64,000 nucleotides of DNA, taken from assembly GCA_030247885.1 (NCBI GenBank), contig JAPDRO010000016.1, forward strand, positions 496,001 to 560,000, read 5' to 3'. The notes below the pieces were generated by a model. The model saw only the letters and a list, made by a program, of their open reading frames with translations. It was not told the origin of the DNA and searched no databases. A program made the position numbers and the translations under genes. Within the stretch, counting starts at the first letter, position 1; each line of letters opens with the position of its first letter. Origin of the DNA: Taxawa tesnikishii (nom. ined.) (Eukaryota; Ascomycota; Dothideomycetes; Dothideales). Below are positions 1 through 64,000 of the stretch, in pieces.

Positions 1-855
1 AACTGGACTGGACAGGGTGGTAGAAGGTGTCAGAGCTCAAGGCAAGGTTGCTAAGAGGCCAGTCAACGAGGGAAGGAGCGGTGGCCTGGGGCCTGGTATT
101 TGGGCTGGCAGATGAATCAGCATAGCGAGCACCGCTTCAACGGGACCTTCGCGACGAACAACATCTGCACGATTGAAGAATGTGCCCAAGCTCGGCTGCC
201 ACAGAGTTCCTGCTGGGCGTTTCAGGAGGTCCGATGCGCCTCTCAGAACGCGTCTGTCGAAGGACGATATCTCTGGATATGCCCTGCTCAGCGGACATGA
301 TGAAGATGGATGAAGATGGGTGAAGGCTGGTGGTGTGTTTGAGATCTTGAGGCGTTGAACATCCACGTTAGGAAACCTCAGCGACTGAGATTTACTGTGG
401 CACGCTCTTGAGAGCACCGCGAAGACATGCACGACGGAGCTTTGGGATGCGGTGGCAGTGCCTCTCCTTCAAGTCCATGGAGCAGATAGATGAAGTCTTC
501 GTGCATTCCCTTGCAAGCTGGCTCCGCGACAGAAGCCCACCAGCTTGACAGACGTGCCTGTTGGGAACATGTTATCACACACCCCTGTTGTACTACATAG
601 ATTGAAAGGCACAAAACCGATTACCATAGTAGCTACTTCGGTTGTCTACCTTGTTCATGAGAGGCCCTGCTCGAAGAACAAATCATTCCAGCAACCAAGA
701 TGCTGACAGCAATCTCTATCTGCGCAGACGTTCCCTTGTCCGTTTCCTTGACTGAATTGAATCGGCTATTGCACAAATGCCGATGATAGCCGACATTATG
801 GTCTCTTGCAGAAACCTTCGCCCTCGAGAAACCACCAATTAAGTTTGACGACTCG
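1..855. other. Left edge, no gene recognised
   Basis: Short open frames exist on both strands (for example 37-432 on the minus strand), but their translations are rich in S, R, P and L, show no known motif, and have no convincing splice partners. They may be the untranslated flank of a gene beyond the left edge. I see nothing here I can call. Confidence 0.5.
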
Positions 856-3252
856 TTGAATGGCAGAAAGCCCATCTGTACGCAGCGAGCAAAAAGCCGT
901 GAAGAGGATGGTATTATGGCGGCCTCAAGCTCTGCGCCTACGAGGATGCGCAAAGGGTGTCAAGTGCGTGCGAGAGCCGTCGGGCGCAATTGCCCAATAC
1001 GCGACAGGAACGGACAAGCTGACCAAATCCACTCCAGAACTGTCGTCTCAGACATCTCGGCTGTGAGTGGTGATTGCTCAGACGGAAACATTGCCCGACG
1101 CTGAAGGGAAGACGGTTGCAGGCGACGACAGACAACCTGCTTGCACAAGATGCACAAAGAGTGGATTAGAATGTGTTCGCGGCTTCAATATCCGCTTCCG
1201 CCATGAGATGAACCCAAGGTGGGTAAGTTCATCTAATTTACGAACTTGAGTGGCTAGAATGGTTGTTCTGGAGACTGCACTGTCCCTTTGCCAAATCTTA
1301 TCATCACGGAGCAACAAAGAGCACAACTGGTGCGGATGAGTTTGCTGTTCGTTGTGTGTTACTGCATACAGCAACAGACTGGTCTCTGGCACGATGTGTG
1401 TGTTTCAAGAGAGCTTCTTGTGTATGAGTTTCATGCACGTTGCCTCCTAACCAAGCATGGCATACGTCCACCTATTTAAGACAGCCCAATCGGATCAGAA
1501 TGTACACTAATCCCAGACCCTCAGCGTCGAAGGCAAGAAAGGCAGCGGACAGAACCAGCGCGACTACGACTTCTCAGAAAGCCAGCCTTGGCTCTCTACC
1601 AGACGGGCCTTGAGGTTCATCGATGAGACCCAGGAGCTAATCAGCATCTACGAAGATGGACTGGACCCTGAACTTGCCAGCAGACATGTGGAATCTTTGG
1701 AGAATTCAGCATTTACAGCTTACAATTCGCCAGCAGCCGCCAATGATGCTGAAGGGTCACGGCACAAAGCTTCGGAAGCAGCGGAAACACCAGCAACAGT
1801 AACTTCGGCAACAGTACCACAGAATCCTGGTGTGGTCTCGAGGGTCAACTGGCACAGTCCTTTTGCAGCATCGCCCGCCGACAGCCCGGGCCACAACCTG
1901 CATCAATCTGCAAACACGTATTCTACGCCACCTGTCGCTTTACCAGACACTGGAGGCGTCCTTCAGGGATCCTATCACGGTCCCGCACCTGGACTTGGTT
2001 TTCAGAGCACAGTCAGTATTCCTCACGGTCTTGGGCCTCTGCTCCAGCCAATTTCCGAGCCTTCCCCAGACTCTATCTAGATCAGCCTCTCTGGCCGCTA
2101 AATCTTCGAGAAGAGGCAAGGCTGCTACGTCATTTTATCGAACGTATTGCACCAAACATGGACCTCACGGACCCTTTCAATCACTTCGCTACTGTGGTAC
2201 CACAGCGCGCGGCCACCTGTCCACCTTTGCTCAATGCCGTCCTTGCATCTTCAGCCAGACATCTGAGCAGCATTAGTGACTATGACCCAGTAGTAGCTAA
2301 TAGATATCACCAACAATGCCTCAAATATCTTATTCCGATGCTGGACGACACTGCGGCCATCTTGGATGAGAACCTGCTTGCTTCTACCGTCATCTTACGG
2401 TTTCTGGAGGAGATAGAGGTACCAGTTTCAGGCCAGACTCGTCCTGAGAGCCAGCATCATTTGCTTGGCACGCATGCTTTCCTTACCGCACAAGAGCGCT
2501 CGAGTGCGACTGGTGGTCTTCGGCAAGCCGCATTCTTCTGTGGACTGCGGCAGGAGATCTATGTAGCGTTCGTCAACCAGCGATCCATCCTGCCAGCGCT
2601 GGAATTCTTCAACATCGACAGGTCTCTGAATCCTACAGACAACCATACGTGGGCCAACCGGTGAGTGTACCCTGCAAATTAACTTTACAACCATCTGCTT
2701 AGACAGCATAGCATTGTAGTGCACTGTGCAGACGTCCTCCGCTACTGCTTTGGTAATGTTGCTCACACCCACGCCATGTATACTCAACTGCTCGATTATT
2801 GCGACGGCTGGTTCAGTCAAAAACCATCTTCATTCACACCAATGTATTTCCGCGAGTGGGATAACGAAAACGTTTTGCCTGAAATCTGGATGCTCAGCGG
2901 CGAAGGCGCAACCGGGCTACAATACTACTACCTCACGAGAATCCTGCTTGCGGCGCACAACCCGAAGATTCCCAGACTTGGACCCGGACGGGTTGCTGCA
3001 TTGCGTGCAATGGATGAGGAAATCAAACACCATGTGCGCCTACTCTGCGGTATGGCTATCTGCAATGAACGGGTGAGCCCAAGTTTTGAGACGGCGAGTA
3101 TGGCTATTGCAATGGCTGGAGAGAAGTTCACGGAGAGAAATGAGCGGGAGGCGCTGCTCAACATCCTTCTCAGGACGGAAAAGGAACATGCTTGGCCCAC
3201 GGGCATTGCGCAGAAAGAACTCAAAGAGGCGTGGGGTTGGGTTGGTGGATGA
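856..3252 (+). CDS. Zn2Cys6 transcription factor, ARCA-like, N-terminus unresolved
   Basis: Probable nuclear DNA-binding regulator. The second half of a Zn2Cys6 cluster is clear at about 1134-1182 (PACTRCTKSGLECVRG). The first half is not: 940-985 gives RKGCQVRARAVGRNC, with Cys spacing unlike the canonical C-x2-C-x6-C, so it is either degenerate or mis-spliced by me. A middle exon (about 1525-2000) encodes QPWLSTRRALRFIDETQ and a Ser/Pro/Ala-rich linker. Then comes the fungal-specific regulatory region: WPLNLREEARLLRHFIERIAP, AATCPPLLNAVLASSARHLS and LRQEIYVAFVNQRSI, a pattern typical of ARCA-like fungal_trans_2 proteins. A GTGAGT...TTAG intron lies at about 2661-2702, and the last exon ends at 3252. 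The step from the linker frame to the conserved frame near 2000-2050 needs another intron or an indel. Start and first exons are uncertain; the target is unknown. Confidence 0.72.
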
Positions 3253-4616
3253 AGCAAGCCTGCTGTCTATCGCCCTGGAGCAGCAAGTGTGTGAAAAGAG
3301 TGCCTACGGAGAGCGGGCGCGACGCGACGGAAGTCCGGTCAGCTACATACGCCAACACATTCCCCACGTGGCCAACGCCTTCGTGGTAGCGCGCATTCCA
3401 GCAAAAAGCCCCAGGTCTTCAGCTGAGGGCATCCCTCGCCGTTGCTTTATACTGTAACCCGCGGGGCTAACGTGGGTGCAGCGGCTTCAACCTCGCATCT
3501 GGCGCGGCCCGTCGGACATATGCACCCAAACCGTAAAAACCTTCGGAGGAATGAATAGATGCACTCGACCAAAGGCGACCGACAACTGGGCATCCCGTCT
3601 GCTCTGCCATACATAAGCAGTCAACCAACGAGCTAGTACTATTGTGGGTGACCGTATGGGAACCCTCGTTGTTGAATGTTTTGTCATTTCGCTGAGCAGG
3701 GAGTGCTTCGCCTCCTTGTGTAGTGGCCGTAGGAAGAGTGAGTTGGATCCTGATTGATTCGACGTTCCAGCTTGAAGAACGGGGTTGAGAGAGAAATTGG
3801 GGTTATTGAGGCTAAAGCGTCCGAGTGCTCAGTGTCATGGATAATTACTAAAGGTTGTCGTTGGTATTAAAATCATGGAAGATGTGGCAGTGGGTGAAGA
3901 TTATGGACCCGTCTGCAGCGACAGTAACCTACACTTCCAAGGACCGTCCTCACTGAGCCAATAAGGCACTGTTGCAGGGAAACATCTATGCTGCAACATC
4001 CTTGTCTATCATCAACTCCGAGGTCGGTCTTCGTTTGTCGCTCTCCATCGTAGAAGGTGCCTCTTGAACCAAGTAGGATCTGGCAGTAGGGTAGACTCAA
4101 GCCCTACGTCAGAACGTGCTTCTACTTGCAACAGTGGCTTAGCACCATCGAAAATACTACCAAGACGATGACAGGGTGATCGGCGGGATATTCAGACTTG
4201 GCTACGATGCTTGCGATGCTTGGTAAACTTGGCAAAGCTTGTGTCGACTCACGCCACACCTCAAAGAGGTCTAGCCTGTTGCGTACAATTCTTCTGACAC
4301 GTCATGGCGCAGAACCACGCAAGACAGGTCTGGCATCCATCATCGCTTGGGTGTTTCGGCAGGGGTGGTGGCTATGTAGTGTATGTAAATACGTATGGTA
4401 GAGACGCGCCTAAAACCTGGTTTTCCACTCTTCTGTCGCTGGACATCCACAACTCTACACGATACGCCTTGCTCCTCGTTCTACTTGCATACGTAAATCT
4501 CGAGAAGCAGTACTCATACGAGTGCATTGAATCGTCGCTTCTACTCTTCGGTATTCTATCTGTCAGCATTTTTCCATCTTTGAACCGTCTCCAATCATCT
4601 GCCAACGCATACAGCC
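3253..4616. other. Intergenic, nothing recognised
   Basis: About 1.36 kb between two plus-strand genes. It would contain the 3' end of the regulator and the promoter of the phospholipase-D-like gene. Only short open frames without recognisable motifs are present. No repeat or RNA gene was seen. Confidence 0.5.
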
Positions 4617-6797
4617 ATGGCTTCCACAATTCCGGACTCGGTCTACAACTTCTGCCGCGACCCCCGATCCGTCTCCTCCCTCCTAGCGACAGACCCAGAC
4701 CTCACCCCCGGCGAGGCGGCGAAGAAACTCTACCATCCCGATAACTTTACCGTCTCCGAAGGCAAGCCGCCAACAGAACGCATTCCCGCCTCTCATGAGG
4801 AATTGCGGCGTGCTTACGAGTGCGGCAAGTGGGGTCCTACCAGGCCCAGCGAACTGTTCCTGAGGATCTTTCATGACAGCCTGGGGCCGTTGAGACATGA
4901 TCCGCTTATGGGCGTCTGCAGCCCGAGCTTGTTGGGCAGTTGTGGTGTTTTGCCGTTGACGGTTGTTGCGCCGTTGCCGGATATCTGCAGGCATATGGTG
5001 AGTGTTGTCTGTGATTTTCGTAATTCTATTCTGGCGGTAAAAATCATCTGCACATCAAACACACTAGGCTGTGACGACTGTCCAGTAGTGGCGTACAAAA
5101 GCCGAGTTGTTGTGCAAGCACACGCTTTGATAGATAACACGAAATTCTTATTGAACGAAATGTGGAAGGCTGAGAAGAAGTTTGGCTAATGAATGTTATA
5201 GTCGAATCTGATAGCCAGAGCCGAGAAGGAGGTGTTCCTTGCAACAAATTACTGGATGGACTCTGATGCATCAAGGCTGATTACAGATTCGCTCAAGGAG
5301 CTGTCCAGGCGAGCCGGCGAGAGGGGAGAAGGCGGTTGTCAAGATCATGTACGATCGGGGTAACGTCAAACAGGTAGGAGTTTACCCCATAGGAGAAAGG
5401 CTCCTCACTAACATCGAACAGGTGTTCGATAACCATCAGATAGTCCCAGAAAGCGAATATACTGGTAAGAATGTTCGTCTGCCTTCTAGAGAGGAAGCGC
5501 CGCACCTGGATCTGCAAGTCATGAACTACCACAGGCCTCTTCTCGGTACCTTCCATGCCAAGTTCATGGTTGTGGACCGTAAGATTGGTATCGTCAGTAG
5601 CAACAACATCCAAGACAATGACAACGTCGAGATGATGTCCCATGTGGAAGGGCCGATAGTCGATGCCCTCTACGACACTTTACTCATTTCATGGCACGGT
5701 GCGCTCGACCCACCGCTTCCGTCACGCAATACACCGGCTGCACAAGGCGGTCTGGTCACATTTGAGCAAGCATCGTTCAGGGGACTGTTCGATCAGCAGG
5801 GACAGCTGCTAGTTCCCGAGACTGGGGAGGCACGCTCACTGCAGCAAGTAGCGGACGACGGCAAGCGCGAACAGCTTCCCATCCACACTGGCGGAGATCC
5901 ACACTACGACGCCGACATTGCCGGCGAGGTAACGCGGATGCAGTCTGTCATGACACCGCGGGCAGGCGAGACGCCAATGGACGTTGTGACGCGCCATCTG
6001 AACCTATCCACACATCAAGATCGCAAAGCGTCGGCACCAGCCTGGGAACCCGGTAACGAAATGACTCCGTATATCCCTCACACGGTGCACGACCTCTTCC
6101 CCATGGCGCTCGTAAACAGGAAGCCATACGGCGCAGCGAACCACGAAGGCGTCAACATGCCACAAAACGAAGCCTGGCTGTCAGCTGTACGTAACGCAAC
6201 CAAGAGCGTGTTCATCCAAACCCCCGATCTGAATGCAGCGCCACTGCTACCTGAACTGCTCGCCGCCGTGCGACGTGGCGTCGAGGTAACGTACTACGTA
6301 TGTCTGGGCTACAACGACGCGGGTGAACTGCTGCCCTTCCAAGGCGGCCACAACGAGATGGTGGCCAACAAGCTTTACACCCAGCTCGAGACGCCGGCTC
6401 AACGCAGCCTGCTGCACGTGTACTACTACGTCGGCAAAGACCAGTCGCACCCGATTCACAACAAGTTTAAGAGCCGCTCGTGCCACATCAAACTAATGGT
6501 CGTCGACGGACATATTGGCATCATGGGCAATGGAAACCAGGACACTCAGAGTTGGTACCATAGTCAGGAGGTCAACCTTATGATCGACAACGCTCAGATC
6601 TGTGAAAAGTGGATGGAGGGCATTGATCGCAACCAGAATACGAAGCTGTATGGCAAGGCAAGCCAGGAGGATGGCATCTGGAGGGATGAGGAGGGAATGA
6701 AGCCCAAGGCGCTATTGGAAAAGACCCGGGCAGGTTCGCTTGGGCAAAGGGTGTTGTGGGTGCTGTGCAGAGGGTCCGGGGTGCTGGTGGATTCTAG
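4617..6797 (+). CDS. Phospholipase D-like protein with two HKD motifs
   Basis: Belongs to the PLD superfamily, which hydrolyses or transfers phosphodiester head groups through two HxKxxxxD motifs. Both are present: HAKFMVVD at about 5554 and HIKLMVVD at about 6484, each followed by the usual G(I/S)xxxN stretch. Exon 1 is 4617-4997 (MASTIPDSVYNF...), intron 1 is 4998-5201, and an in-frame 48-base intron fits at 5374-5421. Two frame breaks interrupt it. Between SNLIARAEKEVFLATNYWMD and AVVKIMYDRGN the frame changes at the GGGG run 5323-5326 (two bases short gives the smoothest reading). Near the end, the conserved tail GRFAWAKGVVGAVQRVRG is reached only if one base is restored at GGG 6693-6695. 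The expected stop is then 6795-6797; the uncorrected frame runs on to 6891. No signal peptide is obvious. The substrate is unknown. Confidence 0.82.
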
Positions 6798-7256
6798 GTT
6801 GAAGGCGGTGTTGGTTTATGACTTGTATGAGTGTGATGCTCCGACGGGATGCGACAAGCATTCCTGTAATCGAAGAGTACAAATACAATAGAAGAAGCTA
6901 GAATTGTGTTAATGGTATAGTGCGGCTTGCAGACGGAGGTGAGATTAGCGAGTTTCGATCTGCAGGAACAAAAACAAGATCCAGATTGAGACGCGGTCGG
7001 ACGCGTCGAGTGCGTCATCGAACATCGAAGTCGCGTTCGAGTGGACGTACCGCTCCCCTCTTGATCATTGCATGACTGTGTATCAACGACTCCATTGCAG
7101 GCCTACAGCATCTCTCTCAACCACTCCTTTCTCTTCCGTGCAAGCTGCAAGCTGATCATCTGTACCTTGGTGACCGCTATTCCACACGCGACGAACGGGT
7201 GGCGACATCGATCGCAAAGAGCGCACCCAAGAAAAATACCACTACAATCACTCATC
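6798..7256. other. Intergenic, 3' flank and promoter
   Basis: Separates the phospholipase-D-like gene from the SNF2 gene. It has pyrimidine-rich stretches just upstream of 7257 as often seen before fungal starts, but no motif I can name. Confidence 0.45.
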
Positions 7257-9940
7257 ATGGCCACGAGTACGATAGCTTCAGCAGATGCAGCCAATTCGGC
7301 TGCGACGACGCCCCAACCTCGCCGGACACACGCGATGGCAAGCCTACCTTGTCCTCGACCATGGAGAAGGAAGAGGCTAAGATGGCCGAGGCACGTCGTA
7401 AGCAGGACGAGAAGCGCGATCGCGAGAGACAAAAGGAGCTACAGAAAGACATTGATGGCGGCAAGCAGGTGGTAGATACGAAATACAAAGCGTTAGAGTA
7501 CCTCCTGAGCCAGAGCAAGCTGTACTCGACCATCATGCTGTCGCAAATGCAGAAACAGGAGGATGCAGACACAGCAAAGGACGAGAAGAGCAAGAAGCGA
7601 GCATTGAAGCGAGAAGAAACCATGGAAAAAGCTGCGCAAAGTGGTCAACGAAGAGCAACTCGTGCCGCGGTTGGGGCAGAGGATGCTGCTGAGGAGGCGG
7701 AAGTGGAGAAGGAGAAGCCTAAGCGCGGCACTAGAGGCCGTCCTGCTAAAGGAAATAAGAATGGAAAGATCTCTGATTATATCAAGAAGGAGGACCTACA
7801 GGCAAAGGCAGGAAGCACGTCGGTGACAGAAGCGCTGGCCGAAGAGGCGGACGGCGATGTCAAGCCTGGCGATATTGGTGTACAAAACTTGCGATCCGCG
7901 AAGCAACCCGAGCTTGTGAGCGGAGGGTTGATGCGAACATATCAGCTGGAGGGTCTCGAATGGCTTACTTCGCTATATGAGAACGGCCTTAATGGTATTC
8001 TGGCAGACGAGATGGGCTTGGGAAAGACAGTCCAGACCATTTCATTCCTCGCTTTCCTGCGAGAAAAGGGCACTCATGGGCCGTTTCTGATTGCAGCTCC
8101 TCTGAGCACAACCACCAATTGGGTAGCGGAGTTCAAGAAATGGACACCAAAGATACCGGTTGTGCTGTACCACGGCTCAAAGCAAGAACGAGAGGACATA
8201 CGAAGCAAGAAACTTAAGAATCCCGGCAGCAAGGAGTTTCCAGTAATTGTCACATCCTACGAAATCTGCATGAACGATCGGAAGTTCCTCGCGAATTACG
8301 GTTGGAAGTTTATCATTATCGATGAAGGTCATCGATTGAAGAACCTCAATTGCAGACTTATCCGAGAGTTACAGACTTACCAATCTGCCAACCGCTTGCT
8401 AATCACTGGAACGCCACTGCAAAACAATCTCGCCGAGTTGTGGTCTTTGCTGCATTTCCTCATGCCTACCATCTTCGACAAATTAGAGTCGTTTGAGGCC
8501 TGGTTCGATTTCTCTGCGCTCAAAGAGAAGAACGGATACGAGCAAATTTTGTCCGAAGACCGGAAGAAGAACCTCGTCACCTCATTACATGCGATCTTGA
8601 AACCTTTCCTCTTGCGTCGTGTAAAGGCGGACGTGGAGCATTCTCTGCCGAAGAAACGAGAATACGTCCTCTACGCGCCCTTAACACAGACCCAACGAGA
8701 GTTGTATCAGGAGATACTGGACGGTAACAGCCGCGCATATCTGGAGAACAAGGCCGTGGAGACCCTCAGCCGTGAGGGCACGCCAAACAATCGGAGTGCT
8801 CTCAAGCGCAAAATTGCGTCGGGCACATCAACACCAAACAAAAGCGCCAAAACGAGCCGGGCCTCAACGCCTGCTAGTGTCGCAGGCAGCACGCGCTCTC
8901 TCCGTATCAAGAAAGGCAAACAAAACTACGAAGAGCTCTCTGACACTGCATACTTCAAGCAGCTCGAAGACGGGTCCTCACCCGCACCGGTCGAAGAACC
9001 CGACTCTTCAGATCTAGAAGAAGAGGAACGTGCGCGCACGCTTGCGCTTGCGAAGAAGCAGATTGGAGCCAAGAAGCTTCAAAATCCCATCATCCAGCTG
9101 CGCCTGTGCTGCAACTCCCCACACAATTTCTACTACCCCTTCACCGCCGAAGATGAAAGTGACGTGGACGAGACGCTCGTAACCGAGAGCGGGAAGATGC
9201 TGTTACTAGACCGACTTCTGCCCGCGTTGCTGAAAGAAGGACACAAAGTGCTAATATTCAGCCAATTCAAGACCCAACTCGATCTCATAGAAACCTACTG
9301 CACGGTGTTACGTCATTGGCCTATCTGTCGCATCGACGGCTCGATACCGCAGAGCGAGCGGCAGGAACAGATCAACAGTTTTAATGCTTCCAAAACTGGG
9401 GACAAAGACGCGACGAATGTTTTTCTGCTGAGTACTAGAGCGGGAGGTCAGGGGATCAATCTTGCGGCCGCGGATACAGTGCTTCTGTTCGATAGCGACT
9501 GGAACCCGCAGCAGGACCTGCAGGCGCAGGATCGCGCGCACCGAATCGGGCAGACGAGGCCTGTGATTGTATACCGCTTTGCGACAAAAGGGACTGTCGA
9601 GACCATGCTGCTCGAAAAAGCAGAGTCGAAACGGAGGTTGGAGAAACTCGTCATCCAGAAGGGCCGCTTCCGGTCGCTGCGCGGAGAAGGCGGCGGCTCG
9701 ATGGGAGACATGGAGGAGTTGAGGGCGTTGCTGAGTCGCGATGATGGAGAGAGGATTGATTTGGATGAGGGCATAGGCAAGGAGATTCTGAGTGATGGGG
9801 ATTTGAGGATTTTGACGGACAGGAGTGAGGGGGCGTTTGAGCGCGCGGAGAAGGGTGAGGACGCGGTTGGGGCCATGTTCAAGGCTGTGGAGACGAAGAA
9901 AGATGGTGAGGGAGGGCTGTTGGAGCAGTTGCAGAAGTGA
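7257..9940 (+). CDS. IRC5: SNF2-family chromatin remodelling ATPase, IRC5/LSH (HELLS) type
   Basis: A nuclear DNA translocase of the SNF2 superfamily, in the IRC5/LSH branch linked to recombination control and heterochromatin. The protein has a charged coiled N-terminal region and an acidic/basic linker. The DEXD helicase half follows: Walker A DEMGLGKT at about 8010, Walker B DEGH at about 8320, LITGTPLQNN at about 8400. A Ser/Thr/Lys-rich insertion separates it from the C-terminal helicase half, with STRAGGQGINLAAADTV at about 9430 and QAQDRAHRIGQ at about 9520. It appears intronless. The start is ambiguous. ATG 7257 begins MATSTIASADAANSAATTP in another frame, joining the main frame only if one C is restored at CCCC 7311-7314. 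The first ATG in the main frame is 7361 (MEKEEAKMAEARR). I favour 7257 because the downstream SPDTRDGKPTLSSTMEKEE reads like coding sequence. Confidence 0.92.
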
Positions 9941-10337
9941 GATCGACTTCAGGGGTGTTGGCGGTGTCCAAGCTGGGGTGGGTGTTCGGATGGCGATGAG
10001 CCTTGTTTGGTTACACCCGCTGTTGTGGTGACCTGTTTTGGGTCACTAATGTAAATCACCATATAGCCCATTTTATTGTGCAACCGTCGCAAGATGGATT
10101 GGATGTGGTCTTGTGTATCTCCGATGTTTATGTCTATGTTTCCTCGCACAAGAAGGAAACAAATCAGTCTCGCGTCCAACGCGCAGACGCGCATTCCCGC
10201 GATGTTTTCGCGTTATTCTCGTATTCAAAATCAGTGAGGAAAATGTGCATTTTCTCCGTTGCTTGACTTTCGAAACGAACGAGTTTCGTCGAGTTTTTGA
10301 ATCTTTGCGACTCTTTTACGTAATAAATAGTAGGCTA
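9941..10337. other. 3' flank of the SNF2 gene, left flank of the transposon
   Basis: Becomes steadily more A+T-rich toward the transposon. No open frame with a recognisable product. The TA at 10338-10339 is the left target duplication of the element. Confidence 0.5.
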
Positions 10338-10339
10338 TA

Positions 10340-10368
10340 TGGTGACTCGTCAAAAGTATCGGAATTCT
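10340..10368. repeat. Left terminal inverted repeat of the Tc1-like element
   Basis: Twenty-nine bases starting TGGTGACTCGTCAAAAGTAT, identical to the reverse complement of 11660-11688. Directly preceded by TA. Confidence 0.93.
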
Positions 10369-10518
10369 CCGAATCTGAATCCTACCCTCGGATGCACTAC
10401 CATATGCTTTGTACTCACAACACTAGCAATTGACTAGCAAACTAAGTATAGAATAGTTCAAACACCATAGATTTGCGTTACAATTCAGGAAAAGTGATCT
10501 TCGTTAGTATTTAGTGTA

Positions 10519-11598
10519 CTAGCCATCGTTATGAAGGCAAGCCTGAATCCTATCTATCATGCTAGCAACATAGTTGTACACCTTCTCACTATCAACCTGA
10601 TCCCATGCACTAATGAGTGCATCCTCCATCCTCTCATGAATGCATTCCTCACTACCAGACTAGCGATCCATGTCAGGAAAGAGCTCAAAAACCTTCTTCT
10701 TTAGCATAGCCCAAAGGTGCTTAATTGGATTCAAATCTGGTAAGTATGGAGGCTAGTCTTTCAACAGATTGATGCTATTCTTCTTCAGAAAAGCTGCTGA
10801 CTTTTTGGCTGTATGGACTCCAGCATTATTCTGTTGAAACAGCAGTTCTTCTTTGTACATAGGGAGCAGGCCTATAGTAAGAGCATCAATGTATGAGTTT
10901 GCTGAGTAGCCTTGCCTCTTTGACTCCATATCCCTACGCATAATAATCAACTCAGTCTTTTGATCATTGTAGATACCACCCCATACCATGATACGTATGT
11001 CCTTGCTCTTGTTGAATGGTTGTACCTTGTCTTTGTCGTATGCTTGGCCAGACATTCGCCATACCCATACAGCTGGTTTGCCAGCTCCACGCTCTATAGA
11101 ACACTCGTCTGAAAAGATGACTTTTAGCTAGTCTTCAACAGTCCAATGCTTGTGTAATTCACACCATTCTCTTCTCTTTTTGGCAGTAGCCTCTGACAAC
11201 AAAGGTCGCTTCTTGGCAATCTAATCTTGGATGCCTTGATCCTTTAGAATCCGGTAAACAGTTGAGTGGCTGCAATCTAGCTAGAGATCCTTCAAAAGCT
11301 CGCTATAGGTTTTGAATGGATTGTTACGTGCGTAACGAAGGATAGCACGCTTTGTGCGCTCTGTACAACGCTGTGGACGGCCTAAGCGAGGTTTTAAGAC
11401 ACCTTGTGGATTGTTGGAGGCGTTGTTAATAGTCCTGTTGATGGTGGAAGCTAGTACGTTGAAAAGGTCGCGTATCTTATATTGTGGCATACTAGTAGCA
11501 GCCGCTCTAACGATCTGATTTCTCGTAGCTGGTGAGAGCTCAGTCTGGCGACGTCGGTTACGCGAGATAGTAGCAAGAGCACGAGTTTGAGGCGCCAT
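10519..11598 (-). pseudogene. Tc1-like transposase with five TAG stops (RIP-type decay)
   Basis: Reading the minus strand from ATG 11598 gives one unbroken 359-codon frame, a normal length for a Tc1-type transposase, ending at the TAG at 10519-10521. The N-terminus is a helix-turn-helix region (MAPQTRALATISRNRR, then CSHSTVYRIL). The catalytic half has IFSDECS, a QQNNAGVHTA block and PYLPDLNPIKHLW. Five internal codons are TAG, at 11281, 11221, 11128, 10753 and 10660. At 11128 and 10753 the context (VED*LK, KD*PPY) shows the family's tryptophan, so TGG became TAG. The second catalytic Asp reads Asn and the third acidic residue reads Lys; both are G-to-A changes on the coding strand. All these fit CpA-to-TpA mutation, the signature of repeat-induced point mutation. 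The protein cannot be active. Confidence 0.9.
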
Positions 11599-11659
11599 AA
11601 TGGTAGTTCAATTGATGGAGGGTGTTCTGGTTTGACGCGTTGCGACGATCAATCGCGGA

Positions 11660-11688
11660 AGAATTCCGATACTTTTGACGAGTCACCA
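11660..11688. repeat. Right terminal inverted repeat of the Tc1-like element
   Basis: Twenty-nine bases ending TTTTGACGAGTCACCA, mirror image of 10340-10368. Directly followed by TA. Confidence 0.93.
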
Positions 11689-11888
11689 TACTATATATCA
11701 TATATATTAAAAGTACGAGGAACGCAGCACCTTCGTCGCGAGCCCCACTTCGCATCTTCGACCAAGTGTGAACAGCTTCATTCACAGTCACTCGGCGTGT
11801 TCGAAGCAAACACACCATCCTTCAAAATGCTATTGTCCACCTAGCCAGATCGACCGCACATCTGACATGAACAGAAATCCCAGTAGGG

Positions 11889-14800
11889 ATGGAAGATAAA
11901 GCTACTAAGGGCGTCACGTCAGGCTTGAGAACTCGCGAAGATGAGACATTCAAGCTCCGCTCCTATCAAGATGAGATGCTTCAAGAGAGTCTGAGACGGA
12001 ACGTGACTGTGGCAATGGACACCGGTTCAGGCAAGACACACATTGCTATTGCTCGGATCCGGCAAGAACTGGAAACCTGTATTGCAGGAAAACGTGTTTG
12101 GTTCCTTGCGCCTACTGTAGCGCTCTGCCAACAGCACTACAACAACTTCCGAGTTCATCTCTCGGCATATCAACTGCTGCTCCTGACTGGCGAGGACGAT
12201 ACTGATCGATGGACGGAACAACAACTGTGGGATTCGGTCCTGACGAACGTCGATGTTGTTGTCAGCTCTCCTGATGTTCTTCTTGATGCTCTAGGTCATG
12301 GGTTTGTCAACATACAGAGCTTGACTCTACTCGTGTTCGACGAAGGTACCGAGCCGAAGACCTGACTCCATTGGATGTTGACGACTAACGGTCCTGTGGA
12401 GCGCACCACTGTACAAAGAAGCATCCGATGAACCGGATCATGCAAAACTTCTACCATCCGGTAGACAGGGCAGGCGGTCCTGTTCCTCATATCCTCGGGC
12501 TAAGTGCAAGCCCAGCCGTGAACGCCAAAGCAGGAGGGCTACAGTGAGTTTTACTTTATCTTACCAGTCGTCCATATAACGAGCATGACACGCAGGATCG
12601 TAGAGAGCAATTTAAATGCTGTCGCAATCACACCCAAATTATGTCGGTTGGATCTCATGGCGTTTACCCACGTCCCCGAACTCATAAGATTCTCATATCT
12701 TCGATCCACACAAGTGGTGTCTAACACAACCCGGTACTTTCTTCCAGCCCTCGAGCACGAGCTTCGAACGTACGATCTGAGAAAGGACCCTTACTTCCAA
12801 GAACTCCAGAGCAGGGAAGATCCTGATGCAAACTCGCAGTTGATCAAGTTATGGCTGAAGCAAAAGACCGATTGCAAGGAGCAGTTAGAGACCCTCTACC
12901 GGAGTGCCAACATCCTGGGCTCAGAACTCGGCTTGGTTGCCGCAGACTGGTACATCAAAACCTGCATCGACCAGTACCAATACTCCCTGCAGAATGGGGA
13001 AGATCATCCTTGTCCGAACTGGCCGATCGAGAAGCACGTCACTTGAGCCAGATCCTTGCAAGCGTACGACAGGCAGCTCCAGACGAGATCTCTTTGCAAA
13101 CAGTGACTGCGCACTTGTCTGCCAAAGCCTCAATTCTCATCGACATTCTGGTTTCAGAAGCATCCGAATCATTCGTTGGTATCATCTTCGTGGAGACAAG
13201 AGCCACTGTAGCTCTCCTGGCCCAGATCATCTCTGCTCATCCCAAGACGACCCATCTTTACAGGTTAGGTACCTTCGTGGGGAGCAACGGCCCATCCAAA
13301 CGTCAAAAGAATCTCGCAGCCATTGTGGAGTTCAAAGGTCAGCAGCAGACTCTGGACGACTTCCGTTCGGGTGCCAAGAACCTTATCATCGCAACCAACG
13401 TACTTGAGGAAGGCATCGATGTCTCCGCTTGCCAGGCTGTCATCTGCTTTGACCCGCCCAAGAACCTGGTTTCCTTCATACAGCGGCGCGGTAGAGCGCG
13501 GAAGGAAAAGTCAAAATACATCCTGCTGCTTCCGGAGCAGGACGTGAACAACAAGCCTGAAAAATGGCATGATCTTGAAGAGAAAATGAAGGCTGCATAT
13601 ATGGACGACCTACGGGAAGCGGAACGGGCTAAAGAGCTGGAGAGCCAGATCGAGGCAGATGGTCGGCAGTACCGAGTGCCTTCAACAGGGTACGTCTTTT
13701 TGCGTGGTCCACCTAACCATCAATCACCTGAAGAATTAAGTACAGGCGAAACGATCATTGCTAATTGAATGCACAGTGCTCTTCTGACGTTGGAAACCGC
13801 CAAAAGCCACCTTTATCACTTCTGTGCAACCCTGCAATCAGACGGCTACACAGACCTTCGGCCTGTCTTTGCCTGCACTACCGGCTCTGATGGCTTGGTC
13901 AGCGCAGAAGTGATACTGCCGTCGTGCGTTCACCCTTCGCTCAGGAAAGCCAAAAGCCTGCGCGCCTGGAAGACAGAGCGCAATGCCATCACTGATGCCG
14001 CTTTTGAGGCATACGTTATGTTGCACGTGGCTCGGCTTCTCAATGACAACCTTTTACCTTTGACCAAATCTGCCCGCCCCATTCCGGATGCGCAGGTCCC
14101 TCAAGACAGACCATCCATGGTCCTATGTTCTTCGAGGAGAGATCCATGGATTGACATGGCAGCGTGCTTGACGCAGAACAACACAACCTGGAGTAGGAAC
14201 CATGTCACCATCGTGCTCAACGGAGAGTCACTACCCCAGGTAACCATGCTTCTACCCGGCACATGTCCGCCTGTGTCCGAGTTCAACTTGTACTGGGACA
14301 GCTCTGCAAAAGGCTATGCACGAATCACCAAAGTTACCGAAAATCTCCCACCACCCACTTTCCAAGAGCTGGATGCCGCTCGGGACATCACATTGACCCT
14401 TCTGACTTCTGTGTTTGGCGCTCGTGTTGATCTCACCAAGACGGATTTCTCGGCACTTTTCGTACCGACGTCAACACCAAATGGCATTGCGGAGTGGGCA
14501 CAGAGGATTAGAGGCACGGTTCCAGCTAAGGATGTTATCAAGCCCGGTACAACACCAAGTGACTTGGGCTTGCTGAGGGTTCAAGGGCAGATGGGTCGAG
14601 GATACGTCTTTAGGGACGTTGTAACACTCTCGCCTAACGAACTCGATGGAGCGTCAGACGGAGACGGAGAGGACAGAACCAAAGACCGGCAACTTATCCA
14701 AGCGTACAAATTTAGTAGGCAAAAGGATCTCTTGCGTCCGTACAACTCAACAGCCGTCGACAAGACTCCATCACTAGCCAGGTTCCTGACCCATGAGTGC

Positions 14801-16305
14801 GCTTTCGACAATCTACCCAAAGCGTACGCAGTCTTCGCCGCATTCATCCCAGCAATCCTGCACAGGGTGAACGTCGCATCAGGAGCGGCATATCTGCAGC
14901 AAAGTCTCCTGGCAGACGTTGGCATCAGCAATCTTGACCTAACAATCGAGGCGACCACGGCTTCGTCGGCGGCCGAGCCAGTGAATTATCAGAGGCTCGA
15001 GTACCTGGGCGACGCGGTACTGAAGTTCTTGACCCATGTCCAACTAATGGCTCAACACCCTGTATGGCCAGAGTCATATCTCACCGCGGAGAAGGGACGT
15101 ACGAATGGAAACGCGTCGTTGGCTTCAGCGGCTCTAAACGCCGGTCTGAATCGCTACATCCTGAGGCAGGGCTTTACTGCACACAAATGGCGACCCCCAT
15201 ATCTGTCTACCGCGGAGTTGGACGCAGATGTAAAAGTGGAGTTATCCAGCAAAGTCCTGGCAGACGTCGTAGAAGCCCTGATTGGCGCTTCTTTTGTCGA
15301 GGGGGCCTGTCAAAAGCATTGTCATGCGTCCGCCTGTTCCTACCAGCAGAACAATGGGACGATCTCTCGCACAGCCACAACACCCTATCCTCAGCCATCC
15401 CAACCACCGACACCTTCTACGCCGAGCACTTGGAAGAGCTCATCGGCTACGCTTTCCGCAATCGCGCCCTCCTCCGCGAAGCAGTCACTCACGCCTCTTT
15501 CGCCGACAGCGGAGGCTCAGCCGGTCTCTCATACGATCGTCTAGAGTTCCTGGGTGACGCCGTGCTGGACCAAGTTCTCGTCCCTTTTATCTTCGCGCAC
15601 AAGCGCAAGTTGAACCAGGCAGATATGCACCGCACACGTCAGGCGCTGGCTAACGCGCACTTTCTCGCCTTCTGCTGTTTGGAAGCATCCCAAGAACGGG
15701 AGCGGTTCGACCTTGTGACAGACGAGGACGCGATGACCGACGCCTGCGCTCCGCTCCGTCCAAGGAAGACCGTGAGCTCAACGTCGTTGCACGACTACCT
15801 ACGTTGCGGTCCAAGCCTTGCTTCGCTGAAGCACGCGTCGCTGGCTCGCTACCGGAACCTTCGAGAACGGGTCAGAAATTCCTTAGACCATGGCACAGAG
15901 TATCCCTGGCCCGACCTCTTCGCGCTCCAAGCACCAAAGTTCCTCTCCGATATGATGGAATCCATGCTCGGCGCCATATACATCGATTCGCAGGGCTCTC
16001 TGGACGCATGCACGGCGTTTCTCGAGCGCTTTGGAATCATGCGCTATTCGAGGCGGTTCTTGGATGATGCTGTCAAGGTTGCGTTCCCGAAGGAGCGACT
16101 GGGCATCCTGGCCGGTACGCTGAAGGTAGACTACCAAGCGCGACGAGATAAGAGCGATGACGCTTGGAGCTGTGCCGTGAGGGTGGGCGAGGAGACGGTG
16201 GTCGAGGTGCGCGGATGCGGGTCGAGAGATGAGGCTGAAGTGAGGGCGGCGAGCGAGGCGGCGAGCATCATGGAGGCACGGCAGACTGCAGGGCGCATCC
16301 TATAA
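11889..16305 (+). CDS. dcl2: Dicer-like protein, DCL2 type
   Basis: Cytoplasmic RNA-silencing endonuclease that cuts double-stranded RNA into small RNAs; in fungi DCL2 is the main antiviral Dicer. Domains in order: DExH helicase (Walker [12 protein letters not shown] at about 12020; DEAHH assembled across an intron at 12346-12401), helicase C ([12 protein letters not shown] and QRRGRARK at about 13400-13510), Dicer dimerisation region ([19 protein letters not shown], about 13777), RNase IIIa ([14 protein letters not shown], about 14990) and RNase IIIb ([14 protein letters not shown], about 15530). There is no clear PAZ domain, as usual for DCL2. Other introns: 12544-12595 and 13690-13776. Two frame breaks: one base is needed at GGGG 12996-12999 (before [16 protein letters not shown]) and one at GGGGG 15301-15305 (ASFVEGG then [11 protein letters not shown]). 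Both halves stay well conserved past the breaks, so assembly error is more likely than loss of function. The Tc1-like element ends 200 bases upstream. Confidence 0.92.
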
Positions 16306-16965
16306 GGGGCCACGCGCGACGGAGAAATCTCTCCACCCCGTGTCGTTTTGCAAGACGCCTTTTACATCTACGGCTAGACCGTCTTGACCACATCAATGCG
16401 ATAGACTGCGGAGTCATCGAGTGTCGTCAATCACCTAGCATTAATAGATGATTCAAGATCTGTAAACAGGACCTCCTATGAACGATAGCAATTCGTATAC
16501 CATCACATGTCTCGCGGAATCATGATCTCAAAACGAGGCACGCTCGTTTCAGCTGCAGTTGCAGAGGCTCTTGACATGTAACATGCTCTCTCATTGATTG
16601 AGTGGTAGAGTGTTGGGTATGCAGGCTTTTTCGAAGGTGTTGCATTTGGGCAGAATTATTGGCTTGGCGTTCGGACCACGCAGTATTCTGTGGCTGGCTT
16701 CGGGTATTTGTAAATAGGCCAAGTGCTGCAGGCCACTGGAGGGGTATCGGCAACTCGAGCCGTTGGAACTTTTATCATGTCTTTGTGAGATGCGAAAATG
16801 TCGCGGGGAGCACGCGTCTGCTCATTTCATACCACCTTCACCATCGGGGCCCAAACACGAAGGATTGTCAAACCAAACAGTGCGCTGGATATACGACATT
16901 CGTCTAACGTCTATAACGCCTTCTAGATTAACTTTTCATTCGACTCCATATCCACGTGACTCCGT
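16306..16965. other. Convergent 3' region, nothing recognised
   Basis: Lies between the Dicer gene and the minus-strand dehydrogenase, both ending here. Only shadow open frames. No repeat or RNA gene seen. Confidence 0.5.
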
Positions 16966-18104
16966 CTACAGGCTAGCCTTCTCCAGCCTCCTTCCTGTCT
17001 CGTCGAACTCAATCTTCTTGCCCGACCTGAGCGATTCCTGCAGCGCGCAGCCAATCTTGACCGCCTGGACCGCACCGGTGAGCTTGAACGGCAACTTTGT
17101 GTCGTCCAGGCAAGCGGCTGTGAACTCGTTGGCCTCGGTGATGAAGGCCTCCTTGAATCTGCCGTAGTAGTGAGCGGGAATCTCCCTCCGGATTCCTTGC
17201 GGCTCGCTTATTTCGACGAGGTTGGTCTGTGGGTTGGCGTTGATGGTCAACTTGCCCTCGGTTCCGATGATCTCGGTCATGTCGTGCTGACCGGCAGCCA
17301 TGATCCTGCTCGAGTAAAAGTATGCGATCTTGCCGCCCCAGAACTCGACGACGCCGACGCCGTTGTCCACGTCGCCGTACTTGCGCAGCGCCGGCTGCAC
17401 GGACGTGTTGCCCACCGCGTATACGCTCTTGACGATCGAGTCTTGCCCAAAGAACCAGAGCGCTAGGTCGATATCGTGGATTGAGCAGTCGACGAAGATG
17501 CCGCCGGAGAACTCTGCGTAGGCAACGAAGAAGCCGGTGGGGTCGAGCTTGTCGCAGGTTTGCGAACGGAAGACGGAGGGACGACCGATTGCACCGCTGT
17601 CCATGCGCTCGAAGGCGTCGCGGTAGCTGGCGTCGAAGCGGCGCGAGAAGCCGCACATGACCTTGAGGTGTGGCTTGGTCTTTGCTGCATCGACCACAGA
17701 CTGGCTCTGTGTGGACGTGTTAGCCACCTCCCAACAAGCTTGCCTGCAATTGGATGTTACGAGGAGACAAGGGGCAAACGTACGATCTCGACAGATGTGC
17801 TGAGGGGCTTCTCGCACAGGACGTGTTTGTCTGCCTGGATGGCTTTGATGGCCTGCTCAGCGTGGACGGTTGTGACGGTGGATACGACGACGGCCTCAAG
17901 ACCCGGGTGCTTGAGCATCTCATTGTAGTCGGAGTAGATCTTGACGCCCTCCAGGTGCTGAGCTGCCCATGCGGCTTCCTTGGGCTCGGGTGTGAAGGCT
18001 GCCACGAGGTCGGCTCTTGGTGTCGAATTGTGGAAGTGAAGGGCGTGGCGGGCGCCCATACGGCCCAGGCCGGAGACGGCCACTTGCAGTTTCCGAGAAA
18101 CCAT
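16966..18104 (-). CDS. Gfo/Idh/MocA family dehydrogenase (inositol 2-dehydrogenase-like)
   Basis: NAD(P)-dependent sugar or polyol dehydrogenase of the Gfo/Idh/MocA family. Exon 1 is 17784-18104, intron 17707-17783, exon 2 16966-17706. The Rossmann motif GLGRMGARHA lies near residue 11, the family EKP motif appears as CEKPLS near residue 95, and the C-terminal substrate domain contains GGIFVDCSIHDIDLALWFFG, with the conserved H-D-x-D. About 355 residues, a usual length. The closest recognised activity is myo-inositol 2-dehydrogenase, but related proteins act on many sugars, so the substrate is open. It is the first of six oxidoreductase genes in a row. With myo-inositol oxygenase 5 kb away, inositol or an acid derived from it is a reasonable guess. 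Confidence 0.87.
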
Positions 18105-18277
18105 TATAAGTTGTGTGTTTGTTTGCTTCGAGGGAAGCGGGTGTTTGGGAGTCGAAAGATGGAGACCAATTGCAACGAGATGAGAGCTGCTAACGAGCGA
18201 TTGAGCAGGTAATGGAGTGGGGAGGAGACGTGAGGTTCGGATGCAGAGAGCAGCAGCACAGGCAGAGGGTCAAGGTG

Positions 18278-18844
18278 TTATAAACGGATAATAATTGGGT
18301 GTTGAGGTCTTTGAGAAGCTTTTCTGTTCAGGAAATAATCGTACACGTCGTCTATGGGTGTCAAGATGTTGCCCTTTGCGTCAAAGCAGTCAACACGATG
18401 ACCCTGCTTCTCGGTCTCTGAGGGAGCCCCCACAAAATCTTGGCAGGCACGGATCAGTGTGGGATGGCGGGGAGATGTCCCGCATAAAGCACGGCCTCGG
18501 TCTTCTTCATGGAGCAGGTCGCGCCGACGGTTGCCTACGATAGATGGAAATGGTTGTACGGCGCGAGTGTCTTCATTTTCCCCCTTGGCTGACTCCTTCG
18601 ACCTGACCGCAGACACCACCATCTCTCCATGTTTGGAAAGACTTCGCCTCTGTGTGTCCGTATGCACCGCATGTCTAGCTTCCAGAAACGTCCGACACCC
18701 CTTCTCAACAAGCATTTGCCTTCTGGAAGCACCGTGTGTTTCCGCTTGTGCTGCATGGCCGAAAGCCCTCAACAGCCGCTCTATCCTTGGCGATATCTCC
18801 AAAGCTTCTGGAGGACCAGAATCAACATGCGCAGGTATAGGCAT
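18278..18844 (-). CDS. Unidentified open reading frame, 188 codons, doubtful
   Basis: An uninterrupted minus-strand frame between two cluster genes. The translation begins MPIPAHVDSGPPEALEISPR and ends with a more protein-like stretch (VDCFDAKGNILTPIDDVYDY). I recognise no family and no transmembrane or signal segment. It could be a small gene, the remnant of a longer one, or chance. The opposite strand also has an open frame here, which lowers confidence. If real, it would be transcribed in the same direction as both flanking dehydrogenases. Confidence 0.25.
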   Translation of the reverse strand: MPIPAHVDSGPPEALEISPRIERLLRAFGHAAQAETHGASRRQMLVEKGCRTFLEARHAVHTDTQRRSLSKHGEMVVSAVRSKESAKGENEDTRAVQPFPSIVGNRRRDLLHEEDRGRALCGTSPRHPTLIRACQDFVGAPSETEKQGHRVDCFDAKGNILTPIDDVYDYFLNRKASQRPQHPIIIRL

Positions 18845-18890
18845 ACGCCAACTCTAAATGAACAGCTAGCTCTGAGACTGCACGTTCTGT

Positions 18891-19726
18891 CTACCTTCCC
18901 ATCCAGCCTCCATCCACGGTCAAGACCTCCCCGCTCACGTAGCCACTCGCCCTGCTGGCAAGGAAGACAACAGCGCCCTTGAAGTCCTCCGGGCTCCCCC
19001 ATCGCCCCGCCGGTATCCTCGCAAGGATCTGCTCCGCGCGCGTCTTGTCCTGCATCAGCGCCGTGTTCATCTCCGTCGCAATGTAACCGGGCGCAATAGC
19101 ATTGACCGTGATACCCTTCGAACTCCACTCGTTGCTCAGTGCCTTCGTCAACTGTGCAACTCCGCCTTTGCTCGCTGCGTACGCCGGCACTGTGATCCCG
19201 CCCTGGAAGGAGAGCAGCGAGGCGACATTGATGACGCTGCCTCGGCGACCGTGTGTGTCGGGGTCCCGGCTCAGCATGTGTGCACCCACGTCGCGGCAGA
19301 GTGTGAAGACAGTTGTGAGATTGACTTGGAGGACCTCGTTCCAGTCGTTGTCCGGGAACTGGTGAGATGGGTGTCGACGTTGGATGCCGCCGCAGTTCAG
19401 AAGGATCGAGATGTTGTAGCCGTCGCCTGTTATCTTGGGTACTAGCGATGCAACAGACGACTGGTCGGCGAGGTCTGCTGTGTATATCTTGCATTTGCGG
19501 CCAAGCTTCTCTATTTGCTGTTTCGTGGACTGGTTTGATTCGTCGCGCTGTACACGCTCAGCACACGACACAGCTAGAGATAAAGGCCCCCGCATACCTG
19601 AACAAGCAAGACATCTGCTCCTGCTTCTGCCAGAGCAATTGCCATGGTTTGTCCAATGCCGCGCGTTCCTCCAGTCACCACGGCGGTCTGCCCCTCGAGG
19701 GAGAACAGCTGCTGAACAGTCGACAT
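18891..19726 (-). CDS. Short-chain dehydrogenase, KduD / gluconate 5-dehydrogenase-like
   Basis: Classical SDR, about 260 residues. Exon 1 (19598-19726) encodes [20 protein letters not shown] with the cofactor motif TGGTRGIG. The intron is 19548-19597 and exon 2 is 18891-19547. It contains the LNCGGIQ (NNAG-equivalent) segment, catalytic Ser in [16 protein letters not shown] (Y-x3-K), and the C-terminal [18 protein letters not shown]. These segments resemble 2-dehydro-3-deoxy-D-gluconate 5-dehydrogenase (KduD) and gluconate 5-dehydrogenase. In the fungal D-glucuronate route the 5-keto-D-gluconate reduction is done by an SDR, which would suit this gene; that is inference. It is divergent from the zinc dehydrogenase at 20254, with a 527-base shared promoter. 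Confidence 0.88.
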
Positions 19727-20253
19727 GTTCAATGTGGTGTTTGGCAGCAAAGAAGGATCGGTTACTGTTCCAGGGATGACACAGTCACAGACGGGAAGAC
19801 AATGGATGTTTATGCCTCACCAAGATGCATGCTGTCATGCCCCGCGATTTTTGTGTATTATATATCGCTTATTGACCTTCAAACGCCGAACATGACCTGG
19901 GATGACCCCCACATGGATCCGCTCGAATTCAGGACCGAAGCTCAGGAGGTGGCCGCATTCCCTCTCGGATCATGTTTTCTCATACGTTTGGAACAAGTGC
20001 GACGCCCTCCATATCCTCACTTTTCCGAGCCACCCCGCTTCAGATGCCGACGCTCTCATAGATCGGAAGAATGTTCCCGCAATTGTTCATATAACAAGAC
20101 ATTCATCGCTGTATCTTGCTTCTTCTGTATTTTGTCTCTTCAACTTCTTATTGTACAGCTGGGCTGTGTTAGAAGGCTGCTTGAGCTCTTCCCGGGATTC
20201 ACAATATAAACAATCCCACTATCAATTTGATACCCGGCTATTGAAGAAGCACA
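19727..20253. promoter_or_regulatory. Shared divergent promoter of the SDR and zinc dehydrogenase genes
   Basis: 527 bases between two start codons pointing away from each other. TATA-like stretches occur at about 19855-19866 (tattatatatcg), about 130 bases from the SDR start, and at about 20203-20210 (aatataaa), about 45 bases before the zinc dehydrogenase start. Coordinate control of the two genes is an inference. Confidence 0.45.
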
Positions 20254-21504
20254 ATGACAACCGAAACAGCTCAGGTCGAGGCACTGGTGCTCCACGGTGC
20301 TAAAGACCTCCGCACGGTAAGGGGCCCTGCAGCGGCAGGTATGATACATGCGAGCTTACGAAGCTGCCAGGAATCTCGATCCCTTCCTGCTCCAGCAGCC
20401 GACGAGGTACAAATAGCCGTACACAGCACCGGTCTCTGCGGCAGTGACCTGCACTACTACCACCACAACCGCAACGGCGACATCATCGTGCGAGAACCCC
20501 TAACATTGGGCCATGAGTCCTCCGGCACCGTGACCGCCGTCGGCTCTTCGGTCTCGTCACTCAAAGCCGGAGACCGTGTGGCTCTCGAGGTCGGGATACC
20601 CTGTGAGAAGTGCAACCGCTGCGAAGAGGGGAGATACAACATTTGCAAGGAGATGCGCTTCAGGAGTTCTGCAAAGAGCTTCCCACACTTCCAAGGCACT
20701 CTACAAGAAAGGATCAATCACCCGGCACGATGGTGTCATAAGCTTCCCGAGGGCGTGAGTATGGAACTAGGCGCCCTCCTCGAGCCCCTCGGCGTCGCCA
20801 TACACGGCTACCGCCGCAGCCTGATGAAGCCTGGAGCCACAGTACTAGTATTCGGAGCCGGGGCCGTGGGCTTGCTGTGTGCGGCTGTGGCCAAGGTGAA
20901 GGGAGCGAAGACGGTCGTGATTGCAGACATCGACGCCGGACGTGTGGGGTTCGCCACTGAGAACGGGTTTGCGCATCAGAGCTTTACGGTGCCGATGAAG
21001 AGGGGAAGGACACGGAGGAGAATCTGGCGATTGCAAAGGAGAATGCTGAGGCCCTTGCCAAGGTAACGGATAAGGAGGGGAAAGAGGTGGGCGAGTTTGA
21101 CGTCGTGTTCGAGTGCACGGGAGTGCCTGCGTGCGTGCAGGCGGGAATCTATGTGAGTACTCGGCTTGCTGTTCAGACCAAGTGGGACAAAGCTGACGGC
21201 AGGGAAGGCTACGAAACCCGGTGGCCGCGTGATGCTGATCGGCATGGGCGTGCCTATTCAGACACTCGCAATGTCGGCTGCTGCGCTCCGTGAAGTCGAT
21301 CTTGTCGGTGTATTTCGGTATGCGAATACGTATGCCGAGGGCATTGAGATCGTGTCGCACAAAGGACCGGACTACCCGGACTTTTCCAAGCTGGTGACGC
21401 ATAAATACAGCGGGCTTGGAAAGGCGGTAGAGGCGTTTGATATGGCGGGCAAGACGAAAGACGATCAAGGAAAGTTGGTGCTGAAGGTTGTGATAGAAAC
21501 TTGA
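20254..21504 (+). CDS. Zinc-dependent polyol dehydrogenase (sorbitol/xylitol/L-idonate DH family)
   Basis: Medium-chain dehydrogenase/reductase. Exons 20254-20316, 20371-21152 and 21208-21504; introns of 54 and 55 bases. Catalytic zinc ligands are in GLCGSDLHYY and GHESSG. The structural zinc site is the four-Cys run CEKCNRCEEGRYNIC. LEPLGVAIHGYRR and the Rossmann stretch VLVFGAGAVGLLCA follow. It is typical of the sorbitol/xylitol dehydrogenase branch, which also holds L-idonate 5-dehydrogenases. One frame break: after VPMKRG the frame resumes as KDTEENLAIAKENAEALAK only if one G is restored at GGGG 21002-21005; otherwise translation ends at 21066. The rest to VLKVVIET is well conserved. The C-terminus converges on the reductase at 21642 with a 137-base gap. 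Confidence 0.87.
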
Positions 21505-21641
21505 ACTTGGAACATAGACGGAGCGGAGAGCCGCTCGCAATTCTTTGGAAAATCTTAGTCGGAACAACGATCTGTTGGATGCATACCATGCCACGCACCT
21601 GACAGCAACAGGATGGGAAACGGCACAGCCATTTGCCTCAG

Positions 21642-22773
21642 TCAAGAACCAGGCGTCCAGCCGAATGCCTCTAGCTGCCTGAACAAGCCCACCACCGTGT
21701 CCTCGAACGACCTGTACTCAACGCCCAGCTCCTCCGTCACCGCCATCCCATCCAAACTATAACTCGGCGGCGGCGTCCTCATCTCACCATCCGACTTTAC
21801 CCTCCCCTTCGCCCATCCGAACTCCCTCCAGAGGATATCCGCCGCCAGTTCGTAGGAATATTTCTCAGGTGCCGCGGGCACGAAGCGTTTATTGCTCACC
21901 TCGGGCCTCAGCAGGCTCTCCACATGCGCCTTTGCGAGATCCCTGACATCAATCCACACGGGTACGCGCGCTTCAGGCAGAGGCTCGCCGCACGCGACAT
22001 CCCACAGTCTCGCGTTGGACTCGTTCAACTGCTCCGCGGACGACACGGGGTGGCGGATCGGACCGAACGTCATCGGCGGACACAGCGTGACGAGATCGAA
22101 GCTCGGTTTCTGCTGCTTCAAAAAGTTCCATGCTTCGAGCTCTGCGAATTTCTTGGATGCGCGGTACGCGACTACGGCGTCTGTGCCGGGCGCGATGGCT
22201 TCTTCGTAGGTCAGTGGGTTCCAGTGCTTTCCCGTGTACGTGAAGTCCGGACCGGGAGTCTGAGATATGTCTACGACGGAGGCGAAGGAAGACGTGAGCA
22301 CGATGCGCTTGATGCCTGGGTTCTTCCCTGCAGCGGATAGGATTGCTTTGACGCCATTGATGGCGGGGAGGATGAGCTCTTGCTCGTTGTCCGTCGTCGT
22401 GTACTTCAAGGGCTGGGTGATCTTAGCAGAGTGGTCATACTCTACAATGGCGATTCGGAACATACGCTGGCGACGTGAACGACGCCGTCGACGCCTTTGA
22501 CTGCGTCGGAAAGGTTTGAGGCCTCGGTGAAGTCTTCGATTCGAACGAAGTCAAGCTGATTGGAGTAATCTCGCCTCGCATCGAGCATTTGCTGCGCTTT
22601 CTGAGAAGACCTTGTAGTGGCTCTGACCTTCAGCCCTCGTTCCAATAGCTGGTCCACTACATGAGCCCCGATGAAACCAGTGGCACCGGTAACGAGGACG
22701 TAGCTACGTCAGTGTTAGCTCGTGCTGCGATGCCACTTGCTTGCCAACGACGAACTTACGATATTTCATGCAT
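21642..22773 (-). CDS. NAD(P)-dependent extended SDR reductase (GRE2/ dihydroflavonol reductase-like)
   Basis: Extended short-chain dehydrogenase of the fungal GRE2-like ketoreductase group (aldehyde or ketone reduction with NADPH). Exon 1 is tiny, 22760-22773 (MHEIS). Exon 2 is 22466-22703 with the cofactor motif YVLVTGATGFIGAHV. Exon 3 is 21642-22412. The active site YRASKKFAE (Y-x3-K) and upstream Ser in VLTSSFASV are present. About 340 residues, usual for the family. No frame break. The substrate cannot be told from sequence. It lies within the oxidoreductase run and is transcribed in the same direction as the upstream myo-inositol oxygenase gene. Confidence 0.87.
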
Positions 22774-23288
22774 ATTGCGGTGACAGTTGCGTATAACGAT
22801 TAGAGTTCCAAAAACATGCATAATTTCCAAGAGCAACCTACTTCCTTTCCTCTCTGAACGGAGCATGTCCCGAAATCGGGATCTCGGTTGAACTCATCCC
22901 GTCATTTGCCGACAGCCTGAATTTGTCGGCCTGCCCCATTTAGAAATCGAGAATAGTATCATACCGAAAGCGAGAACGCTTCTCCAAAGTGCCGATGAAC
23001 ATATCGATGCAAAGTAATGGAGGGAACTCACTGAACTGCGGAGGAAATAAGGTGCAGTCTGTGCTGAGCATCACGTGAGTGTGTGTGCAGGAAAGTGAAC
23101 ACCGAGAAGTCACTTTTGTCCATGTTAAGGACACGAAAGAAGCAATCTATGGAGAAAGGAGCATGCAAGCTCTCAAAACCTCTCCATCGATGAGGTATCA
23201 ATTCATTAGTCATGCTAAAAGGTTCTATCCCAAACGCCTCCCCATACCGCTAATTCGACTCCGTTCGTTATGCTTTGGTGTTTTTGGC
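22774..23288. other. Intergenic, promoter of the reductase and 3' end of MIOX
   Basis: 515 bases between two minus-strand genes. Nothing recognisable apart from short chance frames on both strands. Confidence 0.5.
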
Positions 23289-24319
23289 CTACCATTTGAT
23301 GACCTTGCCTGGGAAGTACTGCGGTCATGATTAGCAACGTTTCGGATAACTTTTGGATTCAAGAAGCTTCTTACCTCGTCAATGAGCTCCATGTAGTACT
23401 CCTTGAGGTCTTCGACCTTTGGAATATCATCGCTCTTGCTGTACAGATCGTAGGGGTTGAATGCCTTGACGGCTTGAAGCATCTTCTGATCCTTCTCGTT
23501 CATGAACTCGTGATAGGCGCCAGCCTGGTGCCATGGGTAGAAGGAGTGGTAACGGATCATGGCAAGGGCTTCATCGGGGAGGGTGGACTGGTCCTTGACC
23601 ACGTGGTAGAGGTACTCGTCGTGACCCCAGGAGAGCATCATGTTGTCAAGACCGCACCCAGGGGTGTAGATTCCGTACTTGGTGCCGTAGATCTCGTGGT
23701 CATGGTCCGGGTTGCCCTTGAAGGTGTCGGGGTAGATGATCTTCTCATCGAAGGCGCAGCCAACGGGGAAGGTGTCGCCAACAACGTCCCACTGGCCCTG
23801 GGCGCCGAAGAAGAAGAGAAGCTTGCCAAGGTCGTGAACAAGGCCAGTCAGCTGGAACCAGCGAGGCTTGCCGTCGCGACGGATGGCCTCGGCGGATTGT
23901 AGCAGGTGCTCGATCTGCGAGAGGCTGGTGTCAGGATCAGACTCGTCGATGAGAGTGTTCAGCTTCTCCATAGCTTCCCAGATGGACATCTCAGCGCGAG
24001 TCTTCGAGTGGAAGTCATTGCGAGCCTTGAGATTGTATGCAACTGTTTGCTTTGTGTGTTGTTCGCGATAGAAGTTCTTCACGCGGTCGCAAGCATCCTC
24101 GTACTGTCTGAACTTGGTCTTGTCCTTTTCGGCGTCGAACTGGGACTTCTCGTAGATGTCCTTCTCCTCCTGGGTGGCAGTGCCGTTTTTGACCCTCATA
24201 GCGGCCTTCAGGACATTGACCTCGTCAATGTTGTCGGAAGTAGCCTCAAGGGCGAGCCCATCACGGTGATCGTTGAAGGTCTCGGCGACGTTCGGGGTCT
24301 CAAGGGCGATTGGTGCCAT
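23289..24319 (-). CDS. Myo-inositol oxygenase (MIOX)
   Basis: Non-haem di-iron oxygenase that opens the myo-inositol ring with O2 to give D-glucuronate, in the cytosol. Exon 1 is 23375-24319 (MAPIALETPNVAETFNDHRD). A 56-base intron, 23319-23374, precedes a ten-codon last exon encoding YFPGKVIKW, the family C-terminus. The metal ligands are visible: the HDLGK motif (LTGLVHDLGKLLFFFG), the GNPDHDHEIYG stretch, and the later His residues in SWGHDEYLYH and YHSFYPWH, as well as the final Asp in AFNPYDLYSKSD. About 325 residues, slightly longer than animal MIOX owing to an N-terminal extension. No frame break. It anchors the proposed inositol/glucuronate cluster and is divergent from the aldo-keto reductase at 25305. 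Confidence 0.96.
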
Positions 24320-25304
24320 TGTGAAAGGTGTGGAAAGTTGAAAGAAGTGTACTGGGGTATCTCAAAAAGCGCGGGGTCCTGAAAATCAAAGTAACTGTGG
24401 AATGAAAGCTGGGGTTATTGTGAGGAGGAAAGAAGCATGGAAGGAGAGAGCTCATCTTTTATCTGTTGTCCTCCACCTGGGGAATGGTACCTTGAGTCGT
24501 TCAACGGTGGAGTAACACAAGCCAAGCAGCAGCTTGACCTGTCGTCTGTGCCTTGAAAGGCAAGAAGGTGCGAAGTTGCATACGGCTTACCCTCCCAGGT
24601 CCACTGGCTGGCAAGAAGACTGGTCCAGATGATGCACACCATCAGGGGATCCGCAACGCCCTTTCAACCATCTATGCAGCCCATGAACGATGGCAGCGTG
24701 TCCCCAGCCAACGAATGCACCAGACGAACCTTAACTGCAGGCCCATCGGGCGCAATGTCCCTCGGCGGGGGGTTGATGGCTCGATATGGAGAGACCGGAG
24801 GCCTAGCGCCGCGCTTCGGAGGGGTACTCGGGCAAAGTTTTCTCCCTTAGTCTGCAACGTGACGCAAACCATTCCTGCAGAAACGAGACGATGTCGGAGA
24901 AAGTTTCCCTCTTGTGCTAGAATATCGACGTGCGCTGAGACACTAACGCTCCGAAAGTGGATGATCTCGCCGAGTTGTTGCGTGGACCCTGATATGAGCT
25001 CCAAATAGGCCTTACAGTTTTTCCTAGCCTCCGAAGGTCTTCCGAGCACGTGCAGCAACCGTGCGAGGCCGTGCTCTCCAGTGACTTGTGGAGAGTGTGG
25101 CTTGAACAAATTGCCTGAACGGAAAAGACAGCCAAGAAAACCTGGCGGGGTATGAGGGGCAATGTTCCAGCGGGAGCAAACGCCGACGTACGCGCCGAGT
25201 GACACGGCAAGTCTTCAACAAACGTGTTCGAAACCACAATGAATCCTGCTCTTGCAAATTTCATCCTCAAGAAGACCCCTTCGTTCATTCTCAACCCTAC
25301 CGCA
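24320..25304. promoter_or_regulatory. Divergent intergenic region between MIOX and the aldo-keto reductase
   Basis: About 1 kb with no convincing gene. Short GC-rich stretches with CGG/CCG triplets occur around 24790-24830, the kind of half-site used by Zn2Cys6 regulators, but I cannot assign a specific site. Shared control of the two genes is an inference from orientation. Confidence 0.35.
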
Positions 25305-26440
25305 ATGGCTGACACACGACTCCCACTCAACACCGGTGCAAAGATCCCAGCTGTCGGCTTGGGCACCTGGCAGAGCGACCCGGGTCAGGTCAAAGCAGCA
25401 GTGGCCCATGCCCTCAAGGTCGGTTACAAGCACATCGACTGTGCTTATGTATACGGCAATGAGGACGAGGTTGGCGCAGGTTTGGCCGAAGGCTTCAAGT
25501 CTGGAGTCAAGAGAGAGGACATCTTCGTAACAACGAAGCTCTGGTGCACATATCACTCGAGGGTGGAGGAGAACCTGGACCTCAGTCTGAAGGCCCTTGG
25601 ACTTGACTACGTCGACCTTTACCTCATGCACTGGCCGGTAAGACATGAGACACTCCGGTTGTGGCATGTTCTTGAAGATGCTAAATCACGCCACAGGTGC
25701 CAATGAACCCCAAGGGCAACGACCCGAAGTAGGTTCCTTTCGCACTACCTTTATGTTGTCTCGTTCAATACTAATACTGAATTGTAGGTTCCCTAAGCTT
25801 CCGGATGGTTCAAGAGATTTGGACAAGTCCTGGTCGTACCAACAGACATGGAAAGAGATGGAGAAAGTGCTCAAGACTGGAAAGGTCAAGGCTATTGGAG
25901 TTGCCAACTTCAGTGTGAAGTTCCTTGAGGAGCTTCTTCCTGAGGCAGAAGTGACACCAGCCGTCAACCAGATTGAGAACCACCCATACCTGCCACAACA
26001 AGAGATTGTCGACTTCTGCAAGTCAAAGGGTATCCATGTTACGGCGTATAGTCCATTCGGCAGTACTGGAAGCCCACTCTTCCAGGAGGAGGGTATCCAA
26101 GAAGTCGCCAAGAAGCACAGCGTGTCTGCGGGCACTGTCCTGCTGAGCTACGGCGGTCAGTATCCCTCTCACCAGCTCCAAGTCTCCATTTGCTGACGCA
26201 TCGAAGTGGCCCGTGGAAACTCAGTGATTCCTAAGTCTGTGACAGCATCTAGGATCGAGGATAACTTAAAGATTGTCAAGCTCGACTCGTCAGACATGGA
26301 TGCGCTGGAAGGCATCCACAAGAAGAAGGGTATCACTAGATATGTGTACCCTGCATTCGGCGTTAGTGAGCTTCTTCTTGCATATTCGGACAGTGCTAAC
26401 ATTGGAGTAGGTCAACCTTGGCTTCCCTGACAAGCAGTAG
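25305..26440 (+). CDS. Aldo-keto reductase (aldehyde / glycerol / glucuronate reductase-like)
   Basis: NADPH-dependent aldo-keto reductase. Exons 25305-25637, 25697-25728, 25788-26155, 26207-26361 and 26411-26440; all four introns are 49-59 bases with clean GT-AG ends. The catalytic tetrad is visible: Asp and Tyr in [15 protein letters not shown], Lys in VTTKLW and His in YLMHWP. The cofactor site [13 protein letters not shown] is intact. The last exon encodes VNLGFPDKQ. About 305 residues, as usual. I chose ATG 25305 ([20 protein letters not shown]) because it matches family N-termini; an in-frame upstream ATG at 25239 would add 22 residues. Members of this family reduce D-glucuronate to L-gulonate, the step after MIOX, but glycerol or general aldehyde reduction is equally possible by sequence. 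Confidence 0.92.
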
Positions 26441-26553
26441 CAGCGGCCTTGGATGAATTTACGACCGCTCGTCGAGTTGCATCTGGCCGCATGGAAATCC
26501 GGTGGTGCCAAGATACAGCGGTTCGCCATAGACTTCTGTAGAAACGAACGTAG

Positions 26554-27058
26554 TTATGACTCCTTAGATTGCGGCAGCTGTTGTATAAATTGGCGTAGAA
26601 TTTCCTCTAAGCTTTCGTTTCGTCGGGCAAGAAGCATCACGTCTTTCTTGTCGATGGTTGTCCGCCCAGCGTGTCTGATCACCATGCAAGTCAGCACCAA
26701 GTATTGTACTGTGGATGCCAGTCTGTATCCCATCTTGGCACAATCCAAATACTCACTTTGCAAACGCTTCAGTGTCTCGCCCTGCGTTTTCTTTGTGGTG
26801 TGATTAGCAAGGTCGCGACATGGCAGCCGGTGGAGCACGCACGAATTTGCGTCCACACCATTTCTGTCAACGCGCCGATAAATTGCGGTGTCGCGTTCAG
26901 ATCTTGCTCGAGTGAAACGGCATCCACGATCTGGCCAACGGAGTACCAGAGAGCGCTCTTCAGTCTCTGCGTAAGAGTCAATGGCATGCAGAGTGTTTGA
27001 ACGATGCAGCCGGCCTTGCCTCTGTCTTTCCCGAATCGTCGTCTTGCAAGCCGGGCAT
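26554..27058 (-). CDS. MHF1: CENP-S / MHF1 histone-fold protein
   Basis: Histone-fold protein that pairs with CENP-X/MHF2 at the inner kinetochore and with FANCM-type helicases in DNA repair. Four small exons: 27020-27058 (MPGLQDDDSGKTE), 26843-26966, 26757-26790 and 26554-26674. The assembled protein reads RLKSALWYSVGQIVD, NATPQFIGALTEMVWTQI, NAGRDTEAFAK and HAGRTTIDKKDVMLLARRN, the standard order for CENP-S. The first intron (26967-27019) appears to use a rare GC donor (GAG|GCAAGG...CGCAG); otherwise the N-terminus must start elsewhere. The other introns are ordinary GT-AG. About 105 residues, normal. The longest single open frame here, 26769-27416, crosses introns and is misleading. It ends 114 bases from the aldo-keto reductase stop (convergent). 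Confidence 0.88.
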
Positions 27059-27733
27059 GGCTGGTAAGTAAGTGCGTGCTGGAGCGGTGCTTACACGAAA
27101 GCAAGATGCATGTGAAAGAGCCAGCATCCGAACAAGACAGTCTATGCGCCGCCTCGGTTACCTGAGCTCGTGTGCAAAAGCATCGGGATCGTGTCTTGGG
27201 CTCCTGCCGTCTGTGCAACACACGTGCAGGAGTACGTAACTTCAACATTGCTAGGGTTATCTCGAATGACGGCCTATCTGCTTTCTTGCCTTCACATTCT
27301 TCATCCACCTTGCCGTCGGTGGAAAAGCAAGTGGGCGTTGCGGTGGAAAGGTGATTCGTCTGATAAGGCTCAAAGATAAACATTACATCATTGTCTCGGA
27401 TGGCCATCTCACGCACTCGACTCTGAGAGCCTCATGAAGCAAGTTATCCAATCAAGCTAAGTGACATCTCCCTTATCCGTCAAGCCTTCTGCCGTTCCAG
27501 TATATCAAGCTTGTTTTCCTTGTTCCTGCATCCGTCTTTCCCTGGATCTTTTGTGAATGGGTTCGAACGGCGTCGCACTGCTTCATCGCATTTCAGTCCC
27601 CGGATGTAACTATTGCATGCTGACCCGTGCATCATTTCATTGACCCACTCTCTTCTTGTACCACCAGCACTCTCCTTAGCTGTCACTCTGCAATCTTCCT
27701 CTTCTCTCAAACGTTCTAGAGAGATCAGTCAAG
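27059..27733. promoter_or_regulatory. Divergent promoter region of MHF1 and asparagine synthetase
   Basis: 675 bases between opposite start codons. A pyrimidine-rich tract (about 27645-27718) lies just before the asparagine synthetase start, common in strongly expressed fungal genes. Nothing else recognised. Confidence 0.4.
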
Positions 27734-29984
27734 ATGTGTGGCTTTTCCTGCATCCTAGCCCTCCAGAACTCCAATCACAAGCTCAAGGATCCTGGCCCGT
27801 TGCCTAATGGCGTTCAAGGTGCCGAGATCAACGGCGATGCCCATCACAACAGGCTAGCCAAAGAGCTTGACGATTCCCTTGAAATGATCAAGCACCGTGG
27901 ACCAGACTCTCGAGGCCAATGGATCAGTTCGGACAAGCGAGTCGGTCCTCTGGCTTCATACATACTCTCCCTCTCTTTCGTTGTAGCACAATGCTAACTG
28001 TCTAGTGCAGCCTTTGGCCATGTTCGTTTAGCCATCAACGACCTTTCGCCCGACGGTGCCCAGCCCTTCCACGACACAGAGCGAACAGTGCACGCTGTCG
28101 TGAATGGTGAATTCTACGACTACGATCGCATTCGCTCCGAGATCGAGGAGAAGACGGACTATGTGTTCAGAGGGCGCTCCGACTCGGAGATCATCATTGC
28201 TTTGTACAAGTACTATGGCCTCAACTTCGTCCACTATCTCCGAGGCGAGTTCGCTTGCGTGCTGTTCGATGAAGAGACGCAGCTTTTTGTAGCTGTGAGG
28301 GATCGCTATGGCATCAAACCGCTGTTCTGGACAAAACAAGAGGGAGGCTGCTTGTTGCGGCGGAAATGAAGGCGTTTTTACCGCTGGGTTGGAAGCCAGC
28401 ATGGGACGTGAAGAGCATGCTCGATGCCGGTTGGAATCACGACCAAAGAACCGTGTTCCAGGGGTTGAGAAGGTAGGTCGACAAGCAGACTAAGATACGT
28501 TCAGAGGCTGATGAGAGCTGTAGCTCCGCCCCGGACACTACTTGACCTGCCAATCATTCGATCACATTGAGCAGAGGCAGTACTGGGACATTAGCTATCC
28601 GGACAAGGTTCGTTATGCTCCGTCGCATGCAGCAAACCAGACTAACCACTCACGAAAGCGCACGCTTGATCCACGAACACCGGAAGAGTTAATTGAAGGT
28701 GTTCGTCAGCGCATGCTTGAGTCCATCAAGCTGCGCCTTCGCGCTGATGTGCCGGTTGGAGTATACCTTTCGGGTGGCATCGACTCATCAGTCATCGCCG
28801 GAATGGTTACACACCTGGTCAAGGAGCAGGGTATAGCGATGGGCTCGAAAAATCCTACAGATCGTGTGACCTGCTTCAGCATTGCTTTTGACGAAGAGTC
28901 CGGTTTTGACGAATCCGACATCTCGAACCGGACAGCGGACTGGTTGGGCGTCAAATACATCAAGAAGCTCATGAACGAAGAGGAACTGGCAAAGCGCTTC
29001 GAGGATGCCACCTGGCATACTGAGCATCATAATCCGGATCTGAACTTTGTCGGCAAGTACGCGCTAAGCGAGGTTCCGCAAGAGAATGGCTATAAGGTCG
29101 TCTTGACTGGCGAAGGAGCCGACGAGAATTTTGGCGGTTACCCAATGTATCTGCCCGACTACCTCCGCGAGCCTGACCCTGCCTGGGAGAAATTCAATCC
29201 ACTTCAGGACGAGGAGAGAGTTAAGCAGTTCGACATCGCAGAGAATGCCGCAAAGGAATACTACGAGAGCGTCGGTGCTGATGCTTCGAATCGTGGGCCC
29301 AGCGTTGCAAGAAGGATGTTGAATGACATCTCGACCGTGTCCTCGATGGCAGCCTTCCAACTAGACATCTTCGCGCCATGGACCTCCTGCTATGGGAAGT
29401 GCGATCCGCAAAGGACGATCGCAAATAACCCGGACGGACGCGTACGGAAGTCAATCAATGACTCCTGGCACCCGCTGCACTCAGCGCAGTATGTCTGGTC
29501 CAAGGGTCATCTGGCCAATATATTCCTGACCTGTCTCGGCGACCGCACGGAGATGGCGCACAGCATCGAAGCCCGGACACCCTTCCTCGACCACGGTTTT
29601 ACCGAGTACGTCAACAATCTTCCGCCTTCGGCTAAGATCCGCTGGGAACCCGACGAGCAACGATTCTCGGAGAAGTGGATCTTGAGGGAGGCAAGCAAAC
29701 CTTTTATCACGCATGAGCTGTACAAGAGGAAAAAGCACCCGTATTCAGCGCCGACGACGTATCCAGTTGATGGGCCACTGCATCAGTTGATGAAGAAATT
29801 GATTACAGAGGAGAACATAGACCAGTTGGGCTTTGTAGACTGGGAGCGATGCGAGGATTTGGTAAGCAAGGCGTTTGTAAAGGACAGCCCCATGGCGATG
29901 AGATACTGTCTCGTCATTGCGGAATGGGTGGTGTTGCACAAGAGGTTTGGCGTCAAGAGGGCAGAGAAGCCCAAGAACATGTGA
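27734..29984 (+). CDS. Asparagine synthetase (glutamine-hydrolysing)
   Basis: Makes asparagine from aspartate, ATP and glutamine. The N-terminal class II glutaminase begins MCGFSC with nucleophile Cys2 and has KHRGPDSRGQW, AFGHVRLAINDLS and VVNGEFYDY. The C-terminal synthetase domain has the ATP-binding SGGIDSSVIAG (about 28770) and VVLTGEGADENFGGYP. Exons 27734-27944, 28011-28472 and 28524-29984. Two single-base losses interrupt it. One is at GGG 28342-28344, where GRLLVAAEMKAFLPLGW is reached only with one more G. The other is at GGGG 28461-28464, where VFQGVEK|LRPGHYLTC is in phase with the intron only with one more G. Length otherwise normal (about 620 residues). No active-site residue is missing; the breaks look like assembly errors. 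Confidence 0.93.
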
Positions 29985-30599
29985 TGTGCTGGTTTCCTTT
30001 TCTCACAAATAATGTCTGCTTCACTCCACCTGTTGCTCTACGTTGGCCGTACTGTTAACAACATCCGCTATCTGCACCCTTCCCTTATGCTCTCATATGT
30101 CCTCTTGCCGTTTGGCAGTCTAGAAGCATGTCATTGTACGGAGGTGCGGTGAGCTTGTGTTATACCCTTATCGTTCAGTCACGGATCAACGTACATGTGT
30201 GCTGTTAGCTATCCTGCTCGAAACACCTGAAAAAGTAAAGTGATAGAGAATGCTCATATAGAGCATGCGATTGACTCCCACCTGACAGGACTGTCGCTTT
30301 CCACATGCACATTCTCCTAGATCAGCCAAACTGGACCAGAATGGGTTCAGCACCCATTTTCAGCGAGTCCAGGCGCCACCACTACGAAAGGAGATCGTCC
30401 TCCAAGTCTTAAAGTTGAAACTGAACACCGGAACTGATCATTCTCATTTACATCTCAAACGGCCCGGTACGAGCCTAGAACCGTACTTGCGCACAACCCG
30501 AAAGCTTAGGACGGTGTAGAAGGATTGACGCCAAAAGAAGGACTTAGCGACCCCCTGGATATGGCACTGCGCACATCACCTCAATCGCGCTGACAACCT
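29985..30599. other. Intergenic, nothing recognised
   Basis: 3' flank of asparagine synthetase. It may hold further, unrecognisable parts of the transporter relic that follows. Confidence 0.4.
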
Positions 30600-31022
30600 A
30601 TCTCTTAGGTATCGTCTACTCGTCCGGTGTAGACCCTGCTCCCTTCACTCATTTGCCGAGACGTATCCGCTCTATGCGCGCACGTACGGTATGAGTTTTG
30701 TTACGGCCACGACATAGTTCTTCGACTTGGTGCTGAGCGTCAAGCATTCAAGCCCCAGAGTGCGTTCGAATGGTATGCAACGTGGAATATCGTTGGCCGG
30801 TGGGCGGTGCTGTCGTTCATGCCCGAGACTAAGGCGAAAAGTTTGGACGAGTTGAATGCGGTGTTGAGCGTGTCGACAGGGAAGCAGACGGTGCATGGAC
30901 TGAAGCAGATTTCGTGTTTCTGTGCTAGGTACGTGTTCAGAAGGGACGTGCATTCGAGACTGCTGGTGTTTCAATGCAGCGAAGAACCGGGAGGCGGACC
31001 ACAAGGGGCAGCCAACAATGTT
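30600..31022 (+). pseudogene. Relic of an MFS sugar transporter, C-terminal part only
   Basis: Pieces of the last third of a hexose-type MFS transporter remain in plus-strand frames: AETYPLYARTYGMSFVTATT followed by FFDLVLS (about 30655-30740), then SAFEWYATWNIVGRWAVLSF and MPETKAKSLDELNAVLSVST (about 30755-30885), and LKQISCFCARYVFRR. The family signature PETKGKTLEELD is recognisable. The N-terminal transmembrane helices are absent from the window. An in-frame TAG at 30715-30717 stands where the family has Trp, again a TGG-to-TAG change, and the two main pieces are in different frames. It is a decayed gene fragment rather than a functional transporter. Confidence 0.7.
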
Positions 31023-31261
31023 TGAGAAGATAATGGAAGGGATCTAGATGCGGGTTTATGACACTAGATTGAGAGCTATGTACTTGCGGGGACTTTCATG
31101 TCAATTTGAAGGTTAAATCTCCAGATTGTGTAGACTTTCGATGTCTCTGGGGGCATATGTTGTGTCTCGATACTGGCATCGATGCCAAGCAGCTCCAATG
31201 AGACAGAACTGCAATATTGTGGGTCGTCACTGACCTTGTCGCCAACAACGATCGATATCTG

Positions 31262-32787
31262 TCATGTTTCAATCTCAAAGGGGATCACTTTGCCTTTGCA
31301 GATGGCAACCTCCTCCCGCAACTGTCTCTTAGTTGGACCGCGATATTGCAAGAATCGCTCGCACATATTCACTTACCCCGTTCTCATCCATATGGCCAAC
31401 CAGCTTCATGATCATGGGGGATATTGAAGCTTCGATGCATCTACCTTCGAGAGTGTCTTCGTCTTCGCCAGTCATGTCTTCCACGAAGAGTTGGTTGGAA
31501 AATCCATCCTTCGCCGGTAACCACATGCAGACGTGGAAGTTCGAATCCTGAAAACGGAGCGACTGGAGGAAGTTCAAGGCGGTAGTAACAATATTGTGCA
31601 ACTTCTTCTTCGTATGCTCGTCCCACTCCAAATTAGAAACTCCTGAGAATCTTTCTTGAATCCAGCGCGTCGTCGCTTCAATCAAGTTCTCCCTCCAGGC
31701 CTCCATCTCATTTCCTGCGTGCTGAGTCAAAATCTTCTGTGTCGCGAACAGCCAATCTTTGCTGCTAGAACTTTCATCTCTACCTGTGCTGACTTCAGTA
31801 CAGATTTCTACGCCAACAGCCAGTGGACTTACTCATCAACATGTGAGCAACGCTTGTTGCTTGAGTGGGCGATCCATCGTCTGCGATGCCAAAGTAGTAA
31901 CCCTCTTCGTAAATCTCGGCCAGGCTGGAGAAAACAATAGCCATGCAAATCGAAACCCGGAATTCTCGACTGCGGTTACGGTATTGAAGAACGTAGTCTG
32001 TCAAGAATGGATTGAAACCTGCTCTGACTCCCGCGTCAAAATCTAAGACATCGCTATCAGCAGGAGGCTTCCCATTGGGACATTCAGGCAGCTCACCCAG
32101 GTTAGTCTGACGGACCATGTCCACTGCCCAGCCTTGAACCTTGAAGAACACTTCGTTCATTGTTCTCCGGGTAGTTTCGTCCGTCATTCCCGAAGTAGTA
32201 GTGCCTGACGAAGCGATGAACTTCTTGTACTCTAGGATCTCCTTCTCGAGTGCCGTTGACTTGGCTCTTTCCTGCTGCACAGTCTTCTGGGCTTCCTTGA
32301 TCGTTTGTTGTAATTGCTGTTTCTGCGCCGTCAACGCTTCAATTTCGCGACTGGTTTCATTGTGGAGTGTATCGAAGCTTTCTTTGAGCTCTCTGTTGTT
32401 GCTACGAAGGTCACGGTTTGACTGCTGTAGCTGCTGTAGCTGCTGTAGCTGCCGTAACTGCTGTAGTAGCTGCTGTGTACTTGGGGTAATTTGATTCTGG
32501 CCTTGAGACGCACTTGGAGTGACGCGTCGGAAAACACCACCTCCGTCCCACATCGATGAGCGAAGTGTATACTCCAGTCCACATTTTGTAACTCACACAT
32601 GGTGCAAACGAGAGATCGAACGATTTGAGTTGTTCTGCGTTCTGTTCACCTGGTAAATCGATCCCTGCGAGCCAGTATCGACAAATGAATCGTTCATTGA
32701 GGGTCGTTGATGGGAGTACGCAGTCCCTTGTCGGCGAGGAGTAAGGCAGAAGTTCCGTGATGGTCGATACGAATTGTTTCCCTCCAT
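31262..32787 (-). CDS. Coiled-coil protein, partner A of an Hsp70-like gene pair
   Basis: No named domain. Exon 1 starts at 32787 (MEGNNSYRPSRNF; an upstream ATG at 32865 is possible). The second exon (to 31833) carries a Gln/Leu-rich coiled coil (LLQQLRQLQQLQQLQQSNRD, about 32400-32475), continuing through SREIEALTAQKQQLQQTIKE and AKSTALEKEILEYKKF, then a globular part with RVSICMAIVFSSLAEIYEEG. Exon 3 (31377 to about 31760) has WRENLIEATTRWIQERF and LPAKDGFSNQLFVEDMTGED. A short exon (31262-31312) ends VAICKGKVIPFEIET. Exon 1/2 and 2/3 boundaries are approximate. The C-terminal half is related to the coiled-coil protein at 59299 (same order of ...EIYEEGYYFG / QIFENGKYFG and LP...F...L.F...MED blocks). 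It is divergent from the Hsp70-like gene at 33322, as its relative is from 58414. Confidence 0.75.
32402..32470. repeat. CTG-rich short tandem repeat inside the coiled-coil gene
   Basis: Imperfect 12-base units of the type TGCTGTAGCTGC on the plus strand, encoding LQQLQQLQQ on the minus strand. It keeps the reading frame and the heptad-like Leu spacing, so length change here would lengthen or shorten the coiled coil. Confidence 0.7.
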
Positions 32788-32865
32788 CTCTGTGGTGTTC
32801 GTGTTGTTGTATTGGAGAGAGAGGGAAAGCGTTGAGGGAGGGTAGATCCTATTTGTTTCAGTCAT

Positions 32866-33321
32866 GACACAGTGCTGAGAAAATTCGCTGTCCCCGGACT
32901 TGAAGTGAAGGATCACGAGTGAAGTGATGAGCCTTGAACGTACTACGTAGCAGTGAGGCTACGCATCTGAATCGTCACTTACTAAACTCATCTACAGCTT
33001 CTATCAAACACCTAAATCCTCTCTTGAAACTCGTTAAGAACGTAGATTCTGTTCCTTCACGCCTATCAGTCCAACTGATCTCAGTGACTGCTGACTTGAC
33101 TCATTAAGTGAAGATTTCGAGCTCACATCTTACTTCATCTCTCCAATCAATCCTTCACTGCAGCTGCAGAAGTGAGCTAGTCGAGGCTCCTTGCGAAGAT
33201 CTGTCAAACTTCTGACACTTAGACATCATTCATCTCCATCTCGATATCACCTCGTAACTTTCCGTACATCTACTACCTTACAGCGCTCATATACGTCCAT
33301 ACACAGAACAGAGCAACCGTT
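32866..33321. promoter_or_regulatory. Divergent promoter between coiled-coil A and Hsp70-like A
   Basis: About 455 bases between opposite starts, A+T-richer than the flanking coding sequence, with several short TGAAG/CTTCA words. I cannot name a binding site. The same gene order and divergence is seen at 58415-59298. Confidence 0.4.
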
Positions 33322-35158
33322 ATGGCACCAACTCAGCCTGAGGACCGAATCGTCGTCGGCATTGACTTTGGTACCACCATGTCGGGAGTTGCCTTTGCCT
33401 ACAGCGCCAAACCAGAGGCTCCTGACGATATGCATGTCGTCAAGAAGTGAGTCAAATCCAATGAAATCCCCCATCGAAGGATGCTAACACTGTCGCAGCT
33501 GGCCTGGAGCTAACAATGTCACTTCCGACAAGGTGCCATCTGAGCTTGCATATGGTCACGACGGCACCGTGAAATGGGGCTATGAGATTAAGCCGGAGCA
33601 AGAGCGTCTAAAGTGCCTGAAGCTCTTACTGGAGACGAACAAGAAGTTCCCATCGTGGGCGACACGCGAAACACTTGATGAACAGCTTCGGAAGTGCAGC
33701 AAGACGGCGGTCGACGCAGTCGCGGACTACATCAAGCAGCTTCACAAGCATACGCGGGCAGAACTAGCCAAGACACTCGGCTCACAGATGACCAACACAA
33801 CGCAGATCCAGTATGTCCTGACGGTTCCCGCTGGATGGTCCGATGCTGCAAAAGCTGCCACTCTGAAGGCCGCGAAGAAGGCCGGGATGGGTTCGGATTT
33901 TTCCCTCATCAGCGAGCCCGAAGCTGCTATCATATATGCTCTCAGGTCTTCGCAACTGAAAGACCTCAAAGTCGGAGACATCTTCATCATCTGCGACGCC
34001 GGAGGTGGTACCGTCGATCTGATCGCATGTGAGGTTAAGCAGCTGTCCCCTCTGCGTCTTGAAGAGTCGGCCATGGGCATAGCCGAACTTTGCGGCTCTC
34101 GTTTCCTCAATATGCGGTTTGAGGAGCTTGTCAAATCTCGTGTCGGTCAAGACAAGTTCAATTCGCTTCGTCAGAGAAAGCCGAAGGCATTTGCCATAGC
34201 GATGAAATATTTTGACGACTACGTGAAGCGGAACTTCGACCCAGCCAGTTCCCAGGAGGAGTATGACGACTCGAAATACAACGTGCCTTTCCCAGGTGTC
34301 AAGGACAACCCGGCGGCTGGCATCGACTGCAGATTTTTCATTCTCTCAACCGCAGATGTGGCAGAAATACACCGTCCTGTCATTCAAGAGGTCCTCGAAC
34401 TTGTCGAGAAGCAAAAGCGCATCCTCGGTGCGTACGAAAAGATCGCGCGAGGCCTTTTCCTGGTTGGCGGATTTGGACAGTCAGGTCATTTGTTCAAGAC
34501 TCTTAGATCGACTTTCGCGGAAGAGGATCCTCCACCAACGTACCAGGAGACCGAAACCGAGCCAGTTGAGCTTGATCCTACGAGATTCATCATCATGCAG
34601 CCGGCCAATGCCTGGACGGCTGTCGTCCGTGGGGCAGTGCTTAGCGGTATTGAAGGCGGCAACCTTATCACCAGCCGCAAGTCAAGACGCCATTATGGTG
34701 TCGTCCACAGTTCAACTTTCGACCCACGCTGGCACTCTGAGAGAAACAAATACTGGGACGTTGTCAGAAAGGAGTGGGGAGCCAAAAACCAGATCTGGTG
34801 GTACATCAAGCGTGAGCAGACAGTGACCGCGGGTCGGCCCGTTCTGTTTCCGTTTACTTTCGCTAAGAAGACTGTAGCTATATAGGGGACGAATTCCATC
34901 GCCCTTGTGTACAGTGACGCAGAGACGGCTCCCAAAGAGCATGACACTCAATCCTTGAGCCGCTCACACGTTCTGTGCACGCTGCATGTCGACATGAGTC
35001 GGTTCCCGAAGAGGCGCTGGAGGAAGCGGACCAAGAATGGCAACGGCTGCTATCAGTTGGACTTCGACCTTGGCATGCAAATTGAGAGCGGCGGCCTGGC
35101 TTTCGATCTTCGTATCGACGAGAAGGTCTACGGAAAGGTGACGGCAAGCTTCGATTGA
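33322..35158 (+). CDS. Hsp70-like ATPase (HSPA12-like), copy A, with an in-frame stop
   Basis: Actin-fold ATPase of the HSPA12-like branch. Exon 1 is 33322-33446, the intron 33447-33498 (52 bases), then one long exon. Phosphate-1 motif VGIDFGTTMSGVAFAY, phosphate-2 motif IICDAGGGTVDLIA (about 33990) and adenosine motif LFLVGGFGQSGHL (about 34460) are intact. The substrate-binding half is short and unlike classical Hsp70. A TAG at 34883-34885 ends the frame after KKTVAI. The same frame then continues without other stops as GTNSIALVYSDAETAP...FDLRIDEKVYGKVTASFD to 35158, and that tail aligns with the end of copy B at 56138. So either the last 91 codons are lost, or the stop is an error or is read through. 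I give the full span. The translated ATPase part is about 505 residues. Confidence 0.87.
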
Positions 35159-36015
35159 CGGGTGGTATGCAGGAGAGGAGTTGTTCTACCTTTTCATGGT
35201 GCATTTGAGGCAATGTATTTCAACATGAGAGGTCATGTTGGGTTGGAGAGAAGCGGTCCTCTGACAGTGGAGGCAAACAGGCAGCGATACTGAGTGCAAC
35301 GAGTGATGATTTCATGATGTTGGTTATCAAATTCACCGTACAGCAGCGTAGAGTGATTCACAAGCTGCATATGCGGCATGAAATGGAATACACTCAACTC
35401 ATGCTAGCGTTCCACTCCCAAGATTGTCCGTGTACAGGACATCGTACTGTGTTCTCATTAACACATTGTATCGGTTGAAAATTGCTATATCAAGGCATAA
35501 GGGTTGTCTCTTATCCTCGAGAATGGCCAAAGCGATCACCACGACGGACGTCTAGCCGTTTCGCAAATATGCCGGCCAGCAGAACAACATGTCTGTATGA
35601 TTCTTGTGCACTGGTGGACAAGCCAGATAAGTGGCCATCCCAATGCAAAGATACAGATTCATATGCTGTAGGTTGTGCGGAAGTTGAGATGACAGATGGT
35701 TCAAAGGGCTCCGACGGTATGTCGGCCAGCGCCCACACAGATACCAAGAGCCGGTCTCATCGTTCAGTTTCGAAGTCGATAAGTCACTGTTCTAACGCGA
35801 GCGCTCAAGTTGATCTTCGGAGGCTCTCCTGGCATATCGGCTAGCGGAACAGCATCTGTAAATGACTCTCGCGAGCTGATTAGACTGACGAATAACTGAG
35901 TGCCCCAACGTAAAGGTTTGTATCCATATGCAGTCGCTGAGACTCAAGATGCTCTCTGCAGAGAGGACCCAAGATGCTACCGTATCGCCCGTGAAGACTC
36001 CGACGGTGGGTATAC
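35159..36015. other. Intergenic, nothing recognised
   Basis: An open frame of 120 codons (35482-35844, plus) is Ser/Arg-rich and matches no family I know. It is likely the joined 3' regions of two convergent genes. Confidence 0.45.
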
Positions 36016-37990
36016 TTATCCCGGTATCTGCGCTGTGAGTGTATTGAAGAAGTCAACCGGGAAGTACTGATCCTCTAATCCGTAGAACTCCGCCATTTCC
36101 GCATAGTCAACCTCTTGAGCCGGAGCAGTAGCAGTCAAGGGCGCTCGATAGTTGGGCCAAATGCCTCGCGCACTCTGAGGCATTGTATCCGATCTCCCTT
36201 GGCCGTCTTCGTCCCACTTCCTTAATCTGTTCAGCATGCCTTGCAGTCCTTTCGCGATATAATTTGACAAGTGTCGTTGACCGGCTTTTTCTCGCCTATC
36301 AATGTGATGCAACCTTCAATGAGCCGGATTAGATGATTAGTCTCACAGCATGGCGTGAGTCGACTCCATTTCAAGTGGATCTTGAGCAGAAAGACGACAG
36401 AGAAAGTGATGATGGTGTGGAGATAAAGCGGTACTCCCACCAGACAGCTGCGGATGTCCGGCTCGGATAGGACAACGTTAAGAAGATTTTCGGCACTCAG
36501 CACAGCGAAACTTGCAAACTCTCGCTGCGCCGTGGACATTACACTTGCGGTTTGTTCTGACAGGCCTCTGTAAGCGAGGGCATTGAGCTGCAGCTTTGCG
36601 AAATGATAGTGCAGTACCACTCCCTTGGCTGGGTAAGTGGCAACGTAGGGATTTGGAGCTACAAGATGATTATGGTCAGTCAATGGCCTACAACGTAGAA
36701 AAAACCATCATACCAAGACGGGATTCCCACGTCGTTCTCCAACCATCCAGATCCAAGTTGAACTGCCGCATGCGCAGAACTTTTCCCTCGTCAAATTGCT
36801 CTTCATCATCCAGACCGAAGGTGTTTTGTATGCGGCTGAGGATAATGAAAACTCCCACTTGGCTATGAAGCCTGTGATCCGGTTGTGTAATTCCTGGGAG
36901 CTGCAGGAATGATTCGTGGCAAGTGATGGTTGCATCTTCGTGAATCATTGGAGGTCTTCCGTAGGCAATACTAAAGTGATGATCACAGACGTACAAGAAG
37001 TACCACAGGCGCGCGTGTTCCAGATTCTCCAGCGAAGGTGTCCTCATGGCTTTGGGAAAGCTCAAGTGAAGATTCATCTCCATTGCGATCCGAACCGCGT
37101 GACCGGACAACTTCCAGCTGACCTCCGACAGCCAGAAAGCGCCGATGCAGAGGCCACGGATGTCATCGAGCGAATGGTACCTTGCGAACATTGAATCGCA
37201 GATAAGAGCGAGAAACTCAGTGTAACAGACATCGAACAGGGCTTCCTTTCCGGGCAGATGCAATGCTGTAACGGCAAGGATGGCGGTGGTTAAGAGGGCA
37301 GAGGACTTCCGAGCGGAGGACAATTCGCTGTGCAAAAGAGCAATACCGCCCCAAAGATAGTGATTCAACGAGCAACTGAAGGTCCGGAACAGCTCGTCTG
37401 CTTCTGCCATATTGACTTTGCCCTCTGAAATCAGGTCTGAAATCTCGGAGCGGTCTGACCTGGCGGGTTCATTGAGCTTGCTGCGGATGTTTCGGAGTCT
37501 TGTCACTTCGAACAGACTGGCCATGGGAGGTGCAACCACAGCATCCTCATCCTCGGGGTCTTGGGAGTTCTCCTTGTCATGGCCATAACTGGTGGACCTT
37601 GCCGTGGACTGGGCCTTGCAAAACTCTCTGAGCGATCTCGGACTGAAGATGCATCGATACTTGGGCGACCACCATTCTGGGCCAGGGTCGGTGTCCCGGC
37701 AACGGCTTGGACTGGGAAGGACTCCAGATTTGGTAAATTCAAAGTGCGCAATATCTCCGATACTGCTGCTTGGAGCTGCCCGGTTCGCCCCTTCAACACA
37801 GACTTCCATTCTGTATCATCTTCAAGAAGGGTTTGCAGGCTTTTGTTGACACTGCATTGCAGGCCAAGACGCCGGCAACGGGTGCAAGGTGTCTGACCTT
37901 CTGGCAGCTCGCACTTGATCTTACGAGAATGACACTCTGTACCTGTCAAACATAGTAAGCAATGTCTCCGGCAGGTTTTGCCTTGGCAAA
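36016..37990 (-). CDS. Zn2Cys6 transcription factor with fungal_trans domain
   Basis: Nuclear regulator. Five of the six zinc-cluster cysteines are visible at 37850-37945 (ECHSRKIKCELPEGQTPCTRCRRLGLQC); the first must lie in an upstream exon whose splice I could not resolve, so the start is approximate. A linker follows, then the fungal-specific regulatory domain (HYLWGGIALLHSELSSARK, GLCIGAFWLSEVSWKLSGHAVRIAMEMNLH, LWYFLYVCDHHFSIAYGRPP). An intron lies at about 36660-36715. The C-terminus ends VDFFNTLTAQIPG. One frame break at about 37572 (a G missing from AAGGAG on the coding strand; restored, it reads TRENSQDPEDEDAVVAPP) and a second in the A-run near 36290 (IGEKKAGQRHLSNYIAKG). It lies between the Hsp70-like gene and the membrane-protein gene, with no clue to targets. 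Confidence 0.8.
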
Positions 37991-38791
37991 GTAATCGAGT
38001 GGCTCATTGATTGCTTGTCTGTTTGTCCATGGAGGGAGGGCTAGACTGTGACATGACCGCTCAAGCGAACGACACGCGCCGTCTGGCGTTTCTTAGGGGC
38101 ACGGCTTGAAGTCCGAGAGTTATGTACGATAGACGAAGAATTTACTCACATGCTTTGACTCTTCGAGAAACCTTGGCCTGGTGTAGCGCGGCTGAAGTGG
38201 ACCTTTGCAGCTTCGGCGAGTTGGCCGAGGGCTGGTCATCAGACGCGTGGGAGTATGCTCGTTTCATTATACCAGTGGATTACCTTGGCGAGATCATGCA
38301 TACCGTTGCTGAGAGCCGCATTGCTTGATAACTTTAGTAATAGCTCCGACCCTGTGCGTGGAAGTGTAGGTAGGAAAGATATTTGCGATGCCCTCGCCTC
38401 TCCTCACTCATGGCCTTTACCTCGGCTTTCTGCCCGTTGTTCGGCATAACCCCGGAAGAAGGCCATCGTTCATGGGGACTTTCTTCGCAGGACAATCACA
38501 ACTCTTCCACTCGCTTATCTCTTCTCCTCTAAGAGGAGCACAGGGCTTGTGTAACCACATATCCCGTGCCAAGCAGGATTTTTGTTCGCTGAACTTGACG
38601 AGTGCTTACTATGTATAGAGCTGCCAAGTACGGCACAGCCCCTTTTGGCGACGAGGCAACGAGGCGACAAGAGAGAATGGATGACGAAGCAACAAGCGGC
38701 CTCCAAGGCAGCGAGGGAGTATTTGGAAAAGCAGGTACTCCTTCCAGCTTCGATCCACTTTGTTCCTAACTCCAATCACTGCCTCTCAAGG
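37991..38791. other. Divergent intergenic region, nothing recognised
   Basis: Contains the unresolved first exon and promoter of the zinc-cluster regulator and the promoter of the membrane-protein gene. Short Ser-rich open frames only. Confidence 0.4.
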
Positions 38792-40909
38792 ATGCCACCA
38801 ACACCGAGACTGCGGGTTGCCGCGCTGCTAATCTGTATCACTATACTTCTCCTAGCGGCTAAGGCAGAAGCAAGGTACCAGTTCTCTACTTGCAAGAGTG
38901 ATATCCAGGACATTATAGCCGGAAACATCACGGATCGTCGAATGAGAAACGGTACCAGCATCAACCCGACGAATATCCAAGCGCTGTTCTATCATGGCAT
39001 CGTCCGCGGTCTCGACCCCAACGCAACAAGACCTATCACCGTGACGTATGAAGGTACATAGTTTTGGTTGTGCCTGAATCCTCTGCACGATTTCCGTTCT
39101 GCCCCTTTTCCTCGCAGTGCGTGATCGTTGAAGTGTAGCCGGCAGCATGGATACAATGGAGGACAAGCTACATTCGTTTGAGCCGCATCTCATGCTCATG
39201 GCGAGCTTGGCTGATTGATGCAGGCTGTCTCGAGCTTTGCGGTAAAGACAAGACAGGCCTCAATGACATCTACAAAGCATTCGCCATCCTCACAACCTGG
39301 GTCCTACCAGCGGTGGCCCTTTTCTCCAACCTGCCTTGGGAATCCTTATCTCGCGACAAGCTCAAGATAGTGGAGGCCTTCACGAACTGGATAGGCTCGC
39401 CGCAAGCCGCACTTGCCAACACCATGTTCAACGTCTATGTCATCAAGCAGTGCCATGATCGGTCGGAGGTGACGCCTGATCAAATTGTCAAAGATGCTTT
39501 CTATGTCTTGAGTTGCGTGAATCAGTATGAATATCCCAGCTACACCCAGACAAGGCTAAGGAGACGCTGGGAAACCGACACCGAAAGGCAGGTTCGTCAG
39601 CGAGCGAGGGATAAGGTTTTGCTCTATGGACTCTACCGACCACTGACTCGCGTGTACTCGGGACACTATCTGCCAAGAGACGACATCAAAGATACGCGCA
39701 TACTGTTGTCTAACCTGGCGTATCAGCTAAGGATGTATCGGAGAAGGGGAGTGTATCCTCAGTCGATCAACATCCTCTGGTTCCTGGTGGCCTTCGTCAT
39801 CTCGCTCGTCACAGCATTCGCTGATCTTGGAGACAACACTACGGCTCACTCATTGGCCTTGGGTTTGCTCTTGTCTTGGTTGCCTGTGCTGATCACCATG
39901 ATGATCGTCGACCGCAATCCGTCTGCATCAACCAGGTGCAGAGTACGTCACCCCTTCTGAATGGGTCTCGGTGATGCTAACGCCGATAGGTGCTCATCGA
40001 GCGATGGCTTTACAATGTCAACTACATTTATTGCGAACATCACAGACAAGGCTCAGACAGTGCGCCGCATGGTGCCCGGGACCTGAGATATACAGATTGG
40101 TGGAAGCCCAGCATACAGTCTGACGCTCTGGATCTATGTATCGGTGACTTTGTCGGACAGGGGCGACGACTGCGCTACTGCGGCATCGCGAATGCCATTC
40201 TGTCTAGAACCGCTGAATGGAGTTATGAAGAGGAGCAGTTGGGGACACAGTACGATAAAGCGCTGAGCGACTTCAAGAAAAAGCGCTGGAGAGACGGCCG
40301 CCCAGCTGGTGGGCCATCTGGATTTCTGCGCAACTGATCGTATCGACAAGCGCATTCATGGGTTTCATGGTCTCTTTTAACACACCTACCATCGGCCTCG
40401 GCTGCCGCTCCTTCATGATCCTGCTTTGGTGGATCCTCAGCAGTGTATCCTGGATTGTCCAATTCTTCTACCAGGAACCGCCGCGATATACACTTGTCGT
40501 CACCATCCCATTCAACAGCTTCTCTGCCACGCTGCTCTTTATCATCATGTTGTTCCAGGTACGCGTCCCACACGCCCATTCTCACGAGATCGCCGTGTCG
40601 CATGCCTGACAAGACTCTCAGGTGACTAACGGTCTCAATAATTGCCTCTGCAAATCCTCAATTTTCGGCACCAGCAGCTACGGCGGGTATCTGGACTTCG
40701 AAACAGCGCAGTTCTATAAAGACCACTTCCACGTCGTCCGCTACTGGGCGCCTGCTGCCGCTTTCGGCATGTTTTCCGCCCTGTCCGCCATCTTGTGGGC
40801 GCTGCGGAAGTGGAGTGTGAGCGATTCGCTGTGGCATGCACAAGAGGACCCAAAAAGCCGGCCGAGCAGGATGACAGGAACGATGGACGGGTCAGTCTGG
40901 ATTGGCTAA
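38792..40909 (+). CDS. Uncharacterised multi-pass membrane protein with signal peptide
   Basis: Family not named, but the pattern is familiar from other filamentous fungi. Exons 38792-39053, 39224-39942, 39990-40558 and 40622-40909. The N-terminus has a hydrophobic leader (RVAALLICITILLLAAKAEA), then a Cys-containing outer segment. Membrane segments are seen at AFAILTTWVLPAVALF, INILWFLVAFVISLVTAF, ALGLLLSWLPVLITMMIV, SFMILLWWILSSVSWIVQFF, ATLLFIIMLF and a final pair around WAPAAAFGMFSALSAILWAL, with long soluble loops between. One frame break: WWAIWISAQLIVSTSAFMGF is reached only if one C is restored at CCC 40301-40303; otherwise translation stops at 40337. The large 170-base first intron is the longest in this gene. 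Function unknown. Confidence 0.77.
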
Positions 40910-41039
40910 TATGAGGACATGCCTGGGAAACCTGGAATGGAAGGGTTTGTTATATTGCGATGCGTGTGTACACTTTTCGATAGCTGGCCAACGACACGAT
41001 CCGATACATCATTTCCTGCCGGATCTCCAGTGTCACGAA

Positions 41040-42242
41040 TCAAAGCTTTCCTTTCCTTCCGTCTTCCGCAATTTTCAGAATGGGCCTCATGTTCTTTGGC
41101 TGAATCCACTCCCAAAGATCGCCCTTCTCCTCCTGTTGCCTCCTAAACCATTCCTCGACCGTCTTGATCCTCTTCGCATGGATCTCATCAAGTAGCTTGT
41201 AGTCCCTTTGAACCACACCCTCGTTGCCGCCGGAGTTACGCCAGAGGTTCCAAAACCCCGTGAAGTTCTGTCTGTTGGTCATGTACGCGGGATCCTTCGG
41301 GTCGCTGTTGTATCCCGACCCCATTCTCGACCACGGACCTCGGAAAGCATCGTCGTTGAAGTAGGAATCGAAATCCAGGTTCTCGTAGCGCGCGGGATGA
41401 CCGGTTACTTTTGCAAAGGCGGCAGCTAGGTCTGCGTAAGGCACGTGGGCGGTGGCGACCTCGAGGTCCATGCCATTGCTGCGGGCGGTATTGTCGAAAA
41501 GCCAGCGGACGTAGTGTCCGCAGTCGTCGAGGGCAATGTGAGGCACGGCACCGTCGCCCAGCGGCACACGCCAGACGGCGACACCGTCGATGATCTCAGG
41601 GGTCATGACCGTTTTACTTGCAAGTGCCATATCGAGGTAGGGTCCCGTGGTGAAGTTGGCTGCGCCCATCGTGTCGTTGGACTGCTGGAGCACGAATTCT
41701 GTCGCACATTAGCAGCGTCGCCACAGCAGACACGTCGAAAAAGTTCACCTCCCACTCTGCCCTTTCCGTCGTAGTGTCCGCAACGATACTTGGGATCATA
41801 AGCGCCTTTCTTCAGCCCGTAATCAAGATTGCCCCAGACGTAGAATTTGATGTCGGCAGCGCGGGCTATTTCGTACAGTCGGATCCCCCAGTAGAGCTCC
41901 CTTTCTCACCGGTGTTGAAACCATCGATGTTTACGAAGGCGCCGTCGCAGCTCTGCAATGCGTTGGTCACGAGTGGGATATCGGTGAACGTGCCTTCGAG
42001 CAGCTCGACGTTACCGAGTGCCGCGAGGTCTCGAGCGCGCTTGCTATTGATGTCTCGCGTGAGTGCGAGCACGCTGTACTTGCGGTCGTGCACCAGCTCT
42101 GTGATAGCGTGTGAGAGGCCAGGTCTCGGTTGTGAAAGAGAGGGTAGGAGAGAGAGACGCGAGGATGCTCACCTTTGATGACTGGAATACCCTGAGCACC
42201 GGTACCGCCGATCACGAAGATTCTGGATGTCTGAAAAGTCAT
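41040..42242 (-). CDS. NmrA-like NAD(P)-binding protein
   Basis: Atypical SDR of the NmrA-like group; members act as redox sensors or quinone/isoflavone-type reductases. Exons 42173-42242 (MTFQTSRIFVIGGTGAQGIP, with the G-x2-G-x2-G nucleotide motif), 41749-42098 and 41040-41698. The mid part has YSVLALTRDINSKRARDLAA and the C-terminal part PHIALDDCGHYVRWLFDN. One frame break: on the coding strand GEKG then ELYWGIRLYEIARAADIKFY needs one more G (plus-strand CCC at 41899-41901). The C-terminus is long and charged (RRQQEEKGDLWEWIQPKN). About 350 residues. The classical NmrA regulator of nitrogen control is only a distant relative, so I do not assign that role. Confidence 0.85.
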
Positions 42243-42696
42243 GTTGCTCTGAAGAAATACATCTGTCCGCTTTGTATCTCAATTAAGTCCATTCCGACGT
42301 ATATATATAACCTTTCCATGTATAGTAATCATATACGTCGGAGGCAAAAGCCTTTGCAATGCTCTGCGCCGTAAATGCATGCTTCTAGTTATTGACTAAG
42401 CGATCCACCAAGACATGGCGACGGTTGATCGTCGTTCCCGGTGTAGTAGTTAGATGATTACTGATACATAATCCACTGCCGCGTCAAAAGACGTTGCTTC
42501 GAGGTTAGCTTAGCTCGCGCCAGATGCTCTGTTGCAACGTTTCGTCAAATCGCGCAGGTTGGTGTGTCAACCTGTTCCGCCCATATCTTGAGGCAGACAG
42601 TCCAGCAAAACTTTCAAAACTTGAGTGAAGCTGGAGTAAAGACGCCGAGCTTGAACCAGGGGTTGCTGAGCATCGACACGACTACACTTGCCTGAA
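42243..42696. other. Intergenic, nothing recognised
   Basis: 454 bases. An A+T-rich patch (tatatatataacc at about 42300-42312) may be a TATA-like element for the NmrA-like gene, which starts at 42242 on the minus strand. Confidence 0.4.
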
Positions 42697-43615
42697 TTAA
42701 GATACATACGGCTTGACAATGCGAAGCCCCGTGCTCTTCGGAGTGTTCGATCCAGAATCCAACTCGCGAGCCATGTCCGCTGCTGTTCTGAAGATTTCGA
42801 TAGCTGGGGCGTCGGCAAAGACAATGGCTTGCGGCTTCTCGAAACGCAGACGAATACTGTAATAGGACGTGGCCTTGAGGCAGGGTCCCTCGTGAAGCAG
42901 GCGTATGGTATGAACAGCAAGAGATTCCAAGGTCTCAAAGGAAGTTGACTCCAGGGCCTACAGTAGGTGTAAGAACTCGGCTCCAATACAGATCAAGAAT
43001 GCCTACATCGACAAGGTCACGCTCGAGAACAGGATAAATCTCCGCGTTTCCATCCGGCAAACCGTCGAGCCAGACGCTCACAATCAAGGGCTGCTTCCTT
43101 GTTCTCTCATGAGCGTTCACGCCTATCAGAACCGGGACATTGATGTTTCGAAGATGAAGGGATCTCTTCGCCTGTGTCGATCCAACTTGATCGTAGGGAA
43201 CAAAGCGGGTGAAGGTGATGCCTTGGCCAAGCAAACTAGCCTTTGGCAGATGGATCTGAACCTGTGAGGACTCAAGAAGGCTGACACCTGGTGGCGTGGC
43301 CAGTATTGTTTCGTGAAGCGCGTCCGCCAGCCCGTCGATCGTTTGCGAGTCGCTGTGAAGCTCGGTGCCCCTCAACCTTTTGCCAAGAACACCGTAGTGC
43401 ATCGTGCTCTCGTCCAAGGCGTCTTTGCTGGCGGCGCTGGTGAAGGAAGACCTGAAGGACAGAGCCACAGAGATGAGGCACGGCTGTTCTTTTGGTCTTC
43501 CCCACGCATCGTTTGCAAAGCTCGGCGGGTGCTGCAATGTCAGGTTTTGAATTGATATACCGTCTCTGCACCAAGGCCTACCGTAGACTCCAGCAGCGGG
43601 CGCGCTTGGAGACAT
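42697..43615 (-). CDS. Dihydroneopterin aldolase (FolB-domain) protein
   Basis: FolB-fold protein of folate biosynthesis, which would convert dihydroneopterin to hydroxymethyl-dihydropterin. Exon 1 is 43007-43615 and exon 2 is 42697-42957, separated by a 49-base intron. Two FolB-like repeats are visible, each with the domain's Val-rich strand and Glu/Leu helix: repeat 1 around RDGISIQNLTLQHPPSF...PCLISVALSF, and repeat 2 around LHLRNINVPVLIGVNAHERTRKQPLIVSVWL then SFETLESLAVHTIRLLHEG. Fungal versions often have this tandem arrangement. I chose ATG 43615 (MSPSAPAAGVYG); an in-frame ATG at 43741 would add 42 residues rich in Arg and His. It is separate from the pyrophosphokinase and synthase domains often fused to it in yeasts. 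Confidence 0.78.
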
Positions 43616-43920
43616 GATTGAGTTGTAGTAGTGGATGCGGTGTCTTCTGGTGAATGCATGTGTGCCTCTTCTGTTCTGCTCCATCCTCACATGGCTTGGC
43701 ACAGGAATTCCCTCCCCGCGTGTTGGTCTGAGCTCCATCATGTTTCTAGAAGCCTCTGAGAGAGTAGAAAGTCACCTCATATCTCGAATCATTCCTCGTC
43801 TCGAAAGTACATACTACGCATCGCTTGATACCCCGTTGACGAGACCACGAACCACCAATCGGAAGCAGCTCAGTCAAATTTCACACTTTCAAACGTAAAC
43901 GAACGCAAAGCTCTACACAA
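43616..43920. promoter_or_regulatory. Divergent promoter of the FolB gene and STI1
   Basis: 305 bases between opposite starts. It contains GAA/TTC words that could suit heat-shock factor (STI1 is heat-inducible in yeasts), but no clean triple repeat was identified. Confidence 0.3.
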
Positions 43921-45766
43921 TGGCGGACGCATTGAAGGCAGAAGGAAACAAGCTCTTTGCTGCAAAGGATTTCCATGGTGCGGTGTGAGTACATTGTTCC
44001 TTTTAGACTCGTTTCAAGAGCGTACTGAACTCCATACAGAGAAAAGTTCAGCGAGGCTATCAAGCTCGACCCCCAGAATCACGTCCTTTACTCGAACCGT
44101 TCTGGCGCCTACGCCTCCTTGAAAGATTTCGAACATGCATTGGAAGATGCCACTAAGACCACCGAGTTGAAGCCAGACTGGGCAAAGGGCTACAGCAGGA
44201 AAGGTGCTGCACTGCACGGTGTAGGCAACCTTGGTAAGAGACGCAACATCATACTCCACGCATGCACATGCTGACGCTTTCACAGTGGACGCTGTCGATG
44301 CCTTCGAGGAAGCACTCAAGCTCGAGCCCACCAACGCGCAAGCAAAGTCCGGCCTCGACGCAGTGAAGCGCGCTGTCGAAGCAGAAGCCCGAGCAGACGG
44401 TGTCACAGGCGACCCAACCGGAGGCCTAGGCAGCATGTTCAACGACCCACAACTCTATCAGAAGCTCGCCAACAACCCAAAGACTAGCGGACTGCTCGGG
44501 GACTCGGCTTTCATGGCGGAGCTGGAGAAGATCAAGAAGAACCCGAACGACATTGGCAAGGCTATGGGAGACCCGAGGTTCCTGCAGGTCATGAGCGTGT
44601 TGCTGGGTATCGATATGCAGTTCGGAGCACCTGGCGAGGAGGGTACGAACACTGGCGCAAAAGAGGCGGAAGAGGATGTGCCGATGCCAGATGCGCCGAA
44701 GCCCGCTGAGACGAAAAAGGCACCCGAACCCGAACCAGAGCCCGAACCTGAAGACGAGGATGCTATGGCGGCAAAGAGGGCGAAAGAGGAGGCGGAGCAG
44801 GAGAAGAAGCTTGGAACGGAGAACTACAAGAAGCGCCAATTCGACGAGGCCATCGCGCACTACAGCAAGGCATGGGAGTTACACAAGGACATCACATACC
44901 TCAACAACCTCGGAGCCGCCAAATTCGAAAAGGGCGACTACCAAGGTGCAATCGAAGCCTGTCAGCAGGCCGTCGAGCACGGTCGCGAGATGCTTGCCGA
45001 TTTCAAGCTGATCGCCAAGGCATACGGCCGGATTGGTACCGCATACGAGAAGCAGGGCGACCTCCCCAACGCCATCACAAACTACCAGAAGTCGCTCACC
45101 GAGCACCGCACGCCCGAAATCCTCAACAAGCTGCGCGCGGCGGAAAAGGCCAAGATAGAAGCGGAAAAGAACGCCTACATCGACCCAGCAAAGGCCGAAG
45201 AAGCACGCGAGCTCGGCAACCAGAAGTTCAAGGAAGCAGACTGGCCAGCCGCCGTGGAGGCGTACAGCGAGATGATCAAGCGCGCGCCCGAGGACCCACG
45301 AGGGTACTCGAACCGGGCCGCCTGCTTCATCAAACTGCTGACCTTCCCGTCCGCGGTGCAAGACTGCGACGTGGCAATCGCAAAGGACCCCTCCTTCATC
45401 CGGGCGTACCTGCGCAAAGCGCAAGCCCTGTTCGCGATGCGCGAGTACAACAAGTGCATCGACGTGTGCGGCGAGGCGTCGGCGCACGACAAGGACGGCA
45501 AGAACGCGCGCGAGATCGAGCAGCAGAGCCAGAAGGCGCTGCAGGCGCAGTTCAGCGCGCGTGAGGGCGAGACCGAGGAGCAGACCCAGGAGCGCATCCA
45601 GCGCGATCCGGAAATCATGGGCATCTTGCAGGATCCCGTCATGCAGAGTATCCTGCAGCAGGCAAAGGGTGATCCGGCCGCGCTGCAGGAGCACATGAGG
45701 AACCCGGGCATCAGGAACAAGATCCAGAAGCTGGTTGCTGCGGGTGTGATCAGGGTTGGTAGGTAA
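43921..45766 (+). CDS. sti1: STI1 / HOP, Hsp70-Hsp90 organising co-chaperone
   Basis: Cytosolic adaptor that holds Hsp70 and Hsp90 together through three TPR blocks. Exons 43921-43984, 44040-44233 and 44286-45766. TPR1 begins at the N-terminus ([20 protein letters not shown]...[20 protein letters not shown]). The DP1 region is [20 protein letters not shown]. An acidic [13 protein letters not shown] linker follows, then TPR2A ([20 protein letters not shown]), TPR2B ([20 protein letters not shown]) and a C-terminal DP2 ending [20 protein letters not shown]. About 575 residues, usual length. No frame break and no missing domain. It shares the window with two Hsp70-like genes but is a general housekeeping co-chaperone. 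Confidence 0.96.
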
Positions 45767-46075
45767 AGAGTAGCAGGTGTGTGTGTGTGTGTGAGATGGG
45801 GAAAAGCGTAATGTGAATTGTGACGATTAGGATTCCGGAGTACGGGCGGGCGGGTCGCGCAAAGGCGATGTGGATATGCGAATGTCATAGCGATTCCAGC
45901 ATATTTTCTATTCTCTGAGCGTAATATCCAAATGAGAAAAGGGGGAGAGGGCCATGGTTGTTGTCATCATTACTTTCATTTTCCTGAAGCATCGTTACCT
46001 GAGAGGTTGGTCTCGGAAACGTTCCTATCCTTCCCCCACCCCCGAACACCGTCGGGACCGATCGTGTCAAACGCT
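45767..46075. other. Convergent 3' region with a GT microsatellite
   Basis: A (GT)n run of about nine units starts just after the STI1 stop (45777-45793). The rest is 3' flank of two convergent genes. Confidence 0.55.
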
Positions 46076-47860
46076 CTATATCGCCCTGGCCGCTTCTCCA
46101 GCAACGCCTTCCTCCGCTCTCACCCTCCCCTTACCCCTCCCGATGCCACCCTCGCCCACGCCCATCCTCCTCGCCACGTATCTCTGCGCGACGACGCCAA
46201 CGGCCAAGCTCAGCACCTCCTCCATCCACTCGGCGACCCACTCCCTAGGATCCACGCCGCCAGACTCGACAATCTCTCTGATGCTCTCCGGCAGCTCTTC
46301 TTCTTCTCCTTCTCCTTGGCCGCCACTCTCATCCATCCACCCGACCCATTTCTTCGGGAACGGCTGACTCACGGTCTTGAAGTTGATGCCGTGGATCGGA
46401 TCGTGCAAGTACACGGCGAACAGCACCTCCTCGTCCTCGTCCTCATCCCTCGTCTCCGGCCCCACGACCCCGGCCCCGGCCCCGGCCCCGGCCCCCTCCT
46501 CCTTCCTCGTCTTCTCTCCTTCACCCGCCGCAGAGCCGGCGAACAAGTCACCGCGCGAGTCCCGACTCAGCGCCTGGATAGCGAGGAAGATATCCGAGCT
46601 CCTGACGGGGTTGCTCTCGCTCAGCACGCGCGTGGCCTGCTTAGCCGCCTCCTCGACGCCTCCGCGCGCGGCGAAGAAGTCGTCGGCGCAGGCCTCTGCG
46701 TTTGCGCGCGCCAGCTTCGTGCCCTCGGCCAGCCCCTTGACGACGCCTAGGTCGCGCTTGCGGCCGGCCTCGCGCCACCAGGGCCCGTCGGTCCAGCCGG
46801 TGGAGGCGATGCCCAAGGCGCTGCCCCGGTAGCCTTCGGAGGAGGGGCGGGCGCGCGACTCGGAGCCGCGTTGGATGATGACGAGGTCGCCGCCTTCGAC
46901 TTGCGACATGACGCGCGCGAAGACGGTGTAGATGAGCGGGTCGAGGGAGGGGTAGGAGAGCATGTCGTGGGTGGTGTGGATCTGGAGGCGCTCGTGGGCT
47001 GAGATTGGGGGTGCGATGGTTTGGAGGAGGTTGGTGAAGGTGGGCATGGCGAGGAGCGGACGTTGCCGCCTGTTTTGATCGCACATCATCGTCAGCATGT
47101 ATGTGTACAGAGGAGGGGGTTGGTGGTGGTGGTGGTGGGAAGGTGTGCAAACGGGGCATACCGAGCTCTTTTACCCTTCCGGCGTTGGCTTTGACCTGCT
47201 CGGCCCACTTCATGGCCTCCTCGTTTCCTCGAATCTCCTTCACGGCGGCCTCGGCTTGCTTGACGGCCGCACTGGCGGCGCTGAACATGCTGCCCCACCA
47301 TCCTCCTCCTCCTCCTCCTCCTCCTCCTCCTCCTCCTCCTCCTCCTCCTCCACCGCCGCTGCTTCCTCCACCGCCGGCTGCGGCCGTTTCCCGCTCCTGC
47401 TTCACTTGGGCAATCGGTGTAGGCTCCTCTTTGCTCTGTGCTTCCGCAGCCTTACCGCCGTCGTACGCATCCTCAACAGTAGGTACGAAGCTCTGGTGGT
47501 AACTGCGCACGCTGTCCCCACTCTTCCTGCCCGCAGGCGCGGCTGCGGTTCGTAGTCTGTCCTCGCTGGTGCGGGCACTAGGCGGTCCCGAGCTCGCGGG
47601 CGTGTGCTCGGCTCGCCTGGTCGCGCCGGATGTGGTAGAGCTGGCGAGTCGCGGAGTCTCGGGTCGCGACGTCGGACGTGCTGCTGCGAGGGCGCTCAGC
47701 TCGGCGAGCGGGTCGTCTTCTTCCTTGGGGGTGTCTGGAGCGGGTTTGGCGGCTCGGGTCGCCCGAGTGGACGGTTTCTTGGTTTCTTGGGGGTGTCGGT
47801 CGACAGATCCTCCAGTTGGGCGAGGAGATCCTCGCCGGTGAATGCTTGCTTCCCGGACAT
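46076..47860 (-). CDS. MTC1: MTC1 (maintenance of telomere capping protein 1) family protein
   Basis: Belongs to the fungal MTC1 family. Start ATG 47860 gives MSGKQAFTGEDLLAQLEDLS, then a disordered Pro/Thr/Lys/Ala-rich region, SVRSYHQSFVPTVEDAYDGG, a polyglycine run, and WWGSMFSAASAAVKQAEAAV with EAMKWAEQVKANAGRVKELG. After an intron (about 47060-47157) comes the conserved domain: LLQTIAPPISAHERLQIHTT, VFARVMSQVEGGDLVIIQRG, TGWTDGPWWREAGRKRDLGV, and FAVYLHDPIHGINFKTVSQP. One frame break lies near the start: STRATRAAKPAPDTPKEEDD is reached with one more C after KKP (plus-strand GG at 47781-47782). The phase across the intron is not fully clean in my reading. Two low-complexity repeats lie inside the coding sequence and are listed separately. 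The molecular role of the family is not known to me. Confidence 0.85.
46468..46496. repeat. GGGGCC-type hexanucleotide repeat inside MTC1
   Basis: Four tandem CCCCGG units plus a final CCCC on the plus strand, so (GGGGCC)-type on the coding strand. Encodes a Gly-Ala dipeptide run (GAGAGAGAG). Confidence 0.85.
47297..47351. repeat. CCT trinucleotide repeat encoding polyglycine in MTC1
   Basis: About eighteen CCT units on the plus strand (GGA/GGG-type codons on the coding strand), giving an uninterrupted run of about nineteen glycines. In frame. Confidence 0.88.
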
Positions 47861-48813
47861 GTTTTCAGTGTGTATCTGCTTTGAAGCAATGCGTGGTCAC
47901 GGGCATTGGTATAGAAGGTGCATGCAGTTGTGCACAGCTAGGGTACGTTGATGTTGATTCCGGGGTAAGCTCCAAATCGAGGTTATATATCTTAAGCTCA
48001 GCGCGGTCATGTTTATAATGATGGCATATCACTCCCACTCTCGCTAGTCGAGGTCTTTTTATATCGGGATTTAGTCTACCTTGTTGGTTGGTAGTCTTTA
48101 GGTATTAGGAGTACATGTGGTACCGATGCCAGCATACGAGGATCAAGCTCAAGGGCGATAGTGGGTGTAGGGAGCTTGTAGCATCCTTGTTGCGTTGCAC
48201 CGAATACATTACAATATCAACTCGGCGAAGTAGCCCTTGTACTTTGTGCCTTTGGACAGCAAAGTCACACTGGCCATCATTGTAGACGAGTTTCGAGCTC
48301 GGCGCTAAGAAGCGATTGGCTGGCGTCTTTGCTACGGGTCTGCTTGGCGCGAGATTATCGTGCTAGCCACTTTACTCGAGTGCGCAAGGTCGTATTGTCA
48401 TGACCCATTATCCCATTCTCCCATCCTCCCATTCTCCCATTATTTGGCCGCCTTCTCTATTGTCGCTGCATTGCTATTCGCCGCTGTCTGTATGGTCCTG
48501 CGTTTTCCTTCGAGACTCGACTTAATTCTCCATTTCTCTACTCCGCCTTTCTCACGTTTTGCTTCCATTCCCCATAGTCCGCTCGTTGCGTAACTTTCAC
48601 AAAACATTTCTCCTGCATCGCATCACGCCCTTCCATTCAAAAGGAAACGTAGGAGTAGACGTCTTGACCATTGACCTTCTTACTGCTCACGTTACCTGTG
48701 AGCGACAGTCACACTATACTGGAATTCAGTGCGGCAGTGTAATTTCCCTTGCCACGCTTCACCCTTTTACTACCACCTCACAAACTATCACTTCCGCAAC
48801 CATCGTATACAAG
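47861..48813. other. Divergent intergenic region with short CCCATTCT repeats
   Basis: Promoters of MTC1 and of the AT-hook gene. A small imperfect tandem repeat (units of cccattctcccat) lies at about 48403-48442. Pyrimidine-rich sequence leads to the AT-hook gene start. No gene recognised. Confidence 0.5.
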
Positions 48814-51178
48814 ATGCGCACTCGTCACTCTGACAGCTCAAAAAGTCTGTCGCCAGAAGTAGTGCGCGGGAAGGCTCCAGATCTTCTAACGGTGATATTT
48901 CGCCCAAGAAGAATGCTTCCGGGGCGTCCAGAATCACCCGCTCCATCTCCAACATGTCTGCATCTTCAGAGATTGTCGTGGCTGGCCTACAAGAAGAGGA
49001 CCCGGTCAAGATCACCGCTTCACGAAGAGATCATCTTTTCATCATTGCTGGACTGAGCCCAGAGCAATTCCCACCGGACACACCCCGTGACGCGAATGCT
49101 CAGGGAAGCAAAACCAGAAACCGTTCCCAAGCACAGGGCCAACCACAGAACCAAGCGGCCGACAGAGAAGCACGAAGGGCTAGGCGTGAAGCTGTTCAGG
49201 CAGAAAATGCCCCCAAGTACGAGGCCATCAACAACAAGCGGAAGCGGTCTGCGTCCAACGACTCAGAAGAACCCGCAGACTCCACCGATGTAAAGCGCAG
49301 ACGTACGTCCCTGATCGACAGGGCCGCTCGAAGTCTACCAGCGGTGGAGGAAGAGTCAGCCTCCGCCGCGGCCAGTAAGCAGCCTACCCCGGATGCAGAC
49401 GATGGTCCGGACAGCTCTCCGGAGAAGAACCCCATTGCTTCGCTGCCACATACCCTACCGATCAAAGTGGTCAAGCGAACTCCAAAGCCACCCGTGGTTC
49501 CCAAAATAAAGCGAGTCACCAGGCGTACCGGAAGACAGCCTGGTTCTGCTCAGGCATCGAGGGCTCCTACGCCAGTACCAGTAGAACCTCTCGCTCCAGA
49601 AGACGATGTCCTGGCGGATGCCGATCTCCCATCCCCTTTCATGTCTTCAACACCCACGCCTGATCCTGAAGAGCCAGACGACGAAGCGCAACAAATCTAC
49701 CACGCGAACTACCGCCCTATGGCTTCGACAGCGGATCTCATCGCAGCGCTCACCAAATTTAACCCCGTCCGCCGCTCGACAGAAAATCTCTACGATCTCG
49801 CGGAAAACACTGCCGAGATTCTGCGCCAATGGCAAGACGAATATCTCCAACTCGACCAGATCACCGCTCCCCACGCCGCCGTACCGCGTAAACCGGCCAC
49901 CGGTTCCCGCCAACCCGTGTCTCAGGAGCTCTTCGAGGACACCAAGGAATCCGAACTTTACGATTACACTTTTGATCCGAAGAAGTTGGGCTTCCAGGAT
50001 CCAATCGCCCAGCAGGTCGTTAGAGACGCCTCTGGCCGTGAGTTGCGTCAACGGCAGCAGAGGGGCCGTATTGATGTCACTGCTGTTGTGAGCGAAGATG
50101 AAGGCAACGGCAAGAGAACACGCAAGCCTGTCAGCAAGTACGACGGTGTCACTTCAGACGTCAACTCGGGCAGGAAGAAGGATGTGGCAGCCATGAGTGA
50201 GACTCCAGAGCTTGACAGCATGCCTTGGAGGCGCACGCGCGGTTCCGGTGTCCGCGGTGGCCGTGGCGGCAGGGGAAGAGGTGGCCTCATCGGCCGACGG
50301 ATCCAAGAAATGAGAGCTGAGAGCGTCGGAATCGGCGAAACGGACGAAGCTGGTTCGGAATCGGAAGCTGGCGATCTATCTCGCGCTGGGAGCGCAGCAC
50401 CGGGCTCAGAGCCCAGGTCTCAAAGCCCAACGCCAGCGGGCGAGGATACCGATGGCGTCATGCGGACGAAGCGCAAGGGCCGTCCAAAGGGGAGTAAGAA
50501 TCTCCAAAAGCGCTCCGATGCCGGAATACCAAAGGGACCTCGAAAGCCCAAGCCCGTAGATGCCATGCAGCAGCACGTCGTCCAAAACTACGGCTCGCCA
50601 CTCAAGCTGGGCTACCCGGTACCCAGCGCACCCCCAGCGCCCGCATCCGCGTTCCCCACGCCTCACAGCGCGCTGCCAGCCCAGCACGCCCGGCCCATAC
50701 CGCCCGCGTACCCATCCCCAGCATCCATGGGCACGACGGTCAACGGGGCGCCCGGGCTCGCGCTCCCCGCAGCACCGGGCACGGCGCAGCAGACGGCCGC
50801 GAGCGCGGGCGGCTCGCGCCAGCGCAAGGTGCCCAAATCCGACAAGAGATCCGCGAGCATGGTCAAGTGGTGGGCGATGCGCAAGGAGAAGCAGGCGCAG
50901 CAGAAGATTGCCGATCTGAGGGCCCAGGGCGTGCAGTTGCCTGCCGCTGCCTCGGCGTCCGTTGCTGCCGGCATCCCCCTCAGGCTGGCACTGCGCAAGT
51001 GGGCGCTGGCGCGGCACCGGGAGGAGCGGGAGCGGTGGCGGGCGCGACGACGGCTGGAGGTCCGAATCCTGCGCCCACGAGACAGGGGTTCGGTGGCCCT
51101 GGTGGGGTCGATGTTTTAGGCAACGGGGGCCCAAGTGCGACGGGGAGGGATGCGAATGGGTTTATGAGGTCTTTCTGA
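48814..51178 (+). CDS. AT-hook nuclear protein, uncharacterised
   Basis: Large, mostly disordered, basic protein, probably nuclear. Start ATG 48814 reads MRTRHSDSSKSLSPEVV; after one G is restored at GG 48873-48874 it runs GSRSSNGDISPKKNASGASR into MSASSEIVVAGLQEEDPVK. Features in order: ASRRDHLFIIAGLSPEQFPP; a K/R-rich stretch NNKRKRSASND (likely nuclear signal); a more ordered segment NYRPMASTADLIAALTKFNP and LAENTAEILRQWQDEYLQL (about 49705-49850); an RGG-like run VRGGRGGRGRGGLIGRR; an AT-hook KRKGRPKGSKN; a Pro/Ala-rich tail. At CCCCC 50975-50979 one more C gives PPQAGTAQVGAGAAPGG...DANGFMRSF with stop 51178; the uncorrected frame ends at 51119. The ordered segment recurs in other ascomycetes as far as I recall, but I know no function. 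No introns seen. Confidence 0.78.
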
Positions 51179-51899
51179 AGGGGGCTGGTGATGGGATGGG
51201 TTGGGAGAAGGTCGTTTATGGGTGAAAAATGGCAGTCAGTGGGGCCGGATATACACGGGGAGGGGGAAATGCACAGAACGAGTTGGGTCGAAGAGGTTGG
51301 GGACTCGGGAACACACCCGTTTTGCATAGTACGTATCAGGGTCTCTATATCAGTTTGCCATCGTCTGGTCTGGCATGTCCCGACAGAGTGGCAGTCGCAA
51401 AGTTTACAGCTTGAGAAAGCGAACCGCGCGATCTTGTTCCTTCAGAGACGGGGGGTTTGACGCGAACTGTATACGAGCGAAACAAGTGGCTCATCCAGTG
51501 CATTCTCATTCCCATCATGTGGGGACAAATTCCCGCAACAGAAGGCAGATACTTCAATCTGCAGGGGCTCTGGTATAACGAGGGTGATTTGGGGATGTGT
51601 CCAGCGAACGTCTGAAATCATGGGCATGCGTGGCCATACCCATGGCGTGGAAACTGAAAAAAAAATGAAAAAAAGCGACTCGGAGAGAAAGCCATGCTGG
51701 CGAGAGTGTTCCTACTCGAAGCAATGTACGTCCACCGAGTTTTCAAAACGTCTTCGACCCTGGATTTGCTGTATATATGCGCTGACAGAGCCGCGGGGTT
51801 GGTTGTCTTCGGGCATCGTGAAGCTGCTCAGCGGTGGCAAAGGGCTTGCCGAGTAGAAAACAACCAGTCTCGCTTGAGCAAGGGGATCGAATATCTCAC
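51179..51899. other. Intergenic, nothing recognised
   Basis: 3' flank of the AT-hook gene leading into a gene relic. Short open frames only. Confidence 0.45.
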
Positions 51900-52890
51900 A
51901 GAGTGCCCATTGCTGGTAATCCTCTGCATCTAGAAAGCGTGAGAGAAAGCATCGTGACTGTACGATGTAGGTGTTGCTTGACCGTTCCCGTGGCATCACG
52001 CAGCCAAGTTCTGCTCGCAAGGCGTACAGTACGGCCCATGTCAAATGCCTAGCGATGCTGCAGTGTGGTGATGAGAGCGAAGTTGCACAAAATTGTCATT
52101 GGGTCTTGTGCCTCTCCATCGCGCGCATCGTGTCGGATGTGAGCAAGCAGTTGTAGTGCAACTCGTGGCCCGTCAACTATACGCATACGTTTGAGCGCAT
52201 CTACCGCGAGGGGTTCGTGCGTCGAAACATGATCGAACGCGGTCTGCCACGTCTCAACAGCAGCATCCGAATCATCCCGATGTTTCTCCAGAGGTCCGTG
52301 AAGGAAGCATTGAGGGCGTTGGGTTTGTTGAGCAAACCTTGCAAAGGTATTGTCGTACCATACTCGTCGGATTGTTCGCAAGGAAAGCGAGAGCCTGCGA
52401 GGTCGCTAACGGTATATGGGACAACTCCGTTACGAGATCGCCAACACCAGGCTGCAGACTCCAGTCCATTGATGGTGGCAGTCTGGCTACAAGCAAGCAT
52501 TTAGCAGTCTCGTGGTCCATTCCAGGCACATCAATGACTCGTGCAGCGTCTCAATCGACAAGCGATAATGCAGCTCTCCTGTCCCTGGAAGTGGCCAGAA
52601 TGAAACCTTCCGGACTATGCGGTACGTGATTTAAGAGGCAGAAACCATGGGCTTGCGGTGTTGAGCCGTTGTAGTGGTTGAGGCATGGTTGTTGATCGCC
52701 GTCCCACAGTAGTTAACCCCAAGATGGGCGTTTGCTTGCTCTCCAATGGTGTTGTGGTGGAACTGATGGCCTGAAGGCTGCCCCAAAGAGCCGTCCGCCA
52801 TCTCGGCCAAACAAACAAAAGAGACGTCTCCAGACAGAGACTTCCAAGGTGAACAGTTTAGCGCCGGGAGGATAGGAGGGTACATACATG
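51900..52890 (-). pseudogene. Relic of an NLR-type (NB-ARC/TPR-like) gene
   Basis: Minus-strand fragments in several frames read like a decayed fungal NLR. From the 5' side: GHQFHHNTIGEQANAHLGVN (about 52774-52715), resembling the short motif found before the nucleotide-binding domain in many fungal NLRs; TELSHIPLATSQALAFLANN (about 52445-52385); VETWQTAFDHVSTHEPLAVD (about 52265-52205); and TILCNFALITTLQHR with AFDMGRTVRLASRTWLRD (about 52100-51985). These are the helical parts that follow NB-ARC in such proteins. Only about 250 bases lie between the first two fragments, so the nucleotide-binding core is missing. I see no intact frame. The assignment rests on motif style, not on a match. Confidence 0.5.
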
Positions 52891-54136
52891 CATCACAAAG
52901 AGTCCCGCTCCTCCAATCGACGAGGGTAAACGGCGGTCGTCAAACAGAACCGGATCCTCTTAGCAGCTTGTAGGTTCGCGAAACGTCCGTCTGGCCGGAG
53001 AAGTACATTTCTAGCGGTTACTGTCCTAAGGGAGGCGAGATGCGTTCGCGATTGCGCCTAGGTCTCTTCTATGAGGAGGTGGATAGATTTGGCTGTCTTT
53101 AGAACCTGGCAGCTCGACAAACGCGCCGTATGTGTTGTACGTTGCCGACATATTCATTCCTGCCGCGGAGGCGTTTCTCCCATGCCGTCAGTGAGAACAA
53201 ATGGAAGGTCGACGGATGGAACAACTCTCGGACATGGCAGTAACTATCGGATGCTTTCTGGCATCACGCAGGTCCTCGAAGCGTCCGCCTGGTCCGACAG
53301 GCAAACCCTTTGAACACGGACCCTCACAAGGTGATAACAGATGCGGACACTTCCATCGCGTCCTCACACTTTACGGATGTCTCGAGAACTATCCGAGAAG
53401 GTGTACGAGATACAGTCGATGGACGCTGGTATGGCTGGCAGGTGATCGCGCGGAAATGAATGCTGACGACGCAACCTTCGCATCGCGGACAAACTTGAGA
53501 CGAAAAACTCGGATGGCTCGCTTGTCGCTCGTGGTGGCTCAAACACCGTGGACATTACCAGTATCAGCGCAGGACAGAAGACCCGGTTTGCTGTTTTACT
53601 AGAATGAGATTCTGCAGAGTCAACACGTTGCAAGCGTTTGCTATTAGCGTTGGATGTCCTGTTTCATGGATGCATTTGAATTGTCCCGGGCACATACGTA
53701 GTAGTGCAGACTGAAGTCGGGACGGAAAGTGGTTCTAGAGCTTCCCAAGGCCGAGGTTCGTCTATACCAAGCACATAATGACAACAATATCCACATGTCC
53801 CTACATAAGGTGCCGCAATTTCCGTGCAGACGGCAGGTGCTCTAAAGCATGCACAAACGGCGGCTCTGTATTCCTCCACCAATGATTGAAGCTGATACAT
53901 ATAAGCGAATGAGGCAGAATTCAATTGCGGGGCCCAGGAGGGTCTCCGTACCTGGCTATGCCGAGAAGCGTTAGCAGAATCTGGACACCCCAGATGAACT
54001 CCACATGTACGGAGTACGCCAGCGGAGAAAATTAAGAATCCAGAAACGCCACAGAAAACCCATGGGGAGATATATGTAGGACCTGCGCCGGCCAAGGGCT
54101 TGAGAGGAGAGGAAGCATTCGCCACGACAAGTTAAG
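52891..54136. other. Intergenic, with one decayed open frame of unknown origin
   Basis: About 1.25 kb. Around 53330-53600 the plus strand has protein-like stretches in more than one frame (DVSRTIREGVRDTVDGRWYG and GGSNTVDITSISAGQK), which look like a degenerate coding region, but I cannot assign a family. The rest holds nothing recognisable. The last part is the promoter of the exopolygalacturonase. Confidence 0.4.
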
Positions 54137-55623
54137 ATGTTGTTCAAGCCATTATTCGCCGCCGCGGCCCTGTCCGCCCTCACAGCTGTTGCAACCCCAA
54201 CATGGTCTGCATATCAGGAGTACGAGCACACCCTGCCCAAGCATGTCTCCAAGCATCAGGGTACCCGGCCGAAGGTGAACGTCGGTCCCAAGCACCTGGC
54301 CCAGCCTCTGCCAGTCAGCCCGCCCAGGAACAAGGACTGCTACGTGAAAAGCCACAACGACGGCAAGACCGACGACTCTCCTTACATTCTGGACGCCATC
54401 GACAAGTGCAACAACGGTGGTCACGTCATCTTCTCTCAGGGCACCACGTACATCATCGGTACCGCCTTGAACCTGACATACCTGAACCACATCGATCTTG
54501 GTAAGTCTGATCCATCAATATTGTGGGGTCCCCGTGATTGACTGTCAATCTAGACATTCAGGGATATATCCAGTTCACCAACGACACCGACTACTGGCAA
54601 GCAAATGCCTTCAAGCAAATCTTCCAGAACGCCACCACTTTCTTCCAGCTGGGAGGAAACGACGTGAACGTTTACGGTGGAGGCTTCCTTGACGGTAATG
54701 GACAGGTATGAAACGTACGTGCCTTCTTCATCTCGCCAATGTTGACCTTGCCATTGTAGGTGTGGTACGACCTGTACGCCCGGAACATCTACATTCTGCG
54801 CCCGATCCTGTTCGGTGTGGTCGGTCTGCACAACAGCACCATCTCGAACTTGAACCTGCGCTACTCGCCACAGTACTACAACTGGGTGGCCAATAGCACC
54901 AATGTTGTGTACGACAACATCACCATCAGCGGATACAGCCAGAGCAACGCCACGGCCAAGAACACCGACGGCTGGGACACCTACCGCAGCAGCAACATTG
55001 TCATCCAGAACAGTGTGATCAACAATGGAGACGACTGTGTCTCTTTCAAGCCCAACAGCACCAACATGATTGTACAGAACCTGCACTGCAATGGCAGCCA
55101 CGGTATCTCTGTCGGCTCCCTTGGCCAGTACGTCGGTGAGGTCGACATCGTGGAGAACATCTACGTCTACAACATTGCCATGTCCAACGCCTCCGACGGC
55201 GCGCGCATCAAGGTCTGGCCCGGCTCGCCCGCCGCTCTCTCCGGCGACCTCCAGGGCGGCGGAGGCACTGGCCGCGTCCGCAACATCACCTACGACACCA
55301 TGTCGATCGACAACGTCGACTACGCGATCGAGGTGACGCAATGCTACGGCCAGAAGAACCTGACGCTGTGCAACGAATTCCCATCCTCGCTCACCATCAG
55401 CGACATCTCCATCTCCAACGTGCACGGCAAGACGAGCAGCAAGTACCAGCCCATCTCCGGCTACGTCGTCTGCAGCAGCGAGAGCGTGTGCAGCAACATC
55501 ACCCTGACCGACATCGCTGTCACGACCCCAAGCGGCGTCGAGAACGAGTTCACTTGCGGTGATGTCGACCAGACGCTGCTGCACGGCATCAACTGCACCA
55601 CGACGAACAAGGGAAGCAACTAG
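54137..55623 (+). CDS. Exopolygalacturonase, glycoside hydrolase family 28, secreted
   Basis: Pectin-degrading GH28 enzyme that releases galacturonate from chain ends. Exons 54137-54500, 54554-54705 and 54760-55623. A signal peptide [20 protein letters not shown] is followed by a basic propeptide-like stretch. The right-handed beta-helix carries the catalytic motifs: NTDGWD (first Asp), [10 protein letters not shown] (Asp pair), [13 protein letters not shown] (His) and ARIKVWPG (R-I-K). Many N-glycosylation sequons (NST, NSS, NAT) suit a secreted protein. CNEFPSS and the terminal Cys residues resemble exo- rather than endo-acting members. About 460 residues, usual. No frame break. The reading is clean throughout, in contrast to its neighbours. 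Confidence 0.95.
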
Positions 55624-56137
55624 AAGCGCTTCTTTGACGTTGATGTGTATGTAATATCCAAATTCCAAAAAATTGAAACCATTTTCCTACAGCCGTGAAC
55701 GATGCCCCTGACGTGATGAAGAGGTCTCGTACTTCCGAAATGATCCCAATGCCCGCTTTTACTTCCCGGGCTCGGAGATATGCATGTGTTGCTTTGAATC
55801 ATTTGTGTGTGTACGTTGTCTGAAACGTTGGAAGTAGGCCCAACTGACCGCTAGTACCCAGGTACCTATCGCTATCGCGTTGTTGATCAGCGCCATCCCC
55901 TCTCCGACATGAAAGTGCTTTGTTATGTCCGCACGAAGTATGGCTCTCCCGGGAGGGCCAGGCCGGGTCATGACCGCGTCCAGCAGTAGCCATCCTCATC
56001 CTTGCCCACAGAAGAACGCCCCGCAAGCGCCTGCGACGCCACGCTCCTCCACCGCGCAAAGCTTCCAATGACAGCACAACCCGATCCACGCTGTTTCCCC
56101 ATTACCACCAAACTCGGTGAAATCGTCTTTTTTTCTT
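55624..56137. other. Convergent 3' region, nothing recognised
   Basis: 514 bases between the exopolygalacturonase and Hsp70-like copy B, both ending here. Confidence 0.5.
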
Positions 56138-58414
56138 TTAATGAAACTCAGCCTGCACGCTACCGTACTTGACGCCATCAACCCTCAACTCAAACACCAA
56201 GTTAGCGCTCTCGATCTTCATGTGCAGCTCGAAATCCAGGTTATCGAACTCGACGCCCTTGGTGGTCGTGAGCCTGGTGAACAGATTCCTGGGCACGGTA
56301 TTGAGGTCCGTTCTCAGCGTGCAGACGGTGATGAGGTCTTTGCCGAACGCATCGGGCGCTGCGTCCGCGTCGCACGCGATCAGGTCGTCCTCCACGACCA
56401 GTGATTGGCCGGGGCGGAAGTTGCGCGTGTAGTGAAAGGAGATCGGGGTGTCGGGGGATATTGCTGCGCCCTAGAAGCGGGTGTGAGTCGAACGTGACGA
56501 GTGATGTGGAAACAGCTGGGAAGGGAAGGGGAGGGTTAGGCTGACCTTTGCGATATGCCACTGCATGCGATCGCTGACCATGAAGCGCTCCCAGAGAGGA
56601 CTCCAGTAGCGGTCTGAGATTGAATGTTTTGATTCGTCGAAGACGGTTGCGTATGAAGTACCGTAGTGATGCCTGCTTCGTCGGCTCATCACCATGCTTC
56701 CTTCGAGGCCACGCAAAACTGCGCCGCGGACGACGGCGGTCCACGCATACTGCGGCTGCAGAATCTCGATGTTGGTACGGGGTTGTTGGGCTGGCTGGTG
56801 GGTCGGAGTCTCGGTATAAGCTGGTGGGGGCTCCGAGTTGAAATGCTTCCTGAGCACGTTGTAGAGATAATTCGATTGACCGAAGCCTGTAAGAATTCCG
56901 TCAGCAAATCGTGAGAAGAAAGGTGTTCAGGAATAGCCGGGCAACCAATTGAGCAGCCTGAGAGCGTCAAGGACGGCTGCCAACGATTTGTCACATCCAA
57001 TCTAAAGTAATGCTGCCGCCACCTGGCCTTCCATTTGACAGAGCAGCCATCGTCCTGGCCCCATCCTTCTTGCTGAGAGAAGTTTGCGCCTGAAATGGAC
57101 CGTTGCGGGATGTGCTAGTGCATTGGTTCACTCACCTCCAACCAATATTATCCCCGAGACGTGTCCGTCCTTAGCTTGAATCGCCTTAACCTGACCGTCA
57201 ACCAGCGCCACGACCTCCGCGACCACCGGATCAAAGATCGCCTTCACCTGCTCAGGGCTCATGACCAAAAACCCACTGTCCAGGCCTGCCTCTTCGTCAT
57301 CCGGCAGTCCAGGGAACGGCACGTTAACCTCTTGGTTCTCCTCCTCGTTGAAATTCCTCTTAACGAATTCGTCAAAATACTTGAACGCCATCATCCACGT
57401 CTTAGGCTTCTTCTCACGCATATGCGTGTACCTCTCCAGTCCTATCCGCTCCTTGACATGGTCTTCAAACCGGTAGTTCAGGAATGCGGAACCGCATAGA
57501 CCACCCGTTCCCACTGCTGACTCTTCGACACGAAGAGGCGATACTTGGTTCACCTTGTAAGCAATCAGGTCTACCGTTCCGCCTCCGGCGTCGCAGACCA
57601 CGAACTGGGGTGCGTCAGCTTGCAGCGGCTTCCATCGAGAGTGCGATTGTACATACGTTATCGCCAACTTTGAGCGTTTTGGGTTGCATACTCTTCAGCG
57701 TGTACACAGCCGCCGCCTCCGGTTCGCTGATGAGCTTCAACTCGTGTCTGTTGCCCATACCAGCGCGTTCTGCAGCCTGCAATGTGGCATTTTTCGCCGC
57801 GTCCGACCATACGGCGGGCACGGTGAGCACGAACTCGACCTTGGTGGTCGCCATGAACGACTCGCCATATCTCCGGGTCAAGGTCTCCATGGTGTGCTTG
57901 TACAGTTGGCCCAGGTAGTCCGACACCGCATCCATGACTGTTCTGTCGCATTTCCGCAATTGCGCGGCCGTATCGAGCGGCGAGACGAAATGGGGCAGCT
58001 TCTGGTTGCGGTCCAGGAACAGCTTGATGCAGCGCAATCGCGGTTCTTCCGGTCGGAACTGGAATCCCCATCGTATTGTGTTCGTGGTTGCTGCGTCTGC
58101 TGCGGGTGTAGAGCCGTCCCTGGAGGCCGGGGGTCGTAGGAGATCTCGGTGGGGACCTTGTCGGACGTGATTCCGTTTCCCCCTGGCCATGTTTTGATGA
58201 TGTCAATGTCGTCCGGGTTCGCGCTGTATGCGGCCGCGATGGCAGAGAAGGTTGTTCCCAAATCACATCCGACGACCAGCTTGTCATGATGTTCTGTGTC
58301 TCCGTTCGTCGCGGGTGCGCCATTTGCAACATAAGAAACTGTCCCGTTCGCCGTGGCCATGGCCTTCGGGGATCCTGAGGCCGGCGCCTCTGCAGGACGG
58401 GTATCCTCGGCCAT
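56138..58414 (-). CDS. Hsp70-like ATPase (HSPA12-like), copy B
   Basis: Paralogue of the gene at 33322. Exons 57657-58414, 57136-57604, 56546-56886 and 56138-56470; the intron between 56887 and 57135 is unusually long (249 bases). An N-terminal extension rich in Ala/Gly/Thr (MAEDTRPAEAPASGSPKAMA) precedes VVGCDLGTTFSAIAAAYSAN (phosphate 1). Later: LISEPEAAAVYTLKSM, VVCDAGGGTVDLIAYKV (phosphate 2), IILVGGFGQSNYLYNVLRKH (adenosine). The C-terminus ends LRVDGVKYGSVQAEFH and matches the tail of copy A. One frame break: EISYDP then PASRDGSTPAADAATTNTIR needs one more C on the coding strand (plus-strand GGGGG 58129-58133). Copy A has no intron at the phosphate-2 position, so the copies are not recent. 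It is divergent from the coiled-coil gene at 59299. Confidence 0.9.
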
Positions 58415-59298
58415 GATCGTCGGAGTTGGGGTTCGTTCTCCCACAACGATCCTGATCTGTGAGGACTTGGCTCTGATGTGCTTGCTTCTAGTGCTGCCCA
58501 CGTGAGTTAATTCTACAGCGATGGCAGTTTGCATGGGAGGAGCGGGCCCAGTATGACCAGCTAGTTATACTGGGTACTGGGTAGGTACTCCGTGCGTGGA
58601 CAAGTCAACCAAGCTTCGGTTTCCAGACGGCGGTGGGGAGAACTAGAACTACCTAGGCGCAATGACGAGGCAGGCCCCCATGTCCGCAGAAACAGCAGCG
58701 CGACACGCTTATACTTGACTGGCGACGAGACTCAGGCGTGGTCTCGCAACTTGCGCCGGAGTCCGGATCTCCAACGATGTGCTGGAGCGTGGTCAGAATG
58801 GTGCAGGGATCCCCACCCACACCGTTCCTGGCACTAGGGCGAAGCTGAAGAGCGTTCGCATGCTTGGCGTTAGCTGCTTTGGGCATCATCGACACACCAT
58901 ATTGCCGTTCCCCTATACTATCGACACCTTGTCAGCAGTAATGCCGGCTCGGACATCTGCCGGCGGCCATGTCAGGGCCAATATTGCAGGAACAATGAGG
59001 ATGGGTCGGTCCAGGTCGCCTTAAGAGCTGCACTCTCCGGCCTTCAAATCCGTTCCCGCGTCCTGTTGCTGGAACTTGTTACACGGGTACCGGTTTAAGC
59101 TTCGCGACGAGCACGATCAGGCGTGTTTGGCATTTGCGCATGTACCACTAGTCTTAGTGGTTGGATCATCCCCAGACGTTGCCGTTTGAAAATGTCCGAA
59201 CGACCCGCTGTCTGACCCACTATAGTCATACATATATCAGCATATTCTTGCCAGTAACTTTCGGCCACGCCGATCTCTACCGTCGCTGAGAGCCCCTC
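58415..59298. promoter_or_regulatory. Divergent promoter between Hsp70-like B and coiled-coil B
   Basis: 884 bases between opposite starts. No gene recognised and no named site. It is longer than the equivalent region of pair A. Confidence 0.4.
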
Positions 59299-60892
59299 AT
59301 GGCAGCGAAAGACTACTTCTATACAGAAGTAGATGGCAGCAGTGTTTCGACGAACGGATCCTCTCCGCAGGCCAACGATAGACCGTCGCGGTCTCGACGC
59401 GTGTCTAACCTGATTGGGCGCTTCGAGCAACTCTCTAGTAAATCCCCAAAGAAACGAGCGACTGCCACGGAAAACGAATCTGGGAGGCCCAATAGCGAAA
59501 GCTCGCCAAGGACCTCTCCAGCGCCCAAAAATGCCAGGATGCTGTTTTGCAGGCGAAACTGCACGAAGAGGTCGCGCAAAGGGCGCACATCACCGAGCAG
59601 TATGCGTGTCTGCGGACTGCACACGAGCAGGACCAGACAACCATCGCGAGCATCCAGAAGAGAGCAAAAGAGCGCGAACAGGCTTACCGAACTCTGAGTG
59701 CGCAGCATGAAACCCTCAATGAAGAATGCAGCAAGCTTCAAACCGGACACCGAGAACTCGAGACTCGGCTTCGCGCAAGCGAATCGAGAGCACGGGAAAT
59801 GGCAGTACAAGCAGACGAGTTGCGCCGCCAGATGCTCGATCTGAAGCAGAGCATATCCACATCCGCACGCGTGCCCAACCAGGTGACAGATCAGGAACTG
59901 GCACAGGGTCTTAACACACTCAATCACGAGATCCAGAACTGGGTCGTGCAGTACTTCCGGAAGGTCAAGATTGGTATGCGATCAGATTATAAGACACATC
60001 CTTGTTCATCTGCGCTGACACCGACACAAAGATCCCACAGTGGACATGCACGAGCGCTTTGAGAGCGTGCCTTTCCCTGACCGATCAGCCGGACTTCAGG
60101 CCGCTTATAGGATCTTCGACAACTCCCAGAGGCTCGCCGTCTTCCAAAGCACTGTTGTGCACTTCATGATGCAGATATTCGAGAACGGGAAGTATTTCGG
60201 ATTGCCCGGGCAAGAAGGATTGCAGAGCATTCCAACGCTCGTCGAAGCTTTCAGATGTACGTATGGCCTTGCCGCGCAGCGGGGACGCTTTGCTGAAAAC
60301 AGTTCAGCAGTTTGACTGTTGACCTGCATCATCACTTCTCCCTTCACACGGCTGATTCGGCGAATTCTAGCTCCGAGCGCAGCCTACAAGCAATGGCATT
60401 CCTTGACCTTTGAGATGGTAAACAGCAATGAAGGAATTCATGAAACGACAGAGGCCGAAGAGACACGTGTGACTGAACAGATTGACAATGCCATGAGAAT
60501 ACTAACAGCCACCGAGCCTAGTGGAGTGCGCCTGAAAAGCCTGCACTCGATTGTGAAGCGCGCAACCTCCATATCGCGCCTTTGCCATGTGCAGCTTGCG
60601 CAGTACACTTTCGTTCTACCGAACACAAACGCCTTCGAACCCCTTAGGTTTGATGCGTCGACCATGGAAGACATGCATGGCGAAAGCGAATCAGAGCTGG
60701 ATGGGTATCTTGTCAAGTGTGTGGTCTTCCCTGCAGTTATCAAGACCGGCGACGAACATGGAGAAAACGTAAGTAAAGGATGTCGTTGACGCCGACGGGT
60801 TGCTGAAACGTGTCAAGACGCAACTCCAAAACGTGATCATGAAGGCCAAAGTCCTGTGCGTTGAGCCCAAGGATGCGACAACGGTCGGATGA
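59299..60892 (+). CDS. Coiled-coil protein, partner B of an Hsp70-like gene pair
   Basis: Related to the protein at 31262-32787. Starts MAAKDYFYTEVDGSSVSTNG, with a disordered basic region (RRVSNLIGRFEQLSSKSPKK). A long coiled coil follows: LQAKLHEEVAQRAHITEQYA, REQAYRTLSAQHETLNEECS, RASESRAREMAVQADELRRQ. Then the globular part LNHEIQNWVVQYFRKVK, an intron (about 59973-60030), VDMHERFESVPFPDRSAG, VVHFMMQIFENGKYFGLPGQ, a second intron (about 60256-60371), and YTFVLPNTNAFEPLRFDAST with MEDMHGESESELDGYLVKCV. The end (DVVDADGLLKRVKTQLQNVI) is reached after a frame change near 60779. An earlier break at AAA 59498-59500 separates the N-terminus from the coiled coil (one more A gives NSEKLAKDLSSAQKCQDAVL). 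No named domain; probable partner of the neighbouring Hsp70-like protein, by position only. Confidence 0.75.
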
Positions 60893-60905
60893 GAGAGTCA
60901 CCGTA

Positions 60906-62327
60906 TCAGAGTGTATTCTCTCTCTGTCGAGTGCTTCTGATCTCTCCGACGGGAGTAGGAGCAAGCGGAAAGGATTTGCTCGGCGAATGCGCTTGTGCAG
61001 AGTGCACACGTACAAGAGGTTTACCCGACAGCTCTGCAGTCACAGCTGTCTGTGAACGTGAAGGACGGCGCGAACGCATTATCAAGCCGCCAATACTCTT
61101 GGTCTCCCACTCGCATTCTTTGGCACTCAGCGCACCTCTGCGCTGCAGAGATCCTGGGCTTGGAGGTCTCGTCAATGATTGTGAAGCGAAGTCCAGGGTA
61201 CGTACCGACGACGTGAGGCTGAAGTTACTGGTGTTGCTGTTGGTGCGCACAAGGGAGAGGTCGTTGCTCTCTACCCGAGTCAAGGTGGCGCCGTTGCTGT
61301 CGATGTGCAACAGAGAGATGTCGCTGTCTGAGCTTTTGCGGGTGTGTACAGGATGTAAAGGCCCGCTCTCCGTCGTGTCGTTGGTACGCAAAAGCAGCAA
61401 CGAGAGGCTGCCGGAACTGCTGTGGATGGTATTGTTGCTGAGTACACGCGACAGGGGCACGTCATCGGCGTATATGCCGTCAAGGCTGCTGGTACAAAAG
61501 CTCCCCCATGGGCTTCGGTCTGTGCCTGGGGTAAACGCGAAGCTGGAATTTGCTGAACGGAGCTCTTCGACCCGCTTAGGAACGGGCTCCGACCCCGGAC
61601 TGGTATCGTCGGGTTGGCTGGGGCTTGAATCTGGGTTGGACGCATCTTTGTTCTTTTTCTCCACGAGTCGATAGCTGGCTACTGCCGCCGCCAATTCGCT
61701 ATCCAGCTTCAGCACAAGTCCATCAGCCCTAGCCGTAAGGCGAGCCAGGTCTTGGAGCATGAGATGGAGTTCGGTCAAGGGGTCGTCGAGCTGCCACATG
61801 TTGTGTTCTGGCTCGCGATCGTGAAGACAAAGTAAAGGATGATAGACATGGGAGTCGTAGAGTGCTGTAATCTCACGGAAGAGGCGAGATTCGATACCTC
61901 GTGGGTCGTGTAAGTTCCTGTAGTTGATAAGCGACTGACGTAGTATGAACCGAGAGAACACTGTCGCTTACTGCAGCAGCTGCCTCCACTGCTTCATGAC
62001 CGCTTTGTACCCTACCTTGTTGGTCCATATAAGCGATGGTTTCATTTTGGTGGCACGGCAAGCGCGTTGGACGCGTAAACCAACATGTAGGTGAAAACTG
62101 TCGAGTATTTGGGTGAGCCTGACGGCAAGCCCTTGGACTTGCCGTTTGATGTCTTCTCGCAGAATGTGAGAGTGCGGGAACAACTTCCGGCCCATTTCCA
62201 CAATTATGCCTACGATGCTGAGACATAGATTTTCGAAGTCGGGTGTGAATTCGCCCTTCTGGATTAGTAGTCTGACCTCCCAGGGGTCCATGGATTCTTC
62301 TGTATCGACGTTGGACATGGTCGCCAT
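60906..62327 (-). CDS. Serine-rich protein of unknown function with short repeats
   Basis: Exon 1 starts at 62327 (MATMSNVDTEESMDPWEVRL) and reads LIQKGEFTPDFENLCLSIVG, VEMGRKLFPHSHILREDIKR, an ordered helical region. An intron lies at about 61930-61970, with its exact phase unresolved. The second part has SLINYRNLHDPRGIESRLFR, then QLDDPLTELHLMLQDLARLT, then a long Ser/Asn/Thr/Leu-rich stretch. Within it, short related units recur (SGSLSLLLLRTND, SDSDISLLHIDSNG, VESNDLSLVRTNSN), then SNFSLTSSVRTLDF. The tail is basic. No family recognised. Its stop lies 14 bases beyond the stop of the coiled-coil gene (tail-to-tail), so it may or may not belong with pair B. Confidence 0.65.
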
Positions 62328-63013
62328 AACGGAATTCCTTCGAGGGTGGTTACAAAACGGATTTGGTTTGGAAGAAGTCGGACGAGAAAGGACGGTGTTT
62401 GGAGAGGTGGTGACGGATAAGCGGCTAGAAAGTGGTGGGAAAGCGGCTTTTCAAGGGATCAGGTGAAGTGAGCCTAAGTGGAGGTGAAGAGGAGGTGAAG
62501 AGGGAAGGAACACGCTTCGTACATCGATCGTCACAAAGGCAGGCAGCGACTCTATGTACCTACAACTTCCAGAAACCTACATAGACCTTGAAAACAGCAG
62601 GGCGAAGACAACGCTAAAAACTTTCAATCATGCATTGTGTTGAACGTCTGCTGGACCATTGTATACTCCCTACGATATGCTGAGCTAAAGATGTACCAAT
62701 GTCTCCGATGCAGTCCGTCACGTTGTCGCTTGCGCCTACGGAGCACACGTTAGTGAGACATGGTGGTGCTGAATGCCGTCTCAATGGTGGACAAGACGCC
62801 CCGCCAAGGAGGGTAGAGGCAAACCAGCGTTTGGTCTTCGCAATACGACTAATTGACACGCCATGGAGGAAAAAGATCGTGGCAACTTAAGAACATGCGA
62901 TGAGGGTACCCGTGACGAAATGGCAAAGAGTACTCGAGAGTACTGGGACATGGCGTGTCACACTGGCCGCGACTTCCGATGTGTAACAGAGGGCTTTGTT
63001 TCTTGTAAGGATC
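62328..63013. other. Intergenic, nothing recognised
   Basis: 686 bases between two minus-strand genes. Only chance open frames. Confidence 0.45.
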
Positions 63014-64000
63014 TCATTCCTCATCGTCGTCGTTGTCAGAACCCGGCACGTCCATCACCCGCTCAGAAGCCTTCTCGAGCGTCCTTCGACTCCATGATCG
63101 GACTCCTTTCCAAACAGCCTTAAGACAAAGTGAGTAAGACACGTTTGTACACCGTCACACTCGTACACTTACCCATAGAACTGTGATGATGCCAACAAGG
63201 ACTGTGATCCAGCTAATCTGCTGCAACCTGTCTCTCCCGGTCACGCCAGCACGCGCGCCACCACCGCCCATCATGCCAGAATTGCGGACGTTCCACCACT
63301 GCCATGGACTTAGGGTGAGGAGGAACTTGGCAAAACCAAGTAGCCCCAAGGAAGCGAATCCTTTGAGAAAGTGCTCGATCCAACCATCGGGCTCCTCTTC
63401 GTATAGCTCTTCATAAAGCGCAGAATACGAGCCATGGCTTGAGGTCGGTGCGGATACAATAGTATCATAAGGGTCAAGGTAAAGATTGATGATGGGATCG
63501 GCAACATAACCTAGAGTGAAAGTAGCGATCAGGAATATCAACACAGTGAGAGAGATCTGGGCAGCTACAAAAATGGTAAGATAAGTCTTCACAACTGCGG
63601 GCCATCATGCGAACGTACCAGCACTGCCAATCCAGCGGCCCCATGCCATGCGCTCCAGCCTGTAGCTATATCTGCATGTAGGGCACTGCCAGTAATTGCG
63701 TTTCTGCAGAGGATCTGCAAGTCTCCATGAGTTCAGGCAGCCCTCATGTACGTATTTCTGGCTGCCTTTGCACAAGCAGGGTCGAATTAATCGGCCGCCT
63801 TCCTCGCTCTCATATATAACTGACGGACGGGACTGAAAGACGCCAGGCAAGCTCTCAGACGACGGCTCGAACTTCGGAAGTACGGTCTCGAGACATATGC
63901 GACAGGTTCTTGGACGGTAGTATCTGCGCTGCTCTTGAGGGTTCGGCTCGGATGCAGACGACTGCTCCTTCTCTTCCGCAGAAGTGCTGGTGCCAGTGCT
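63014..64000 (-). CDS. RING-CH (RINGv) membrane E3 ligase-like protein, 5' end cut
   Basis: C4HC3 RING-variant protein of the MARCH/Doa10-like group, probably a membrane ubiquitin ligase. The gene enters from the right edge, so the start lies beyond 64000. The RING-CH reads CRICLE, then CLCKGSQKYVHEGCLNSW and WQCPTCRYSY (about 63670-63905). After an intron (about 63567-63620) come membrane segments: ISLTVLIFLIATFTLGYVAD, FASLGLLGFAKFLLTLSPWQ and QISWITVLVGIITVLW. A further intron (about 63123-63175) leads to a last exon (63014-63122) reading AVWKGVRSWSRRTLEKASER with an acidic end (SDNDDDEE). The loop between the first two segments is acidic (YEELYEEEPDGW). The subcellular site cannot be told; a mitochondrial or ER location would fit similar fungal proteins. 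Confidence 0.85.

Follow-up and report, generated by a model that had tools for sequence, protein, structure and literature searches.

Divergent gene pairs of an atypical Hsp70 and a coiled-coil protein in the Taxawa tesnikishii genome

The 29.4 Mb assembly of Taxawa tesnikishii contains at least five loci of an atypical Hsp70 type, and at three of the five the Hsp70 gene stands head-to-head with a gene for a coiled-coil protein. Two of these pairs are located in the stretch of 64,000 nucleotides analysed here (the window), where a sequence-only reading had reported them; the third was found on contig 32 when the search was extended to the whole assembly that holds the window. All three pairs are divergent, with spacings of 456, 884 and 391 bp. 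The pairing suggests, without proving, that the Hsp70 and the coiled-coil protein form a working unit. A coiled-coil family that sits beside such Hsp70s at three places is a ready candidate partner, and the pairing offers a testable rule for how such Hsp70s choose what they hold; if it recurs across fungi, a new chaperone unit would be defined. Among the matches listed by a literature search that took in few subscription journals, there was no such Hsp70/coiled-coil pair in fungi.

Gene models of the two window pairs

Both window loci have the head-to-head arrangement, and the promoter gaps given earlier as 0.5 and 0.9 kb measure 456 and 884 bp between assumed start codons. The features are the following.

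31262..32865, minus strand: CC1, coiled-coil partner of pair 1, with acidic block VEDMTGEDEDTLEG; exons 32865-32597 (N-terminal, uncertain), 32512-31833, 31783-31377 and 31321-31262
32866..33321: shared upstream region of pair 1, 456 bp
33322..35158, plus strand: H1, atypical Hsp70 of pair 1, ATG at 33322; exons 33322-33446 and 33499-34885
56138..58414, minus strand: H2, atypical Hsp70 of pair 2; introns 57655-57605, 57134-56887 and 56545-56471
58415..59298: shared upstream region of pair 2, 884 bp
59299..60892, plus strand: CC2, coiled-coil partner of pair 2, ATG at 59299 (N-terminus uncertain), with acidic block MEDMHGESESELDG; exons 59496-59973, 60041-60256, 60383-60768 and 60818-60892

The reading of H1 meets an in-frame TAG at 34883-34885, and the homologous reading extends past it to 35158; introns with legal ends can be drawn around the TAG, so that the stop is avoidable. 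Four open genes of the window were considered as a control for this stop and set aside, because their openness was the criterion by which these stretches had been chosen. H2 has a frame change near 58100, where no convincing intron was found, and the N-terminal piece of CC2, from 59299 to about 59495, lies in another frame, the change occurring near 59496. The sequence-only reading is silent on the TAG of H1 and on both frame changes.

Homology of the Hsp70s and of the coiled-coil proteins

Sequence comparison establishes homology of the Hsp70s at the three loci. H1 and H2, already proposed as paralogues, are identical in 266 of 610 aligned columns (44%). The phosphate-1 motif DxGTT, the phosphate-2 motif DxGGGT and the adenosine motif VGGFG are present in H1, H2 and H3 (the Hsp70 of the third pair), and these ATPase motifs place all three in the Hsp70 superfamily. 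In a Pfam scan that took in H1, one H3 exon, CC1, CC2 and CC3, the HSP70 model scored 30.2 bits with H1 (cut-off 20.6) and 20.2 bits, just below the cut-off, with the single H3 exon, which reached 23.6 bits in a genome search; H2 is absent from the 20 places matched by the latter search. A profile of H1 and H2 matches solved Hsp70 ATPase domains in PDB (best E 5e-7), with no HSPA12 entry among the best 60 of 112 matches. H1-H3 may be HSPA12-like. In the position of the C-terminal EEVD of canonical cytosolic Hsp70s, H1 (past the TAG) has ASFD, H2 AEFH and H3 LAFD. A structure model of one H1 exon has a pLDDT of 37.

The coiled-coil proteins of the window are also homologous, as judged from their tails with the coiled coil excluded, and the possibility that they are unrelated, which by the sequence-only reading would have made the pairing a coincidence, can be set aside. 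The tails share 68 of 286 residues (E 8e-8, computed for a database of 10 million residues), and their Smith-Waterman score of 138 compares with a mean of 32 and a maximum of 83 in 1000 shuffles. Introns match as well: the first common intron splits an aligned serine codon in equal phase (MLMS and AFRS), and the second, of phase 0, follows DENG in CC1 and GEN in CC2, positions that the alignment offsets by one residue; the intron evidence consists of the donors, because CC2 acceptors were chosen to fit. EIYEEGYYFG in CC1 and QIFENGKYFG in CC2 are both present as had been described, and the accompanying pattern LP-x4-F-x2-L-x-F holds for CC2 but not for CC1, which reads LP-x4-F-x3-L-F.

CC1 has a modest heptad bias, a level also reached by 14 of 1000 segment shuffles and by 3 of 84 whole shuffles. 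Pfam and PDB searches gave no match to the coiled-coil tails, and the only matches in NCBIfam and PADLOC were to Hsp70 in general, to SMC-type proteins or to other coiled coils. A structure model of a single CC1 exon, made from an alignment that included the CC2 exon, has a pLDDT of 38.

The third pair and the unpaired relatives

On contig 32, H3, which has a frame change, lies head-to-head with the coiled-coil gene CC3 at a distance of 391 bp. CC3 was first seen at E 0.024, in a search whose match on contig 7 (E 0.012) was dropped as antisense to another open frame; matches near E 0.02 of this search are thus unreliable alone, and CC3 was therefore tested again. With a profile built without it, CC3 scores 20.7 bits, whereas the highest of 1000 shuffles reaches 6.7; among 3243 ORFs it has E 2e-4. 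Other comparisons do not recover it: the pairwise alignment with CC1 is at shuffle level (score 43; 21 of 300 shuffles as high), a profile also holding CC5 ranks CC3 (E 0.24) behind an antisense ORF (E 0.08), and hhalign of CC3 with CC1 and CC2 gives a probability of 4% (E 0.011). On balance, membership of CC3 in the family appears well supported by the profile and shuffle tests. The most negative 14-mer of CC1, of CC2 (without its N-terminus) and of CC3 is one common aligned block.

The two remaining Hsp70 loci are unpaired or decayed. C33 looks intact and, inspected by eye, has no coiled-coil neighbour; the copy on contig 21 is wrecked and adjoins a stretch of 24-27% GC. Conversely, CC4 is a clear coiled-coil relative that adjoins none of the five Hsp70 loci; it also has a frame change, and the most negative 14-mer of its tail lies elsewhere than the aligned acidic block. 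Because C33 and CC4 are unpaired, the earlier description of the coiled-coil protein as a "dedicated" partner was too strong.

Chance adjacency is unlikely, since a third divergent pair occurs on another contig of the same genome. If loci are independent, adjacency at three of the four undecayed loci has a probability of 5e-10 to 3.5e-7, assuming 9000-12000 genes and family sizes of 3-20; the three pairs may, however, descend from one ancestral pair and so would not be independent events. The earlier suggestion that the members of a pair may work together is partly supported.

What the pairing may mean

The explanation that we tentatively prefer is a two-gene chaperone unit whose Hsp70 would hold the acidic block of the coiled-coil protein. 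Adjacency, divergence, ATPase motifs and acidic block are observed; the rest is a proposed sequence of steps. The common upstream region would drive production of both proteins, the Hsp70-type ATPase and its coiled-coil partner, and the two would bind each other. The N-terminal coiled coil would drive oligomers of the coiled-coil protein, whose C-terminal domain would expose the acidic block. The Hsp70 may grip this block with ADP and release it with ATP, like human HSPA12A on the acidic SorLA tail, and ATP turnover would thereby switch the coiled-coil scaffold. Several points count against such a unit: an Hsp70 (C33) and at least one relative of the coiled-coil protein are unpaired, acidic loops are common, and the stop in H1 and the frame changes in H2, CC2 and H3 may mean decay.

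It is somewhat unlikely that a pair was instead duplicated in one piece and has not been split because it is short and divergent, its proteins being unrelated in function. Short divergent pairs are hard to split without damage to a common promoter, the window pairs are about 21 kb apart, and H1/H2 (928) and CC1/CC2 (138) are the top-scoring among compared pairs, CC2-CC4 being nearly equal at 130. (From the tree analysis, alignment scores alone were used; the Hsp70 tree lacks forks with good support, and its outgroup includes a row in the wrong reading frame.) Identities between loci are, however, down to 32-44% for Hsp70s and 19-26% for coiled-coil tails, leaving ample time for pair members to part, and the third pair sits on another contig. 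Nor is anything else convincingly common between the compared loci: a blastp comparison of 1116 ORFs, drawn from the window and from four further loci, returned 38 pairs at E <=1e-3, of which 29 join Hsp70 exons, 4 join coiled-coil proteins, 3 are antisense Hsp70 echoes, 1 is internal to the STI1 region and 1 is a match put down to chance (L035:1051-1437 with window 29771-30055, E 8e-4, dropped upon inspection), and block duplication with further genes was rejected on this ground.

Co-regulation only, with a bidirectional promoter serving the same stress or growth phase and proteins that make no contact, is improbable. It agrees with the head-to-head orientation of 3/3 pairs within 0.9 kb, but the three upstream regions have no common 8- to 10-base word and no exact three-unit heat-shock element, and a heat-shock promoter was rejected. 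There is likewise little likelihood that these are decaying lineage-specific genes without present function, as the stop in H1, the frame changes in H2, CC2 and H3 and the wrecked copy on contig 21 might indicate: catalytic motifs and whole-length homology are retained, the stop can be avoided, and the similar frame change in unpaired CC4 means that the breaks fit assembly errors equally. The coiled-coil protein is unlikely to be a GrpE-like nucleotide exchange factor. The helices and then strands of the tail in a very-low-confidence model agree with the GrpE layout (coiled coil, helical part, C-terminal strands), but Pfam has no GrpE match to CC1, CC2 or CC3 at E values as high as 1, and the whole-genome GrpE search lists one gene, on contig 4.

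HscA-HscB, DnaK-GrpE and Ssz1-Zuo1 are Hsp70s with a dedicated co-chaperone. The two-gene unit favoured here would likewise combine an Hsp70-type ATPase with its own helper; it differs in that CC1, CC2 and CC3 match no J-domain (DnaJ), GrpE or BAG model of Pfam, even with E values of 1 allowed, and the Hsp70s have no EEVD end. Binding of human HSPA12A to acidic residues of SorLA is stronger with ADP and weaker with ATP, and the proposed unit would resemble this case as an atypical Hsp70 with a nucleotide-dependent hold on one partner via acidic residues; SorLA, unlike the partners here, is a membrane receptor and not a coiled-coil protein, and gene pairing is not described for HSPA12A-SorLA in the available part of that paper (PMC6345817). 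Seven Hsp70 subfamilies are given for Ascomycota, likewise with atypical Hsp70s acting with partners, in a paper whose main text does not contain the word HSPA12 (PMC3879978, available part).

A broader reading is speculative and of rather low likelihood: fungi might have a family of two-gene switches, so far undescribed, each with an Hsp70-type ATPase clamp and a fast-evolving coiled-coil sensor or scaffold, which would undergo birth, pairing and loss by duplication as in immunity or allorecognition. Fungal allorecognition loci have a two-gene layout. CC1, CC2, CC3, H1 and one H3 exon gave no Pfam match up to E 1 to HET, NLR, HeLo, patatin or gasdermin. The pairs resemble allorecognition loci in being adjacent and lineage-variable, and the main texts of two reviews of such loci mention neither Hsp70 nor heat shock nor chaperone (PMC10197012, PMC12881547, available parts). 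In viral contigs, 55 stretches matched the search pattern, none a relative; a contig scan listed 27 distant loci, all from bacterial records.

Two divergent gene pairs in the window

Two genes for atypical Hsp70 proteins, H1 and H2, each stand back to back with a gene for a coiled-coil protein, CC1 and CC2; the gene models come from three-frame reading, with start codons assumed:

32865-31262, minus strand: CC1, coiled-coil protein of pair 1
from 33322, plus strand: H1, Hsp70 of pair 1
58414-56138, minus strand: H2, Hsp70 of pair 2
59299 to 60892, plus strand: CC2, coiled-coil protein of pair 2

Measured between the assumed start codons, the partners are 456 bp apart in pair 1 and 884 bp apart in pair 2. 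The sequence-only reading had described this divergent pair as present twice in the window; the gene models and the homology of H1 to H2 and of the CC1 to the CC2 tail bear this out, and the motifs it listed hold in general, apart from a minor error in one of them. H1 and H2 align all the way from phosphate-1 to the tail, with 266 of 610 aligned positions identical (44%). The CC1 and CC2 tails, coiled coil excluded, share 68 of 286 positions (24%; E 8e-8 for a nominal database of 10 million residues); aligned by Smith-Waterman they score 138, and the best of 1000 shuffles reaches 83. Both coiled-coil genes have an intron that interrupts one and the same aligned serine codon, with equal phase, and another that is in phase 0 in both, at positions one residue apart in the alignment; because the CC2 acceptors were picked among several to suit the homologue, the intron argument rests on the donors.

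A third pair and the coiled-coil relatives

Further members were found on other contigs (L035 and L036 are loci extracted from contig C32):

L035:5185 (start codon), minus strand: H3, Hsp70 of pair 3
from L035:5577, plus strand: CC3, coiled-coil protein of pair 3
L036:4435-6191 (C32:558k), minus strand: CC4, unpaired coiled-coil protein of the same family
C33:888k: CC5, matching CC4 only (score 86, shuffle maximum 53)
C23:1672k: CC6, matching CC4 only (score 76, shuffle maximum 54)

CC3 was first picked up as a weak match of CC2 (E 0.024), and its putative kinship rests on sequence comparison: a Smith-Waterman score of 85 against CC2, above all 300 shuffles (maximum 49), a CC1+CC2+CC4 profile that finds CC3 at E 2e-4 in a set of 3243 ORFs (with 10000 as database size), and a profile score of 20.7 bits, where the highest of 1000 shuffles gets 6.7. 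The next ORFs in the 3243-ORF search, outside the exons of CC1, CC2 and CC4, are a CC6 frame (E 0.12) and an antisense frame (0.26). This kinship is opposed by direct comparisons with CC1 (score 43; 21 of 300 shuffles as high) and CC4 (score 36; 103 of 300), both at chance level, by the profile with CC5 added, where CC3 reaches just E 0.24, behind an antisense frame at 0.08, and by hhalign against CC1+CC2 (probability 4%, E 0.011). Adjoining pair 3 is a GTPase whose coiled coil is long and whose C-terminus is hydrophobic (L035:7772-9153, C32:142.3-143.7k; MMR_HSR1 over the cut-off, AIG1 under); a genome search with it at E 0.01 returned its own place alone among the matches listed.

By hhalign, CC4 aligns with the CC1+CC2 profile at a probability of 91% (E 8.8e-7); it also matches CC2 (score 130; maximum of 300 shuffles 55), and has no match above chance to CC1 alone (score 38; 35 of 300 shuffles as high); it adjoins a large KKKGKK-repeat frame. 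CC5 and CC6, with no Pfam family over its cut-off, belong to the family more loosely, because they match CC4 only.

Heptad bias is 0.67 in CC2 (above 1000 of 1000 segment and 94 of 94 whole shuffles), 0.62 in CC3 (above 1000 of 1000 and 93 of 94) and a modest 0.48 in CC1 (14 of 1000 segment and 3 of 84 whole shuffles as high). The most acidic 14-mer of CC1, CC2 (N-terminus excluded) and CC3 is the aligned block preceding the last conserved stretch, with net charges of -7, -6 and -5, respectively; in the CC4 tail it lies at another position. The coiled-coil tails have no match in PDB, the CC2 tail none in Pfam up to E 1, the CC1 tail none in NCBIfam, and the family none among the co-chaperone profiles tested; whole CC1, CC2 and CC3 gave only sub-cut-off Pfam matches, chiefly to coiled coils.

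Hsp70 loci across the genome and broken reading frames

H1 scores over the Pfam HSP70 cut-off, yet covers just part of the model, and among 60 of 112 PDB matches listed the H1/H2 profile was matched only within residues 119-257. No EEVD was found at the Hsp70 C-termini. H1-H3 are putatively HSPA12-like. The window occupies C8:496001-560000. In this single fungal genome (29.4 Mb, 34 contigs), a search with H1 finds, besides both window genes, one locus each on C33, C32 and C21, with canonical Hsp70s next at E > 0.001. H3 recovers the same five loci (canonical Hsp70s from E 0.04), as does the C33 Hsp70, but with that query C21 scores level with canonical Hsp70s on C1, C33 and C13, whose E values run from 1e-5 to 3e-4. 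There are thus at least five loci of this type, of which three are paired, or three of four without the wrecked C21 copy, and three of the six coiled-coil genes counted are paired; the places of CC4, CC5 and CC6 coincide with none of the five Hsp70 loci.

Around the C33 Hsp70, 9.9 kb read by eye held no coiled-coil relative; its neighbours are presumably a poly(A) polymerase and a phosphoinositide phosphatase. The wrecked C21 copy (L038, C21:14000-23900) adjoins a stretch of 24-27% GC. Over this whole locus TpA/ApT is 1.47 (window: 0.64), a value consistent with repeat-induced mutation close by; the locus also contains a DUF6579 gene. H2 and H3 have one common intron site, in phase 0 after HIAK / LISK, where the C33 frame is open.

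A stop or frame change interrupts four of the six paired genes (window 34883-34885, ~58100 and ~59496; L035 ~3770). In H1 the reading frame meets a TAG at 34883-34885, beyond which the homologous reading continues in the same frame; 26 possible introns (GT/AG ends, 38-160 bases) would excise it and preserve the downstream frame, and since the shortest has 45 bases, each costs coding sequence too. For the H2 change near 58100, the sole GT-AG intron among those enumerated would drop SDKVPTEISYD, present in H1 also; near 59496 in CC2 several introns are possible, none convincing. H3 changes frame downstream of LILVGGFGDSEYLF, and unpaired CC4 in its tail. Assembly errors and decay are both possible causes of these breaks.

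A possible partnership and the genes between the pairs

The sequence-only reading had suggested that the partners cooperate. HSPA12A binds SorLA via acidic residues, more strongly with ADP and more weakly with ATP, as described in passages of PMC6345817. By analogy, the Hsp70 of each pair would grip the acidic block of its coiled-coil partner, and ATP turnover might switch the coiled-coil scaffold. The pairs are adjacent, divergent, homologous and alike in motifs; binding, switching and co-expression of the partners are our inference. This analogy is a weak one, since acidic loops occur widely and the HSPA12 label is an assumption. The three pairs may go back to one inherited event; our estimate of chance adjacency is based on assumed numbers of 9000-12000 genes and 3-20 members per family. 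Hsp70s that have a helper of their own are an already known kind; in a literature search with subscription journals mostly outside its scope, no account of such an Hsp70/coiled-coil pair was among the matches listed.

When the 1116 ORFs of the window and of L035-L038 were compared by blastp, 38 pairs reached E <= 1e-3: 29 between Hsp70 exons, four between coiled-coil proteins (two of which may rest on coiled-coil parts), three Hsp70 antisense echoes, one internal to the STI1 region and one judged to be chance. Of 20 chosen window ORFs scanned, those between the pairs gave FolB, STI1, DUF5427 and a family-28 glycosidase, with weak transcription-factor and NmrA matches under the cut-off. The STI1 gene (44225-45763, plus strand) combines STI1/HOP DP domains with TPR repeats, which mark it as the Hsp70-Hsp90 bridging co-chaperone; its position between the two pairs is probably a coincidence.
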